Origin: Nakazawaea peltata
Lineage: Eukaryota > Ascomycota > Pichiomycetes > Alaninales > Pachysolenaceae
Reading direction: 5' to 3'
DNA length: 64,000 nt
Assembly: GCA_001599355.1 (NCBI GenBank)
Contig: BCGQ01000009.1
Span: 372,001-436,000 of the forward strand
Shown here one piece after another: positions 1-64,000 of the stretch (positions are counted from its first letter, which is position 1; each line of letters begins with the position of its first letter). Under the pieces are notes generated by a model. That model made no database searches, was not told the DNA's origin, and saw nothing but the letters and a program-made list of their open reading frames with translations. Made by a program: the position numbers and the translations under genes.

Positions 1-1045
1 GTTTAAGTTTCTTTCTTTCTTCTTCTTGACGCATCTCTTCCTCAGCCAGTTCCAATGCTTTCAGTTCTTCTTCTTCTCTTTTCAGTTTCAGTTTCAGAGC
101 TTCTCCTCCTGAGCCTCCATCCAGAGGCATCAGAGTAATCAAAGCGACGAACCCATCCTCATCAATGGCCTTAATTTTCAATTTCTTGATTTTGGCAACT
201 TTCGATGGACCCAGTTCTTCTCCAATCACGACTAAAGAAGTTTTACCACTAATACTTTTAGTGACACGAGCACCATATCTCTGGGCTAACAGTTCCAGAG
301 CAGTTCTTTCTAAAGTAGGAAGTATACCGGTGAACACAATAGTCAACCCTCCTAAACAATTAGGTGCTCCTTCAGGGATATCTCTAGTTCCAGTAGGAGT
401 AAGAGACAGTTGATTGGCTTTGAAATCCCTATATGACATTCCTTCAGTGCTTACTGCATCTGGTAATACAGCATCAGGAATAGTTTTCAACACCTCTTCA
501 GCACTAGGACCTTCAATTGGCGTTGGAGGTGGCATTGGCTGAGAAGCACGTTTAGGAGTAGCCAGTTTCTTAGGAGAGACCAGTTTCTTAGGAGTTGGAG
601 GAGCAGATTCTTTCTTTGGAATGACTCTCTTTGCTCTTGGACTCTTCTGAGTCGACGTCAGTTTGATTTCCTTAAGATCTTCCTCATCATCGTCTACAAA
701 TGCATCGTCCAGACCATCATCCATATCATCGTCACTCTCATCGCCGTCCATTTTAAAGTCTTCATCATCATCTTCGAGATCTGGTTCTTCTTCTTCGAAA
801 TCGTCATCTAAATCTAAGTCAATGACTTGTTTCTTTGGTGATGGTTTCGGTTTTGGTTTGGCTGTCAGTTTAGGTGGTTCTTCATGTTTCAATTTCTTAA
901 CCGCCAGAGTCTTGCTATTGCCAGTCGCCTTTCTCTTTCCAGTCTAAATAGTCGGTTAGTAACAAAGTGGTACGCTTTTTCGGATTTTTCATGTTAAACT
1001 CACCTTTGGCCCGGAATTCCCAAAGAAATCTCTAATATCAACCAT
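1..1045 (-). CDS. RFC1: Replication factor C subunit 1, N-terminal part (3' end outside window)
   Basis: Large subunit of the RFC clamp loader, which opens and loads PCNA on primed DNA in the nucleus. The coding sequence is exon 1 at 1004-1045 and exon 2 from 943 down past base 1. Exon 1 encodes 14 residues starting MVDIRDFFG, like the Rfc1 start MVxISDFFG. Then come a Lys-rich stretch, a long Asp/Glu-rich acidic region, Pro/Lys-rich linkers, and a BRCT domain at about residues 208-280 (NCLGGLTIVFTGIL, then GKTSLVVIGEELG). The AAA+ and C-terminal parts lie beyond the window. The gene is divergent from RUD3, and two MCB boxes lie in the shared promoter, as expected for an S-phase gene. Family and BRCT are clear; the rest of the protein is not visible. 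Confidence 0.93.
944..1003 (-). other. RFC1 intron, 60 nt
   Basis: On the minus strand it begins GTGAGT, has TTACTAAC about 18 nt before the acceptor and ends TTTAG. Removing it joins MVDIRDFFGNSGPK to TGKRKATG in phase 0. Confidence 0.9.
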
Positions 1046-1113
1046 AATTGACCAATATCCTGTCGATACTCAACCTCTGGGTAGTCTCATCAGATCAGAT
1101 CTTTTCCCGCAAG

Positions 1114-1119
1114 ACGCGT
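1114..1119. promoter_or_regulatory. MCB box ACGCGT, 69 bp upstream of RFC1
   Basis: Exact palindromic MluI cell-cycle box, bound in yeasts by the Swi6-Mbp1 (MBF) complex to drive G1/S genes. Its place upstream of a clamp-loader gene fits that role. Confidence 0.7.
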
Positions 1120-1303
1120 TTTGTACAAAAAATCGAGTGAAAAACCGAGGGCTCATGCGCAGCTCGCTTGGTAAGAAAAACTCTGAAAAAGATCCTTCTC
1201 AGTGCTAATTTTGACAGCCAAGTGAGCGTACAAAAAATGAGTTTTTATGATTTTTCACAGAGTAAGAAAAGTTTCATCCGCGCAACTACACACAAAATCA
1301 ACT

Positions 1304-1309
1304 ACGCGT
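1304..1309. promoter_or_regulatory. Second MCB box ACGCGT in the RFC1-RUD3 intergene
   Basis: Exact second copy, 259 bp from the RFC1 start and 172 bp from the RUD3 start. MCB boxes often act in groups. Which gene it serves cannot be told from sequence. Confidence 0.55.
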
Positions 1310-1453
1310 GCGGCGTTTTCTCAGTCTGCCTGTGCGCAGTCTCGCTCAGTGCTCAGTTTGGCGCTGTGCCAGGTTTCGTTGGCTCCTTTTCGCTTGTTTA
1401 AGCAGGTCCAAACAAAAAAGAACAACTGGTCTAAATCAGAAGCGAGAACCGTG

Positions 1454-1465
1454 ATGGCTAAGTGA
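1454..1465 (+). promoter_or_regulatory. Upstream ORF of RUD3 (Met-Ala-Lys-stop)
   Basis: An ATG 28 bp before the RUD3 start opens a three-codon frame that ends in TGA. If the transcript starts upstream of it, it would lower or tune RUD3 translation. The transcription start is unknown. Confidence 0.35.
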
Positions 1466-1481
1466 AGATAGTTGGGATACA

Positions 1482-2882
1482 ATGGGGAAGAATAAGAAGA
1501 AATCTCAGCAATCCAAGAATGAAGAAAAACTGGAGGTAGCGCCGGTGGAGAATCCAATTTCTGAGCCGGAAAACCTGGTGGGGCTGAACACTGAAGAGTC
1601 CAAAGACGTTGATGAAACACACGAGGGATCGGCTACAGAGACCGATACTCCAAAGATGAACGGAGATTCCAATGACCAATCCAAGATAATAGAGGAGTTA
1701 CAGAAACAGATACTGGAATTGAAGTTACAACAAGAGCAACCGCAACTGGCCGACTCATCTGTCGATACAATACTGCAATTGAAAGAACAATTGGAGGAGA
1801 AGACAAAAGAGAGTGAACAGCATGAATCGAATTACAAGAATTTGTTGAGTAAGTTGTCGGGAATGAAGACTCTTTTCAGTAAGATGAAGCAAGCCGAGTC
1901 TGACTTGGAAGAAAGTGAATCTAAGAATCTGAAATTATCAAAGCAATTACTGGAAACTGAAGATGAAAAGAAGACATTGATAGGAACAATCAAAGATTTG
2001 AAGGATGAAATCAAGAGTTTGAACTCAGAATGTGAGCAATTGAGTGAGAGATCATCAGATTTACATAAAGATCAATCTGTAAGAGAGGAAGAATTAGAGA
2101 AACTTAGAGCCACGAATCAAGAACTTAGAGCTCAAGTTGTCGATTTCAAAAATAGTCAAGAAGAATTCTTCATAACGATGAACGAAGAGAAATTGATGAG
2201 ACAGAATTTGTCTAGTGAGGTGTCCGACTTGAAACAAGCATTAGAACAGAAAGCACAGGAGATTGAGGTGGAGAAACAAGGCAAGGCTAAATTGAATGAC
2301 GAGTTACTGAAGCTGAATAAAGATATTTTAATTATGAAGTCAGATCTTTCAGTTCAATCGACCAAGTATAATAATGATTTAAAGAGTTGGGAGAAGAAAC
2401 TTGAAGCCAAAGATCAAGAAATGGAGTCCTTACAAACAAAGATCAAAGAATTGGAGAATGAAGTGACTAAAATTGCCAAGCTCGAGAAAGAAGTCAAGGA
2501 CAAGCAGTTGCAAATTGGAAAATTACGTCATGAGCTGATCATCTTGAATGACCATCTTACCAAGCTGTTGAAATTAATTAAGAAGGATAACGAGAGCGAG
2601 TCAGTAGATAAACAGTTGGTGAGCAATTTGTTCATCAGTTTCTTGCATTTACCAAGAGGAGACTCAAAGAAATTCCAACTGTTGGAATTAATTGCTAGTT
2701 TCCTCAATTGGGATAATGAGATGAGAGTACTGGCAGGTCTTCAGAACAGTAATCCGAAGACAGGAGGTGCATCTGATGCTTCTACTACAAGTCGTGCAAG
2801 ACAAAGTTTTGTTAGTCTTTGGACTGAATACCTTGAGAAGGAGTCTATAAAAGAGCATAGTGAGCCTTCTACCCCAAAATAG
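1482..2882 (+). CDS. RUD3: Rud3-like cis-Golgi golgin with GRAB domain
   Basis: A 466-residue golgin. The Rud3 family tethers vesicles at the cis-Golgi and is recruited by Arf1. Residues 1-60 are polar and low in complexity. Residues 60-370 are nearly all heptad coiled coil, rich in Lys, Glu, Leu and Gln. Residues about 375-420 carry the GRAB (GRIP-related Arf-binding) domain: LVSNLFISFLHLPRGD, then KKFQLLELIASFLNW. The length is close to that of S. cerevisiae Rud3 (484 residues). The start is the ATG right after the short upstream ORF. The GRAB domain separates it from GRIP-domain golgins such as Imh1. It is divergent from RFC1 and followed in the same direction by AIM41. Confidence 0.88.
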   Translation: MGKNKKKSQQSKNEEKLEVAPVENPISEPENLVGLNTEESKDVDETHEGSATETDTPKMNGDSNDQSKIIEELQKQILELKLQQEQPQLADSSVDTILQLKEQLEEKTKESEQHESNYKNLLSKLSGMKTLFSKMKQAESDLEESESKNLKLSKQLLETEDEKKTLIGTIKDLKDEIKSLNSECEQLSERSSDLHKDQSVREEELEKLRATNQELRAQVVDFKNSQEEFFITMNEEKLMRQNLSSEVSDLKQALEQKAQEIEVEKQGKAKLNDELLKLNKDILIMKSDLSVQSTKYNNDLKSWEKKLEAKDQEMESLQTKIKELENEVTKIAKLEKEVKDKQLQIGKLRHELIILNDHLTKLLKLIKKDNESESVDKQLVSNLFISFLHLPRGDSKKFQLLELIASFLNWDNEMRVLAGLQNSNPKTGGASDASTTSRARQSFVSLWTEYLEKESIKEHSEPSTPK

Positions 2883-3127
2883 ATAATAAATTAATAATGA
2901 ATTCTTTCTAGAAGTGTTTTGTAGGCATTTTGTACTCTCTTTGATGCACTTCCCCCCTTCAATTCCCTACTTATTGTCCATCCCCTTCAATTATCTACCC
3001 TCCCTCTTCCTTCCCCACGCTTCAAAACTATCAATTTTCAATGAAAAATTCATCAACTCAAAAGAGAAATCGTTCACTCACCACTTGGAGTCTACCCAAA
3101 AGAGTACAGAAAAGACCAGATCACAAA

Positions 3128-3755
3128 ATGCTCAGTTCATTCAGAATCAGCACCGCCGCTATAGTCAGAAGATCCGGTTTCAGATGGAATAGCACCTCCG
3201 CCTTCACCGACGTAGTCACCAGCATCAGAGCCGACTTGAAAAATAATATCCGTCAAAAAGGTGATCCTTTAGAGTAAGTGCTTCTATAAAACCATACGCA
3301 GAATCAACTCCATACTAACACCACACTACAGAAAAAACGTTATCCGTTCATTATTATCAGAGATCAAGAATTTGGAGATCAAAAACCACAATAAGAAAGA
3401 TAATGACAAGTTCGATTTATACGAGTTGTTCAGTAGACAGATCAGCCAGAGACAAGACACAGCTAAAGAATATTTGGCCAAACTGGACGAGTCCGACCGT
3501 TACAAAGAATTAGGTGAGACAGAACTTAAAGAGAGCGAATTCATTCTGAAATATTTGAAAGGTTTGGATATGCTGACCGATGAAGAGTTGACTAATAAAA
3601 TTGAGCAAATTATTTCAGAGCTTGAACTGAAGGGAACCCCAATCTCATTGCAGAACATTTACAAATCGATCCCGATGAGAACCGTTGAAAATGACTGGAA
3701 TTGTTCCAAGTTTCAACTCAAATCCATCGTGGGCCGGTTGGTACTGCAGAAATAG
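3128..3755 (+). CDS. AIM41: Aim41-like mitochondrial YqeY-domain protein
   Basis: Spliced gene with exons 3128-3273 and 3332-3755, 189 residues. The first 25 residues form a mitochondrial presequence (MLSSFRISTAAIVRRSGFR), rich in Arg and Ser with no acids. The rest is a YqeY/GatB-tail-like helical domain: DVVTSIRADLKNNIRQK near residue 35, then RSLLSEIKNLEIKN spanning the splice, and a C-terminal helical part ending in LKSIVGRLVLQK. In S. cerevisiae Aim41 is mitochondrial and its biochemical role is poorly known; YqeY proteins resemble the tRNA-binding tail of amidotransferases. An in-frame ATG at 3041 exists, but starting there would bury the presequence, so the downstream ATG was chosen. 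Confidence 0.85.
3274..3331 (+). other. AIM41 intron, 58 nt
   Basis: Begins GTAAGT, has TACTAAC at 3313-3319 and ends CTACAG. It splits a GAA codon (GA|A) and joins DPLE to KNVIRSLLSEIK. Confidence 0.9.
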
Positions 3756-3960
3756 TCTTGGCAACCGGACTTCCCGCTTTACTTCGAGACTCGTTTCTTC
3801 CTCGTTCCCTCGTTCCTAACGGCCCGCCATTATTGCTCACGCATAATACGATAACGAGAAGCGCAGAAATTTAACTATAAATTGCTTGTTAGCACCTGTG
3901 TATAGATAATTAGATCCATCAATTGAGTATATTAATTAAGTAATAGTAGTCTAAGTGAAG

Positions 3961-4773
3961 ATGATTGGATATCCAGAAGTCATTGGAGGTGTGAGCAGAG
4001 CTTTATCGTCCCGAGTTTTCATTCATTCGTCCCCATTCAACAGGTTCCATGGGATCCATTTCGGAGCCAGAATGTCAATTATCAAATTGACATCGGGATC
4101 TTATTTGATGTTCGCAGCTATTCCATACAATAAAGAGATGATCAGTTCTCTTGCCAAGGAAATCGGTGATGACGATTGGTTATCAAAAGTGGCTTATGTG
4201 ATCGTTCCTGATCGTGAGCATACTATGGGACTTTTATCATATTTAGGTAAGATTCAAGCTGATGCCAAGATTATTGGAATGAAGACGGGTAATGCTTCTG
4301 TTAACAGTGCAATTAATGTCACTGTGACTAAACAAGATGCTTATAAAATCATTGCTAATGAAGATATCACTACCAAATTCGGTATTACCGACCCGCTGTT
4401 CGTCTCGGATATAAAATTACTGTTTATTCCAAGTCATCCAAATCAAGAATTAGTAGTCTACGATGAACCTTCCAAGACTCTTTTGACTGCAGATTTGTTT
4501 TTCAATATCCGTAGTACCAATACTACTGGATCCAAACATTTCTTGGAACAGTTCGGTTACAAATCTCCTGGGTTCACCAGTTTCATGAATAGTGACAGTT
4601 GGTTCGGTAGATTATTGTTCAATACTTTCTTCGGTTCATCTGCTGAGAACAAAGCTATCGCTCAAGATCTTTATAGTTTGAAATTTGACACTTTTGTTAT
4701 GTGTCACGGAGAGGTTATTGAATCTAATGGTTACGAAGCCTTCAAACTGACCTTCCCAAAGCTCTTTTCATAG
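3961..4773 (+). CDS. DUF4336-like metallo-hydrolase-fold protein
   Basis: 270 residues from the ATG at 3961; the frame runs two codons further up without an ATG. There is no signal peptide or membrane segment. It resembles the DUF4336 family, whose fold is related to metallo-beta-lactamases: MSIIKLTSGSYLMFAAIPYNKEM near the N-terminus, then VAYVIVPDREHTMGL, LLFIPSHPNQELVVYDEPSKTLLTADLFF, and FDTFVMCHGEVIE near the C-terminus. The HxHxDH metal motif of true beta-lactamases is absent, as is usual for this family. Function is unknown. It stands alone between AIM41 and the TRM1-like gene. The family call rests on motif memory. Confidence 0.6.
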   Translation: MIGYPEVIGGVSRALSSRVFIHSSPFNRFHGIHFGARMSIIKLTSGSYLMFAAIPYNKEMISSLAKEIGDDDWLSKVAYVIVPDREHTMGLLSYLGKIQADAKIIGMKTGNASVNSAINVTVTKQDAYKIIANEDITTKFGITDPLFVSDIKLLFIPSHPNQELVVYDEPSKTLLTADLFFNIRSTNTTGSKHFLEQFGYKSPGFTSFMNSDSWFGRLLFNTFFGSSAENKAIAQDLYSLKFDTFVMCHGEVIESNGYEAFKLTFPKLFS

Positions 4774-4826
4774 ATCGCTCAGTTTCTGTATAATTCATTA
4801 AACTTGATTTTAATAATAACTTTGTA

Positions 4827-4837
4827 GATGAGATGAG
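4827..4837 (+). promoter_or_regulatory. PAC-like element GATGAGATGAG upstream of the TRM1-like gene
   Basis: Matches the core of the PAC motif (GATGAG, classically GCGATGAGATGAG) bound by Pbf1/Pbf2 (Dot6/Tod6) at ribosome- and tRNA-related genes. It lies 24 bp before the start codon, closer than usual. Confidence 0.5.
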
Positions 4838-4860
4838 ATCTTTACTGTTTTAAGAAATTA

Positions 4861-5883
4861 ATGTCCGAGTCGCTAGTCATATCCGAAGGGTCGGTCATTG
4901 TAGAGGTGCCTGGTAATTTCAGGTACCAGGAGGCTAGGAGAGTGGTTACAGATGAAGTGATTGGGCTTTTACGGAACAACCGTAGCCAAGGGAGATTTTT
5001 AAAGCTTTTTGATCCTGATTGTGGGATAAGAGCTCTTAGATATGAGAAGGAGGTGCCATTGAATAGTGTGACAGTGGTGGATCTGAGTGCGCGGGATCAC
5101 GAAAAACATCAGGATCCGTCTAAATATAACCAGATACAGTCTCTGATCCAGAGGATCGACCTCCCTGTCTCGTCTTTCCTTCAATCACAACTTCTTGACT
5201 TTGACATCATTGAACTTGATCCTCTCAAGAAGAATATGCCTCATCTATATCATGAGATCCTCAGCCGATGGAATGGTGGTATACTTATAGTGGGGATCCC
5301 TGAGTTTGGTCTTATATCTGGTAATGCTTATAATGAGAAATGTGAGGAGATTTACGGTAGGAAGTTGAGTAAGCATTCGGCTACAGTGGAGGGAGGAATT
5401 AGGTTGGTGTTAAGAGTGATATACGAGGAGTGTCGGGTACTAGGTAAGGAAATGAAGGTGATACATACCGGATATTCTGGGGGGTTTGCATCTGTTATAC
5501 TTGAGGTGAGTGAAGGGAGAGAAGGTGCTAACACTGGCACTAGCCCTGACACTGTTACCGACAATACCGATGATTCTCTATCCCTAGTTCATTACTGTCC
5601 TAAATGTGATTACTTCACTACTAGTGCCCAACTTTGCATCCAATGTAGCACTCAGCTTCAAACCTCTAGTCCATTCTGGATCAAACCTCTCAGTCAGTAC
5701 GATCCATCACCTCTCCTCTCTATAGATCTTCAGAAATTCACTAAGAACCGTCTTCCCCTAAACACTCTCAAACACCTCATTCTACAAGCCGGGTACTCCA
5801 TCTCCACATCTAAATTCAACCCAAAGACCATCAAGACCGATTGTCCACTACATTTAATCCTTTCACTTTGCAACCAAGCTTAG
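4861..5883 (+). CDS. Divergent Trm1-like protein, probably without methyltransferase activity
   Basis: 340 residues. It aligns by eye to tRNA (guanine26-N2)-dimethyltransferase Trm1: ISEGSVIVEVP (family EGKAEI), GIRALRYEKEVP (family GLRAIRYAKEIP), FDIIELDPL (family FDVIDLDPYG), GNAYNEKCEEIYG (family GNGYPEKCxxLYG), a zinc finger YCPKCDYF...LCIQC, and a C-terminal LKHLILQAGYSIS...KTDCP. S. cerevisiae Trm1 has about 570 residues, so this is much shorter. The SAM-binding EALSATG motif reads KLFDPDC, and DPYG reads DPLK using codon CTC, so the change is not due to the altered code. FYNPxxxFNRD is missing. It could be a pseudoenzyme paralogue or a fast-evolving Trm1. A PAC element precedes it. Confidence 0.72.
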   Translation: MSESLVISEGSVIVEVPGNFRYQEARRVVTDEVIGLLRNNRSQGRFLKLFDPDCGIRALRYEKEVPLNSVTVVDLSARDHEKHQDPSKYNQIQSLIQRIDLPVSSFLQSQLLDFDIIELDPLKKNMPHLYHEILSRWNGGILIVGIPEFGLISGNAYNEKCEEIYGRKLSKHSATVEGGIRLVLRVIYEECRVLGKEMKVIHTGYSGGFASVILEVSEGREGANTGTSPDTVTDNTDDSLSLVHYCPKCDYFTTSAQLCIQCSTQLQTSSPFWIKPLSQYDPSPLLSIDLQKFTKNRLPLNTLKHLILQAGYSISTSKFNPKTIKTDCPLHLILSLCNQA

Positions 5884-5960
5884 AAACTCTAGACAACCAC
5901 TCGCCCACTACATTTACTCGATGAAATTTGTATTACGAAACATATATAGACAACCCAGAT

Positions 5961-8900
5961 TTAATCATCATCCATTTCACTTGGCTTCAATAAACCACCA
6001 ACCTTAGCTGCCAGCTCTCTTTCAGTTCTTTGCAGCTCTTGTTGCTCGCTTTCTTTATCATCGGCAAACAAGTAATCAGTAGCATCTCCTCCAACTTGTT
6101 TGATTTGAACAAGGAAATCTCTTAAAGTGAGTTTGAATTTAGTCTGGTCTTGGTATTGAGAGATCAACAGTTTGATGAAATTGGAAACTTGATCCGTTTG
6201 TAAGTGGCTGAACGCATTAATCAACATATTACCAAGGTATTCTCCCAAGAATGTCTTGTTGGTGGTTCCAGCTGGAACTGTATCTACAGGGAATAAAGGC
6301 TCGGTAATGATGTTCAGCTCGACCAATTCAATCAATTTAGCCAACAATTGCAGTTGTAATCTGAATCCAGATTTATGATCCGAGTCGGTCAAGACGAAGA
6401 ATGTGTCACTCAAGATAGGGAAATAGAAGTTTTGATAAAACGCTGTGGTGAAGGGAGTAACACCCAAAGATTCCACGTTCTTTAACAACTCAATAGCCAA
6501 TTGTAAACCGGAACTCTCAACATCTCTATTGGTATGCTTGAAAGCCCATAAGATACTATCAATGAATTGCTTGAAAATAGGACCTGGAAGTTGTAGAAGA
6601 GCAGGGAAATTCTTGATGTTGACTTCCCTTAAAAGTTTATAGAATTCGGTTCTATGCTCTGGGTACTCGGTGAAGTCCTTGTTGATCATATCCAAAGTAC
6701 ATTCAAAGACACTGCCCATGATTTGAACAACTTGTTCAGGGATCATATGACCAACTTTATCAACCAAAGTAGTCATACAATTCAAGACTTCGGCATCACG
6801 AGCATCTGGGACATTGCTATTATAATCTTCCAAGACGGCTACTAATAATGGAGTTACGATTGTCTTAACGATATCGTCCAAATTGTCAGCCTTAGCAACA
6901 TAGGTCTCGAATAATTTCAAGATCTCTTTCTTGATAGTTCTTAAACCACGAACTTTTGGAGTCTTTGTAGCAATGACACCATCACTCAGAACAGCGTTGG
7001 AAATCATACCACTGACAGCTTTATAAAGAGACAATAAATCAAGATAAATCTCTGAAAGTTGAGGATAAAATCCAGGTCCGAGAGATGTACAAACGGCAAC
7101 ATTGGTCTTGATGATATTAGCAATGATCTTAACAGTCTCGGTGTTGGTTAAAATATCAGGGTTGTTGGAGGATTGTTCGACAATAGCTCTCCAAGCAAAG
7201 TTTGGTAATGACATCAACTCACTCAACAAATTATCTCTGACTTGTTTAGAAGGTTGAGCACTAATTATACAACCACAAGCTTCGTAAAAAGTATGAACTT
7301 GTTGCGGAGCCAAATCATCGGTAATGCTCTGAATGTTACGAATAATCTCATCAATGAAAGGCTCTCTTTCATTTGGCTGTAAAACAACGAAATGTCTCTT
7401 ACATTTTTGAGTGATCTTAATGAAAGTATCACAAGCCATATCTTGAACACCTTCATGAGTCTCATGCATGAACTCAAACAACTTGTTGACGACTGTCTTG
7501 AGGAATCTCCAATGCAGTTTCAAGAATCTTGGATATTGCCCAACAATGTACATGATATTCGAAGCGACAACAGCCTTGTTATCCTTACCTCTCTTCATCT
7601 CTGTCAAGGCCAATAAGTTCTTGATGGTGTTGACCAAGAATCTCTTCTCCATATCCTCATTCATAGTACCAGAGATAGATCCAATAGCCCAACATAAGGT
7701 ATTAATATTACGCCATGACCATTCACTTCCATCGATTTGCTTATCCAATTTGTCCGACATGATATTCTCGGTATCAACAACGTCTAAATGAGTCAAATAA
7801 ACCAAGATCTCTCTCATGGACTTGTATAATTGAATAGTATCACTTTCTTTAACGAATTCTCTAACGATTTCTCCCTCATCATTCTCTACAATCAAAACTT
7901 CTTCGGGTCTAACCATATTTTCGATAATAACAACACGTAATTTGGACAAAATCTCGGCGTATTGATGCTTTCTTAATGGGAATTTCGCCAAAATCTCAGG
8001 GTTAGGAGCTCCTCCAGCACTGGTAAGAGAATTTCCATAATTCAATTGCATCAATGGAGACAATTCTTGAGCTGGCAACTTCTGAATCTCAGTAAATAAC
8101 GAGTGAACTAATTTCAGCCAATAATCAAGACACACCTTAAACAACTCACGTTCTTGAATACGTGATAACGATATAAGATATTCATGACTAATCAAATTCA
8201 ATTCTCTCAATTCATGGTTATTCTCTAAAGGTAAGAGATGGTTGCCTAAGAAAGTAGTCAAGAACATAGCCAAATCTTGTAAGAAAGATTGGTCAGTGGA
8301 GTTGGCTTCCTCGTAACTCTTGTCAAGTTTAGTACCAGTTGGTAATATATTAGAAATCGACTCCATTGTTTGTTTGAACATAATAACAAACTTTGTATCG
8401 TATTGTTCAGCTACCAAAGAAGAGATCTCAGTGAGACATTTCAAAGTCACCGAACGGAATTCGGGATTGACCAAGAATTTAGTGGAGAGAAGGTTCAATA
8501 ACTCGGTCTCAAATATGAACACCAATGGGATCCAATGTAAATAACGTAATAAAGAGTTCAAAGTCGACACGATCAATGAAGGTTTGGTAGCTTTATCCAA
8601 TACCTCGAAACAAAGCTTGAAAATCTCAGCGAATTCCTCACTCATCTTGGTCTTTAAACTCTTAGCACGAGCTTGGGTGATTTGTTCCAGTGAGAAATCA
8701 AAAACCTCCTCACTCAACAACTTCAAAATCACCATGTTATTCTCACACACATTATAACCGGCACCACTGGATTGAACAATCTCCGGAATGAAAGTAGGCC
8801 AATTATCAGGCCAGTCTTGTTTGATGATCTGGACAAGCGTCAAATCACATTTGTTGATCAAAGCACGTTGGGACACGAAATTGGCATCGTCATCACACAT

Positions 8901-9200
8901 CAGAATGATCATATTGGCGATGAAATTACGGATGCCAAAACGCTGGTCTTGAGGTAAAACTTTCCAGCGCGTTTGGATCAATTTGTCTAAAATCGATAAA
9001 GCAATGTACTTGGCTTGAGAATCCTGTGAAAATTGCAAGATTTTATCGGCTCTTGTCCAAGCGTCAGGATGTTCTTGAAACTTGGTCAATACTTGCTGAG
9101 CCTGTTTCTGTTGCTCACCAGATCCTTTATAAAAGGTGGAAACCACCTGATCTAAGAGATTGATGTCTAAGTCTTTGCTGAAATCGAGGATTTGGTCCAT
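5961..9200 (-). CDS. CRM1: Exportin-1 (Crm1/Xpo1)
   Basis: The main nuclear export receptor. It binds leucine-rich export signals together with Ran-GTP. It has 1079 residues from [14 protein letters not shown]. cerevisiae Crm1 has 1084. The importin-beta N-terminal domain lies near residues 35-110, followed by HEAT repeats throughout and a C-terminal acidic tail ending SEMDDD. The groove helix region reads [33 protein letters not shown]. Its Thr533 (ACA, 7602-7604) stands where human XPO1 has Cys528. The frame stays open 76 codons upstream, but that part is low-complexity and absent from the family, so the ATG at 9200 was chosen. Confidence 0.97.
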
Positions 9201-9662
9201 CTTAACCACCTGCTTTCTACTCTGCTTAGTCTGCTTAGTCTTGTTGTCTTGTTTCAGCGGCAATAAACAATTAAACGCAATAAATCTTAGGAAAATGATA
9301 GGAAAAGTAAACAGATTTTTTTGGAAAAATTTGCTTAGAAAGTGACTTAGGGGTGGGATTTTTGGGAAGGAGAGGTGGTGGGGGTCTACTAATGGGAGAT
9401 ATACGTAGTTATAGGTTATAGTAGTCAATTGATGAAAAAACTATTCCAATTGGACTACTGTACCTCGTTTTATTACACCTCCAATTCGACCTTCTTACAT
9501 CATTACACCAAAAAATTGTACTACTGGAATTTGTTAACTATTACTTAATTGGGAAATTAGGATTGGGTGCACTACTACTCAACATCATAACACCAACACC
9601 CCCAACCCAAACACCCCCTTCTGGACCAATTCCATTTTATATATTTGTTAACCCCCACACTA
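9201..9662. other. CRM1 promoter region and 3' side of the zinc-cluster gene
   Basis: 462 bases between two minus-strand genes. Near 9580-9625 there is a C-run tract (ACACCCCC-type repeats). No gene, tRNA or clear factor site was recognised. Confidence 0.5.
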
Positions 9663-11597
9663 TCACAGTGTACTAACCTCCCATTTCAAACTATTAATAA
9701 TATCATACCAATCAACTATCTTATCCCCATTAGGATTTAATTGCCAATATCTCTCCAGAATATAATGACATCTACCAAACGCAGAACTATTCCTAGTAGC
9801 TAACTGTACAAAATATCTATCCATCTCAAACCTATTATAACTGGTGCAACAACAGAAACTAGCTATCATGACAGGGAACAGCATTGCCGGAGAAATTTGA
9901 CCTCCAGCAACAATCTTGATATCCTGGAGAGCAGTCACTAATAAATCTTGAATTACTCTCGATGAAGGAGGCTTCTTCCTAAGAAGTAAATTAATGAACA
10001 ATTTGAGGGTAATCTGAGAGAGATCAAAAGAGGTTAATTGCATCTCAAGCAGCTCCTGGCTTATTCCTTTCAATTTATCAGTGACAGGTTTCAGATTCTC
10101 GATCTCCAGCTCGAGTTCTATACATCTCTCTTCAATTTCTTTCTCAAGAGCTTTCCTTTCTTGCAGTACAAGATCTAATTCGAATGGGACTCCTTCTGCA
10201 GCTGACATGAGTCGGATATTGTTCTCCTGTACTTTCAATTGTTCGAGCTTCTTGTGGTACAGATGACAAAGATTTACAATACTACCTTCTACTAAGAAAA
10301 GAGCCATATTACACCCGTTCAACGGGTCAATTCCGTAATCTACTTGCTCTTCCAGGGTGACTCCCTTGATCTCCCCCAAATGTCCCGTATATACTAACAG
10401 TTCTTTGTATGTGTCTATAGAGAAGAAGGTAGGATTATTGGTCAAATGACGAATATCATGGTAAAAGAAGTTGGCAATCAACCATAACAGTTGCTTTGGT
10501 CTAGAGGAGGCATGGTCAAGGTAGAATTGTTTCAATCCAATCAGTGAAAAGATATCGAAACAACATCTCATATATTTAGCCCAAATACACACATCACCAG
10601 TACTGACCTCGGCACCTATAGCTACTAAATAATACGCAATTACGAGGAAGGAGGATTGTTTTACATCTGCTCGTTGAGAAGGAGGCTTCTGTAACTCATC
10701 TTTCAAGAATTTAAAGTGTCCCTTGAGAGACACATTCAGTTTACGAAAGTACTCTCTTGAAGTATTACTTGATTGACCGGCGAGCATCATACCACCCCAT
10801 GCCGTCAACAGATACAATATAGACTCTTCTTTCTCGGCCATTGGGATAAATACACTTTGGAAATAGTTCTCATCTTCAGTCGGCGATACTGAGATCTGCT
10901 CAGAACAGATACATCTGAAATGTTCAAAGAAGAGAATCCCAATATCGTCTAGCTTCTGGAAAATAGGAGGCAGAGCTGGCGATCGGAATACTTTCTGAGA
11001 ATTGTTATAGATACGACTCAATTGCTGGATAGCTAACCTTTTATGAGGCATTACCCAGTAAATTCTATCATCTTGCTTACCACGAACAATATCAAGAAGG
11101 ATCTGAAGGAATCCTTGCTCATCAAATTCACCCAGTCGAGTCTGTTGATTTTCAACTACTTGAGAGTCGTCCATTGGCATTACATAGCTGCTGTCATCAT
11201 CTATATCATCTGTCGAATCTTCAACTGGATCCAATTTCACCATCCTTGTACTAAATTCTTCCACTTTCAAAGAGCTCACCTTCTTACCCTTCAACAAAGG
11301 CTTTACAGGTTTATCCAATGGCAAAGAGTCCGGAGGAAAAGCCAGTTTCTGGTTCTTTTCCGGAGCATAAACACACTCGACATCTTTCTTAGTACAAAGA
11401 CCACACCTGGGCTTCGTTTGATCGCATCTCTTCTTCCGCTTCTTACAGAATTGACATCCATTCCTCGACTTGGATCTTGCTCCATAGAATTTGACAGTCG
11501 TCTTTCCCACCAGGGGCCTCAGAACAGTATTAGCATCAGTCAAACTCCTCTTTAGAGGTTCCTGGATCTCAGATTCAACACTCCAAGTAGTAAACAT
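9663..11597 (-). CDS. Zn2Cys6 transcription factor
   Basis: A 644-residue fungal zinc-cluster regulator. The DNA-binding domain, near residues 45-78, reads GCQFCKKRKKRCDQTKPRC and then GLCTKKDVECVY, giving CX2CX6CX6CX2CX6C, the canonical binuclear cluster. An acidic linker (about 115-145) follows, then a helical regulatory region resembling the fungal-specific transcription factor domain, with a short coiled coil at about 450-510 (LEKEIEERCIELELEIENL). The target genes cannot be inferred. The gene ends 462 bp upstream of CRM1 and starts 226 bp from HIS2, which is divergent from it. No specific orthologue was recognised. Confidence 0.88.
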   Translation of the reverse strand: MFTTWSVESEIQEPLKRSLTDANTVLRPLVGKTTVKFYGARSKSRNGCQFCKKRKKRCDQTKPRCGLCTKKDVECVYAPEKNQKLAFPPDSLPLDKPVKPLLKGKKVSSLKVEEFSTRMVKLDPVEDSTDDIDDDSSYVMPMDDSQVVENQQTRLGEFDEQGFLQILLDIVRGKQDDRIYWVMPHKRLAIQQLSRIYNNSQKVFRSPALPPIFQKLDDIGILFFEHFRCICSEQISVSPTEDENYFQSVFIPMAEKEESILYLLTAWGGMMLAGQSSNTSREYFRKLNVSLKGHFKFLKDELQKPPSQRADVKQSSFLVIAYYLVAIGAEVSTGDVCIWAKYMRCCFDIFSLIGLKQFYLDHASSRPKQLLWLIANFFYHDIRHLTNNPTFFSIDTYKELLVYTGHLGEIKGVTLEEQVDYGIDPLNGCNMALFLVEGSIVNLCHLYHKKLEQLKVQENNIRLMSAAEGVPFELDLVLQERKALEKEIEERCIELELEIENLKPVTDKLKGISQELLEMQLTSFDLSQITLKLFINLLLRKKPPSSRVIQDLLVTALQDIKIVAGGQISPAMLFPVMIASFCCCTSYNRFEMDRYFVQLATRNSSAFGRCHYILERYWQLNPNGDKIVDWYDIINSLKWEVSTL

Positions 11598-11823
11598 TAT
11601 CTCTCGGCCCTCTAATCTTGTTCTTTCCAGGTATGTTCCGTCTTATTTACAATCAGCCGTTGAATATCAGATAATGGCTAAATCGGGAAATATGCGCTCC
11701 TTACCCGGCGCATAATTCCCAAAACGGTAAAAACGGTCTAAAATTCCATCGCAAATTATTGGACACACTGAAAAGTATGGAGGAGAAGGTTTTTGAAGGT
11801 TGGGATTGTTAAACGATTAAGCA

Positions 11824-12798
11824 ATGCATTCACATCATTCTCATAGTGGAGATTACGTAGCTCATGCTGCTGATACTCTTGAAGAAGTTCTTCAACAAGT
11901 ATTGAACTTGGGATTCGATGTCTTCTGTCTTACGGAGCACATGCCCAGAGTGGCCATGGCCCATTTGTATCCTGAAGAGCTTGAGAGGAAATATGATCCA
12001 GCCGCACTTTGGGATAACTTTGAAAGGTATTATAAACATGCAATTGAGGTGAAGAAGAGGTTCAATGAGGATCCTAATTGTTCCACTAAGATTCTTGTAG
12101 GATTTGAGACCGAGGGAGGACTCTCGGAATCTTATTTGAACAGTGCATTGGAGATTCGTCGTGAGAAGCAAATCGATGTCATTGTCGGTTCCGTTCATCA
12201 TATCAATGAGATCGCTTTGGATTACGATAAGAAATTATGGGATGAACTGAAGATGAGTTGTGGTGGAGATATGGAACTGTTTTTCAGTGCTTATTTCGAG
12301 AGACAATACGAATTACTTGTAGCTTTGAAACCTGAAGTGGTTGGACATTTAGATTTGATCCGGTTATTCCTTCTTGATTCAGATATCGACAGTAAGGGCG
12401 TTAAATACTCTTCGGAGAACTACATTGAAACCAATTGGCCTAAAGTATGGCTACAAATCAAACGTAATATCGAATATATCAATAGTTATGGAGGGTTGAT
12501 CGAATTGAACTCGGCTGCTATTCGTAAAGGATGGGATGGACCTTATCCTAAGCCTGATATTGTTAAATGTGTACTTGATTTGAAAGGTCGTTTCTGTTTC
12601 AGTGATGATTCTCATGGAATCAAGCAAGTGGGTTTAAATTACTCCAGAGTGATGGAATATTGTGAGAAGACTGGTATTAATGAGATCTCATATTGGGACT
12701 TGGATGAGAGCGGAAAGGCTATTACTCGGACTAAATCATTGAGTGAGATAAAGAAACATCCTTTCTGGGATAAGGTGAAAGATATCGTGACTAAGTAG
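11824..12798 (+). CDS. HIS2: Histidinol-phosphatase
   Basis: Removes phosphate from L-histidinol phosphate, the eighth step of histidine synthesis. 324 residues of PHP-superfamily fold; S. cerevisiae His2 has 335. The N-terminus MHSHHSHSGDYVAHA holds the metal-binding HxH motif, followed by LTEHMPR, GFETEGG, VGSVHHI and VVGHLDLIRLF, and near the C-terminus FSDDSHG, the typical trinuclear metal ligands of PHP enzymes. The short lead-in before HSHHS matches the family start. Divergent from the zinc-cluster gene. No clear Gcn4 site was seen in the 226-bp promoter. Confidence 0.95.
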   Translation: MHSHHSHSGDYVAHAADTLEEVLQQVLNLGFDVFCLTEHMPRVAMAHLYPEELERKYDPAALWDNFERYYKHAIEVKKRFNEDPNCSTKILVGFETEGGLSESYLNSALEIRREKQIDVIVGSVHHINEIALDYDKKLWDELKMSCGGDMELFFSAYFERQYELLVALKPEVVGHLDLIRLFLLDSDIDSKGVKYSSENYIETNWPKVWLQIKRNIEYINSYGGLIELNSAAIRKGWDGPYPKPDIVKCVLDLKGRFCFSDDSHGIKQVGLNYSRVMEYCEKTGINEISYWDLDESGKAITRTKSLSEIKKHPFWDKVKDIVTK

Positions 12799-12836
12799 TG
12801 TACTGAACACTGAACGGTTTGCCTTGCATTCATTAC

Positions 12837-12933
12837 ACTACCACTACACTACCACTACACTACCACTACACTACCACTACACTACCACTACACTACCACT
12901 ACACTACCACTACACTACCACTACACTACCACT
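12837..12933 (+). repeat. 11-bp minisatellite, unit ACTACCACTAC, about 9 copies
   Basis: Eight exact copies in a row from 12837 to 12924 plus a partial ninth. There are no mismatches between units, which suggests recent expansion. Confidence 0.95.
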
Positions 12934-12980
12934 GTGCGAGGACTGTGCGAGGAACACCGTGAAAGGGACACTGTGCGAGG
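12931..12980 (+). repeat. Three copies of ACTGTGCGAGG
   Basis: Copies at 12931, 12942 and 12970. The first two are in tandem and continue straight from the previous array with the same 11-bp period and the same ACT start, but with a different inner sequence. Confidence 0.85.
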
Positions 12981-13444
12981 GTGCTCCTTCTTCAATATGT
13001 AAATTTAATAGAGAAAGCTGCGCGGTTTATATGTATTGGATTAATGTAGTAGGGGGTGGTATCACGGAGGGTGAGAGGGTGGGAAGGAGGTTGAGAAGGG
13101 CATTGGTTGGGCCATGCTATTCGGGGGGTTTAAAGGGTATAGGATGGAGAACAGTTTTAGAAAAGTATTATAAATAACGATGACCTACAATTCAATTCAA
13201 TTCTCTCTACTAAATACAGCCCCTGTATTGTACTTTCCATATTGTATACCCGACATCACCCCCTCACCCCTCACCCTCACCAAATACCTCACCCTTATTC
13301 TTTCCATCTCATTTCAATTACCTTTTCCCTCACCCCTTTACGCTCAAGATTTTCCCTGCTTTTCCTTCGATAGTAAAAATTTTAAGCGCAAAGAGATTCT
13401 CATAGTCAAGACCCAGTATTGCCCTGCTACCGCGATATCAAGAA

Positions 13445-14551
13445 ATGACCGAATTAGAGAGAGTCCCATTGGGTGTCACTGCCGACATGCATGTCCACTT
13501 GAGAGAAGGCAAAATGATGGAGTTGATCACTCCAACTGTCGACTCGGGATGTGTATCGATTGCCTACATTATGCCTAACTTGGTTCCACCTGTGACTACG
13601 ATCGACAAGGTGAAAGAATACCATGCTTCTTTACAAGCTCTCTCTCCAGAGACTACTTTTTTGATGACCTTTTATTTGTCCAAACTGTTGACTCCAGAAT
13701 TGATTGCCGAAGCTGCTGAACAGAAACTCATTCGTGGAATCAAATGTTACCCAGCAGGTGTCACTACCAATTCCGATGCTGGTGTCGATCCTAATGATTT
13801 CAGCCTGTTCTACCCTCTTTTTGAAGAGATGCAAAAACATGGTTTGATCTTAAATTTGCATGGAGAAAAGCCTCCTAGCAAGCAAGAGGAGACTTTAGAG
13901 AACGAAGATGATCATATCCATGTCCTTAATGCGGAGCCAAAGTTCTTGCCTGCTTTGTTCAAGTTGCATGCTGATTTCCCAAAGTTAAAGATCGTTTTGG
14001 AACACTGTACTACTCGTCTGGCTGTTGAAGCCATTGAGAAGATCAATCTGGACCGTCTGGCCGATGAACCGATCACTGTTGCTGCTTCTATCACTCTGCA
14101 CCATTTGAGTTTGACTGTCGACAGTTGGGCTGGAAATCCTGTTAACTTCTGTAAACCTGTAGCTAAACTTCCAAGTGATAAACTTGCTCTTGTTCAAGCT
14201 GCTTGTTCGGGTAAACCTTACTTCTTCTTCGGTTCCGACTCTGCTCCTCACCCTCTTGAAGCTAAAGCAAGACATGTAGGTGTTTGTGCTGGTGTATACA
14301 CCCAATCTCATGCTTTATCGTACTTGGCCGAGGTCTTTGATAAGGCTGGAAAGTTGGACAACTTGAAGGCTTTCGTCAGTGATAACGGGTTGGGATTCTA
14401 TGGCATCAAGAGTGAAGATTTGAAGTCTCAGAAAACTGCCTCCGTTGTTAAGAAAGCTGTCACTATTCCAGAGACCATTTCAGGTCATGGAATTGATGTA
14501 GTGCCTTTCAAAGCCGGTGAGACTTTGAGCTGGACTGCCGTTTGGGATTAA
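13445..14551 (+). CDS. URA4: Dihydroorotase
   Basis: Third step of pyrimidine synthesis: ring closure of carbamoyl aspartate to dihydroorotate, in the cytosol. 368 residues; S. cerevisiae Ura4 has 364. Visible motifs: ADMHVHLREG near residue 15 (HxH metal ligands and substrate Arg), GIKCYPAGVTTNSDAG near 99-114 with the lysine that is carbamylated in this class, LNLHGEKP, LEHCTTR, SITLHHL and FGSDSAPHP near 260. The CTG in SITLHHL at 14096-14098 stands where the family has Ala (TAHHL). A pyrimidine-rich promoter precedes it. Convergent with the BTB gene, with about 70 bp between stops. Confidence 0.97.
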   Translation: MTELERVPLGVTADMHVHLREGKMMELITPTVDSGCVSIAYIMPNLVPPVTTIDKVKEYHASLQALSPETTFLMTFYLSKLLTPELIAEAAEQKLIRGIKCYPAGVTTNSDAGVDPNDFSLFYPLFEEMQKHGLILNLHGEKPPSKQEETLENEDDHIHVLNAEPKFLPALFKLHADFPKLKIVLEHCTTRLAVEAIEKINLDRLADEPITVAASITLHHLSLTVDSWAGNPVNFCKPVAKLPSDKLALVQAACSGKPYFFFGSDSAPHPLEAKARHVGVCAGVYTQSHALSYLAEVFDKAGKLDNLKAFVSDNGLGFYGIKSEDLKSQKTASVVKKAVTIPETISGHGIDVVPFKAGETLSWTAVWD

Positions 14552-14621
14552 GTCAGATACCCGTAAAGATAATTATGTATTTAATTCAAATGCTATTTCA
14601 TATATACTCGTAAAATATGTA

Positions 14622-16376
14622 CTAAATGACCCCCAAGACCACAGTGAATTTGGAGTCCTTTGGGTTGAAATCATCAACGACCAGCATATTCATCGCTGCA
14701 AGATTACTACTCTTCCATCCCCAACTTTGAGACTTCTTAAAAGTATCTGAAGCTGTTGTAAATGCCGTCATTCTCAAATGTTCTTTCCTGCTGGGGGTGA
14801 TAATCGTGAAATATACAGAGATATCTGACCGATGGTCTTCGTAGTCAATGAGAGAATCTTTGGCCACTACTTCATCTAAAGCTTGACTAAGAGAAGCGGT
14901 ACTGAATACATTTAAGTTCTCTAGATCTTGATCAACAGTATTCTCAGGATTACCTTGGTTTGAACTATCTCTCCTATGAGTCTTAATGTCAGACGAGTCT
15001 GGGTGTTTGCCCAATGATGGACTCGATCTCCTGGCATAAGGGTCCAGATTAAGAATCCCATTCCTCGTAGAGCCTCTAACAGAGCTCACTCTGTGCAAAT
15101 AGACTCCCATTTGAGTAGACCCAGTCTTCTCGTTGTATATTCTCTGGAAATACAAGTTCCAGTACGATCCAGCATACCAGAACGTTCTCGAATATACTCT
15201 GAGATTTGGCTCGAGGCTGGCCGTGTCTTTAAAACATACAGAGATTCTATAAGGAGGTACCTTTACCCAATAATACATCTTCTTAGTGATTTCTGAAGTT
15301 TCTGACTCCAACTCTATCAGTTGATGCTCGAAAGAAGCCGCAGAAAGTCTTTTGAAACTCTCACTGACTGTCACATCATAGACAGGAATCCGGAACCAGT
15401 TCTGTGACACTCCTGCCTCTTCAGTATATGTGCCAATAGTGAGATTCAAATCTATATCATCTCCTGCACTCACCACTGCTCGCTGAATAGATAGACTCTG
15501 CCACACAGCTCTTTGAAGATGAGAAATATGGACAAGAGGAAGTCCATTACAGTCGTAACATGTGGATAATTCGTTCAATTTCTCCGTGGGAAGATGACAA
15601 AAATAGACCTTTGTCTCTAGCAGAGAGCGGAGAGCTCTTAAATCGTCGTCATAATCATCAATTGAGACGTTATCCTGATCCTTCAAAAGAGGAGACCTCA
15701 GCTCAATTATATCTATTAAGAGTTTACATCTACAAGTCTCATTGGGCACAAAAAACAGATCAGAAGTAATGACTTCAATAACAATAGAAGCGGGAATACC
15801 TTCCCATACACTAGCTCCTTTCTCCCATCCATCATAACACAAGCATCGTTTACAAGTCTCGAGTATCTCATCGTTAATTGGGCCAAAGTCATTCATCGAG
15901 ACGAAAGCGATGAGCTCCAGAACTTGAGTAGAATCGTGGATTGAGTGGACCAATCTCGACACAGATTCGTTTAAGAGTGATTCAATATCCAAAAAAGACG
16001 ATATTGAAATCATTTTCTTCAAATCAGGTACCATTGACCAATTTACATCCCTTCCATATAACCAGCTCACAGTGATATCCAATATGTCTCTCGATATGTC
16101 ATCTTCGAATGAAATTTCGAAAATATCACGAGATTTCCGAGTATTTGACTTTTCTTCTGAGTCACTATCATCTTCACCTCTCTTTCCCCATTGAAATAAG
16201 GTCCGAAAGTAGCCAGCTCGCCCCAAGATCACCTTGTGAAGTTTATAGTTGATCCCAAAAGCCTTAATAGTGACGTCAGAAAAAAGGCCATTGCCTTCCA
16301 AGAAGAGATATTGCACGAGTTGTTCGGACAGATCTCGATGTGGTATATAATCATCTGGTGGGTCTCTCAGTGTCAT
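14622..16376 (-). CDS. BTB/POZ domain protein
   Basis: 584 residues with an N-terminal BTB/POZ fold at about 15-135 (LVQYLFLEGNGLFSDVTIKAFGINYKLHKVILG, then GYFRTLF and ITVSWLYG) and a BACK-like helical part after it. The middle and C-terminal parts hold beta-rich sequence and a Ser-rich linker (about 440-490). No Kelch, MATH or zinc-finger domains were seen. BTB proteins often serve as Cullin-3 adaptors or dimerisation modules; which applies here is unknown. It resembles germ-cell-less-type fungal BTB proteins. A CArG/Mcm1-like box lies 80 bp upstream of the start. Confidence 0.72.
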   Translation of the reverse strand: MTLRDPPDDYIPHRDLSEQLVQYLFLEGNGLFSDVTIKAFGINYKLHKVILGRAGYFRTLFQWGKRGEDDSDSEEKSNTRKSRDIFEISFEDDISRDILDITVSWLYGRDVNWSMVPDLKKMISISSFLDIESLLNESVSRLVHSIHDSTQVLELIAFVSMNDFGPINDEILETCKRCLCYDGWEKGASVWEGIPASIVIEVITSDLFFVPNETCRCKLLIDIIELRSPLLKDQDNVSIDDYDDDLRALRSLLETKVYFCHLPTEKLNELSTCYDCNGLPLVHISHLQRAVWQSLSIQRAVVSAGDDIDLNLTIGTYTEEAGVSQNWFRIPVYDVTVSESFKRLSAASFEHQLIELESETSEITKKMYYWVKVPPYRISVCFKDTASLEPNLRVYSRTFWYAGSYWNLYFQRIYNEKTGSTQMGVYLHRVSSVRGSTRNGILNLDPYARRSSPSLGKHPDSSDIKTHRRDSSNQGNPENTVDQDLENLNVFSTASLSQALDEVVAKDSLIDYEDHRSDISVYFTIITPSRKEHLRMTAFTTASDTFKKSQSWGWKSSNLAAMNMLVVDDFNPKDSKFTVVLGVI

Positions 16377-16456
16377 TTGCTCGTCTCAACTCCAGATATA
16401 CAGACAGTCATCTACTGGTATCAGTTTATATGGCACTTACTTGGTAGATGAGATTA

Positions 16457-16466
16457 CCTAAATAGG
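16457..16466. promoter_or_regulatory. CArG/Mcm1-type box CCTAAATAGG upstream of the BTB gene
   Basis: The full site reads TTACCTAAATAGGATAA, close to the Mcm1 P-box TTWCCYAAWWNGGTAA. It sits 81-90 bp before the BTB gene start and 170 bp after the NUM1 stop codon, so it most likely serves the BTB gene. Confidence 0.55.
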
Positions 16467-16634
16467 ATAATAATCACGTACACGACTAGACTTGAATGTA
16501 AATAAATTAACTAATTAGGAATTTGATATTTCATTCACTACATTTTACACCACCCCTATTATTCCTAATGAAGAAATATCTACTAACCCCCAAAATTAGG
16601 GGTGATTTTCATCAATCAATTATTAATTTATTCA

Positions 16635-19600
16635 CTATATCTCACTAGGACTCAGCAGTTGCTTCGAAATAGATCCCGAAGTCGAACTCCTCAGTAATGC
16701 ATGGGAAGAAAACAATCTCGAAGGTTTTCTGGTAGGATTAGAAGACACCCTTTGAGGGTTGATAATAGAAGCACGAGGCTTTACATAGCGGTAAGTATCG
16801 ATGTCCTCATCATCTTCCTCTTCCAAGTCTTCATAGGTGGTTCTCAATTTTGGAGCTGGCAGAGAAGACAGGTGATGAGTTGACTCCAGGCTTGGCATAC
16901 CTGTGAAGTTCATTCCATCGGTATTTCTCTCGATCAAATACCTCAAAGAATTATACCAAACATTGTGACGTTGTCTGGTTGGGCAAGTGATCTTGATTTG
17001 ACGGTCGGCAGAATGGACAATAATACTCTTATGATACAATCCCGGAGGAAGAGGATTATTATCTTCGACTGTCTCAACCTTTAAGATAGCCGCAGCACGG
17101 ATCTTATTGGAAGATGGGTCACCAATTACAGGATTAGTGGAAGACCAGTACAAGGTCAAACTATAAGGATGAATCCAGAAGTATCTCTCGTGTCTATTTT
17201 CGGAGATAGAACTGAATGGACCAAGACGACGGAAATATTTGTATAAATATTCTCCAATGATTGTCTGAGTAAGAGCAGGGATCATCTTATGGTCAGTAAG
17301 AGATACATTGGTAGCGATAGAGAACAGCGAAGGACTGGACTTGATGTGAGCACCAGGAGGCGAAAGAGGACGGTTCTGAACTGGAGTTGCAAGAGCAGAC
17401 GACGAAGGGAAACCTGAAGGTAATTTAGGAGAATTACGTCCAGTTGACCTGACAAACGAAGCAGGACCAGCAAGACCATTTCCATCCTCAGCGAGAGCAA
17501 TACCTTTACGACGACAATGCTCCATTAATTCATCTCTTGTAAGTCTTTCGACCGAAAGAGTATGACTTCTAGAAAGCTTATTATAATATGTCTTTGGTAA
17601 TACGACTACATTGTCTACGTCAGGAACAGGAGCCACAGTAGTAGGAACATAAGAAATCTCCGGAACACATAAGAATCCAAGACGTTTGGCTGCTTCGACC
17701 ATATCATCACTACCAACACTGGTGGATTTCAAGTCTTCATAAGCTTGTTGAGAAATAAGAACCAAATCCAATTTAGCAGCCTTAATAGCAAGCTCATTGG
17801 CACTGATTTCTTTATTTTTCAACATATCCAATTCACGAGTCGATACTATGGATAATCCAAGCTCATTGGCACGTCTTTCTAAGGCTTCTACGGAGATTTC
17901 AGTCACCTTTTGACCTTCAACTTGGCGAGCTACTTGCATTCGTTGATGATCAGCAGATGTCATAACTACACAACCAAGGGAACCAGCAAGACCTTGAAGT
18001 TCTTCAATATTGGAAACTTCAGGTTCTCGTTGCAGTAACGATTGGAGATCATCATATTGTTCCTTTGTGAGAGAAATAAGACCACGGTCGCTAAGAAGAG
18101 TCTCAAGATCAGAATCCGAGACTTCTTTAGTTGGTATAGAGGTCAAATTCATATACTCAGCAGTGGTTACAAGTACGAGATCACGCTCTTTAGCAAGACG
18201 AGACAATTCTTGATCGGTCAATTCACCCTTGAGCTGATCAAACTCTTCCTGAGTAAGAACTACATATCCCTTAGACTCGAGAACTTGTACTAATTGTTCT
18301 GGAGTCATTGATCTGGCATCATTAGCCTTATAATCGGCTAATTCAGTCAGAGAGAGGGCTACAAGACCTAATCCTGCGGCAAGGCCAGTTACTAATTCTA
18401 ATGACGGATTCTTATGAGCATGTAAAAGCTTCTCATACTCATCAGTCTTAACTACAGAGAATCCACGGGCACCAAGGACTTCAGTGAGTTCCTCCGTGGA
18501 CCTTTCCTTCTTCAATTCTTCATATTCGGCTTTGGTCATCGATACACAACCGAATTTAGGAGCGATTTTACTAAGATCTTCGGCTGAGAAGACAGCATTC
18601 GACTCGATTTCTGCGATTCTCAAGTCCTTAGCTTCTAATTCAGCCATCAAAGAGTCATATTGAGCCTTAGATACTGTCTGAATACTGCGGATAGTCGTAT
18701 CAGGAACCTCAGTTCCCTCATGATCAGTATCGTACTCGTCAACAGAAGTGTTCTCTCCCTGATCTTCATCCAAAGGCACTAATTTATGGCCTAACTCGGC
18801 GGCCCTACTACTTAATTCCTCGACTGTCATAGGCTCAGTCGATTGGATTTTACTCAAAGCATCCTCGTATTCCTCACTCGATACTAAGGATTGTTTACTA
18901 CTCATATGACTTACAGCATCCTCGAAATCATCATCCGTAGACGAGGACAAGGTATCGGTGGATTTCGAGGTGATAGACCTGCCGACATTCAATGGGACAA
19001 TACTGAACCCAAGCAGTTTGGCCAGAGAAGACAAATCGTCGGCATTCTCAGCATAAGATTGCTTCTTCAATAAGCTCTTATAATCGTTATTAGGTAAGAC
19101 GGTCAAGCCAAAGGTTTTGGCTCCATTATAAATGTCACTAATAGTCGGCTCAGCTACCTGGGTCTTCGCTATCAATCTCTTATACTCCTCGGTACTCAAG
19201 GTGACGAAACCTAAAGCCTTTGCGGCGCTCAATTTGATCTCTTTCTTCTGGTTTTCTCTACGAATCATCTCCTCAAAGTGTTCTTTACTGGTGAGAACCT
19301 TACTCTTTCCAGTGAGAGAGTCAACCCTTGGAGAAGAAGGAGAAGACCCAAAGTCTGGGAATTGCAGAGTCATTGGGGACAGTGATGGTGTCGTGGTAGC
19401 TGAGGAGATCGATCTCTCGTTGAACTTGCTCTTCAAAAACTCATATTCTTTTGCAGGTATCAATGTCAATCCAAGAGCAGTTGCAGCCTTAGTTAAAGTA
19501 TCTCTTGAAGGGTTAGTCGACTCGGCTGTCAATCTCTTGAGCTCATCTGTAGGTACTAATTCCATCCCCATTCTCTTCGAGAACGCAGCGACTTCTTCTG

Positions 19601-22600
19601 CAGTAGGTAAGGTGGCCTTACGTTCAAGAATCTCCTGCTTCCATTTAGGTACGATCACATGGTCACGGACCAGAGCATGAGCTGCTAATTGTTCCACAGT
19701 TGGAGCTGTTGCCAGGGTGGAGAGCTCTTTATAATCTTCGGATGAGAGTACGGCCAACCCGAGATCGGTGGCTCTAGTCATCAAAGTGTCTTTATCGAAA
19801 CTGAGCAGTTTCTGCTTCTCCAGTTCTGTCTGAGCCAACTTCAGCTTCAAATCATCGTATTCACCAGTCGAAAGAAGAATCATTCCTTCTTTGTTAGCCT
19901 TCGACACTAATGGCTCATCACGAGATTCGTATAATTGAGTGACCTCGGAGTTTGGAAGGACAGTATGACCAGACAATTGAGCATGTTGGGTCAAGAAATC
20001 GATAGTTGGCTTCTTAGCAAGGTCAGCTAACTCGGTGACCTTTGAGTATTCTTCTTCTGGGATCACAATGACGCCTTCTTTCAGAGCACGATCATGAATT
20101 GATTCTTCATTGGAAGTCACAAGATCATTGAGATCATCTGATGATATGATAGCATGATTATGAGAGTTGGCAAGTTCCTTGATTGTTTCTAACGATGGAG
20201 ATTTCAATTGGTGGTGCTCATCTTTATTGAGAACAACTACACCTTTAGCTTTTGCAATTGAGTCCAATTGTTCGTCTGATGGGTTAACGAGGATTTGTTT
20301 AAGGTTCTCATATTCGGATTTCTTGACAATCTCACAATCCAATTGAGCAGCACGACTCTGTAAGAACTCCATGTCAGGTTTATTCCATTTCTCGGCTTCT
20401 ACCATTACATAACCTTCGTTTTCCGCTTGAGTTTGCAATGGAGTACGTAATTTCTCAAGCTCAGTCTCGTTAACTACTGCGAGACCGAGAGCCAGAGCTT
20501 TCTCATGAAGATACTCCTCCGATTCAAGATCCTGAGGCAGGGGATCAGTAGAAATCTGTTTCTCAATAGCATGAAGCTCTGAAAGACGTTTAGATTTGAC
20601 AACTGATAAGTTATGTTTGGAAGCTAAGCTACGGAGACCGTCTTCTGATTGAGCAGATTGGATAAGTTGAGCTTGGTCGGTTGTGATGACCGTTAAACCA
20701 AGGGTAGAGGCTCTAGTTTTCAAGGATTCTTCAGTTGGATGATCCAATTCTTCTTTGGCCAGAGTTAACTCGTCATATAATTGAGTATCTACAGTAGTCA
20801 AGCCCTTATTTGAGGCAAGTTGGGTGAGCTTTTCAATTGGAGGATCGGTCAATTCCACATACTCCTCAGAATCTAAGACGATTTTATCATTTTGCACAAC
20901 TTTATGACCATGAGAAGTAGCTTTTTCAGTCAAGAATTCAATTGAAGGTGAGGTGAAATGAGACTCCAATTGGTTGTATTTCTCCGCAGGAATAGCCACA
21001 TGAGACTCCTTCAGAGCACGTTCAGAGAGAGGCTCCTCTGCCCGTGCTGTAAGCTCGTTCAACTCCTGCTTGGCCATCACTTTATAACCCAATTGGTCCA
21101 GTTTCGAAGCCAAATAATCTACCGATGGAGAACTCAATTTCGTATGTTCTTCTTTATCAAGTACCACCAATCCAGCAGTAGTCGCATATTTATATATCTG
21201 ATCAGAACTTGGATTAGTAGCCTTCTCATTGAGCTCGGAATACTCAGAAATTGGGACTACAGTATACAGATGAGATTCAGCAGCAGATTTAAGCTGATCA
21301 ATAGTAGGTTTCAACAGTTTCTGGCTCATTATCTCATGCTCATCCTTGGGTATTACGGTAAGATTACTCTTAGCTGCTAAATTCGTCAATTGCTCAACTG
21401 AAGGGTTCACCATCAGCTCATATTCTGTCTCTTCAATCGATACACAATGATAATCCTCGAAGAGCTTGGTCTTCAAGAAATCAAACGAAGGAGATTCAAT
21501 GCTACGAACAAGTTTCTTATGCTCCTCAATAGGTAAGACCACTCTTTGAGTCTTAGAAATTCTCTCTATCAATTCTTGCTCAGTAGGTTCATAGTTAGCT
21601 TTATCGAGAAGAGATTGATACTCGGTTTGGTCGAGCAGGACCATTCCCAGCTTCGAGCATTGAGATTGTATGACCTCAATATCGTCCGAATCGTACAGAC
21701 GAAGCCTGGTGTACTCGGCAGAATCCACAAGCACAAGGTTATTTTTGGTCGTGTACTTCTTAACAATTTCTTCAGGGTCAGCCTCTAATTCTTGGGAGAG
21801 AAGGGGTGGATTGGCAGGGGAGTTGAGATGATCTTGATCGTCTTCGTCTTCATCGTAGGTTGTGGTCAGGATGAACAGACGCAGAGGTGAGTTTGAAGAA
21901 GTGAAATCGTCCCAATCATCGTCCCCTTTCTCACTGCCCTCATAGAAAGAGTACAGTTTGGAGGCACGCTTGGAGGTGGTGAGCGGTTTACGAATTTTTG
22001 AAGGTGATCCTGAGTTGACCAGGCTGAGGTTGACATTCAGATTCAGATTCAGGTTCAGACCCAGACTAAGTACTCCCCTTGGTTGAACACTCAACTGACT
22101 CTCAAGAACCTCTTTCTCCCCCCTCAATTTCACCACCATAGCCCTCAACATATTAATCGTCTTAGTAGAATTCTCCAAATTGGAATTCAATGTCTCTTTC
22201 TCTAATTCAAGATTACGAGATGGTCCATTTTTGATCGGAGATTCAGGCTCATCGACTGGCTCGAATACTGAGAACTCATGTCTCAACTCAGGTGTATCAT
22301 TTAATTGTGGAACAGACACGACCTTCTTAGAAACACTCTTCAATTTTTCCATCTGATCCCTCAAGTCAGAAACGTCTTTATGTAATTTATCATTTTCATC
22401 ATTCAATTCCTCGTTAACGGTTTTGTAGTGTTTGGTCTCCTGAGTCCATTGTTGCTTGACAGACAGTAACTCCTGTGTCAATTTGACGTTCAGTAGCCTT
22501 TGCAGCTCAACCTCATTCTTTAACAAATCACTATTTGACTCATGTTCATTCTTGGTTTGTGATAATTTTAAATGGTCGGCACGTAATTTATCGTAAGATT

Positions 22601-23069
22601 TCTTCTGTTCTTGGAGCGAGGTTTCTAATTCCCAGTTCTTGTCTTTCAACAGTTCTTCTTGTTCCATGAACTTCTTATTGATCACCGAGACGTTGGCCAA
22701 TTGTTTAGTTACACGTTCCAAATCATCTCTCGTGTCTTTCAACTCCTCTTTACAAAGGTTATTCTCTGCTGTAAGACGACGGCATTCAAGTAAGAGATTT
22801 TCACTGAGTCCGACGACGAAATTGACGTCATTTCCTTTGGAATCCTCAGATGAGGACTGTGCAAACATCGAACTTCTCTTCTGTTCCTTCTTTTTACCGA
22901 ATAATTTCGACCCATTAGACTCGCTTTCTAATGACGCCATACTATTTCTCTTTCTTTGTGATTTTGACAGCTGATTTTGGGTGAGTTTAGATTGAAGATC
23001 TGCCAATTGATCTTTTAAGTCAAAGGCGGACCTACGCTTGGATGAGGATTCCGAACCTTGAGATGCCAT
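16635..23069 (-). CDS. NUM1: Num1-like cortical anchor, PH domain
   Basis: A 2144-residue cortical protein. Num1 binds the plasma membrane, anchors dynein for nuclear migration and tethers mitochondria. Residues 1-75 are basic and Ser-rich; 75-260 form a long coiled coil. Residues about 420-1800 hold several dozen degenerate repeats whose core reads roughly L-x2-A-x3-G-L-x-V-V/L-x4-E-Y-x2-L, about 35-45 residues apart. The end carries the Mcp5/Num1-type PH domain at about 1930-2049 (IGEYLYKYFRR, RYFWIHPYSLTLYWSS, and VWYNSLRYLIE), which binds PI(4,5)P2. S. cerevisiae Num1 has 2748 residues with 64-residue repeats; the repeats here are far more diverged. Largest gene of the window and uninterrupted. 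Confidence 0.93.
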   Translation of the reverse strand: MASQGSESSSKRRSAFDLKDQLADLQSKLTQNQLSKSQRKRNSMASLESESNGSKLFGKKKEQKRSSMFAQSSSEDSKGNDVNFVVGLSENLLLECRRLTAENNLCKEELKDTRDDLERVTKQLANVSVINKKFMEQEELLKDKNWELETSLQEQKKSYDKLRADHLKLSQTKNEHESNSDLLKNEVELQRLLNVKLTQELLSVKQQWTQETKHYKTVNEELNDENDKLHKDVSDLRDQMEKLKSVSKKVVSVPQLNDTPELRHEFSVFEPVDEPESPIKNGPSRNLELEKETLNSNLENSTKTINMLRAMVVKLRGEKEVLESQLSVQPRGVLSLGLNLNLNLNVNLSLVNSGSPSKIRKPLTTSKRASKLYSFYEGSEKGDDDWDDFTSSNSPLRLFILTTTYDEDEDDQDHLNSPANPPLLSQELEADPEEIVKKYTTKNNLVLVDSAEYTRLRLYDSDDIEVIQSQCSKLGMVLLDQTEYQSLLDKANYEPTEQELIERISKTQRVVLPIEEHKKLVRSIESPSFDFLKTKLFEDYHCVSIEETEYELMVNPSVEQLTNLAAKSNLTVIPKDEHEIMSQKLLKPTIDQLKSAAESHLYTVVPISEYSELNEKATNPSSDQIYKYATTAGLVVLDKEEHTKLSSPSVDYLASKLDQLGYKVMAKQELNELTARAEEPLSERALKESHVAIPAEKYNQLESHFTSPSIEFLTEKATSHGHKVVQNDKIVLDSEEYVELTDPPIEKLTQLASNKGLTTVDTQLYDELTLAKEELDHPTEESLKTRASTLGLTVITTDQAQLIQSAQSEDGLRSLASKHNLSVVKSKRLSELHAIEKQISTDPLPQDLESEEYLHEKALALGLAVVNETELEKLRTPLQTQAENEGYVMVEAEKWNKPDMEFLQSRAAQLDCEIVKKSEYENLKQILVNPSDEQLDSIAKAKGVVVLNKDEHHQLKSPSLETIKELANSHNHAIISSDDLNDLVTSNEESIHDRALKEGVIVIPEEEYSKVTELADLAKKPTIDFLTQHAQLSGHTVLPNSEVTQLYESRDEPLVSKANKEGMILLSTGEYDDLKLKLAQTELEKQKLLSFDKDTLMTRATDLGLAVLSSEDYKELSTLATAPTVEQLAAHALVRDHVIVPKWKQEILERKATLPTAEEVAAFSKRMGMELVPTDELKRLTAESTNPSRDTLTKAATALGLTLIPAKEYEFLKSKFNERSISSATTTPSLSPMTLQFPDFGSSPSSPRVDSLTGKSKVLTSKEHFEEMIRRENQKKEIKLSAAKALGFVTLSTEEYKRLIAKTQVAEPTISDIYNGAKTFGLTVLPNNDYKSLLKKQSYAENADDLSSLAKLLGFSIVPLNVGRSITSKSTDTLSSSTDDDFEDAVSHMSSKQSLVSSEEYEDALSKIQSTEPMTVEELSSRAAELGHKLVPLDEDQGENTSVDEYDTDHEGTEVPDTTIRSIQTVSKAQYDSLMAELEAKDLRIAEIESNAVFSAEDLSKIAPKFGCVSMTKAEYEELKKERSTEELTEVLGARGFSVVKTDEYEKLLHAHKNPSLELVTGLAAGLGLVALSLTELADYKANDARSMTPEQLVQVLESKGYVVLTQEEFDQLKGELTDQELSRLAKERDLVLVTTAEYMNLTSIPTKEVSDSDLETLLSDRGLISLTKEQYDDLQSLLQREPEVSNIEELQGLAGSLGCVVMTSADHQRMQVARQVEGQKVTEISVEALERRANELGLSIVSTRELDMLKNKEISANELAIKAAKLDLVLISQQAYEDLKSTSVGSDDMVEAAKRLGFLCVPEISYVPTTVAPVPDVDNVVVLPKTYYNKLSRSHTLSVERLTRDELMEHCRRKGIALAEDGNGLAGPASFVRSTGRNSPKLPSGFPSSSALATPVQNRPLSPPGAHIKSSPSLFSIATNVSLTDHKMIPALTQTIIGEYLYKYFRRLGPFSSISENRHERYFWIHPYSLTLYWSSTNPVIGDPSSNKIRAAAILKVETVEDNNPLPPGLYHKSIIVHSADRQIKITCPTRQRHNVWYNSLRYLIERNTDGMNFTGMPSLESTHHLSSLPAPKLRTTYEDLEEEDDEDIDTYRYVKPRASIINPQRVSSNPTRKPSRLFSSHALLRSSTSGSISKQLLSPSEI

Positions 23070-23604
23070 GTTCGTCTCTCAGGTAAATATCAACTACTCC
23101 GTCGACTTGTATTTATCGGCGGCTACTTCTGTTCTAAAATAACCTTGAAAAGTAAACAAGGAAGGGCAGATCTGCGCGAGAAAAATAGGGAGGGCTGGGG
23201 CACGACAGGTGATTGAGACTGAGACATCTAGGCGAAAGAGGGAGTTTGGGAGTGAGGCGAGATTTGGATGGCTTGGATGGGATAAGAATGACTGTTCTGG
23301 GCTGGAATAATGGGCTGGGATGAGTTACTCGAATGGGAATTTATGTTGGGATCGAGATTACTTAGGGGTATCTAAAAGGGCATATCTTGAAAAAAAAAAG
23401 GGCATGGCCTTATTTGATCTGCAATGAGCATTTTACAATTATTTAGTTCTAGACTGTTTGAATATTTTTAGCATTTTAGTAATTTATGGATTTAGATTGG
23501 ATTTGTACAGTATACACGACTTTTAACCTCTCCACTGGACATACACTTGCCTTTAAAATTTCATCATCACCATTCCGTATCTCTGTTCTCCTCTATTTCC
23601 CTCC
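23070..23604. other. NUM1 promoter and 3' side of RPN13
   Basis: 535 bases. GGGCTGGRAT occurs twice near 23298-23321, an A-run lies near 23390, and one copy of ACACGACTTTTA lies at 23514-23525. No gene or RNA was recognised. Confidence 0.5.
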
Positions 23605-24000
23605 CTACTCATCATCCTGCTCTTTAAATAACTCCTCAATCTTCTTAGTCAATTCAATATCCTTCAGCGATAACTTCGATGGATCATCATCATCATCATT
23701 TGGGTCTTGTAACCAAAACAAACTCTTAGCACCCGAACTCAAAAACTTCAATTGGAATACTCTTCCAGTCTTACAAGTAGTGACGTGTTTCCAAGTCACA
23801 TCCCCCGGTATTACCAACAATTCTTCATTCTCAACATTACCTCTGCCGGTCTTCTCGCGTGGCGACCAAATGAAATCGAAAAACGACTCGGCCTCCTCAC
23901 TTTGTCTAATTTTGATCTCTCCCTTGAGAACCTGAGGTGTACAGACCTTGGTCTCTTCGTTTACATCAACTTTACCAGCGTTGAACTTGATGATCGACAT
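23605..24000 (-). CDS. RPN13: Proteasome ubiquitin receptor Rpn13 (Pru domain)
   Basis: 131 residues, almost all Pru domain, the pleckstrin-like fold that binds ubiquitin and Rpn2 on the 19S regulatory particle. Seen: IIKFNAGKVDV, KGEIKIRQSEEAESFFDFIWSPR, LLVIPGDVTWKHVTTCKTGRVFQLKF and SLFWLQDPNDDDDD. S. cerevisiae Rpn13 has 156 residues and likewise lacks the deubiquitinase-binding DEUBAD domain of animal Rpn13. It shares a 187-bp divergent promoter with the CinA-like gene. A GTGGCGAG sequence, a weak match to the Rpn4 element GGTGGCAAA, lies 15-23 bp upstream. Confidence 0.93.
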   Translation of the reverse strand: MSIIKFNAGKVDVNEETKVCTPQVLKGEIKIRQSEEAESFFDFIWSPREKTGRGNVENEELLVIPGDVTWKHVTTCKTGRVFQLKFLSSGAKSLFWLQDPNDDDDDPSKLSLKDIELTKKIEELFKEQDDE

Positions 24001-24187
24001 CCTTTACCTTGTGACTCGCCACCAGTTTCAATCTCAACAACAATTAACTGCGCAACGCTTAAGAGTGAGGGAGGTGGAATTTTTTTGGTGTTACGATGTA
24101 AAAGTGCCCGGTCTTAGCGCGGGCTTGATGTCAAATCGAACCACTCAATTAGAGAAGGAGGAGGAAGAACAGTAGAGACATATCACA

Positions 24188-24793
24188 ATGGCAGAAGAGT
24201 TCCCACCTTCAGATATCAAGGATCTCGTACAGAAGGTCGCTTCGTTATTAATTGAACGTGAACAAACAATTTCAGTATCAGAAGCAGCATGTGGTGGTTT
24301 ACTCTCACTGTATCTCGTGTCTATCCCTGGGCTGTCTAGATTCTTCCAAGGAGGTACACTTGTATATAGTTTGAAATCAAGATTAAAATTGAGTGGATGG
24401 AGTGAGGAAGATATTGCTAGTTATACGGGTCCGAGTGAGAAAGTGGCGTTACGTTTGGCCCGTAATTTACGTATAGAGCTTGGATCCACCTACGTGTTGA
24501 GTGAGACCGGATTTGCAGGTCCTTCTACGGTGATTAGGGATTATCCACAATCATCAGCTGCTATTAAAAATACCGAGGTTGGTACGGTTTATTTGGGTAT
24601 TTCCGGTCCTGCGGGGAATAAGTCGTGTAAAAAGATCACTCATATTGATGACAGATCCGAAAATATGAAGTTGTTTGCAAAGTATGGATTGGAATATCTT
24701 TTAGAGGAGTTAGAGGGAGTGAAGAGGGGAGGAGAGGAAATAGAGGGTGGGTCTGAACCTGAAGTTCGTGTATCTAAGAAGCTTAAGACGTAG
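24188..24793 (+). CDS. CinA C-terminal domain protein (possible NMN amidohydrolase)
   Basis: 201 residues made of a single CinA C-terminal domain: ISVSEAACGGLLSLYLVSIPGLSRFFQGGTLVYS at about 28-61, LSETGFAGP at about 103-111, and GTVYLGISGP near 135. In bacteria this domain (PncC) hydrolyses nicotinamide mononucleotide to NaMN in NAD recycling. The family SxxT/SCTGG start reads SEAACGG here. The N-terminal MoCF-like domain of bacterial CinA is absent, as in other fungal members. The tail (about 178-201) is a charged, Gly/Glu-rich extension ending in Lys residues. The activity is inferred from the family only. Divergent from RPN13. Confidence 0.85.
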   Translation: MAEEFPPSDIKDLVQKVASLLIEREQTISVSEAACGGLLSLYLVSIPGLSRFFQGGTLVYSLKSRLKLSGWSEEDIASYTGPSEKVALRLARNLRIELGSTYVLSETGFAGPSTVIRDYPQSSAAIKNTEVGTVYLGISGPAGNKSCKKITHIDDRSENMKLFAKYGLEYLLEELEGVKRGGEEIEGGSEPEVRVSKKLKT

Positions 24794-25352
24794 GTGTTGA
24801 CTGGCGATGATCTGCCTGGGCTTGACAATTCGAGTCTGAAAGTGGACGCCCTGTACTAAATCCCGAATTGAATCCCATACAAATCTCCAAACTAAACCCC
24901 ATACAAATCCCCTACTAAACCCCTACTAAACCCCATACTAAATTCTCATGCCCCTAAAAATTGCCCTAAATATTACCTTAAATATCACCCTAAATAAACT
25001 TATAATGTCCCTTAAGTAATACTTCCAATAGCCCATAACTTAGTAAGTATGCGGAACTGATCTTATACTCTCGTCTATCGTCTTCCACCATCGCATACCA
25101 CCGCTCAATCAGCCTCCTCTCAAATCTCTACCCTTACTAAAGCCCCTCACTGCTGCCTATCCCTGTCTGCCCCTGCCCCATTTAAAAAGTTTCCCTATTA
25201 CCCCTTTAGGAAATGTAATTGGCTAAAAAATTTCACCCACTCAGATTTCAGGGCGACGCCTTGCATTAGAGGTTGATCTGCCAAAAATATATATTTGATC
25301 AAAATCCAAACTACGCAATTGAATCAATTCGAACTACAATCCAATTTGTATA
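24794..25352. other. CinA-like to DCK1 intergene with C-run repeats
   Basis: 559 bases. From about 24880 to 24990 the strand carries short C-runs spaced by CTAAA-type linkers. A DCK1 promoter must lie in the second half. No gene or RNA was recognised. Confidence 0.5.
24882..24935 (+). repeat. Short degenerate tandem repeat, units CCCCATACAAATC and CCCCTACTAAA
   Basis: Two related short units alternate over about 55 bp, giving C-runs 7-10 bases apart. Imperfect copies, so an old or drifting array. Confidence 0.7.
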
Positions 25353-28300
25353 ATGGGCTGGACTGCTTTGTCTTCGATCAAGCATGTAAAGGTGATCAAA
25401 CCTTTCTTGCCTATGGACAAGCCTAACCTTGTCAAATATTCGGACAATTTCTGTAACGTGTACCCTGGAGACGATGTTTATGTGTTTGAAGAGAATGATA
25501 GTCAATGGGGGAGAGGATATGTTGTTTCTCAGCTGAATCCGTCGGATTTTTCCTCGGCTGTTATCAACATGAATAAGCTTCCAGATGAGAGAGTTACCGT
25601 TCTGATCGTTCCTCTTTCTCATGTTCGTTTATTACGGAACCTCGAGGTCGTGAAGGATGTTGCCGAGAAGAGCATTGCTCAGATGGCTGTCCAAAGAGGA
25701 ACTGTTCCTAGTATGTTAGATACTGAAATCTCCACAGATGCCGCATTGAATGGGTACGATTCTCTCTTGAATCCCGGTCAAGTCAGAAAACCAGAATTAC
25801 CAACTAATGAGTTGGAAGATGATTTGGTTCTGGAATTGAAATCGGCCAGTTCGTTCTTGACTTCTCATATTTATGCCATGTACTCCATCGGAGAATTCCA
25901 ATTGTTCAACAAATTACTCGCCCTCTACGATGAACTTGAAAATTTAAGACTCACCTTGTCAAAGAGTTTATACACTAAGCAAGAGGGAGTTCAAATGAGG
26001 AAACTTGCCTCGTCATTGTTGGCCAGAATTCCTAAATATCTCTCAGCTACCGAGAAATTGACCAAATTCGACGAACTGGAGAAGAATAAGTTGGCTCACG
26101 TCGATATCTCAGGTTACCATGCCGTCATGGCAAGAGACCCAGAAACTGGGGAACTTTTGAGATACTCCGAGGCCAAAAGTCACGTGACCCCGGATAAAAT
26201 CGCCATGAACCAGATGCTTTATGCACTTTCGGCGTCTTATCCGTTGAACGAGTTGAAGCTGAGCTTAGAGCCTAAATCTCAAGGTGTTTTAGACCGGTTG
26301 CCCCCATCAAATATTATGGTGAATTTTGAGGCTGTTTCCGGTTCCACCAAAAACACCCCCAAAGGTTACAAAGGCATGGTGGCATATCTCTACTTACGTA
26401 ATAAGAAGAAGAGATTGACCGAGCTGTTCGCTATCCAGGTCGGCTCCAATGAGGAGCTCATGCTCGAGAGGGTCTCAGCTGCTTTATTCAAAAACATTTC
26501 GGCCACAGAAATCGATAATAACGGTAAAGTTTACCTTGTGGCAGTTTTAGCCGAGGAAGTTGATATTTCTCATTTACATAAAGACTTAAAAATAATTCGT
26601 AAAGGTATAGCAGCCGGTGTTACCGACATCTCCAGAGTCTTCTCTAGACATCTGGGAGCTTTAGCTGCTGGAGAATCCCATCAATTCACCATGAAGATGT
26701 ACGGTTCTTTTATCACCCCCAATGATAACATTGCTGGCCTGACAAAAAATAATGGTTGGGGAGAAGTTGTAGAAAGAATCATTTCGGGCTCAAGTGTCGG
26801 TGTGGCTATCAATCCTAGAGCTGAAAGTTTGCTCGTATCGGTAAAAGAGATCAAAAACCGGTCAATTGCCGACGAAAATATGGAAACTGCCACCAATACT
26901 CCTCTTGTACCTGTGAGGACCACTACTTATGACCCATTAAGCTCCAGTAATGAGAAGATCTATGTACATTTGGGGCTGATCAAGTTGCTGGACAACGATG
27001 CCGTTGCAACGAAGAATTCGTATCTCTCATTGCACATTGAACTCTCGGATTCTCGTCTTTCTATAGTAAAAGGTTCAAATCAGACCAAAAAACCTGTCTG
27101 GGACTGTGTTTCTGTGGTTCCAGATGAAGTAATCGGGGAAGTGCTTTCTATTGCTGGGTTTGACCAACTCAGCTCATCCACTTCCGCCTCTGCTACCTTT
27201 ACTGTCTACTCAAATGGTGTAATTCGTGCCCAAGGTCAATTCCCTATCTGTAAAGATGGTATTATTACCAGTACTGAAGGAATTGACTCTGAGATTGTTC
27301 TTACTTCACCATCTGGTGGTCGTTTCGGTGTCTTGGCTCTCTCCGCAGACTATATAGGTACTCAGTTCAATGTCGATCCTGCTATCGTGGCAGTTTTGAA
27401 TTGGAACTCCAAATCTCCCGATAATACTGTGCTGTTCATGAAGCAACTCCAGAAGAAATCTCTGCTGCAGTTGCTCAAATTCTTCCCTCAATTGATGACC
27501 AGCTTATTGGATATTTTTGAGTCGAATTCCCAATTGTCGGGACCGGCTTTCGACTCTCTTATCCACATGCTTGATGTCGTTATTGGTCGCAATGACCAGT
27601 ATATATATATATTTGACGATTTCTGTAGTGCTAATCAGGGCCGTTTCCGAGTGGGTTCTTTGCTTTTACTGAGAGCTGCTGCGCTTCTTCTGAACCTGCC
27701 TACGGAATGGACTCAGGCTGGTCGTCAATTCTGTAGAGTTTCTCCATTTATATACAAATTAGCAGTGATTTGCACCGACAAGAGCCATGTTCTGGACTTG
27801 AGCAAAGCAATTTCCACTCTTAATTGTTCAATTTTGGACTTTGTTGGTCATTCCGACTCGAAATTCGTCTCCGAACAAGTCATTATGATCGATAACTTGG
27901 TCTACTACTTCGAATGTGTCTCTGGAGTAGTTCCGGCAAGCGAGATTTGGTCCTTTGCTAACTCTTTATTACATAATTTGGGAACTCGTGGTTTGGGTCT
28001 GAAAGAAGAAGCCGATTTCTTATTAAATAAAGGCTCTAAACCAGACCAGAACCTCGATTCCCTGCTGAAGGCCAAATCCGACGCCGGAAATGCAATGCTT
28101 GCCAAACGTAAGAAAGACGAGCATCGCTTCATCGTTGCAAAATTGACTTTAAACCGTAAAATATTACATTCCTTCTTAATGACCACCGACCAAAGAGATG
28201 ATATACTTTTCAGCAGTATAGAATGGGCCTTGGAGGTGTTATTAAGCTCTTACGACATCGATGCCTCGAGATTAGCTTGTGGTAATATCGCTAGATGTTT

Positions 28301-31016
28301 CCAAGAGATTTGGAATACCGTAGTCATCCCTAATAATACCGAGAAATGGTTCTTAGTTAGAGCTGCTACCCGTTTATTGCCAATTTTCTCCCGAATCTTC
28401 GTCAAATACAACAAATATTGTAAAGTTCAGGGTCTTTTCAAGAGTAAAAGAACTTTCACCAACCTTTTCCAGGTCGAATATCCTTTCCCTGAACTTACAA
28501 TGGATTCTATTGTGACTAGAGAGACATTTGTGGAGTTATTGCTCGAACTCGGCACTTTAATAGCTTATAGTACTAAATTCTCTAAGCACTGTTCAGAATT
28601 GAAGACTGGATATGATGCTATTGTAGTCACTAGTCAAGATGAGCGTTATTTGACTCAAAAATGCTATACTAGAAAGCTTGGGGACTCGACTATCATCTCC
28701 TTGATCCAATTGACCAAGATTATGTACGATGCCAAGTTCTTCCCCTCCGATAAATGGCTTTCTCTTTATGCTGTCTTTGCCGAGAGTGCTGTCACCATTT
28801 TGGAGCTCTTGAAACATAACATGATCACTCAGTTCATCCCTCCAAGTGATCAGAGCGAGAAATTCAATACTGCGATCTGGGGGAACTATTTAAAGACTAT
28901 TCTTAAATTAACCACATCTAAACCGGCAGCTACCTGCCAGTTGAGTAAAATTCCTAGACATGGGTGTGACTTAATTGTGGGTCTGTTGAGATCTAGAGGT
29001 TCCTTCTTGATGTCCCGAGTTTGGGATTGTCTTGGATGGGACGCTGTAGAAGAAGATCTCGTCAGATTCCAATTGAAAAGATTCACCGGATACCAATCTG
29101 AATTCCTCAGCTCAGATTACAGTATATTGAGAGATTTGATTCTCTTCTGTTTCCAAAGACATCTGGGATGTCAAACTGTAGGTGTAAATATTCTTTGGAC
29201 CATCATTGCGTCTGAATGTATCTTGAATGAGGAAGGTCTTTCAGAGCTTGCTAAAGAGTCAATTACTGCGTTCTATGATTTATTCCATTCCGATGGTTAT
29301 AAACCTCTTCTTCCTGAGATCCGTACGTTCATCAGGTTAGTGAAATTGACCGTCAAAATTGACCCTGAAGATGTCGCCTATAAACAGATATCTCAATTTG
29401 TGTCCAATATGACCGATTTCCTCTACCTTTTGAACGATTTACGGAACGTCCCATTCAGCGATGAGTTCGACGATGATCGTACCGCTCATAAATTGAACAT
29501 TTTAGGCTTCTTATTGAACTTTGATCAACCTGAATTGTTATATCAGTTCATTGACGATATGTATCAGAGCAATATCCAGAAGGGTAACTTTGTTCAAGCA
29601 GCCTTGAGTTTAGATTTGTTAGCTAGTACTTATACTTGGTCTTTACATAGTTTACTTCCTCCTTCTACTAGGCCTCACTTCCCTCAACAGACCCCATTCC
29701 TGAGAAAAGAGCTGCTTTATCGTATGATTGGTCATAATTATACTAAGGGTAATGCTTTGGAACAGGCTGTCGAGATCTTCACCGAGTTACATGATGCTTA
29801 TGATAAGATTTCTTTGGACTTGAAAGGTTTGGCTTATGCTAGTGCTAAATTGGCCAAACTTTACCTGGAAATGAGTGATGTCGACCGTATAATGCCTTCG
29901 TATTTCAGAGTTTCTTATCTTGGTACAGGGTTCCCAGACTCTCTCCGTGGTAAACATTTCATTCATCAAGGTTTACCATTTGAGCAATTGTCTTCAATGC
30001 AAGACAGACTTAGTAGATTGTATCCTGGGTCTAGGGTTATTGGAAAGGAATCGGAATTCCTTAAACTCCAAGACACTACTCCTATTGGAAAATATTTATA
30101 CGTAAATTCTGTAGAATCCGGTAAAGGTTTTGCTGCTCAGAACTCGTTGGTATGCTATGCTTCCAAATTATATGCTCAGAACAAAGAGTTGCGTAATTTT
30201 GTCTCGGTTAAAAGATTACCTGGAGCCACTGGAATTGAAGATCTTTGGTGTGAGGAAATTCTGTTCGAGACTTATGAGTCGTTCCCTCTGTTGATGAACC
30301 GTAGTGAAATCAAGACCACTCGTGTCAGTAAGCTTCCTCCTATTGAGAATGCTTACAGACAGATTGTGGTCAAGAATCAAGACTTGGCCAATATGGAGTC
30401 TTTGATTACGGTTTCCATTAAAGAGGAAGAAGATCCTTCTCAATTCTTCGGTGACTTGTCTAGACAAGTTTCAGGTACTGTTGACTCTCCAGTCAATGGA
30501 GGTATTGGACAATTCCGTGTCTTCTTTACCGATAAATATTCGGCTCCTGAGCATGTCGAGCATGTCGAGAAGTTGAAGATCGCTTTCAACGACTTGGCTA
30601 TCATTTTAGCTCGTTGTTTGGAGTGGCATGGTCGGTTATTATCTTCGGCCAAATTACGTGAAAGTCATCTCGAGTTATTGAGATTATTCAAGACTAACTT
30701 CAAGCCTGAAATTGAAGAGTTAGGTTTGATCGTCCAAGACACCAGTTCTGAGGAGAATGGTGGTGGTATGAACGGATACACTCCATCTACTTACAGTTCT
30801 GAAGACAGTAACTCTCAGTTATCCCGTACACACACCAATAATTCCATGGGATCCAATGGAAGTTCTGAATTAGGTGCTTCGGTTCATAAGATCGGTACAC
30901 CTTCTTTAGTTAGTTCTTCTGGTAATAGTACTCACAGTGGATCCGAGATCAGTACTAATAGTAGGAATACTAATGGTAGTCGTTTGATGAGTTGGAAACA
31001 ACGTCGGTTTGCTTAG
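25353..31016 (+). CDS. DCK1: DOCK-family guanine nucleotide exchange factor (Dck1)
   Basis: 1887 residues; S. cerevisiae Dck1 (YLR422W) has 1932. With Lmo1 (ELMO) it activates the Rho-type GTPase Rho5 and affects mitochondria, autophagy and stress. An N-terminal SH3-like domain lies at about 1-85 (MGWTALSSIKHVKVIKPF, GDDVYVFEENDSQWGRGYVVS). A C2/DHR1-like beta-rich region lies in the N-terminal third. Helical repeats follow. The DHR2 exchange domain sits at about 1440-1780 (GNALEQAVEIFTELHDAYDKIS, then SYFRVSYLGTGFPDSLRGKHFIHQGLPFEQL). The C-terminal 100 residues are Ser/Thr/Asn-rich and probably unstructured. A single uninterrupted frame. Confidence 0.92.
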   Translation: MGWTALSSIKHVKVIKPFLPMDKPNLVKYSDNFCNVYPGDDVYVFEENDSQWGRGYVVSQLNPSDFSSAVINMNKLPDERVTVLIVPLSHVRLLRNLEVVKDVAEKSIAQMAVQRGTVPSMLDTEISTDAALNGYDSLLNPGQVRKPELPTNELEDDLVLELKSASSFLTSHIYAMYSIGEFQLFNKLLALYDELENLRLTLSKSLYTKQEGVQMRKLASSLLARIPKYLSATEKLTKFDELEKNKLAHVDISGYHAVMARDPETGELLRYSEAKSHVTPDKIAMNQMLYALSASYPLNELKLSLEPKSQGVLDRLPPSNIMVNFEAVSGSTKNTPKGYKGMVAYLYLRNKKKRLTELFAIQVGSNEELMLERVSAALFKNISATEIDNNGKVYLVAVLAEEVDISHLHKDLKIIRKGIAAGVTDISRVFSRHLGALAAGESHQFTMKMYGSFITPNDNIAGLTKNNGWGEVVERIISGSSVGVAINPRAESLLVSVKEIKNRSIADENMETATNTPLVPVRTTTYDPLSSSNEKIYVHLGLIKLLDNDAVATKNSYLSLHIELSDSRLSIVKGSNQTKKPVWDCVSVVPDEVIGEVLSIAGFDQLSSSTSASATFTVYSNGVIRAQGQFPICKDGIITSTEGIDSEIVLTSPSGGRFGVLALSADYIGTQFNVDPAIVAVLNWNSKSPDNTVLFMKQLQKKSLLQLLKFFPQLMTSLLDIFESNSQLSGPAFDSLIHMLDVVIGRNDQYIYIFDDFCSANQGRFRVGSLLLLRAAALLLNLPTEWTQAGRQFCRVSPFIYKLAVICTDKSHVLDLSKAISTLNCSILDFVGHSDSKFVSEQVIMIDNLVYYFECVSGVVPASEIWSFANSLLHNLGTRGLGLKEEADFLLNKGSKPDQNLDSLLKAKSDAGNAMLAKRKKDEHRFIVAKLTLNRKILHSFLMTTDQRDDILFSSIEWALEVLLSSYDIDASRLACGNIARCFQEIWNTVVIPNNTEKWFLVRAATRLLPIFSRIFVKYNKYCKVQGLFKSKRTFTNLFQVEYPFPELTMDSIVTRETFVELLLELGTLIAYSTKFSKHCSELKTGYDAIVVTSQDERYLTQKCYTRKLGDSTIISLIQLTKIMYDAKFFPSDKWLSLYAVFAESAVTILELLKHNMITQFIPPSDQSEKFNTAIWGNYLKTILKLTTSKPAATCQLSKIPRHGCDLIVGLLRSRGSFLMSRVWDCLGWDAVEEDLVRFQLKRFTGYQSEFLSSDYSILRDLILFCFQRHLGCQTVGVNILWTIIASECILNEEGLSELAKESITAFYDLFHSDGYKPLLPEIRTFIRLVKLTVKIDPEDVAYKQISQFVSNMTDFLYLLNDLRNVPFSDEFDDDRTAHKLNILGFLLNFDQPELLYQFIDDMYQSNIQKGNFVQAALSLDLLASTYTWSLHSLLPPSTRPHFPQQTPFLRKELLYRMIGHNYTKGNALEQAVEIFTELHDAYDKISLDLKGLAYASAKLAKLYLEMSDVDRIMPSYFRVSYLGTGFPDSLRGKHFIHQGLPFEQLSSMQDRLSRLYPGSRVIGKESEFLKLQDTTPIGKYLYVNSVESGKGFAAQNSLVCYASKLYAQNKELRNFVSVKRLPGATGIEDLWCEEILFETYESFPLLMNRSEIKTTRVSKLPPIENAYRQIVVKNQDLANMESLITVSIKEEEDPSQFFGDLSRQVSGTVDSPVNGGIGQFRVFFTDKYSAPEHVEHVEKLKIAFNDLAIILARCLEWHGRLLSSAKLRESHLELLRLFKTNFKPEIEELGLIVQDTSSEENGGGMNGYTPSTYSSEDSNSQLSRTHTNNSMGSNGSSELGASVHKIGTPSLVSSSGNSTHSGSEISTNSRNTNGSRLMSWKQRRFA

Positions 31017-31398
31017 ATAATATTAATTGAATTGTTAGATTAAAATGTGTAGATTTGGAGTGGTGGACTCATTACTTGTAAACTCAAAGTCTTATATTGT
31101 GGCTGACTGGTAGATTGTAAATTGTAAATCGGGGGTAATGGGCAATTGGGGGTAACGGTCAATTGGGGGTAATTGATTTATTCCTATTACAGTATATTAG
31201 GGGCTGTCCCCTTTTATTTCCCCTTACAGTATCTCCAGGGCGCTCGTTGGAGCACTCGTTGCGCTAATCCAATTAAGGAAACTCAAAGGCGCCCCGGCCC
31301 AAAATTTTCGCCCCGAAGAAAAAAATGATTAAAACGACCGACAAATTGCCTTTTTAACAAAAGAACCTGATTACAAATCAAGTGAGATCTATCAAAAG
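31017..31398. other. DCK1-ACP1 intergene
   Basis: 382 bases with an AATTGGGGGTAA repeat near the DCK1 side and the ACP1 promoter near the other. The promoter part holds CCAATTAAGG at 31269 and AAAATTTTCG at 31301. Confidence 0.5.
31130..31174 (+). repeat. G-run repeat, unit about CAATTGGGGGTAA
   Basis: Three GGGGGTAA units, the last two exact with a 16-bp period. The same sequence type recurs near 37322 (as the complement) and 56400. Confidence 0.75.
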
Positions 31399-31809
31399 AT
31401 GTTATTCAGAATTGCCTCCAGTCGTGCTTTGGTCAACAGCAGACCATTAGTTGCCAGAACCTTGGGTTCCGGTTCCGCCTTTGTCACCAGAAGAATGCTC
31501 CACCAGAGCTTTGTTCTGATGAACGCTACCCCTCAATTGACCCAAGATGATGTCTTGGCCAGAAGTATTCAAGTCTTGAAGAGTTTCGACATCAAGACCC
31601 AAGATATCTCTTTGGAAACCAAGTTCCAACAGGATTTGGGATTTGACTCTTTGGATGCCAACGATGCCCTTGTTGCTTTGGAAGAGGAGTTTGATGTCGT
31701 CTTTGATGACAAGACCGCCAATGAGATCAAGTCTGTCGGTGAAGTTGTAGAGTACGTTTTGGCTAACTACTTGCCACCTCAACAAAACATCAATGAGGCT
31801 TTGCGTTAA
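31399..31809 (+). CDS. ACP1: Mitochondrial acyl carrier protein
   Basis: 136 residues. Residues 1-45 are an Arg/Ser-rich mitochondrial presequence (MLFRIASSRALVNSRPLVART). The rest is a standard ACP fold with the phosphopantetheine motif DLGFDSLDANDALVALEEEF; the carrier serine is Ser84. Mitochondrial ACP supports octanoate/lipoate synthesis and binds LYR proteins for Fe-S cluster and respiratory complex assembly. S. cerevisiae Acp1 has 125 residues. Codons are of the highly expressed kind (GTC, GCC, AAG, TTG). An AAAATTTTCG element lies about 90 bp upstream, of the type seen at mitochondrial genes in many yeasts. Confidence 0.96.
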   Translation: MLFRIASSRALVNSRPLVARTLGSGSAFVTRRMLHQSFVLMNATPQLTQDDVLARSIQVLKSFDIKTQDISLETKFQQDLGFDSLDANDALVALEEEFDVVFDDKTANEIKSVGEVVEYVLANYLPPQQNINEALR

Positions 31810-32131
31810 GGGGGATTACCAGTGAGGCGATGGTTTAGATGAGTTCTTTGAAGGGACTTGTTATCCCCGCTTTTGTACATAATTTATTTTATTGATATTG
31901 GATAATGTAGGATGTAGGGACTGGGGTCCAGTTAAGTAAAGTGTTCGGTGTGTCTCTGTTGAGTGTCAGCAAGGGCTACTAGTCTCTAGATCTACTGATC
32001 TACTGATCTGTGAGTCTACCACTAAGTCTACTAATCTCTAAATCTACTACTGTGTACTAATCTCTAAATCTACTACTGTCTACTAATCTCTAAATCACTA
32101 TTAACCTTTCACTATATACAGCATCTACATC
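31810..32131. other. Convergent ACP1-MRP49 intergene
   Basis: 322 bases between two stop codons. Its right half is a CTACTAATCT-rich tandem repeat. Nothing else was recognised. Confidence 0.6.
32029..32097 (+). repeat. 26-bp tandem repeat, 2.6 copies
   Basis: Copies start at 32029, 32055 and 32081. Each begins TACTAATCTCTAAATC, and the first two differ by one base at their ends. Degenerate CTACTGATCT pieces precede the array from about 31990. Confidence 0.85.
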
Positions 32132-32545
32132 CTATTTCTCATGCTCAGGAATCTCCTCCTTAGGAACCTCTTGTGCTCCAGAAACCTCCCTAAGCTCACT
32201 CATTATATCATCATAAAACTTATGTTTCATATCGATCTCCTTCTTCGATCCATCTTCAAATACAACCGTCAACTTAGCCGGACAAGCAACACTTTCAGTC
32301 TCATTAGCAACCTCTACCCTGGTCACACTGATCGGCAACTCGGGATTATGGAATTGTATCGTAGGCAAGTTATTTCTCCAGAACTTCTTAGCTCCCATAT
32401 GACCATGTTTATTATCCTTCTTAAAGAGTAAATCCAACAGTTTTACATTGGATGGGAGCTTGACAGCAGAGTTTGGGAAGTTCGAAATCAAGTTCAACCT
32501 TCCGAACTGTCTCGACACTCTAGCTTTTGGAAGAGAACTGAACAT
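32132..32545 (-). CDS. MRP49: Mitochondrial ribosomal protein mL61 (Mrp49)
   Basis: 137 residues, the same length as S. cerevisiae Mrp49, a large-subunit mitoribosome protein. It belongs to the L51/S25/CI-B8 thioredoxin-like family: VKLLDLLFKKDNKHGHMGAKKFWRNNLPTIQFHNPELPISVTRVEV in the core, and AKLTVVFEDGSKKEIDM near the C-terminus. The frame is open 13 codons further up but without an ATG, so MFSSLPKARVSRQFGRL is the start; this is basic and suits mitochondrial import. Convergent with ACP1. The promoter carries a perfect GACGAAAA/TTTTCGTC inverted repeat. Confidence 0.85.
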   Translation of the reverse strand: MFSSLPKARVSRQFGRLNLISNFPNSAVKLPSNVKLLDLLFKKDNKHGHMGAKKFWRNNLPTIQFHNPELPISVTRVEVANETESVACPAKLTVVFEDGSKKEIDMKHKFYDDIMSELREVSGAQEVPKEEIPEHEK

Positions 32546-32622
32546 TTTCTTTATATCTATGGCTCCCGCTGCTTGATCAATCACAGTCTCCTACTATTTC
32601 CAACCCCTTTTCGCTTCACTGT

Positions 32623-32642
32623 GACGAAAATTTTTTTTCGTC
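32623..32642. promoter_or_regulatory. Inverted repeat GACGAAAA-TTTT-TTTTCGTC upstream of MRP49
   Basis: Perfect 8-bp arms around four T, 78-97 bp before the MRP49 start. It contains GAAAATTTT, the core of the RRPE-like growth element known at mitochondrial ribosomal genes of Candida-type yeasts. Confidence 0.55.
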
Positions 32643-32775
32643 TCACAATGTATGGGATGGAAACGGTCGTGTATTTAAATACCAAATACACTAACAAGGG
32701 TCTTATTAGGGCGAGTTCGACTAGGATCAGATTATATAAGGGATGTAATGGTGTGTGGGCAATGGAAGGGTAAAT

Positions 32776-33066
32776 ATGCTGGAAATGGACTCTTCACCTT
32801 ATGATGAGAATAAAATAGAGAGATACTACGATATTGTGCTCAGTCCGCTAAGACGGCAGAGATTCGAGTTGATAGCCCTGAAAAGAGGCCTCAAGAGCCC
32901 TGGCGCTGGACCGTCAAGTGGTGAAGAAGCAGATTTGAACGATTTATTTGTAGGGGAGCTGTTCTTGAAACGATACAAACGGAGTCTAGACTCATTGGAA
33001 AGTCGATTAGACCGGTTTAACAAATTACAAGCTTCGATTCTAGATGATATCAACCAAATGGTATAA
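32776..33066 (+). CDS. Small hypothetical protein, 96 residues
   Basis: Not recognised. The first ATG gives 96 residues; a second ATG three codons on would give 93. The sequence is helical and charged: YYDIVLSPLRRQRFELIALKR in the first third, a short Gly/Ser/Pro linker, then ELFLKRYKRSLDSLESRLDRFNKLQASILDDINQMV, which has heptad spacing of a short coiled coil. TATATAAGG lies about 40 bp before the start. No signal peptide or membrane segment. The shape fits a small coiled-coil complex subunit, but nothing shows which. Convergent with MRPL38, 43 bp between stops. Confidence 0.6.
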   Translation: MLEMDSSPYDENKIERYYDIVLSPLRRQRFELIALKRGLKSPGAGPSSGEEADLNDLFVGELFLKRYKRSLDSLESRLDRFNKLQASILDDINQMV

Positions 33067-33109
33067 TATATTATTATTTACAAGTGCAAAAATGTAGAGA
33101 CTGTGATGA

Positions 33110-33566
33110 TTAGACAGCCTTTGGAGCCAAAGCCAAGACTTTACCGAAATCTTTTCCTCTTAACTCTTTGGCAACGACACCCATTATTCTGTTTCCGATC
33201 GGTTGGTCATTCTTGTTAAGTAAAACACAGGCATTGTCATCGAATTTGATAGTGGATCCGTCTGGTCTTCTCAATTCTTTCTTTGTCCTTACTACGACAG
33301 CTCTTACAATATCACCTCTTTTGACCTTATTGGCAGAAGAAGATGTGGCGAAAGCGGTGGAGATCGGTTTGGCTTTTTGAACAACGCATACGATCTTGTC
33401 TCCTATCAGAGCATTATTCTTTGGACTCTTACGTAAAACTTTGATACATTCAACCATCTGGGCTCCCTGATAAAGGTGTTAGTAAACGATTTTTGACTCA
33501 AATTTTTGTGTAATCCGTACTTACAGAGTTGTCGATCACTTTTAACATAGTTTTTAAGTAAATCAT
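33110..33566 (-). CDS. MRPL38: Mitochondrial ribosomal protein uL14m (Mrpl38)
   Basis: Spliced gene with exon 1 at 33525-33566 and exon 2 at 33110-33466, 132 residues; S. cerevisiae Mrpl38 has 138. Exon 1 gives MIYLKTMLKVIDNS and exon 2 continues GAQMVECIKVLRKSPKN, the classic uL14 start. Further motifs: GDKIVCVVQKA, VKRGDIVRAVVVRTKKELRRPDGSTIKFDDNACVLLN and GNRIMGVVAKELR. uL14 sits at the subunit interface of the large mitoribosome subunit. Without the intron the frame would begin at an internal Met and lack its first 17 residues. Divergent from KRE9. Confidence 0.95.
33467..33524 (-). other. MRPL38 intron, 58 nt
   Basis: On the minus strand it begins GTAAGT, carries TACTAAC and ends TTATCAG. 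It lies in phase 0 between IDNS and GAQM. Confidence 0.92.
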
Positions 33567-33665
33567 TGTGAATATTGGTTGTCTTTAATACCTATTTCTT
33601 CCTGAAGAATATCGATTTAAATTTGGATTAGCGCTGATTGAAAATTTCTTCAGTATTAAATTGGT

Positions 33666-33679
33666 TGTGCACGACTTTT
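33666..33679 (+). promoter_or_regulatory. Recurrent motif TGTGCACGACTTTT
   Basis: One of four intergenic sites in this window that share TGTGCACGACT. It is followed about 50 bp later by a partial copy, ACACGACTTTA. Role unknown. Confidence 0.45.
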
Positions 33680-34023
33680 GGTTTATATTTTGCTAAGGAA
33701 TTTTGTTTAAGGATTTTTCGTGTCTTAGACACGACTTTAGAAGGGGGCACTGTTATTGTTAAGGCTTGGAGCAACTGGGTGGGGAGGGGGGAGTGGCAGT
33801 ATTGAGATTTACCAAGAATCACAAAATTGATTTCTCACAAGTCAAACTTCCTTCAAATTTTATCCACCAATCTCGATCCCACTCTATAATTTCACCCCCT
33901 AAGCTTTCCCCCAAACTTTACCCCCCATCCTTAACCCCAACCTGTAGCACCCATCTTTTCCTGTCTCACTGCCCCTCCTGCCCCTGCCCTTCATTTACTT
34001 CAAACGCACTAAAAATTTTTCTC

Positions 34024-34031
34024 TATAAATA
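34024..34031 (+). promoter_or_regulatory. TATA box TATAAATA of KRE9
   Basis: Exact TATAWAWR consensus, 63-70 bp before the KRE9 start codon. Confidence 0.6.
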
Positions 34032-34093
34032 TTCTGTTGTGTATATTTTATATTAGCGCCGAGGTTGATACAGAACAAGGATAATACGTAAAG

Positions 34094-34927
34094 ATGTTCG
34101 TGTATAAACTGGTAGTATACGCGTTGATGACGTTGATGGTAACGGTATGCCGTGGTGATGTGTCCATTTCATCCCCAGGTGAAGACAAGACATACACCGT
34201 TTCAGGAAGTACTGTAGCTGTCACGGTCAAATGGATCGATTCTGGAACTGATCCATCATTGGATGATATCACCTCTTATACATTCAGTTTGTGTACTGGA
34301 TCCAACAGTGACATCGACTGTTTCGCTACTCTTAGTAAAGAGAGTGCCTCTTCCATTGGAGATGATTATGAATACGATGCTTCTATTGATGCTGATGCAT
34401 GTGCCGATGGTTTATTCTATATACAAATCTACGCTCAAACTGATGATGGTTACTCTATTCATTATACTAACAGATTCACTTTGGATGGTATGACTGGTAC
34501 TCAAAAGGCTTCTGGATCTGGTGATGCCCCAGACCTGCAAACATCCCTCAAAGGAGGAGCCACCCTGGCCACTATCGACTCTGCTTCATTCTCTGTAACA
34601 TACACTTTACAAACTGGTAAGACCAGATATGCTCCAATGCAAATGCAACCTGGAAGTACCGTCACCGCCACTACTTGGTCTAGAAGATTCCCAACTAGTG
34701 CTGTCACTTATTACTCTACTATTACCGGTTCTCCAGTTGTATATTCCACCATTACTCCAGGTTGGAGTTATACTATGGAGTCTCTGACAAACTACGCTGC
34801 TGCTGCCCCAGATCCAAGCTCTGTTGGTTGGTACCTGGCCAGTGAGAGATTGGAAAGTGCCTACTTAACTGCTACTGCCTCTTCTGGATCAACTAACAAA
34901 AGAAGAAAGAGATGGGACATTGAATGA
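34094..34927 (+). CDS. KRE9: Kre9/Knh1-type secreted beta-1,6-glucan assembly protein
   Basis: 277 residues; S. cerevisiae Kre9 has 276. An N-terminal signal peptide of about 21 residues (MFVYKLVVYALMTLMVTVCRG) precedes DVSISSPGEDKTY, the typical family start. Then come VAVTVKWIDSG, FYIQIYAQTDDGYSIHYTNRFTLDGMTG (the family FxLxGMTG motif), a Ser/Thr-rich middle, and the Kre9 C-terminal domain RYAPMQMQPGSTVTATTWSRRFPTSAVTYYSTITGSPVVYSTITPGWSY. Kre9 and Knh1 are needed for cell-wall beta-1,6-glucan. The end NKRRKRWDIE is strongly dibasic. Only one of the Kre9/Knh1 pair lies in the window. Confidence 0.93.
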   Translation: MFVYKLVVYALMTLMVTVCRGDVSISSPGEDKTYTVSGSTVAVTVKWIDSGTDPSLDDITSYTFSLCTGSNSDIDCFATLSKESASSIGDDYEYDASIDADACADGLFYIQIYAQTDDGYSIHYTNRFTLDGMTGTQKASGSGDAPDLQTSLKGGATLATIDSASFSVTYTLQTGKTRYAPMQMQPGSTVTATTWSRRFPTSAVTYYSTITGSPVVYSTITPGWSYTMESLTNYAAAAPDPSSVGWYLASERLESAYLTATASSGSTNKRRKRWDIE

Positions 34928-35025
34928 TTCTTGCTTTATATTTTTACACTTATTTTCACATTTCATCATATATATTTTAAAACAAAGATATATCAACTAT
35001 TAAACAACTCCGTAGAAATATCAAC

Positions 35026-35355
35026 TTAGTAGAAGATTTCTTTACATAAATTGGAGTATTTCACTAAGTTAGCAGCACCTTGTTCGTTGACAGAATCCCC
35101 GAAATCTATACAATCCAAGACTCTGACTGTGAGATCTGGTTGCACTTGTCCAATAACCTCGTAATAATTGTCCAACTTGCTCAATTTACCCTTGACATTA
35201 TCGAACTGAACCAACAACTGAATCATTCCACGGTCATTGGTAATAGAGGTGGTAGAAAGTGTAGTAGGCGAGGTCAACTTGCCGATAATACGGACTACGC
35301 TGCCGCTGAACTGCTGCAACATAGTATGATCGATTCTAATATTCGAAGAGTCCAT
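35026..35355 (-). CDS. RFA3: Replication protein A 14-kDa subunit
   Basis: 109 residues, a single OB fold: SGSVVRIIGKL at about 17-27, a 3-strand core with MIQLLVQFDNVKGKLSKLDNYYEVIGQV, and LTVRVLDCIDFGD near 78-88 ahead of the C-terminal helix that forms the RPA trimer interface. RPA binds single-stranded DNA in replication, repair and recombination. S. cerevisiae Rfa3 has 122 residues. An exact MCB box lies 42-47 bp upstream, as expected for a G1/S gene. Divergent from TRP3. Confidence 0.93.
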   Translation of the reverse strand: MDSSNIRIDHTMLQQFSGSVVRIIGKLTSPTTLSTTSITNDRGMIQLLVQFDNVKGKLSKLDNYYEVIGQVQPDLTVRVLDCIDFGDSVNEQGAANLVKYSNLCKEIFY

Positions 35356-35396
35356 TTTGAATGTTTTGCTCTATATCTTTTATCCTCATCAACCTT

Positions 35397-35402
35397 ACGC
35401 GT
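35397..35402. promoter_or_regulatory. MCB box ACGCGT upstream of RFA3
   Basis: Exact palindrome in TACGCGTAAA, 42-47 bp before the RFA3 start. Same site type as at RFC1 in this window. Confidence 0.7.
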
Positions 35403-35532
35403 AAATGATAATATAAATAGGTTTAGCGCGATCGCGAGGTTTGCCCCTGAGATTCCATTATGGGGAATGTTTTATATTACTTTATATGGTAATCATAATC
35501 CCGTAGTTGGTTATTCGTAATTTGCTCGCCGA

Positions 35533-35539
35533 TGACTCA
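35533..35539. promoter_or_regulatory. Gcn4 site TGACTCA upstream of TRP3
   Basis: Exact consensus GATGACTCA, 161-167 bp before the TRP3 start. Gcn4 induces amino-acid synthesis genes during starvation; TRP3 is a known target in other yeasts. Confidence 0.75.
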
Positions 35540-35699
35540 AGTTTCTCGGTAAAATTTTTCCCTTTGCGTGAGCGGGCAGTTTGGGCGGAGATCTACTGGG
35601 ATTATCAAGAGGTAGGGAGGAACTAGACAGTGAGAAGTACAGTTCATAGAGTGAAAGACGATATATAGACCAGATATCATAATCACATTGTCGGATAAG

Positions 35700-37169
35700 A
35701 TGACTCTGCAACAAAAAAAAGTAGTATTAATCGATAACTACGACTCGTTCACCTGGAACTTGTACCAGTACCTTTGTCAAGAAGGACTGTTAGTGGAAGT
35801 ACACCGTAATGATGCTGTGACAATCGAGGAAATTGCCCTGATGAAGCCTGATATGATCTTGATTTCTCCAGGTCCAGGTCACCCATCTACTGATAGTGGA
35901 ATTTGTATCCCAGTAGTTGAAAATTTCAAAGGTAAGATTCCTATCTTTGGTATTTGTATGGGAGAGCAGTGTATTTTTGAAAGTTTCGGTGGGAAAGTAT
36001 CCTTTGCTGGAGAGATTGTACATGGAAAGACTTCCCCAGTTGAACATGATAACAAAGGTATGTTCAAAAATGTGCCTCAAGGTGTAGTTGTCACCAGATA
36101 TCACTCGTTAGCTGGTACTAGACAAACTTTACCCGATGAATTAGAAGTGACTGCCACCACCGACAATGGCATCATCATGGGTGTTAGACATAAGAAATAT
36201 ACTATTGAGGGTGTTCAATTCCATCCTGAAAGTATATTGACCGAGGAAGGTCATTTGATGATGAGAAATATGTTGAGTATCGAGGGGGGAGAATGGGATC
36301 ATGACCTGAAACCTGTCGTTGTCGACAAGAAGGAATCCATTTTGGAGAAGATTTACAAACAGAGACAATTGGATGTACAAGCCGATTCTTCAAGACCTGG
36401 TTTCACTTTCGATGACCTTAAAGTTAACCTTGAGTTAGGATTGGCCCCAAAACAAATTTCCTTCTACGACAGATTGACTCTGACTATCAATGACAACAAC
36501 AAGTCACTGATATTGGCCGAGATCAAGAGACTGTCACCTTCGAAGGGAAATATTGATATTCTGCTGAATGCTGCCAAGCAACTGTACACTTATGCGACTT
36601 CCGGAGTTTCTCTGATCAGTGTGCTTACCGAACCAACTTGGTTCAAGGGATCTATCCAAGATTTGGTAAATGCCAGAAAGGTGATCGATTCGTTACCAAA
36701 CAGACCGGCTCTCTTAAGAAAGGAATTCATTTTCGATGAGTATCAAATTTTGGAACTGAGATTGGCTGGTGCCGACACCGTCTTGTTGATCGTCAAGATG
36801 TTGGAATTGCCATTATTACAAAGATTGTACAAGTATTCTCAATCCCTTGGAATGGAACCTTTAGTTGAAGTTAACTCTGCGCAAGAGTTGGATTTGGCCT
36901 TACAAATTGGAGCTAAAGTATTGGGAGTTAACAATAGAAATTTGACTAATTTCAATGTCGATTTGAACACTACTTCCGACATTAGTTCCTTGATTCCAGA
37001 ACAAAAGGATGGCAAGCCAATAATATTATGTGCATTGAGTGGCATTACATCTGTTGATGATATCAAGAAATACAAGCAGGAAAATGTCCATGGATTTTTA
37101 ATTGGTGAAGCTTTAATGAAGAAGGGGGATGGTGTAAAGACTTTTATCGATGAATTAATAAATGCTTAA
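35700..37169 (+). CDS. TRP3: Anthranilate synthase component II / indole-3-glycerol phosphate synthase
   Basis: Bifunctional tryptophan enzyme, 489 residues; S. cerevisiae Trp3 has 484. Residues 1-200 are a class I glutamine amidotransferase ([34 protein letters not shown] with the nucleophile Cys, and VQFHPES), which feeds ammonia to Trp2. Residues about 225-489 are the TIM-barrel IGPS, converting CdRP to indole-glycerol phosphate. Four CTG codons fall on conserved Ala: 36531 (IKRASPSKG), 36582 (TQALTYA), 36612 (ASAISVLTEP) and 36756 (EAR). The phosphoribosylanthranilate isomerase domain fused in filamentous fungi is absent, as usual in yeasts. The ATG at 35700 begins [16 protein letters not shown]. 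Confidence 0.97.
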
Positions 37170-37301
37170 TGCGGTAGTGTGATATGGATGTAGAAGTAAG
37201 ATCCGAGAGAGGTTTGTGGGTATGAATGATCTGCCGAATTGCGGGCACTAACCGAATTGTGGGGATTAAGGTTGGATTACGTAATATATCCTAATCGGGA
37301 G

Positions 37302-37321
37302 TTTGGGTGTGCACGACTTTA
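37302..37321 (+). promoter_or_regulatory. Recurrent motif TTTGGGTGTGCACGACTTTA
   Basis: Its first 17 bases are identical to the copy at 58335. Lies between two convergent genes, so promoter function is doubtful here. Confidence 0.45.
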
Positions 37322-37351
37322 TTACCCCCAATTTATCCCCAATTGACCCCA
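37322..37351 (-). repeat. C-run repeat (GGGGTCAATT type on the minus strand)
   Basis: Three runs of 4-5 C spaced by AATT-containing linkers; on the minus strand it resembles the repeats at 31130 and 56400. Confidence 0.65.
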
Positions 37352-37559
37352 ATGATAGCCTCAATTAAATGACACTCTGGTATCCACCCATTATGACACC
37401 ATATATGAAGCTGATCCCTGTTTTTCCACTACATGTCATCTTTTGCAAAGTGGAGTTCTAAATTATACTCAATATTCTCACCACCCAATATATCTTATAT
37501 ATCTCATCTACTCTAAATTATATCTTTTATAGTGCATTTTGAATATTTTAGTCTATATA

Positions 37560-39263
37560 TTACTCATCCTTGAATGCTGGTTTACCCAAAGGAATGTATA
37601 CCGAGTTATATAAAGCATCATCATTGGTGACTCTTCCTAATAAATTACGAGTATCGACAAATTCTGGTCCTAACTCTTCCAATTTATTTACACCGAGCAA
37701 ACGCATTCCATTTTCGATCTCTTCTTTCAAATTGGAACATAATTTCTGGACACCTTCAGGTCCATATGTGGAATTGGAATAGAGGAAAGCACGTCCTAAG
37801 CCTACACCTTTAGCTCCTAAACATAACAGCTTCAAAACATCGGTTCCACGGGTCACACCTCCATCGATATATAATTCGATCTTCTTATCTAAACCTTTCT
37901 CTTTCAATAATGGAGTGGTTTCGGCCAAAACTTCCAAAGGAGCTCTAGCAAATTCCAATTGTCTACCACCATGGTTAGACAATACTACAGCATCTACACC
38001 ATGTTCCAGCAGAAGGACTACATCTTGAGGTCTCTGGATCCCCTTGATTACAATAGGAATATTAGTACGGCTCTTGAAGTCCAGAATATCTTTCCAAGTT
38101 AACAGGGTATCGATAAATGGAGATAACAGTTTCAGGGCACCTTGATCTCTGTTCAACGAGTCACCTTCTAAGATATCGGCATCGTCTTCGAATTTCAAAC
38201 GTCTATCTTTCTCTCTGTTTCCTAAGACAGGCAGATCTACGGTGATGAAGATTCCCTTGATGTTCTTCTCTTCACATTTCTTGATCAAATTGTAACTGAC
38301 CGATCTGTCTGGGTTGACGTACAATTGGAACCATTGCGACAGACCAGGGACACACAGATCGGTGATATCATCGAAGGAACAAGAAGCTAAGGTGGAGAAC
38401 ATTTGAATGATTCCAGAGCGACCACAACCTTTCAGAATTCCAACCTCTCCTTCTTCATGACCTAACTTGGCCAAGGCAGTAGCAGAACAGTAGAATGGAG
38501 CAGCTGTTGGGACTCCTAACATAGTGGTGGAGCAGTCAACTTCCTTAACATCGACAAGAATCTTTGGGTTGAAGAATACACGGTGGAACAGGTAATGGTT
38601 CTCTCTGTAAGTGATCTCATCATCAGCCAGAGAAGAATAATAGGCCCAGGCATTTGGGGGAAGAGTTTCTCTAGCAACATATTGGAAATCTTGGATGTTG
38701 AACATTTGTGATAATGGAGGCTTGTTCTCGACTCTCTCCAATCTCTCGATCTCCTCCTCGGATATCTCCTCTTCTTCTTCCGGTAACTCTCCGATCAACT
38801 TCCCAAGATGCTTTTCTTTTGGTAAGAATTTGTCTACGATATCTGGAGCATGAATTGGGTTGAAGATCTTCGAGGCATCTCTTCCCAGGTACCTTAAAAT
38901 GACCAGTCTTCCACCAGGATGAGAGTTCATGAACTCTGTCAAATCATAAACATTCCCATTGATCACTACCCAGACACCGGCATCAACAGTGGTGTGTTTT
39001 TGCAATTCTTCAACGGTGACTCCATTGGAGAAACTAATGGATTTTTCAGCATTTGCCTCGGCATCAGATTTCAAAATGAAACTGTCTTGCCAAATATATA
39101 CACTCAGCAAAGCTAAACCGGACAATCCGGCACTTAAAGTCCAAGCACGAGATTTTTCAGATTGAAAAGTGGCTCTTTTAAGAGAGCTGAAAGATCTAGC
39201 GGAGCTGAATGCTCGGGATACCGATCTCGAACGGACCAGCAATCTCAGTATAGGAAGCATCAT
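37560..39263 (-). CDS. CYB2: L-lactate:cytochrome c oxidoreductase (flavocytochrome b2)
   Basis: 567 residues; S. cerevisiae Cyb2 has 591. It oxidises L-lactate to pyruvate in the mitochondrial intermembrane space and passes electrons to cytochrome c. A presequence (MMLPILRLLVRSRSVSRAFSSARS) is followed by a hydrophobic sorting segment (AGLSGLALLSVYIW). A cytochrome b5 domain lies at about 85-160 with haem motif HPGG and, with CTG read as Ala, YAGRDAS. An FMN-dependent dehydrogenase barrel lies at about 190-560: TAAPFYCSATALAKLGH, QLYVN, FITVDLPVLG, IVIKGIQ, SNHGGRQLEF (catalytic His and substrate Arg) and IDGGVTRGTDVLKLLCLGAKGVGLGRAFLY. Convergent with TRP3. Confidence 0.96.
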   Translation of the reverse strand: MMLPILRLLVRSRSVSRAFSSARSFSSLKRATFQSEKSRAWTLSAGLSGLALLSVYIWQDSFILKSDAEANAEKSISFSNGVTVEELQKHTTVDAGVWVVINGNVYDLTEFMNSHPGGRLVILRYLGRDASKIFNPIHAPDIVDKFLPKEKHLGKLIGELPEEEEEISEEEIERLERVENKPPLSQMFNIQDFQYVARETLPPNAWAYYSSLADDEITYRENHYLFHRVFFNPKILVDVKEVDCSTTMLGVPTAAPFYCSATALAKLGHEEGEVGILKGCGRSGIIQMFSTLASCSFDDITDLCVPGLSQWFQLYVNPDRSVSYNLIKKCEEKNIKGIFITVDLPVLGNREKDRRLKFEDDADILEGDSLNRDQGALKLLSPFIDTLLTWKDILDFKSRTNIPIVIKGIQRPQDVVLLLEHGVDAVVLSNHGGRQLEFARAPLEVLAETTPLLKEKGLDKKIELYIDGGVTRGTDVLKLLCLGAKGVGLGRAFLYSNSTYGPEGVQKLCSNLKEEIENGMRLLGVNKLEELGPEFVDTRNLLGRVTNDDALYNSVYIPLGKPAFKDE

Positions 39264-39586
39264 ACTTGTCACAGATACATAAACTCTCCAAAAAATTGAC
39301 TAGTCTACTCCTACAGTTTAAATACTTCGACGGTTGAAAAATAGGCTTCGCGCAATTCATGTACCGAAACTTGGGGGAGCCTCGAGAAAGCGTGGGGCTC
39401 GGAGTGCGCGCAATACAAGACTGTTACTAGCGGTGCCCCACTTTATCTCCGCAAAGCGCATCTACTCTCCTCAACAAATTACACAATTTTGATAGGTAAG
39501 AAAATCTCATATTACAAAAGCTTGCGCGCGCGCTAACTATAAGAGGTCACGAAAGGGGGAAAAAATAAAAAGGGGGTAAAAAAAGG
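39264..39586. other. CYB2 promoter and 3' side of the transporter gene
   Basis: 323 bases, with a short alternating GCGCGCGCGC stretch near 39524-39533. No HAP1/HAP2-type site was recognised with confidence. Confidence 0.5.
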
Positions 39587-41161
39587 CTATTTCTCGAAAT
39601 CGTCCAGCGATATCGACAGATCGGTGATCTGCGCGATGCACTCTCTCTTTCTTCTTTGGTAACGGTCGAACATAAGGATCAAGAAAAGGTATGGGATCAA
39701 AAGAACGGCGCAAATCATACAGGCGAGATTACCCTTAGTGAAGCGGGGTCCGAAATCGGTGTTGAACAAAAAGATGTTGAAAGGGATACCAACGAGACCG
39801 GCGACAAAATTCAAGGATCCGATGACAACAGCTCTATTTTGGTCATCGTCTTTAGTCAATTCATTGCACCAACCTACAATAAGAGGCGAGAGAGCATAAC
39901 TTAAGCCAAGTAAGGAGTAGCCGAACACCAACAGTTTGTGGGGAACATCGTAAGCGACAATGATACTTGATCCGATAAGAACACCAATTGCCAATACTAA
40001 ACCGGTATCCCATCTTCTCTTCAAGATGTCAATTGTAAATCCGGAAATTATGCACGAAACGATTCCGACTCCATAAATAATACTAGGAAGATTGTTTCTG
40101 TTGTAGATATCGTAACCCAAGTCTTTCAAGACAATTGACATGAAACTCGATTGAGTTAAGGTATTGTTCCAGATGAACCAACAAATAACAAAGAGGTATA
40201 TTTGGTAACTGCTGAAGATTCTCTTGAATACCGACTTGTCCAACTTGTTATATCTGGCTTTTCCCTTGACCTTAAGTCTGTCCTTACAGTACTGGATCTC
40301 ATCCTCATTGAGGAAGAATCTGGCAGTGGAATTGTTTGGAACATCTGGGAAGATAAGGAATCCATACAAGGCGACAGGGAAGGTGACAGAAGCATCGATA
40401 ATAAATAACCATCTCCAACCTGCTATTCCTTGGGCACCGTCTAAAGTCAGTTTCAAAGCTGACTGAATAAGACCAGAAAGCATAAGACCAACGACACCTG
40501 CGGCAATGAAAATAGAAGTACGTTTCAGCAACTCATCGGAAGTGTACCAAGAGCCTAAAATGAAGTGGATCAGCGGCCAAGCAGCTCCTTCGCAGAAACC
40601 TTGAACAGCCCTCAAACCAGCTACTGTCTTGAAATCTTGGGCCTTGTACACGAACAAACAACATAACCCCCAAACGAGCTCCAAAGCAGGCAAAACATAA
40701 TGTGGCTTAAGACTACCCATAGTCAAGTTGGTGAATGGACCAGCAAGACAATACGCAGCACTGAAGATTTGGGTAATAAAATTGTAATCGGCTCCCGAAA
40801 GGTTCAAATCCTCAGCCATACCACTGACGTATGCCAGTGACACATTTTGCAGATCAAGGTAACGAACAAAATACGATAAGCAAACATAAGTCATGATCAG
40901 AAGATCAATTTTCGTGACAATTTTCTTTTCTCTTGTGGTCTGATGTGGAGGGAACCAGAAAAAGAAAGGCTTCTCGTCCTCAACTGGTGGAGGCTCTTTA
41001 GTCCAGAACAAGCTCCAAGAAGTGGAAAATGGGAGGCTAACTAATTTCGGCTTACCTTCCTCAACAGTCATGGCTTCCTCATCGGTTTCCACGTTGACCA
41101 CATGGTCTAATTTTTCATTGGTAACAAGCACTTCACTGTCCTTCTCCTTAATACTCGTCAT
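39587..41161 (-). CDS. MFS transporter of the anion:cation symporter family (Vht1/Fen2-like)
   Basis: 524 residues with about 12 membrane segments between residues 85 and 500 and a long charged N-terminal tail. The family sequence before the first segment, FFWFPPHQTTREKKIVTKIDLLIMTYVCLSYFVRYLDLQNVSLAYVSGMAEDLNLSG, is typical of the ACS group, which takes up vitamins and acids: biotin (Vht1), pantothenate (Fen2/Liz1), allantoate (Dal5). The FWFPxHxTxxEKK and YVSGMxEDL signatures are closest to Vht1 and Fen2. Which substrate it carries cannot be settled by eye. It lies between CYB2 and ZRT3, all three on the minus strand. Confidence 0.82.
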   Translation of the reverse strand: MTSIKEKDSEVLVTNEKLDHVVNVETDEEAMTVEEGKPKLVSLPFSTSWSLFWTKEPPPVEDEKPFFFWFPPHQTTREKKIVTKIDLLIMTYVCLSYFVRYLDLQNVSLAYVSGMAEDLNLSGADYNFITQIFSAAYCLAGPFTNLTMGSLKPHYVLPALELVWGLCCLFVYKAQDFKTVAGLRAVQGFCEGAAWPLIHFILGSWYTSDELLKRTSIFIAAGVVGLMLSGLIQSALKLTLDGAQGIAGWRWLFIIDASVTFPVALYGFLIFPDVPNNSTARFFLNEDEIQYCKDRLKVKGKARYNKLDKSVFKRIFSSYQIYLFVICWFIWNNTLTQSSFMSIVLKDLGYDIYNRNNLPSIIYGVGIVSCIISGFTIDILKRRWDTGLVLAIGVLIGSSIIVAYDVPHKLLVFGYSLLGLSYALSPLIVGWCNELTKDDDQNRAVVIGSLNFVAGLVGIPFNIFLFNTDFGPRFTKGNLACMICAVLLIPYLFLILMFDRYQRRKRECIAQITDLSISLDDFEK

Positions 41162-41506
41162 TTCTATCTTCTACTTCTGCTCTTCCAATTCCCCTCCTTC
41201 CTCTCGTTTTATCCCCTTTTATACCTGACCGTTATTTTTTCATAGGCCAAGCCTGCATACGTCGGCGTGCGCATATAAGTCAAAAAATGTCCCCTGCTTG
41301 AAGGGTTGAGCGATAAGATAAGATAAGGAAAAAATCACCCGAGAACAATAGGAAATGAGGGATCTACGAGCAGCAAGGGAGTCATAAGTCTTGGTGACGC
41401 TTAAAACTGTTTATGGATGGGAAACGTGTAAATTAGGGGAGAAAAGGTGCTGCATTTAGAGTTTAGAAAAGGAAATAATATTAAAGGAGATAAGAAACGG
41501 GGAAGG
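41162..41506. other. Transporter promoter and 3' side of ZRT3
   Basis: 345 bases, purine-rich toward ZRT3. No gene or firm factor site was recognised. Confidence 0.45.
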
Positions 41507-43132
41507 TCAATTCAGATCGATTAAAATATAACTTACCCCGATCAAAAGTATTCCGGTGCACATCCAACCTAAGACAACTCTTTGAGATCCGCCGAAAGCA
41601 ATAGAACTGGCGAACATTTGGAACCCGATAATAGTAAGAAATCCCGCCGTTAATGAGACCAAGTTACCGAAAAGGAAATCAAGGGATGAGGGATTTTGAA
41701 CCGACTTATTCAGGAAAAGCATCCAACCTAGAACTGCACCGATTGGTTGTGCAAGTCCACCGAAGATTCCGGTAATTGAAATCAGTTTCATCCTCGATCC
41801 GAGCAGTAAATACATGGGTAGGCACATCGTAAATCCCTCGACAAAATTATGTATAGAAAGTGATAAGAACAATGTGAGGCCGAGGGAAGGATTAGCTTTC
41901 GAGGTCGCATACATCAAGAACCCTTCAGGGAATTTATGTAATGATATCAGGAGAATTGTTTGTAGACCAATTGACAATAATCTCGAAAGAGGTGTAGTAA
42001 TATGATGATGATGTTGTTGATGTGATTCATGTTCATGTTGTCCCACATTATCTTCGTTTTCCCCTTCCCCGTCTTCTTCTCTTATCGGGCTTATCTCTTC
42101 ATGTGCATGATTATGCACCTCAAACGTTTCGCTTTTTTTCAAAAGAGGTGATTGGATCACAATATCATGATAAATATGATCTTGGCTACCTGAATGCAGC
42201 TTAGCATGAAATTGCTGTTGAAAGAATAGTAAATTCTCGGTAGACGGCAATTCACAATAATGCAATTCATGTTTGGTACTAATAGTTTTTGCCCCAACTG
42301 AGTTGCTGCCTCCATGAATGGACCCTGCACGGGAGCTTGCATGACTGCCCAAGTTATGCATTAAACATTTCTCAAAACTATTGTAGCCCAGACACTCTCC
42401 AACCAGCTCTTCCTTAGGTTTAATCAATGCATGTTGTATCGTTTGTAGTGAGAGATCTATTATTGAGTTTCTTTTCACCATTGAGGGCCTTTCTAACAAA
42501 GCGGTAGTTTCGGTAGCGTCTTCCCTAAGCCCTGAACCTCTGCGCAGATGAGAATGTGAATGAGATGCCAAGGCCATGCTATGTGACTGATGATGTTCAT
42601 CATGGGTATGATTAGGACTATGACTCTGCTCAATATTGGGCTGTAATAACTTCTGAGACGTATCTGACATGGAGCCATCAGATGATGACGAGCCTACGCC
42701 TGAGTCATCAATACCCAACTCATGGTGATGACTGTGACCCTGTTCTTCATCGCCATCGATCCCATCATGTACACAATGTACAATACTTTCGCTGGTACAC
42801 AGGTGTATCAACAGATTGAGGCCCCCACAGATGACTATGCCTAGCACGTAGAACCCCATCAAATACAGTGACGGGTTTCCCACCTCCAATTTGTCATAGT
42901 AACTCTTCAGTTCAGGCAAGAGTTTGTACATGCTAGTGAATATCAACGACCCCGCCGATAATGCCAAAGCCAGAATTAAGAATTCCTGATTCTCCTGGAT
43001 TTTGAAAGGGTATTTCTTTGCCAAAGAGGGGAATAAGAATCCATAGATGGCGTCAGTGGTGACCAAAAGACACCCCAGAACACATGTAGCCGATGCCATC
43101 AAGCAAAGCTTGAACCCTTCATCGAGAGCCAT
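41507..43132 (-). CDS. ZRT3: Zrt3-like vacuolar zinc exporter (ZIP family)
   Basis: 541 residues; S. cerevisiae Zrt3 has 503. Zrt3 exports zinc from the vacuole to the cytosol. Three membrane segments lie in the first 120 residues. A large cytosolic loop at about 125-360 is rich in His (HEHESHQQHHHH, HSHHHELG) and acidic residues, as usual for ZIP metal loops. The last five segments start near residue 385 and hold the ZIP metal-site motifs HKFPEGFLMY and HNFVEGFTM. The frame runs 14 codons further up without an ATG, so MALDEGFKLC is the start. No Zap1 site (ACCTTNAAGGT) was seen upstream. Confidence 0.9.
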   Translation of the reverse strand: MALDEGFKLCLMASATCVLGCLLVTTDAIYGFLFPSLAKKYPFKIQENQEFLILALALSAGSLIFTSMYKLLPELKSYYDKLEVGNPSLYLMGFYVLGIVICGGLNLLIHLCTSESIVHCVHDGIDGDEEQGHSHHHELGIDDSGVGSSSSDGSMSDTSQKLLQPNIEQSHSPNHTHDEHHQSHSMALASHSHSHLRRGSGLREDATETTALLERPSMVKRNSIIDLSLQTIQHALIKPKEELVGECLGYNSFEKCLMHNLGSHASSRAGSIHGGSNSVGAKTISTKHELHYCELPSTENLLFFQQQFHAKLHSGSQDHIYHDIVIQSPLLKKSETFEVHNHAHEEISPIREEDGEGENEDNVGQHEHESHQQHHHHITTPLSRLLSIGLQTILLISLHKFPEGFLMYATSKANPSLGLTLFLSLSIHNFVEGFTMCLPMYLLLGSRMKLISITGIFGGLAQPIGAVLGWMLFLNKSVQNPSSLDFLFGNLVSLTAGFLTIIGFQMFASSIAFGGSQRVVLGWMCTGILLIGVSYILIDLN

Positions 43133-43845
43133 ATTAGATGTGATCAGTATAATACAAGTGATTATAGCTGTCAAATAACCGTCTTATCTTTATCTTTTTA
43201 GATGTAAAGTGACACAGTGACACCGGTAGAAATAACCGTTACAGTTGCTGCAGCGCAGTGACACGATGACACTGTAGAGAAGAGATGAAAAATTGTACAT
43301 TGCTCACGAAGAGCTCCAAAAGAGGCTACACTACGAGGTAGCCATAGTAACACAGGATGTGATGCTACATGCAGATTGAAAATAGATAGGTGGTTACTTA
43401 GTTAGTCATAGATTTACAAATCAGTCATCATTTCCCATTACAATTGGTCGTCAGATTTCGAATCTATCTACTACAATCGATTCTTTGATAGACTCTTCAC
43501 CTCGGTTTGAGATCAGTTGTCCCTATCATAATAATCATCATAAAATCCAATTGAATATGAAATTGTGACTGATTTCAAAAGAGAAGGATACTGGTGAGTA
43601 CCACCTGGTGCTTAATCACTGACATCTTTCTCTTCTGCTGTCTTCTGACACTGGTAAAATCTGAACAAGATCGAGAAAGAAAATTTTTTCTCTTATATAG
43701 TGTTTATTGACACGTAATCTGCCATCGAGATGAGGTTCAGAGATGAGATGGCCAGGCTTGTATCAGATGGGACATATTCATACTTTCGGGTCCATTGGAT
43801 CCAATTACATTATAATATAATCATTCATACGTCATTAATCGTTAT
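43133..43845. other. ZRT3 promoter and 3' side of the next gene
   Basis: 713 bases. GTGACAC occurs several times within 43210-43290. GATGAG sequences occur near 43730-43750, but they are far from any start codon. No tRNA or snoRNA could be supported. Confidence 0.5.
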
Positions 43846-45144
43846 TTAGTGGTTGAAACCAAGCAATTTTCCCAACTCAAAGGCTTTCTGATCTCTATAT
43901 TTCGACTTCAGTTCCCCTTGTTGACTGAAATTGTTTAATAAAGTTTGTAATTCAGTGAGGTCAAAGTCCTGGTACTTTTGTTCCAAGTCATAGACATGCA
44001 GTTGGAGAAGACTAGTAAGAGTAGTTGGTTTAGAGGCCTTGGTCATTGACAGACCAGTCTTCAATGAAATCCATAGCACTGGATTAGGGTCTCTCATGAC
44101 TAGTTCATGTGATAAAAAGTTGAGAAGTAGATTCTGTTGAGGAGACCACAGTGTCTTCTCTTGAGCAACTATAGAAAGAATGTCAGGGAATTCGTCAATA
44201 TGCAAGTTCTTTTTCGAGTTGTAGAAATAAAACAGTTCTAACAATAACCATTTGCTAGGTGCAGTATCTACAGTCTCCAAAAATGATTTGACAGTTTCGA
44301 TCGGTAACAAAAGAAGAGCAGTCTTCCATAATGTTCTTTCTGCAAACTTCGACACTTGTCCACCTTTTAAAGCTTCTATCCAGTAATTGTTATTCATGTA
44401 AAATTCTATCAATTTCCTGTTGGAAACATGATCACCCAATTGAGAGTTCTTCTGTAAAAGACTTAATTCGAAATCGTTAAATTCTCTCAAATTCCATTTG
44501 ATATACTCATTTTTATTGAAAATTTTTGATGTAATGAGATCAATATTCTTCAAATTCTTACTTAACAAGATCTCTATCAGTGTCCTGCATTTCAAATTTC
44601 CTGTGTAATAGAATATATCAAAGATTTTTAATATTTCCTGTTCGGATTCAATATTACTTAACATCTTTGAAAGATCGTGAGCTGAGATTTTCATGAAATC
44701 ATTCAGAGAGCCCTCTGCACCTAATAACTCCTTGTTATTAGACAATATATTCAATCCGTCAACAATCTTCAAGTAATGGTCCCTCTTCAACACCGGTAAA
44801 TTCTTATCTTTAGGAAGATTCACCAGGTTCATAAGCCCCAGCAATTCTTCCAGGTACTTTATTTGCACCTCTGGTGAAGTCAAGTCATTATTCATCTGTC
44901 TGAACAAAAACATCATGTTATCCTGCTTTGCTTTACTGCTTGACACTAATGAAAGCAGCCTTTCCAAGTCTTGAGGTGATAATCCAGAATTGACAGACTT
45001 TGATGGCGTTAGGTGAGCATTGGAAACCCTGTTTGTATTGATTAATTTTTCGAGAAAACTGTTTCTTTCTGCAGCGCTGTTCTTCAGTACCCCAGATAGT
45101 ATACCTGTCCAACTGGACTTGAACAATCTACCTGTATATCGCAT
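43846..45144 (-). CDS. Probable mitochondrial helical-repeat protein
   Basis: 432 residues, not recognised with confidence. The start MRYTGRLFKSSWTGILSGVLKN is basic and amphipathic, typical of a mitochondrial presequence. The rest is all-helical with hydrophobic spacing reminiscent of pentatricopeptide proteins (IFDIFYYTGNLKCRTLIEILLSKN, LIEFYMNNNYWIEALKGGQ, LLLELFYFYNSKKNLHIDEF). Yeast mitochondrial translational activators and RNA-stability factors such as Aep and Atp13-type proteins look like this and evolve fast. The role is inference only. No membrane segments. It is on the same strand as the gene after it and ends 713 bp from ZRT3. Confidence 0.6.
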   Translation of the reverse strand: MRYTGRLFKSSWTGILSGVLKNSAAERNSFLEKLINTNRVSNAHLTPSKSVNSGLSPQDLERLLSLVSSSKAKQDNMMFLFRQMNNDLTSPEVQIKYLEELLGLMNLVNLPKDKNLPVLKRDHYLKIVDGLNILSNNKELLGAEGSLNDFMKISAHDLSKMLSNIESEQEILKIFDIFYYTGNLKCRTLIEILLSKNLKNIDLITSKIFNKNEYIKWNLREFNDFELSLLQKNSQLGDHVSNRKLIEFYMNNNYWIEALKGGQVSKFAERTLWKTALLLLPIETVKSFLETVDTAPSKWLLLELFYFYNSKKNLHIDEFPDILSIVAQEKTLWSPQQNLLLNFLSHELVMRDPNPVLWISLKTGLSMTKASKPTTLTSLLQLHVYDLEQKYQDFDLTELQTLLNNFSQQGELKSKYRDQKAFELGKLLGFNH

Positions 45145-45342
45145 GGTTGAATAGGCGCTTGTCTACTAATACTTTCTAGCAAACTTATTAGGGTAAAATT
45201 TCTTTTTGAAGTGGTGATATTCGTAATTTGCTAAGGGAAAGAAGACTTAGTGGGGGAGCGCAAAGGGGGAGGGCACAGAGGATGGGGTGGAGAAGAAGGG
45301 TCTCCAGTAACGGACTACACTGGTTCATAATAATAAATATAT

Positions 45343-46044
45343 TTACAATAAAACCTTCTTGGTTTGCGATTGCAATCTTTTATGTGCAGGACGGAAATTA
45401 CTAATTTTATCAGACTCGTCAGTCTGGTCACCTATATCATAACCAGTTTGAGAGCCATGAAGAATACTATTCAAAGCCAGATTTAACTCATTATAAGGCA
45501 GTTGCGGATCGTTTGAATCTAGCAGCTGTTCTTGAGTAGGACGTTGTCTTAATTTCACTTTCGTAGTAGGAACGGAGATAATCTCTTGTAATCTCAAAAT
45601 CTTATCTATGACTTCCTGAGGAAGTCCTAAATTGGTATGATGATCATTTTTAGACATGATGATTTCTTTGAAAAGCCGCGCATCAAGAACTGGTCTCGAA
45701 TCGCTCATATTATCGATCAACTTCTTGTAATCACTTTCCAATTTGCGACGATGCTGTAATCTTTCCACTGAGCTGTGACTGGTGTCGAATTCCATTTTTT
45801 CATATTTGAGATCCACTTTGAGATTTTTTTGAATAAAATCAGAGAGTGTCTTTGTATCTTCAGTTCTATTGGCTTTTGTCAGCTGGGCGGCGGGTGAACC
45901 ATTCAAATCACTGTCCAGTTTTTGTTTCAATTTACTTTTGATATTGGCTAAATGATCGATATTCTGACTTCTACTTATCGTCTCTGTCGCCTTCGCGACA
46001 TTTTTCGGAAGACTTCTTTTAGTACTCGATACACTAGCTCCCAT
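45343..46044 (-). CDS. Hypothetical protein with N-myristoylation signal
   Basis: 233 residues, not recognised. The frame opens three codons earlier without an ATG, so the start is MGASVSSTKRSLPK. This fits the N-myristoylation rule well: Gly2, small residue at 5-6 and Ser6, then basic residues, so the protein is probably anchored to a membrane. The rest is helical and charged, with RLQHRRKLESDYKKLIDNMSDSRPVLDARLFKEIIMSK, then GLPQEVIDKILRLQEIISVPTTKVKLRQRPTQEQLL, and a basic end. It is divergent from the PKA gene, 548 bp apart. Human NDUFAF4 shows the same start pattern, but nothing else seen supports kinship. Confidence 0.65.
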   Translation of the reverse strand: MGASVSSTKRSLPKNVAKATETISRSQNIDHLANIKSKLKQKLDSDLNGSPAAQLTKANRTEDTKTLSDFIQKNLKVDLKYEKMEFDTSHSSVERLQHRRKLESDYKKLIDNMSDSRPVLDARLFKEIIMSKNDHHTNLGLPQEVIDKILRLQEIISVPTTKVKLRQRPTQEQLLDSNDPQLPYNELNLALNSILHGSQTGYDIGDQTDESDKISNFRPAHKRLQSQTKKVLL

Positions 46045-46592
46045 TATCACCAATATCTTGTCTGTGGAGTATATTGCGGAGACAAAAAGTATTAATATGT
46101 CGATTGAACAATTCGTATTATGCTAAGATTCCAGTTTTGATAATTTGCTATCTATGCTTAGTCCTATCGTTAGATTCTAGAAATAGATAATAAGTCGTGC
46201 ACATATTACATAAAGGACCGTTGAGATGCAAGAGCAAAGATACCAAGCTCTGCATTGCCACTGACCCTATTATTCATGCGGGTTTTCGAAAGGAATTAGC
46301 CTCTATACGCATAGTATCGTCATCCTACTTCAACAACTACCTCCTATTCTCCCTATTCACCTTTCCTTTCACCTCCCCTCCTCCTCCTCCATCTTCTCTA
46401 ACCACCCCTCCCCCTACATAACATCTCCCAAAACGGTAATGCGCAAAAGAAAAGACAAAAAAAAAGAAAAGAATTTATTAGAAGCACAGACAAAAACCCA
46501 CCCAAAAAGCAAAGTGGAAATTTTTGTATTGAAAAAATTTAGTGGTGGTTTATTAACTAGAAGAGGAGGGCATCTTGGTAGAGATAGGTAAT
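46045..46592. other. Divergent promoter region upstream of the PKA gene
   Basis: 548 bases. It has the CACGACTT motif at 46192 (minus strand), a CT-rich tract at 46360-46415 and an A-rich tract at 46440-46490. No gene was recognised. Confidence 0.55.
46192..46203 (-). promoter_or_regulatory. Recurrent motif TGTGCACGACTT (minus strand)
   Basis: Fourth copy of the shared intergenic core, 390 bp upstream of the PKA gene and 148 bp upstream of the myristoylated-protein gene, oriented toward the latter. Confidence 0.4.
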
Positions 46593-47852
46593 ATGGAGAA
46601 CCAGATGCTGAGTCAGGAGCTGGGGTTTCAGCAGCAGCAGCAACCACAGCAGTCACAGCAACAACAGAACACTGCACAGGATTATAGTCATTTACAACCA
46701 CAACAACAGTACCAACAGTACCCACAACAGCAGCAACAACAGCACCAGCATGGACAGTATCAACAATTCCTGCTGCCACAGGCTCATATTCCAGCGCCGG
46801 CGCTGCCACAACCAATGATTTCATCTCAACTACAACTTCACCAACATTCAACTCCACCTGTACCCAAACTTCAACCAAGACAAACTAAGGGTAAATATAA
46901 TATCAATGACTTTGATATATTGAGGACTTTGGGAACAGGATCATTTGGAAGAGTTCATTTGGTCAAATCCGTTCATAATCATCGTTTTTATCTGATGAAA
47001 GTACTAAAGAAATCCCAAGTAGTCAAGATGAAGCAAGTCGAGCATACCAAAGATGAGCGTAAGATTCTCTCGTTAGTGCAACATCCGTTCATCATTAAGA
47101 TGTGGGGGACATTCCAGGACTCGAATTCTGTTTTCATGATCATGGATTTCATTGAAGGAGGTGAACTTTTCACCTTACTTCGTAAATCCAAAAGGTTCCC
47201 TAACCCAGTTCTGAAATTCTACCTGCTGGAGATTTGTCTTCTGCTAGAATATTTGCATTATCATGGCATAGTATACAGAGATCTTAAACCCGAGAATATT
47301 TTACTCGATAGACATGGGCACGTCAAATTGACCGATTTTGGATTCTCCAAAGAGGTCTCCAATATCACTTATACTTTATGTGGAACCCCAGATTATATAG
47401 CTCCAGAAGTCATCGCTTCCAAACCGTACAATAAGAGTGTGGATTGGTGGTCTTTTGGGATTTTGATTTTCGAAATGTTATCGGGACACACACCATTTTA
47501 TGACCAGAGTCAGATTAAGACGTATGAGAACATTTTGGAATGTAACTTGAAGATCCCAAGTGGGTTCAATGCTGATGTTGCCGATTTACTCACTCAGTTG
47601 ATCACCAAAGATATCACCGAGAGATTAGGTAACTTGTCCAATGGTTCTACCGATGTTAAGAACCATGTTTGGTTTAGTGAGGTGGTATGGGAGAATTTGA
47701 TCAATGGAGGTATCGAGAGTCCCTATGATCCTCCAATCGAATCTGGTGTTGGAGATACTTCTCAATACGATACTTATCCTGAATTGGATCATCTTGACTA
47801 TGGTACTACATCGGTGCCGGATGAATATGGACACCTATTCACAGAATTTTAG
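46593..47852 (+). CDS. TPK2: cAMP-dependent protein kinase catalytic subunit (Tpk-like)
   Basis: 419 residues. Residues 1-100 are Gln-rich with Pro and His, as in yeast Tpk proteins. The kinase domain is at about 105-360: [11 protein letters not shown], lysine loop, [11 protein letters not shown], activation loop [14 protein letters not shown] with the phosphorylated Thr, and a C-tail [14 protein letters not shown]...[10 protein letters not shown] ending HLFTEF. The AGC-kinase tail and FxxF end are whole. Five CTG codons fall where Tpk proteins have Ala: 46992 (YAMKVLKK), 47211, 47223, 47226 and 47241 (NPVAKFYAAEVCLALEYLH). The first lines the ATP pocket. Upstream TTG in frame is not a likely start. 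Which Tpk paralogue it is cannot be settled. Confidence 0.93.
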
Positions 47853-47908
47853 ACTACATAACTGCATAACATAGAATTTTTCACTTATTTGATGTAAACC
47901 TGTCTGTT

Positions 47909-50041
47909 TTATAACTTTTCAAAATCACTGTACAAGTTGAAGAATCTAGAGCTTTCCCATTTGAAAGCACCGGATTTGAGGAACTTTTTAGATGGAGCAT
48001 CGTTATCCAAGATAGCCAAGTTCCCTACAGCAATCAATGATCTGTAAGCTACCTCGGAATCTGGAACTAAGACTTCTTCTTTCATTAAATCGGCCAATTT
48101 AGGAAGTAAATCCAATCCATGATTTGAAAGATTGTATGTAGATACATTTAAGAACAAAGTGGCCAAACTCAAGGTCAATTTCTTGTTTGGAGGTATCGAC
48201 ATTACTGTTTTCAATAAATTTCCCGATAATAATGGTTTAAGAGTTTCATGGGAAATATTACATAAGATTTTTAATGTCAAATTGACAATATTGATGTTAT
48301 CGGAGGTCAATCCAGCTTCTAAAATAGCTGGGTCGATCTTTGAGATCAATTCTGGGGTCAAAAATTTGATGATTGATCTGAGGAAATCGAAAGCAAACAC
48401 CTTGTTCTGGAATTTAGTATGGAAGTAGAGCCATTGTTCAAGTAAAAGTTCACTTTGATGTTGTAAAAACATCACTTTTAATTCGGTCAATTGAGTAGTC
48501 GATAATTGAATTCCTTCCTGTTCCGATCCGTTCACTTTCTGGATATTGCTGAAATCGATCAATTTCCCAAATTGTAAACGAATTGTTTGAGGTATAACAT
48601 TCATATTTTGTTGCAGTTGGGCTGGATTACGATCCAGGTAAGGATTATCCAAAGCTGAGTTTGAGGTATCGGCTCCTCCCAATTTAACACCCTGTGTATT
48701 GTTCAAAATAAACCTAACAACCTCCTCTTGATAAGATTGAGGCAATTCATGTCTCTCTAAAAAGTTCAGCAGAACAACGTATGGATTATCAGTGACGTTA
48801 AACAGCAATTTCAAAGGAGGTGCACCATCTTTGATATCGACATCAAACACATAATCATAGAATTTTCCGTCATATTCTTCCTTCTTCTCCTTTCCAGATG
48901 AGCCAACAACTTCTCCAATCTTAATCCACTCGGTACCAGACCATTGATGAGCTTCGATTATTCCAGTTGGCAATTTCACCATAATTGTCTGACCCTCTTT
49001 AGATCCCAGTTGCTGTAACAGTTCAGGGCCTGGGATTTTCTCTTTATTCAAATTGTCTACCGAGTTTTCATTAATAGCGGAATTTTGAACATCTTCTTTA
49101 AAACGTAATTGAACTTCCTCTGGAGCCATTCTTTCCTCTGATTTGGTGAAAATACGTATTTTCGAGTCACTGGTGCCGACAACAAGATCATCATTAGGTT
49201 GAACAGTGACATCCCATACAGAAATACAAGGGAAAGTGATCACTTGAGCACAAGTATCTCCTTCATTAGTCCAAATTCTAACAGTCCGATCTTCTCCACT
49301 ACTAACAATGTCACCATTTGATAATAATGCCAAAGAATAAATAAAACTATCATGGGCCTCGATAGATTTCAAACATTCACCACTGGAAATATTCCAAAAT
49401 TTGATAGTTCCATCATTAGAGCAACTAACAAAGTTCTCTGCACCTGGTAAAAGAAGCAAATTTCTAACAACATCTTTATGACCAATGAATTCCCTAACTT
49501 TATGATCACCTTGCCATAAAAAGATCTTCAGATCGGCACCAGCAGTCAAGAAACTGTCCTTACTGACGATCTTGACGTCCCAAACTGAACCCAGATGACC
49601 AACTAAATCGTATTTCAACTGGAAATTTTCCCATACTTTAGCAGTTCTATCCCATGACCCACTAATTATCAACCCAGTCTCGTCAGAAGAGTCCAAAGCA
49701 CACACATTTGCCTCATGGCCAACTAATACAAAGGAAGGCTCTGTAAAGGGGGCGGATTTCAATTCGGTCACATTAATAACTTTTTCTTTGCCCCCGCTCA
49801 CAACATACTGGGCGCTATCATCATTTTCGTGTAAAATACTCACGCAATTGATGAATTGATTTTCAGGTGATTGGTAATGAATTAAATTGGCCCATTCGCC
49901 ACTGATGGGATCTTTTGACCAAAGTCGTACTGTGGCGTCACGGGAACAACTTACAATTGAGTCTGGTGAGAGCGCTTTCACGGCTCTCACATCTTGATCA
50001 TGGCCGTCTAATGACGCCGATAACGTGTATGGTATAGACAT
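47909..50041 (-). CDS. DOA1: Doa1/Ufd3 (PLAA), WD40-PFU-PUL ubiquitin cofactor
   Basis: 710 residues; S. cerevisiae Doa1 has 715. It is a Cdc48 cofactor that binds ubiquitin and keeps free ubiquitin levels up. Residues about 1-300 are a seven-blade WD40 propeller (LDGHDQDVRAV, SCSRDATVRLWSKD, ISGSWDRTAKVWEN, SCSNDGTIKFWN, SSGEDRTVRIWT). The PFU domain lies at about 340-450 (GSKEGQTIMVKLPTGIIEAHQWSGTEWIKIGEVVG). The PUL armadillo-like domain, which binds Cdc48, fills the last 230 residues. Divergent from SAC1 over 313 bp. TGTGGCGAA, a weak Rpn4-element match, lies 24-32 bp upstream. Confidence 0.95.
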   Translation of the reverse strand: MSIPYTLSASLDGHDQDVRAVKALSPDSIVSCSRDATVRLWSKDPISGEWANLIHYQSPENQFINCVSILHENDDSAQYVVSGGKEKVINVTELKSAPFTEPSFVLVGHEANVCALDSSDETGLIISGSWDRTAKVWENFQLKYDLVGHLGSVWDVKIVSKDSFLTAGADLKIFLWQGDHKVREFIGHKDVVRNLLLLPGAENFVSCSNDGTIKFWNISSGECLKSIEAHDSFIYSLALLSNGDIVSSGEDRTVRIWTNEGDTCAQVITFPCISVWDVTVQPNDDLVVGTSDSKIRIFTKSEERMAPEEVQLRFKEDVQNSAINENSVDNLNKEKIPGPELLQQLGSKEGQTIMVKLPTGIIEAHQWSGTEWIKIGEVVGSSGKEKKEEYDGKFYDYVFDVDIKDGAPPLKLLFNVTDNPYVVLLNFLERHELPQSYQEEVVRFILNNTQGVKLGGADTSNSALDNPYLDRNPAQLQQNMNVIPQTIRLQFGKLIDFSNIQKVNGSEQEGIQLSTTQLTELKVMFLQHQSELLLEQWLYFHTKFQNKVFAFDFLRSIIKFLTPELISKIDPAILEAGLTSDNINIVNLTLKILCNISHETLKPLLSGNLLKTVMSIPPNKKLTLSLATLFLNVSTYNLSNHGLDLLPKLADLMKEEVLVPDSEVAYRSLIAVGNLAILDNDAPSKKFLKSGAFKWESSRFFNLYSDFEKL

Positions 50042-50354
50042 TTTGTAAATGAACTCAATTTCAATTCGCCACAGTTACCCCTTATTGATTGAAATTTAAG
50101 AAAGGATATAAAATTTCTCCATAGTTTCTACGACCCAAATCTTCTCCGGAATTTTTTCTCCGAAAAGGTTTCTGCGGCTCAAATCTTCTCCAAAATTGTT
50201 CTAATCTTCTCCAGAAATCTTCTCCACTCAAACCCTCCAAATCTTCATATTTGGCTACGCGCCAATCTCAGAAATCCTGAAAACAACACCTAATTCATTA
50301 ACGGACCACCATCCCTTAGGACCCACCACCAATCAAACGCTAAACCCCTGGAAA
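50042..50354. other. Divergent promoter region of DOA1 and SAC1
   Basis: 313 bases carrying a cluster of four WAATCTTCTCC repeats and a TCGCCACA site near DOA1. Confidence 0.6.
50137..50225 (+). repeat. Cluster of four (A/T)AATCTTCTCC elements
   Basis: Starts at 50137, 50181, 50202 and 50215. Three are identical AAATCTTCTCC; one begins with T. Spacing is irregular (10-33 bp between copies), so it looks more like a factor-site cluster than a slipped array, but either is possible. Confidence 0.65.
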
Positions 50355-52046
50355 ATGCCTCTTTTGATCACTCATTTGCCTGAAGGATACTTAGTCAAAG
50401 GTAATACAAGTTCAATTCTTGTCACTAATACCGGTGTTTCCTCCGTCGACCCAGAGAAACTCTCCTTCAATTACACGTTTTCTCAAGTCGATGGGATTAT
50501 CGGTATTATCAATTTGAAGGCCAACAGATATTTGATCACTATTGATAGCAGTGTCGAGACTGGTCTGATTAGTACTCATAAAGTATTACAAATGACCAAA
50601 TTCTCCGTCTTACCTATCGGCGTTATCAACCGTAATGAAGAAGACAGACAATATTTATCATTATTGAACCAACATTTGACCAATGCTACGTTATTCTACT
50701 CGAAGAGTTATGATTTGACCAATAGTTTACAAAGACAATCTCAATTGGCCATTGATGGTGTCGATTTGAGTAAATTAGATGACCGTTTCTTCTGGAATCA
50801 TTACTTGTCTGAGCCATTATCCGAGTTCCCAGAATTTGTCACTCCGTTGATCTACGGTTATGTTAAGACTATTCAAACTTCTATCATGACTCATCCTATC
50901 CAGTTTGGTATCATCACTAGACGTTCCAAATGGAGAGCCGGTACTAGATATTTCCGTAGAGGTGTCGATGAATATGGTAACGTTGCCAACTTCAATGAGA
51001 CTGAACAAATCTTGGTTCTGAATGGTGAGATGTTTTCTTATTTGCAAACTAGAGGTTCTGTCCCTACTTATTGGGCTGAAATTAATAATTTGAAATATAA
51101 ACCAGAATTGGCCATCAATGATTCCAGTTCTATGCCTGCTACTCAAAAACATTTCGATCAACAAGTGGCCATCTATGGTAAGAATTATTTAGTTAATTTG
51201 GTCAACCAAAAGGGTTACGAAAAGCCTGTCAAGGACAGTTATGAGAGAAGTGTCGAACAGTTGAACAATAACATGGTTCAATATGTTTATTTTGACTTCC
51301 ATCATGAATGTCGTGGAATGAGATTTGGTAGAGTTTCAATCTTATTAGAACATTTACTGCAATTAGGTTACTCAAACGAAGACTTCTTCCATACTACTTC
51401 AGAACTGGTTATCTCTGTTCAGAATTCTGTCGTCAGAACTAACTGTATGGATTGTTTGGATAGAACCAACGTTGTCCAGTCTACATTAGCCATGTGGATG
51501 TTAAAGACTCAATTACTGAAAGTAGGAATTAATACTATCGACAACAAATTCCAATTCCAATTCCAAAATATCTGGGCTGATAATGCCGATTTCGTGTCAA
51601 AACTGTATTCAGGTACTGGAGCTTTGAAAACCGATTTCACAAGATTAGGTAAACGTACTAGAATTGGTCTGTTGAAAGATCTTCAAAACTCCATCGTTAG
51701 ATATATCAAGAATAATTACTATGATGGACTGAGACAAGATGGTTATGATTTGTTCCTTGGACTGTACCAACCACTGACTGAACATTCCAATCCATTCCAT
51801 GATTCTCGTGGTGTACTAATCCAGTCGATTCCAACTGCTCTTTGGTCATCTTTTGGTGTCTTGGTTTGTTCCCTTCTTTATCCGCTGGGTTCATCTTCTT
51901 CTTGGATCATCAACTTGATTTCACTCTCCATCTTCGTCTCCACCCTCTACTACATCATCACTCATCACAAACTTTATGTTAATTGGCCTAAACTTATCCC
52001 TGTTCATACTTATGTCAAGGGTTCCTTCTCCTCTAAGAAAGACTGA
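50355..52046 (+). CDS. SAC1: Sac1-like phosphoinositide 4-phosphatase
   Basis: 563 residues; S. cerevisiae Sac1 has 623. It removes phosphate mainly from PI4P in the ER and Golgi. The SAC N-domain lies at about 1-150. The catalytic domain runs to about 440 and holds the CX5R motif NCMDCLDRTN with Cys364 and Arg370. Also seen: RRSKWRAGTRYFRRGVDEYGNVANFNETEQI, FDFHHECRGMRFGRV, and FTRLGKR. Two membrane segments at about 495-540 (LWSSFGVLVCSLLYPLG, SWIINLISLSIFVSTLYYIIT) anchor it with a short cytosolic end, KGSFSSKKD, whose last Lys residues fit COPI-type ER retrieval. The overall shortening is in linkers. Divergent from DOA1. Confidence 0.96.
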   Translation: MPLLITHLPEGYLVKGNTSSILVTNTGVSSVDPEKLSFNYTFSQVDGIIGIINLKANRYLITIDSSVETGLISTHKVLQMTKFSVLPIGVINRNEEDRQYLSLLNQHLTNATLFYSKSYDLTNSLQRQSQLAIDGVDLSKLDDRFFWNHYLSEPLSEFPEFVTPLIYGYVKTIQTSIMTHPIQFGIITRRSKWRAGTRYFRRGVDEYGNVANFNETEQILVLNGEMFSYLQTRGSVPTYWAEINNLKYKPELAINDSSSMPATQKHFDQQVAIYGKNYLVNLVNQKGYEKPVKDSYERSVEQLNNNMVQYVYFDFHHECRGMRFGRVSILLEHLLQLGYSNEDFFHTTSELVISVQNSVVRTNCMDCLDRTNVVQSTLAMWMLKTQLLKVGINTIDNKFQFQFQNIWADNADFVSKLYSGTGALKTDFTRLGKRTRIGLLKDLQNSIVRYIKNNYYDGLRQDGYDLFLGLYQPLTEHSNPFHDSRGVLIQSIPTALWSSFGVLVCSLLYPLGSSSSWIINLISLSIFVSTLYYIITHHKLYVNWPKLIPVHTYVKGSFSSKKD

Positions 52047-52303
52047 CAAGCATGTCCGGTAATACACTTTAATTCGTATTTTGCTCATTGTAAATCCTTG
52101 TAATCTGCTAAGACACCAACTGCTTTTTTTCCCTTTTAGAAATACCCCTGAATTCTGGACAGCCCCGATTTCCCTTTACAGTAACCAGACTCGCTGTCCA
52201 AAAAAAAAAACAACAAGGATCGCGCGGGCTGAGCGCGACTTATTTAAAGGCGCTAGATGACGAGAAGATTTGATTAATAGAGACGAGGAATATAAGGATA
52301 GAA

Positions 52304-53559
52304 ATGACTAGAATTGTGCCTACATCTGCTACAGTAAGTAAAGAGAGAGAGATGTTGGGAGAGCTGGAGTTACTAACCCCCATTAGTTGAGAAAGAAGAA
52401 GACCTTGAAGAAGAGCATCAACTTCACGTTGTTGGTCGTGGGTGAGAGTGGCAGTGGTCGGTCGACGTTTATCAATTCGTTCTGCGATCAAGATATTGTA
52501 GAACTGTCTACTACGATTCCATTGCCAGATGACTCTGACTTGCCAAAACGTGAGCTCACACTTCGTAAATCCATCGTTGATATGGAAGATGATGAGGGTG
52601 CTAAGATCTCGTTAAACATTATTGACACGCCAGGCTTCGGTTCATCTCTCGATAATGAGTTCAACTTTGATATGATTGTCGATTATATCAAGCATCAATA
52701 TGATGAGACTCTTTTTGAGGAGAGTCGTTTGAAGAGAAATCCACGTTTCAAGGATGGTAGAGTTCATTGTTGTTTGTACTTCATTAATCCAACTGGACAT
52801 GGATTGAAGGAGATGGATGTCGAATTTTTGAAGAAGTTGGGAGGTTTAGTTAATGTTGTTCCTGTTATTCTGAAGGCTGATAGTTTAACTCAACAAGAAT
52901 TGGCATGGAATAAGAAACTCATCAATGAGGATATTGTCCACCATAAGTTACCAATCTACAAGTTTGACGAATATTTGTACGATGAGGATGATGTTGACGA
53001 TGAAACTTTGGAATTGAACTCTGCTTTGATGAGAACTATTCCATTCCTGGTGATGGGAGCCAATGGTGTTGTTGCTGACGAAGTTTCTGGGGCTAGAAAG
53101 AGAGTTAGAAAATATCCATGGGGATCTGTCGATATTGAGGATAACGAGATTTCGGATTTCACTACTTTGAAGGCCACTTTATTAATCACTCATTTAAATG
53201 AGTTCAAGGAAAGAACACATGAAATTTTGTATGAGAATTACAGAACCTTGGCCTTGAGTTCTGAAGAATACAAGGTTGATCTGACTGGTACTGGAATCAA
53301 TGGAGCTTCTGGAGCTGCATCTGTTTCTGGCACTCCAAATATTGGAGCTTCTAATGGTAGTGTTCCAGGCACCCCAGTTAGTGGAGTTCCAGATTATAAA
53401 GCTTTGGAGAGACAAGCAGAATTGGAGAAGGAGAGATTGGATGCTTATGAAAGACGTATCAATGAGTCGATTAGACAGAAAGAACGTGAGATTGCTGCAA
53501 GAGAGCTGGAATTACAGCTTATCCAAGAGCAATTGCGTTTACAGAGTGAGGTTTCTTAA
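52304..53559 (+). CDS. CDC11: Septin Cdc11
   Basis: Spliced gene with exons 52304-52333 and 52387-53559, 400 residues. S. cerevisiae Cdc11 has 415. Septins form filaments at the bud neck; Cdc11 caps the octamer. Exon 1 gives MTRIVPTSAT and exon 2 LRKKKTLKKSINFTLLVVGESGSGRSTFINSFC (basic patch and P-loop); DTPGFG, NPTGHGLKEMDVEFLKKLG, and AKAD-type G4 with CTG at 52870 where septins have Ala (PVIAKAD). The septin unique element follows with KYPWGSVDIED. A Gly/Ala/Ser linker and a C-terminal coiled coil (ALERQAELEKERLDAYERRINESIRQK) end it. The start in exon 1 is needed for the ALRKRKHLKRG match in the family. Confidence 0.95.
52334..52386 (+). other. CDC11 intron, 53 nt
   Basis: Begins GTAAGT, carries TACTAAC at 52371-52377 and ends CCCATTAG, only 9 bases after the branch point. 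Phase 0 between SAT and LRKKK. Confidence 0.93.
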
Positions 53560-53680
53560 ATATATAAATTGAATACTATGACATACAGATAGTGTATTGT
53601 AGAGAGGGAAGTATACGCCTGGCAGTAGCCAGCAGCTCCAACTAGAGCTAGAAGGACTTACAAGTAACAACCAGCAACTA

Positions 53681-53710
53681 GCACTAACTAGCACTAACTA
53701 GCACTAACTA
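53681..53710 (+). repeat. 10-bp tandem repeat GCACTAACTA, three exact copies
   Basis: Copies at 53681, 53691 and 53701, flanked by degenerate units (CAGCAACTA before, GCAGATAGTA after). Confidence 0.9.
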
Positions 53711-53832
53711 GCAGATAGTAGCAGTTACTGGATGCTGGTAGTACTTGGCAGGGATAAGTTATAGACAAGAAAGTAGGAACAGTGGGCCAAAGGTAGGACT
53801 ATACAGCATAATATTCAAAGAGTAGTGCTTAT

Positions 53833-53878
53833 ACAGTACTATCCACAGTACTATCCACAGTACTACCACAGTACTACT
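53833..53878 (+). repeat. 12-bp tandem repeat ACAGTACTATCC, about four copies
   Basis: Two exact copies then two shortened ones (ACAGTACTACC, ACAGTACTAC). Confidence 0.85.
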
Positions 53879-54325
53879 CTCTCTTAATATTTACTATGTT
53901 GCTCAACCTAACCAGAGAATCAAAATTGAGTTGCAAGCAAGTGAAGCCAGTCAAGCCAGTCCTACACACTATTATGCTTTTATACTATCTAAGCCACTGT
54001 ACGGTCCACCATACTACCTCTCCACCACCGTACACCCCTCCCTACCTTATCTTCCTCCCCCTCGTGCGGCTCCAAATCCCCTCGGATATAAACCCAAATT
54101 TATCCTTGCTGCGTTTTTGATAAGAAATTACCTTGTCTTAGAAGTGAAACGGATGAGCATTGGAGCTAAAATTTGATCTGGGGAACTAAAAACTGATCCG
54201 AGTGAATAATATCGATCACACCAATTACTTAGTCACTTCAAAGTTGAATTTCTTCCCCTCAGCGCCAATTTTTCATATATTTAACCCCCAAGATTTGATC
54301 TATTGTTTACTAATCATATAAAAAC

Positions 54326-56245
54326 ATGTCGAGTCCAGTGGATGTGACGGAGAATTCGGCACTTTTGGAGACAAATGGGTCGGAATATTCAGCTATATCT
54401 TCAGATAATGAACCATCGACTTCCAAGCACCATAATAATCACTCTCATAGACACCCATTTGGCCACAGTCAGTTTGCCGAAGACACTTTAGAACATGCTG
54501 TCACAGATGCTTATGAGGCTCTGATTTCAGATAATGAACACGATGAGGAAGATGAAGATACCCGTTGGTTACGTCAGGAACGATTAAATCATAAATTAAT
54601 GAAATGGTACAAGAGACCGTCATTGTTTATGATCTCTGGAGTCATGTTTATGTACCTGTGCGGGGTAGGAATTAGTACTAGTGCCAAGATTCAGCTTTAT
54701 CTTGAGTTGGCTTGTATGCACATAATGAAAGATCCATCGGTGACTGCATGTGAGAAACCTGTACTCCAGCAAATAGTGTCAGAATTGCAAAGTTTGACTA
54801 CGGTTGTTAGTCTGATCGTGACTACTTTAATTGCAGGTAAGCTTGGTGAATTCTCAGATATTTATGGTCGTAAGATCATGATTTTGTATGTATTGAGTTT
54901 ACTGTGTTTATCTAAACTGGCAGTCCTGATCTTAGTATCGCCGCAGTTCGTAGGAGACCTTTTGGTATGGCCCTTAGTTGGAGCTCATCTCATCGATGCC
55001 TTTGGTGGGGGTGTGTTTTTATTATTAGGAATGTGCAATTCGTATATTACAGATGTGGTTGAAGATCATATGAGAATTTATTCCATTGGTGTGGTGATTG
55101 CCAACTTATTTTTAGGAATGTCTATTGGTCCTGTTCTTGGGTCATTCCTTGTAAAATCTATGGGTTCCAATCTAGCCCCCATGTATTTAGATGTCTGCAT
55201 CACGCTATTCGCGTTGACGGTCACGTTTTTCGTACTTCCCGAATCGAGATCTGTGCAAGCAAGATCCAAGTCTAGACGCAATTCCATGACCCTGGAAGAG
55301 CTGAGAAGGGCAAATTTCTCTTCTAAGAAAGAATACTATTATAAGAGTTTCTTAGATGCTATTAATATTTTCAAGCCATTGAGTATGTTGTGGATTAAGG
55401 CAAAGAGACCTGATGGAACCCTCGATTTCAAACCTAGAATAGTCGTAGTATTAATAGTCTGTATAGATGTATGTTTGATGGCTTGTACTAGTGCATTGGG
55501 GCTGATTATCATCATGTATGGAACATATATTTTCAATTGGGATCTGGTTCAGATGGGCTATTATTTAGCTACTAATGCCACTCTTAAAACTTTGGTGCTT
55601 GTTTTCTTTTCACCCTTCTTTTTACATCAATTGAGGAAAAGAATCAAGATCTACCCAAAAAGAATTGATAAATTGGATATCAGTTGTATAAGGTTTGCCA
55701 TTTGTTTCCAAATCTTATCTCTGTTGACGTTAACATTTGCCCCAAATTCCTTCGTTTACATTGGACATTCGGTATTCCTGTGTTTTGAGTCAATTGCTAC
55801 TCCAACTTTACACTCCACAGTCATTAAATATGCAAATGTAGAATCTACTGGTGCAATGTTTGGAGCCTTGGCAACCGTTAGAAACATTGTTCATTTGATT
55901 ATGCCTGCTTTATTACTTTATTTGTATGCAGAAACTGTTTCGGTTGAGCCAAAGGCTGTATTCTACGTACAGCTTGGTTTCTGTCTGCTCATGGTTATCT
56001 TGGTATTGGTTTTAGGTTCAGATAGATTCTACCATGATAAACCAACTGGATTCTCATCCGAGTCCAGAGTCAGTTCAAGTGTCTCATTGAATTTGAAACT
56101 GCAAAAAGAACAAAGAGAAAGAATTCATAAGTATATGATTCTTCGTAAAGAGAGTATTTCTTCGCTTAATTCTGCTGCTGGATCTCCAATTAAGACTCAT
56201 TCTCGTAAGCCAAGCGGTACAATTCAACCTAAGAGATTGTCATGA
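54326..56245 (+). CDS. MFS transporter, SLC46/tetracycline-exporter type
   Basis: 639 residues. The first 95 are hydrophilic with a His patch (KHHNNHSHRHPFGHSQ) and an acidic cluster (DNEHDEEDEDTRW). About 12 membrane segments follow from residue 105 (SLFMISGVMFMYLCGVGIS) to 570. MFS motif A is present after segment 2: GKLGEFSDIYGRKIMI. The long first luminal loop and LYLELACMH are like fungal relatives of the SLC46 folate/thymic transporters. The central loop (RSKSRRNSMTLEELRRANFSSKKEYYYKS) has a likely phospho-Ser. The C-terminal tail is basic and Ser-rich. Substrate unknown. Convergent with the cyclin gene. Confidence 0.82.
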   Translation: MSSPVDVTENSALLETNGSEYSAISSDNEPSTSKHHNNHSHRHPFGHSQFAEDTLEHAVTDAYEALISDNEHDEEDEDTRWLRQERLNHKLMKWYKRPSLFMISGVMFMYLCGVGISTSAKIQLYLELACMHIMKDPSVTACEKPVLQQIVSELQSLTTVVSLIVTTLIAGKLGEFSDIYGRKIMILYVLSLLCLSKLAVLILVSPQFVGDLLVWPLVGAHLIDAFGGGVFLLLGMCNSYITDVVEDHMRIYSIGVVIANLFLGMSIGPVLGSFLVKSMGSNLAPMYLDVCITLFALTVTFFVLPESRSVQARSKSRRNSMTLEELRRANFSSKKEYYYKSFLDAINIFKPLSMLWIKAKRPDGTLDFKPRIVVVLIVCIDVCLMACTSALGLIIIMYGTYIFNWDLVQMGYYLATNATLKTLVLVFFSPFFLHQLRKRIKIYPKRIDKLDISCIRFAICFQILSLLTLTFAPNSFVYIGHSVFLCFESIATPTLHSTVIKYANVESTGAMFGALATVRNIVHLIMPALLLYLYAETVSVEPKAVFYVQLGFCLLMVILVLVLGSDRFYHDKPTGFSSESRVSSSVSLNLKLQKEQRERIHKYMILRKESISSLNSAAGSPIKTHSRKPSGTIQPKRLS

Positions 56246-56563
56246 TCAACACCTTAATAGTATATAACCACTTAGTTTCATAGATCATATTTAATATTTC
56301 ACCAGTATTGTAGGGTGCTCACGTCTTGATGATGTCGTAAACTCGTTTTCAACTGGAGTTGACTTCGGCTGTCGGTTATAAGTACGTCAGCTACGTTATT
56401 TTAGGGGTAACTTGGGGTAAATTAGGGATAATTAGGGATAATTTGGGGGTTATTACAAAATTAATAACAGGAACTCGTCCTAGACTTATATTCTCAAAGG
56501 GTATACATTATAGCAAACTAACATTAAAGCAATAGCAATTGAACTTGGTTTTCTTTTTTTATC
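56246..56563. other. Convergent MFS-cyclin intergene
   Basis: 318 bases with a G-run repeat that fits the G-quadruplex pattern on the plus strand. Nothing else was recognised. Confidence 0.6.
56404..56450 (+). repeat. G-run repeat fitting the G-quadruplex pattern
   Basis: Five runs of 3-5 G with linkers of 6-7 bases (TAACTT, TAAATTA, ATAATTA, ATAATTT). The middle unit, ATTAGGGATA, is repeated exactly twice. Confidence 0.7.
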
Positions 56564-57951
56564 TTACAATACAGGATCCATAATATCTTTACCCTCACCA
56601 TGAATCTTCTTAGCCCATTGTCTCAGCAATATACTAACTTTGAAGAACTTCTTACTGGCATATTTCTTAAAGAATTCTTCGTGAACAATTGGACCCACAA
56701 GGTAATCGATCAATAATTGACAACATTCCTTCATATCTTCCTCTGTATAACCTCCACTATAATGGATCAAATTACCATTCCAATCGAATCTACCTAACAT
56801 TTTTCTGGCTACATACATTGCCAGAGCCGAACATAATGATGGTAACATTCCAATGAATCTATAATCGATGACAGAAATTTCTAAAAGGTATTTTCCAATT
56901 GTTCTTGATTGAATATCATAATCATCGGCTTTAGAGATACGTCTCAAAAAATTCATTGGGTTTGGATAACTCAAATTGAATTCCAAAATTTCCAAAATAA
57001 ATCTTTCTGCTCCTAAAATATCATCTTCTGTGAACCCACCATCCGTTACATAAGCATAATTCTTAATAGATGGAGAGTAAACTTCTTCGTATTTTGCCAG
57101 GATGAAAAGAGATCCTGTGGCCAATAATTGTAACTTATCCACTTGCACGATCTCTTTTGACATGAATCTGTCCATTAAATTGATAGCCAAGAATAAAGTC
57201 TCTGGTAATAATCTAAATCTCATATGAACTTCGACCATCCAATCGACAAGGATCGATCTCATTCTTGGTTTCAAATTTTTCTGCCATGATAAATAGTTTT
57301 TATCTGGTAAAGTGTCAATTTCCAATTTGCTCAAATATTTGAAGATATCACCAACGTATTCACTCACCATCAATGGATCATCCAGGTCTTCGGCATCTAA
57401 ATCTTCCCAATAATAATCCACTTTAGGTCTCTTGAGTTCTTGGTATTCTAAAAGATTCGAAGCAGAATCGGTTGCCGTTCTCTTCAATGATAATCTTCTA
57501 TTCGATTCTGTATTTGTGATGTTCATAGCATCTTCATCTGCCTCCATTATTACAGCGTCGGTGTCATCCTTAACTGTGGATTCATCTTCGATAGGTCTTC
57601 TGCTCGATATCTCATGATCAACAGAGACAAATTGCAGCTTTGTGTTCTCTTTTATTATGTTCAACTTACTCTTCAGTTGTTGAGAATGTGGAAGGGCCAC
57701 CTTATTGGTCTCGCTGTGAGAATACACAAGGCCCGATCCAGGCAGAGTATTAGATCTATCACCCAATACAGATCTTCTTGGTCTTTCTTCGAGATGAGTC
57801 TTGGATCTCGTTACACGAGACGAAGAGTACAAATTCTCGTCATTGGTTAAAGAATTACGAGTCGATTCCTAGGTTTGTTAGTATGAGGTCTGGATCTGGA
57901 TCAAGCCGGCGCTGCCACCTCTAACTCCAATTAAATACTTACTGAAGCCAT
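56564..57951 (-). CDS. B-type mitotic cyclin
   Basis: Spliced gene with exon 1 at 57943-57951 (only ATG GCT TCA) and exon 2 at 56564-57868, 437 residues. Clb2/Clb4-like mitotic cyclin that activates Cdc28/Cdk1. A destruction box RSVLGDRSN lies at residues 35-43 (RxxLxxxxN), right for APC-dependent destruction. Cyclin N-box at about 165-295: MRSILVDWMVEVHMRFRLLPETLFLAINLMDRFMS, then ATGSLFILAKYEEVYSPSIKNYAYVTDG and ILEFNLSYPNPMNFLRRIS. The cyclin C-domain follows to about 415. Sc Clb2 has 491 residues. It cannot be assigned to Clb2 or Clb4 by eye. Without the intron the frame would have no ATG in the right place. Confidence 0.92.
57869..57942 (-). other. Cyclin gene intron, 74 nt, after a 9-nt coding exon
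   Basis: On the minus strand it begins GTAAGT, carries TACTAAC and ends AACCTAG. Phase 0. It joins MAS to ESTRNSL. Confidence 0.88.
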
Positions 57952-58802
57952 CTTAATATGATTATGCTGGATAAGATGTCTGATATGCAAATTAAGTTGT
58001 CTGGATCTACCTTATTAATATGAGTTATGAATTGTGATTCGAGATGGATCAAGCGAAGGAATGGATTGCTATTAAAATGTCGATTGAAAGCAAAAGGGAG
58101 TCGAGTCGTGTCGTTCTAGATCTCTTTCAACTATCTCCTCAACCTCTTTGCTCTCTTGATTATCCAATATCAACTAGTATTTGAAAAAAGTAAAACAAAA
58201 TGAAATTTAAAATTTTACCTCACCTTCTGCCTCCTTCTTTACTACTGAGAAAACACGATTCCTTGTTAGGAAATACCAAAACACGAACACAAATAAAAAC
58301 AACACCAAACGATGCGTGGATTTCCTTATTTGGATTTGGGTGTGCACGACTATTTTGTAAGGGGTGCGCAACTTGAGGAATAGAGGGAGAGTATGAAAAT
58401 TACTAGCTGCACTGTAATGGAGTTAACTTACTTAGGGGGACACTGAAAGATACCCTCGATAAAAGGGAGAAATCGTGGCTCTATCAAAGAATTATAATTT
58501 GTAAATTGCTCATCAAATAAGACTCTTATCAAGTAGTTCAAATATTCCACCAATTTTGATAAATATTCACAATATCTGTGATTTTGTCTCCTCACCCCTG
58601 TCTACTCTCATCAGATCCCCATTCTTCCTTCCCCCTCACTCTCTCTTTATCTCTATCCCACCCCCTCCTCCCTTCCCCTTCCTCCCCTTTCATCTTCACT
58701 CAATCTCCGCTTAGAATCGCTTGGAAAAAATCCGATCAAATAGATAGAAATTCTCCATACTTAAAAAGTTACCTTCTCTACACCAACCCCTACCACCTCA
58801 CA
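57952..58802. other. Divergent promoter region of the cyclin and DUF2470 genes
   Basis: 851 bases. It holds the TTTGGGTGTGCACGACT motif at 58335 and a long pyrimidine tract at 58590-58700 before the DUF2470 gene. In-frame codons upstream of 58803 come from the tract and are not counted as coding. Confidence 0.55.
58335..58351 (+). promoter_or_regulatory. Recurrent motif TTTGGGTGTGCACGACT
   Basis: 17 bases identical to the copy at 37302. Lies 384 bp upstream of the cyclin gene start and 450 bp upstream of the DUF2470 gene. Confidence 0.5.
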
Positions 58803-59456
58803 ATGGCCTCTGAAGCTCAAACAAGAATTTTAAATCATATGAACAGCTCTCATAAGTTGCTGATCGAAGATTATTTAGCTGTCTACGGTGATGTCCTGAT
58901 CAATTCCAAGATCAGTAACATCAAGATGAAGTCGATCGAATTAGACCATATGGAAATCAGCTTCAATCATGACGACATCGAGTTCCCAATTGAAAAACCA
59001 ATTGTTTTCGATCCTCCAATGGAATCTTTCAAGGATCTGAGGGTCAGATTAGTTGATATGCTGAAAAAGCTGGCTCTGGACAGAGGTTTCTCTCATATTC
59101 AAATCTCAGATATGACTTACCCTTCCACTATCCCTGAGTATGGTATCATATTTTTGGTGGGACTCTGCTTTTTAAGTGCTTTCTATCCATACTTGGTATT
59201 TGACTGTTTCCTTAACTACTTACATCTTCCATCATCAGTCCTCTCATTTTTATATAATTATAGAATTTCCTTCGCCATAGGGGGATTTTTGATCCATGTG
59301 ATCGAATTACAGTTCGTTTTGATGCCAAAATTAAGACGTTACCGTGTCCCTACAGATTACAAAATCGAATGGATCATTTTCTGTCTCCTTGACGGGATCT
59401 TCTCTATCACCAGATTCAATCGTCTCATCGATGCCGCCGAGAATGGCAAGCACTGA
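58803..59456 (+). CDS. DUF2470 protein with membrane segments
   Basis: 217 residues. The N-terminal 85 residues are a DUF2470 domain (ILNHMNSSHKLLIEDYLAVYG), related to the haem-binding end of HugZ-type proteins. Three or four membrane segments follow: GIIFLVGLCFLSAFYPYLVFDCFLNYL, FAIGGFLIHVIELQFVLM and IEWIIFCLLDGIFSI. This layout, DUF2470 plus a DUF4499-like membrane part, is known in fungi but has no firm function. The ATG after a pyrimidine-rich leader was taken (ACAATGGCC, a good context) because upstream frame is low-complexity. In the same direction as LOC1. Confidence 0.75.
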   Translation: MASEAQTRILNHMNSSHKLLIEDYLAVYGDVLINSKISNIKMKSIELDHMEISFNHDDIEFPIEKPIVFDPPMESFKDLRVRLVDMLKKLALDRGFSHIQISDMTYPSTIPEYGIIFLVGLCFLSAFYPYLVFDCFLNYLHLPSSVLSFLYNYRISFAIGGFLIHVIELQFVLMPKLRRYRVPTDYKIEWIIFCLLDGIFSITRFNRLIDAAENGKH

Positions 59457-59475
59457 TCAATATTCAATACTATCC

Positions 59476-59476
59476 N
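59476..59476. other. Ambiguous base N
   Basis: One undetermined base in the DUF2470-LOC1 intergene. It affects no coding sequence. Confidence 0.99.
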
Positions 59477-59530
59477 CCTTTATTTGATATTCTGTAAACG
59501 ACCTTTTTTATATGCCCTTCCTTTTTTTTT

Positions 59531-59574
59531 CACGTGAAAATTTTTTTTTTTTTTTTTTATTTTTTAGAGATGAG
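59531..59574 (+). promoter_or_regulatory. LOC1 promoter: CACGTG, RRPE-like and PAC sites
   Basis: An E-box CACGTG (59531-59536) overlaps a TGAAAATTTTT RRPE-like site (59535-59545). A PAC core GATGAG follows at 59569-59574, 62 bp before the start codon. RRPE and PAC together mark ribosome-biogenesis genes in yeasts; CACGTG is a Cbf1 or Tye7 site. Confidence 0.6.
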
Positions 59575-59635
59575 GTTGATGGTTGGAGTTGAAGAGACGA
59601 CTGTTTGAGAGAAGTGTACAGGTATAGACGTTAAT

Positions 59636-60247
59636 ATGGCACCAAAACAGAGCAAGACCGCCAAAAGAGCGAAAACTCAAAATAAAACCAGACAAGTTGA
59701 GTCAGAAGTTCAGACTGACTCTCTTCTGAGAAATCTCTTACTGAATCAACCTAATTTGACACCAAAGTCTACTAAGCCAAAGGAGAGTAAGAGTCGTGAA
59801 AAGAAAAGATTGAAGAAAATCAGCTTGTACGGAAAGAAATCCACCAAAGAATATGACGAGAAGGATTTGGATATCCCAAAATTGAACAAACTGATTAATC
59901 CAGGTGTGATAGTTAAGAAGGGGAAGAAGAAGGGGAAGAAGTTTATTGATGATAATGATAGTCTCACTTTGACGAGATTAATTAAACAAATTAATGACTC
60001 AAAAGACTCTCTTGATGAAAGTAAATTGGAAAAGCTGAAAAGATTGGAAGAAATCAGAGAATTGAAGCGTCAAGAATTGGAGAGAAAAGAGAAGGAGAAA
60101 CTGTCTAAAGTAGAGGACAAGAAACTTGAGTTGAAGAATAAGGCCAGTCTGGCTAGACTTCTGAGAAGAAAGAATGCTAAAGCTCTTACGAAGGCTACTG
60201 CTGCAGGAGAAGTTTCTTCCAAGAAGAAGAAGGTCTCTTTTGCTTAA
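59636..60247 (+). CDS. LOC1: Loc1, 60S assembly and ASH1 mRNA localisation factor
   Basis: 203 residues; S. cerevisiae Loc1 has 204. Nucleolar RNA-binding protein needed for 60S assembly and for ASH1 mRNA localisation. It matches over most of its length: [75 protein letters not shown], and the end KKKKVSFA. Very Lys-rich, mostly helical with no folded domain. Two CTG codons fall on family Ala: 59891 (LNRAIVPG) and 60035 (EKARRLEEI). The promoter has PAC, RRPE-like and CACGTG sites. Convergent with the GH92 gene, 25 bp between stops. Confidence 0.95.
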
Positions 60248-60272
60248 TTCCCATTTGTATATTATGATTGCA

Positions 60273-62672
60273 TTAAACTGTTCCTATAAAATCGTATTCT
60301 GTAGTTGAGTTGACCGGGTGTGTCACCTTGAATATAGTACCATTTGAGTTGGTGTATTTTTCGTAATGTCCTGGACTTGGCGGTTCTGAATCTTGTTCCC
60401 ATTGAACCGGATTTGGTCCAAGTTCGAAATGTAACCATGTACTTTTAGCATCTTTTGGGAATAATTCATCATGGGTCAACCAATTGCGGTACAAACGAAC
60501 ACCATTCAAGATGACACTCTCGACATAATAATCCGAAGTGAAATTGAGACTGTTAGCAGTGACTTCTAATATCGACCCATCTCTCTTTATAGAACTATAT
60601 GGCAAGAATGGAGACAGCATTAAATAAGTCGTAGTCCCCAGAATTGGATACAACCCGATCATTGACCAGTATAACCACAGCTGCATAGCACCGGCATCGG
60701 AGTTTCCTGGTAATCCAGCAGGCCCAAGATGGTAATGGGTATTAATAAGGTATCTTATGGTCTCTACCGTCTTGTACTGTTGGTTTACGAAATTATAAAG
60801 AAAGGGGGTTAGGAAACTTGGCTCATTTCCGATATCGGCAAATGCTCGACCATTGAGACCAAACATATCGTCTAGTCTTCGTACGAAGGTGTCATTGTCA
60901 CCAATGAAATTATGAAGACTCTTTATATCATGAGGAACAGCCCATCCATATTCGATAGGTAAACCTTCATATTCGTCTTCTCTCCAATAACAATTTCCAC
61001 AATGAAGGGGGTCATAGTTAAAAGTGTCAAATTCACCATTGGCTTTCTTGGGTTGAACAAATCCTGTATAATCTAATTCTGGACTCGTAGCATTGAAATT
61101 CCAAATGTTTTGCCAATTCAGTGAGCGATCAAGAAACTTGGCCAGTTCTTCTTCTTTACCCAAAGCTTTAGCAATTACACTGATTGCGTAATCATTATAA
61201 GAATATTCCAAAGTTCTAGTGACGGATCTGGTGAAATTTCTAGTGACATATCCATATTCTATCCATTCCAATACACCCCCACGACCTTCTTTAGTAGACA
61301 GTTCAGGACTATAAGAATCATATATATATGGCAGAACTTCTTCGGCATCTTTTTTCATGGCCAGAAGCAGATCATTCCAATTAATATGACCATCATCGAT
61401 ACCTTTCAAATACAGGTCCAGAATCAATATCTCAGCATTACTACCACCTTGGGTTCTTCCATTCTGATTCAGAGATCTTCCATCTGGCATATACCCATCA
61501 TACCTATAAATATCGATGAGACTTCTAATTAACTCGGCACCTCTTTGAGGATTCAAAACATTATATAATGGGTTCAAACATCTGAAAGTGTCCCAAATAG
61601 TGAACCAATCATCGTAATATGGTTCTGAGGAATTCCAGCCTGGGTTCTCTCCTGTTCTCTCACTTGGTAATAAATGGGCTCCATAAAGCAGGGTGTATAT
61701 CATTTGGGCTACTGTCTCATTATCAGTAGCTATATCTACCTTATTGAAAACTTCATCTTTCCACCTTTGTTTGGAATTCTCCAATACCAGATCGAAATCA
61801 TACTCATTGATCTCGCCAATATTCTGACACAGCTTTGCCTCAGATTTAAATGAAATTCCAACTCGACTTTTAATATGTTTAGTTCCCTTGGGGAATTTGA
61901 AAACTAATCCCATAGATCCATCTTTCTTATCTGAAGATACTCTATAATTATTTTCCGTGGCCACTTGATCTTGGAATCCTGATATTGTTTCTATTGGGGT
62001 ATCAAAATCTCCACAGAAGAAAATACTCCATGGATCTTGTTCTCCCCACCCCCCTGTTAATGTGGTGTTCCCTGTATAATACTTAAATGAAGTTGAATTA
62101 TTTTCAAAATGGGCTTCTACATGACCCCCTACAAAATATTGTGTCCACCATGGCCTCTGAGGGGCTATCAAATGCAGCGAACCATTCACGATAATTTGGA
62201 TATCCTGCTCTGTATTATTAAAATGGTACTGGTAAATTCCAGACCTATTCAGCAGAGCTAATTCGACGTCAATTCCAGAATCGAAAAATGTATGATAATA
62301 TCCAGGATACGCTTCATCTGGTTTTAAATTTCTAGTTTGGTACAGTTGGGTAGTATAATCGATATTTCCAACATATGGAAGTTGCAGAGCGACTCCATAT
62401 TGAGGCAGCCCTCCAGTTCCGGATTCGTGCATCATAGAAATAGCCACCACTTTCCCTTCTGGAGCATATCCAGAATACAGATCTCCAAAGGGGTAATCTA
62501 TGACGTCGACCCCCATTTTGACCATTCCAAAAGGTCTGGTAGAACCGGGGAAAACATTTCCTCCATTGATGGTGCCAAAGAAAGGGTCAACCATCAGAGC
62601 TGGATCTTTAAAAGAGAAAGAATCTACCAATCCGAACCATATCAGAAGCAGTATAACTAACATTTTGCCCAT
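60273..62672 (-). CDS. GH92 alpha-1,2-mannosidase, secreted
   Basis: 799 residues from MGKMLVILLLIWFGLVDSFSF, a signal peptide of about 20 residues. GH92 enzymes are exo-alpha-mannosidases, calcium dependent, and trim mannose from mannoproteins or N-glycans. Signatures: DPFFGTINGGNVFPGSTRPFGMVKMG at the start, GYAPEGKVVAISMMHESGTG, YDDWFTIWDTFRCLNPL and the GNSDAGAMQ.WLYWSMIGLYP motif near the end. The CTG at 60678-60680 stands where the family has Ala (GQMSAW). Many NxS/T sites suggest heavy N-glycosylation. Common in bacteria and filamentous fungi and absent from S. cerevisiae. The neighbouring partial gene is a paralogue. Confidence 0.92.
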   Translation of the reverse strand: MGKMLVILLLIWFGLVDSFSFKDPALMVDPFFGTINGGNVFPGSTRPFGMVKMGVDVIDYPFGDLYSGYAPEGKVVAISMMHESGTGGLPQYGVALQLPYVGNIDYTTQLYQTRNLKPDEAYPGYYHTFFDSGIDVELALLNRSGIYQYHFNNTEQDIQIIVNGSLHLIAPQRPWWTQYFVGGHVEAHFENNSTSFKYYTGNTTLTGGWGEQDPWSIFFCGDFDTPIETISGFQDQVATENNYRVSSDKKDGSMGLVFKFPKGTKHIKSRVGISFKSEAKLCQNIGEINEYDFDLVLENSKQRWKDEVFNKVDIATDNETVAQMIYTLLYGAHLLPSERTGENPGWNSSEPYYDDWFTIWDTFRCLNPLYNVLNPQRGAELIRSLIDIYRYDGYMPDGRSLNQNGRTQGGSNAEILILDLYLKGIDDGHINWNDLLLAMKKDAEEVLPYIYDSYSPELSTKEGRGGVLEWIEYGYVTRNFTRSVTRTLEYSYNDYAISVIAKALGKEEELAKFLDRSLNWQNIWNFNATSPELDYTGFVQPKKANGEFDTFNYDPLHCGNCYWREDEYEGLPIEYGWAVPHDIKSLHNFIGDNDTFVRRLDDMFGLNGRAFADIGNEPSFLTPFLYNFVNQQYKTVETIRYLINTHYHLGPAGLPGNSDAGAMQLWLYWSMIGLYPILGTTTYLMLSPFLPYSSIKRDGSILEVTANSLNFTSDYYVESVILNGVRLYRNWLTHDELFPKDAKSTWLHFELGPNPVQWEQDSEPPSPGHYEKYTNSNGTIFKVTHPVNSTTEYDFIGTV

Positions 62673-62856
62673 CAAAAGACTAACAAAATTAATATCTTTA
62701 CTACACGAAAATATATATATAAAATTCTAACATTTGAACTAATTGTTGGTGTAATCCCCTCACCTCTCATTAAGCTGTCCCGTTATTATCTGATTATTTG
62801 GATGCTTCTGTAAGCTTATAAAAAAGGGATATTATTTTTGTATGTGAGTACGATTA

Positions 62857-62876
62857 TTGCCCTTTTTGAAGGGCAA
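62857..62876. promoter_or_regulatory. Inverted repeat TTGCCCTT-TTTG-AAGGGCAA
   Basis: Perfect 8-bp arms around a 4-base loop, 185 bp upstream of the GH92 start. Confidence 0.5.
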
Positions 62877-62961
62877 GTTTTCGTCAATACAATAAAAACA
62901 TTGCTTTTTTTCGATTAAAGCTTTTTTGATTGTATTTTAGTGTGGGAAAAGGGAGTGAGAA

Positions 62962-62980
62962 AAGGGCATTTTATGCCCTT
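62962..62980. promoter_or_regulatory. Inverted repeat AAGGGCA-TTTTA-TGCCCTT
   Basis: Perfect 7-bp arms with the same GCCCTT/AAGGGC half-sites as the previous one but in reversed order, 86 bp further from the GH92 gene. Confidence 0.5.
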
Positions 62981-63477
62981 AAAAACTGAAGTGAGGCATA
63001 TTTTTTTAGATTATACAAAAATATGTAATATTTAGAAGCACTGTAAGTAGACTTTCCGCGATATTATGACCCCCCAACAGCTGATCCTTCCTAATCTGGT
63101 TTTGGTCATCCCTAGATTTCCAAGACTTCTCCGGGATCTAACAGCGTCTAATAGTCTTGTCAACCGCTTTTCTTATATTGTATTCTTCTGCTTTTCGCGT
63201 TAATATGTATAGACGAACGCGGGGCTTCCCTCAGACAATAGACCTTGAACATTTTAGTACTACAACTGGGGCGTCAGACGTGCATACGATTGTGTTAGAG
63301 ATACGCTTACAGAATATAGAGTGACCAGTATTCTTTAGTTATTCACGCATTATTTTTTAGCTGCTTAGAATGGGTACAGATCTAAAATAGTCTGGATTTT
63401 TAGGCAGAATTTTAGATAAGCCTAGTGAGTCGTGTGAGTGGACCTTCTCATACATTGTGTATTCTCCATCCTCGATA

Positions 63478-63559
63478 CATTCTCCATTCTCCATTTTCCA
63501 TTCTCCATTCTCCATTCTCCACTCCCATTCCCTTACATTCTCCATTCTCCATTCTCCAT
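63478..63559 (+). repeat. 7-bp minisatellite CATTCTC, about 10 copies
   Basis: Runs of CATTCTC interrupted by variants (CATTTTC, CACTCCCATTCCCTTA). Flanking single copies lie at 63471 and 63465. Confidence 0.85.
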
Positions 63560-63683
63560 GCATTGTACATTCCCATAGATTCTAACCTCCATCTCTCCCT
63601 TCCATACAATACTCTCCCCTACATTCCTACACTCTCTATATTAATTATCTATCTCGTTATAAGCTAAGATTTCTAAATAAATA

Positions 63684-64000
63684 TTAAATTAAAGAGTAAT
63701 GACCTGGACTTGGTGGAACATCTCCAGATTCCCAAACTGTTGGTTCACTACCTAACTCGAAATGAATAGAACCTCCATGAGCAAACAAATCCTCATGGCT
63801 GACCCAGTTCTTATTCCATCTTTGACCATTGACAGTAACAGATTGGACATAGAAATCGGTCTCAAAGTTATCACTATTAGCAGTGATTTGTAATTTTCTA
63901 TTTCTGTCACCATCGACGTAGATAGTAACAGAAGGAGCAAATGGAGCCAGAAGTAAGTATGTAGAAGTAGCAGAGACAGGGTAAATACCAATCAAAGACC
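63684..64000 (-). CDS. Second GH92 alpha-mannosidase, C-terminal end only
   Basis: The last 104 codons of a gene whose start lies beyond the window. LIGIYPVSATSTYLLLAPFAPSV matches MIGLYPILGTTTYLMLSPFLPYS of the neighbour; NWVSHEDLF matches NWLTHDELF; FELGSEPTVWESGDVPPSPGHY matches FELGPNPVQWEQDSEPPSPGHY. It ends at SLI, about 20 residues sooner than the neighbour. Tandem paralogue in the same orientation, diverged well beyond a recent duplication. The rest of the gene must be seen to judge whether it is whole. Confidence 0.85.
   Translation of the reverse strand, partial: SLIGIYPVSATSTYLLLAPFAPSVTIYVDGDRNRKLQITANSDNFETDFYVQSVTVNGQRWNKNWVSHEDLFAHGGSIHFELGSEPTVWESGDVPPSPGHYSLI

Follow-up and report, generated by a model that had tools for sequence, protein, structure and literature searches.

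The reading of CUG as alanine was described for Pachysolen tannophilus in 2016 and later for Nakazawaea and Peterozyma (PMC5951914). The same paper adds mass-spectrometric data for 18 yeasts that occupy key positions in the tree, a Codetta screen of 462 species found the CUG meanings distributed as already known (PMC8629427), and later papers treat CUG-Ala as settled (PMC11415595, PMC11540330). In the CUG-Ser1 code (Candida clade), CUG has moved from leucine to a serine tRNA, and the CAG tRNA of nearly all species has G37. In the CUG-Ser2 code (Ascoidea, Saccharomycopsis), the codon is read by a serine tRNA with A37, mostly beside a retained tRNA-Leu(CAG) (PMC5951914).

The stretch of DNA analysed here (the window; C9:372001-436000, 64 kb) belongs to a Nakazawaea genome whose 11 contigs total 11.63 Mb; in NCBI taxonomy this genus, like Pachysolen, falls under the order Alaninales. 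CUG-Ala (NCBI table 26) is almost certainly the nuclear code of this genome. The preliminary description had already read CTG as alanine, and this reading is upheld because the site statistics of the window, DEAD-box loci outside it and an alanine-type CAG tRNA point the same way, as do summed Pfam scores. The genome thus resembles those of Pachysolen, Nakazawaea and Peterozyma both in CUG as alanine and in a CAG tRNA with alanine features; the CUG-Ala code itself has already been described, and the finding is known in kind. It shares the departure of CUG from leucine, and G37 in the CAG tRNA, with CUG-Ser1, but the tRNA here is alanine-type with a short variable loop, whereas that of CUG-Ser1 is a serine tRNA. 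With CUG-Ser2 it shares the reassignment of CUG; neither the serine tRNA with A37 nor the accompanying tRNA-Leu(CAG) was seen here.

CTG codons and the residues opposite them

The GC content is about 40% here, and that of Pachysolen tannophilus is about 30%. The 28 open reading frames considered in the window (30 listed minus two nested; 15,849 codons) contain 320 CTG codons, or 20.2 per 1000 codons, and if CTG is alanine it makes up 28.8% of alanine codons. Within aligned regions the frequency is 18.0 per 1000. In code-changing clades CUG is described as relatively rare and as tending to avoid conserved sites (PMC5951914), and in this respect the window differs. The genes on which the comparison draws are as follows.

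5961..9200, minus strand: CRM1/exportin-1, 10 CTG codons
13445..14551, plus strand: URA4 dihydroorotase, 6 CTG codons
35700..37169, plus strand: TRP3 (glutamine amidotransferase and IGPS), 12 CTG codons
37560..39263, minus strand: CYB2 (flavocytochrome b2), 18 CTG codons
46593..47852, plus strand: PKA catalytic subunit (TPK), 10 CTG codons
47909..50041, minus strand: DOA1, 9 CTG codons
50355..52046, plus strand: SAC1 phosphatase, 11 CTG codons
52582..53559, plus strand: CDC11 septin, 3' part, with CTG at 52870 and 53047
59636..60247, plus strand: LOC1-like open reading frame (a name taken from the preliminary description), with CTG in frame at 59891 and 60035
60273..62672, minus strand: GH92 glycosidase-like, 25 CTG codons

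CTG was written as X in the translated proteins of the window, and a search of these against solved structures gave ten domain alignments, seven of them presumably to S. cerevisiae proteins and three to bacterial ones. Every CTG inside these alignments was taken, with no hand-picking, and CTG codons outside them were left out; the last 3 in CRM1, beyond the part of its alignment that was listed, 7 in DOA1 beyond the WD40 alignment and 3 in GH92 that face a gap do not enter the count. The alignments place 76 CTG codons opposite a residue and 3 opposite a gap. Alanine stands opposite 33 of the 76, followed by Ser, Asp, Glu and Lys (6 each) and Gly and Thr (3 each); Leu is found once, and every other residue at most twice. 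Alanine is opposite CTG at 24 of 48 sites in the yeast alignments and at 9 of 28 in the bacterial ones. The overall rate is similar to that of GCN codons, which face Ala in 86 of 187 cases. Non-CTG leucine codons face Leu at 268 of 400 positions, in agreement with the earlier remark that conserved leucines use other Leu codons. Relative to background, the CTG log-likelihood is +66.6 bits for the Ala class, -3.7 for the Ser class and -170.5 for the Leu class, so that Ala exceeds Leu by 237 bits and Ser by 70 bits over the 76 sites. CTG sites therefore behave as alanine sites. When all 61 sense codons were tested, 59 received their standard meaning (a few rare ones by less than 3 bits), CTG was assigned to Ala, 24 bits ahead of Ser, and CGC (n=4) had no clear assignment.

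Two other readings of the codon bear on these numbers. That the standard code holds, with CTG as leucine and the pattern produced by chance or selective reading, has practically no probability in view of a single Leu in 76 sites. Serine, the meaning that CUG has in the Ser1 (Candida) and Ser2 (Ascoidea) clades, is the second-best fit and is opposite 6 of the 76 CTG codons, but GCN codons face Ser much as often (11 of 187). Serine codons do so in 124 of 283 cases. A three-way mixture fit assigns 89% to Ala, 11% to Ser and 0% to Leu; the upper limits are 28% for Ser and 6% for Leu. The site data thus leave room for a serine share, yet the 70-bit lead of the Ala class makes serine as the meaning of CUG very improbable. 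The outcome named earlier as one that would speak against alanine, namely CTG mainly opposite Leu or Ser, was not found in the window.

The preliminary description had placed CTG codons at family-invariant alanines in at least six unrelated proteins. All 16 of the sites that it listed are in-frame CTG codons, and 13 of the 14 compared, those outside the LOC1-like frame, face Ala in the top-ranked homologue, the exception being CDC11 52870, which faces Ser. CTG opposite Ala was confirmed in PKA, TRP3, URA4, CYB2, GH92 and CDC11, but "family-invariant" is too strong; the reading of CTG as alanine stands without this selection of sites. In the PKA kinase domain, 5 of 5 CTG codons (46992, 47211, 47223, 47226, 47241) are opposite Ala in 1fot (yeast PKA). 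The TRP3 IGPS alignment to 6bma contains 7, of which 36531, 36582, 36612 and 36756 are opposite Ala and the other 3 are not; against 1a53, 36531 faces Lys and 36612 faces Gly. The 2 CTG codons in the TRP3 amidotransferase alignment are opposite Glu and Lys. URA4 aligned to 6l0a has two opposite Ala (13805, 14096), one opposite Ser, one opposite Asp and two opposite Lys, and 14096 corresponds to Leu in one dihydroorotase, 3pnu. In CDC11, 53047 is opposite Ala, and 52870 corresponds to Ser in 5ar1 (the yeast orthologue), Ala in 8dkt and Thr in 8pfh.

The other alignments vary in what they contribute. Of 15 aligned CTG codons in CYB2 (1fcb), 9 face Ala, 2 Ser, none Leu, and 1 each Asp, Gly, Gln and Glu. 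The 7 CTG codons in the listed part of the CRM1 alignment face Ala (4), Ser (1), His (1) and Asp (1). GH92 has its CTG at 60678-60680 opposite Ala in 6f8z, and at 62387 contains the only CTG opposite Leu among the 76 aligned. In SAC1 (4tu3), 3 of 11 are opposite Ala and none opposite Leu, whereas the 2 in the DOA1 WD40 alignment (opposite Asn and Lys) are uninformative.

Profile scores and DEAD-box loci

Pfam scans of fourteen gene products were run under three codes, namely table 26 (CTG as A), table 12 (CTG as S) and table 1. The assignments of CTG to Ala in table 26 and to Ser in table 12 were confirmed. Summed over 24 domain hits, including CRM1_repeat_2 and CRM1_repeat_3, which contain no CTG, the scores are 4041.6 bits for Ala, 3984.0 for Ser and 3890.9 for Leu. 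Ala is ahead of Leu in 22 hits and tied in 2; it is ahead of Ser in 14 and tied in 3, and the 7 hits that favour Ser do so by at most 1.6 bits. Individual scores (Ala/Ser/Leu, in bits) are those of FMN_dh of CYB2 (367.3/352.9/344.5), GH92 (432.3/419.7/406.7), IGPS of TRP3 (291.9/283.6/272.5) and Pkinase of PKA (248.8/241.1/238.2). Others are those of Septin of CDC11 (281.6/278.9/273.2), GATase of TRP3 (197.8/195.7/197.3) and CRM1_C (445.7/445.2/437.4). Ala and Ser are not separable in the DOCK-like, SAC1 (Syja_N, 281.0/281.4/280.1) and several CRM1 domains. Four overlapping secondary hits stand outside the 24: PK_Tyr_Ser-Thr and Glu_synthase score best under Ala, Peptidase_C26 differs by at most 0.2 bits, and Kinase-like is best under Leu, by 1.1 bits, a small point in favour of the standard code. 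The LOC1-like product had no match in Pfam.

Conserved motifs of DEAD-box proteins were examined at thirty loci around 30/38 matches, all outside the window and not all independent genes. At the alanine of motif II (DE[A]D), with any residue allowed, CTG is found in 3 of 23 cases, GCN in 17 and other codons in 3; with the pattern limited to Ala or CTG, CTG is found in 3 of 21. Under the standard code the DEAD box would become DELD in three loci, which argues against leucine. The alanine of motif Ia (PTREL[A]) is CTG in 4 of 18, GCN in 13 and GTT in 1, whereas the adjacent leucine is never CTG (0 of 18), being TTG, TTA or CTT throughout. In motif V, the alanine before RG is CTG in 2 of 14; one codon earlier, CTG occurs in 1 of 14 and leucine codons in 3 of 14 as well, so that this position says little. 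The alanine of motif III (SAT) is GCN in 16 of 21 and CTG in none, a count that speaks against the alanine reading.

The CAG-anticodon tRNA

ARAGORN found no tRNA gene in the 64-kb window, and Rfam gave no match there at gathering score. The search for a tRNA-Ala with CAG anticodon proposed in the preliminary description led, outside the window, to one CAG tRNA, at C4:81426-81498 (an ARAGORN call). A strict CAG pattern matches six sites in the whole genome and two in the reversed control, with an ARAGORN tRNA at one, and the tRNA sequence matches the genome once, at its own locus. ARAGORN labels it Leu, which might be taken in favour of the standard code, but this label follows the anticodon under that code.

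The CAG tRNA combines G3:U70 and A73 with a variable loop of 5 bases, and has no long variable arm. G3-U70 is a listed alanine element of eukaryotes, and a large variable region is listed for leucine and serine tRNA identity in eukaryotes (PMC9976931). Among the sampled tRNAs, G3:U70 is found only in Ala AGC, Ala TGC and the CAG tRNA; an unpaired 6:67 is common to these three and Val TAC. The short variable loop, G3:U70 and A73 therefore indicate alanine identity, in that the CAG tRNA has, as judged from its sequence, alanine identity features. The serine tRNAs of the genome have G73 where the CAG tRNA has A73, and this, like the missing long arm, weighs against a serine meaning of CUG.

The CAG tRNA also carries A35 and G37, and both alanine tRNAs have A at 37. 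A35, G37 and A73 are yeast leucine determinants (PMC8629427), and leucine charging of 3% was observed for the C. albicans CAG tRNA, with G37 held responsible (PMC5951914). These features raise the possibility that CUG is mostly alanine but that leucine is inserted at a low or regulated level. Against it stand the lack of the large variable region of eukaryotic leucine identity and the description of G37 in yeast tRNA-Ser as seemingly a negative element towards LeuRS (PMC9976931). The fitted leucine share of zero also opposes it, although site conservation is blind to low-level misincorporation, and a leucine contribution of this kind is considered unlikely.

Similarity to other tRNAs of the genome differs from part to part. 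Whole-length identities are 52 with Ala AGC, 52 with Val TAC and 54 with the longer Leu AAG. The acceptor stem matches Ala AGC at 11 of 15 positions, the best among sampled tRNAs, the variable loop at 5 of 5 (equalled by Met) and the T arm at 14 of 17 (equalled by Glu). The D arm is closer to Gln (15/16) and Val TAC (15/17) than to Ala (10/16), and the anticodon stem is closer to Val TAC and Glu (both 7/10) than to Ala (3/10); the anticodon loop matches Leu AAG at 6 of 7. From these comparisons, the CAG tRNA may be a mosaic that combines the acceptor stem, variable loop and T arm of an alanine-type tRNA with a D arm resembling that of Gln or Val and a Leu(AAG)-like anticodon loop, including G37, but such an origin is unlikely.

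Competing tRNAs with CAG were sought across the genome. A long-arm tRNA pattern has 17 matches and 2 in the control; by reading and ARAGORN, these comprise 8 Leu (CAA 5, UAA 2, AAG 1), 7 Ser and two chance-like matches, and none of the 15 tRNAs has the anticodon CAG. At the 64 sites matched by a looser CAG pattern (63 in the control), ARAGORN called no tRNA with the anticodon CAG, and a third pattern gave 11 (14 in the control), none tRNA-like by eye. No tRNA-Leu or tRNA-Ser with CAG was therefore found in four pattern searches, which are not exhaustive, as a tRNA whose boxes are unusual, or one interrupted by a long intron, could escape them. This result argues against leucine, and the situation mentioned earlier as contrary to alanine, that only a Leu or Ser tRNA has CAG, was not encountered in these searches. 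The tRNA census scored 63 of 608 first-look candidates, and the CAG tRNA is absent from that list.

Two further candidates were set aside. L139, to which ARAGORN gives the label Leu(AAG) or Val(GAC), is read by resemblance as an intron-bearing tRNA-Phe, and its CAG would then lie inside the intron. L168 (called Val(CAC)) is read as an intron-bearing Leu(CAA), and resembles the long-arm Leu(CAA) matches.

Proposed decoding and its consequences

AlaRS does not need particular anticodon bases. In the proposed CUG-Ala decoding, AlaRS would charge the CAG tRNA with alanine, this tRNA would pair with CUG, and leucine codons would be read by tRNA-Leu AAG, CAA and UAA. Expression of the CAG tRNA, its charging by AlaRS and the incorporation of alanine are inferred.

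If the CAG tRNA were a mosaic, the code change would not have come about through a mere anticodon mutation in a tRNA-Ala, and alanine plus a little leucine may be charged onto it. For the genome as a whole, annotation under the standard code would be wrong at every CTG; in the window this applies to all 320 such codons in the 28 open reading frames, as the preliminary description had warned. Table 26 would be the fitting choice for gene models, phylogenies and expressed proteins.

CTG codons in two open reading frames

CTG codons were counted in two ORFs on the minus strand of the window:

2-751, minus strand: open ORF at the left edge of the window, RFC1-like by eye
16635-23069, minus strand: 2144-aa ORF, NUM1-like by eye

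CTG density is unusually high in the RFC1-like ORF (15 of 250 codons), and the NUM1-like ORF, the bulk of which consists of diverged repeats, contains 45 CTG codons. The whole window includes a single N, at 59476.

The 5′ end of CDC11

Judged from the sequence, the start of the septin CDC11 ORF (52582) is placed too far downstream. Ahead of this start (window 52330-52582) the same frame holds a P-loop-like stretch, GESGSGRST, preceded by a TACTAAC box at 52371 and then an AG; by reading, GTAAGT is present at 52334, upstream of the TACTAAC box. A 5′ intron in CDC11 is likely.

The CAG tRNA and the reading of CTA

The proposed reader of CUG as Ala lies outside the window and was compared domain by domain with other tRNAs:

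L034:1470-1542 (G000:C4:81426-81498): tRNA gene with anticodon CAG, on another contig

Its acceptor, variable loop and T arm are Ala-like, its D arm is Gln/Val-like, and its anticodon loop, with G37, is Leu(AAG)-like; in sequence it looks like a mosaic of tRNA types.

CTA is the least used CTN/TTR codon in the 28 window ORFs counted (37 occurrences versus 161-615 for the others), and no tRNA-Leu(UAG) was found among the 17 matches in the genome to a pattern for long-variable-arm tRNAs. CTA might be read by Leu AAG via inosine.
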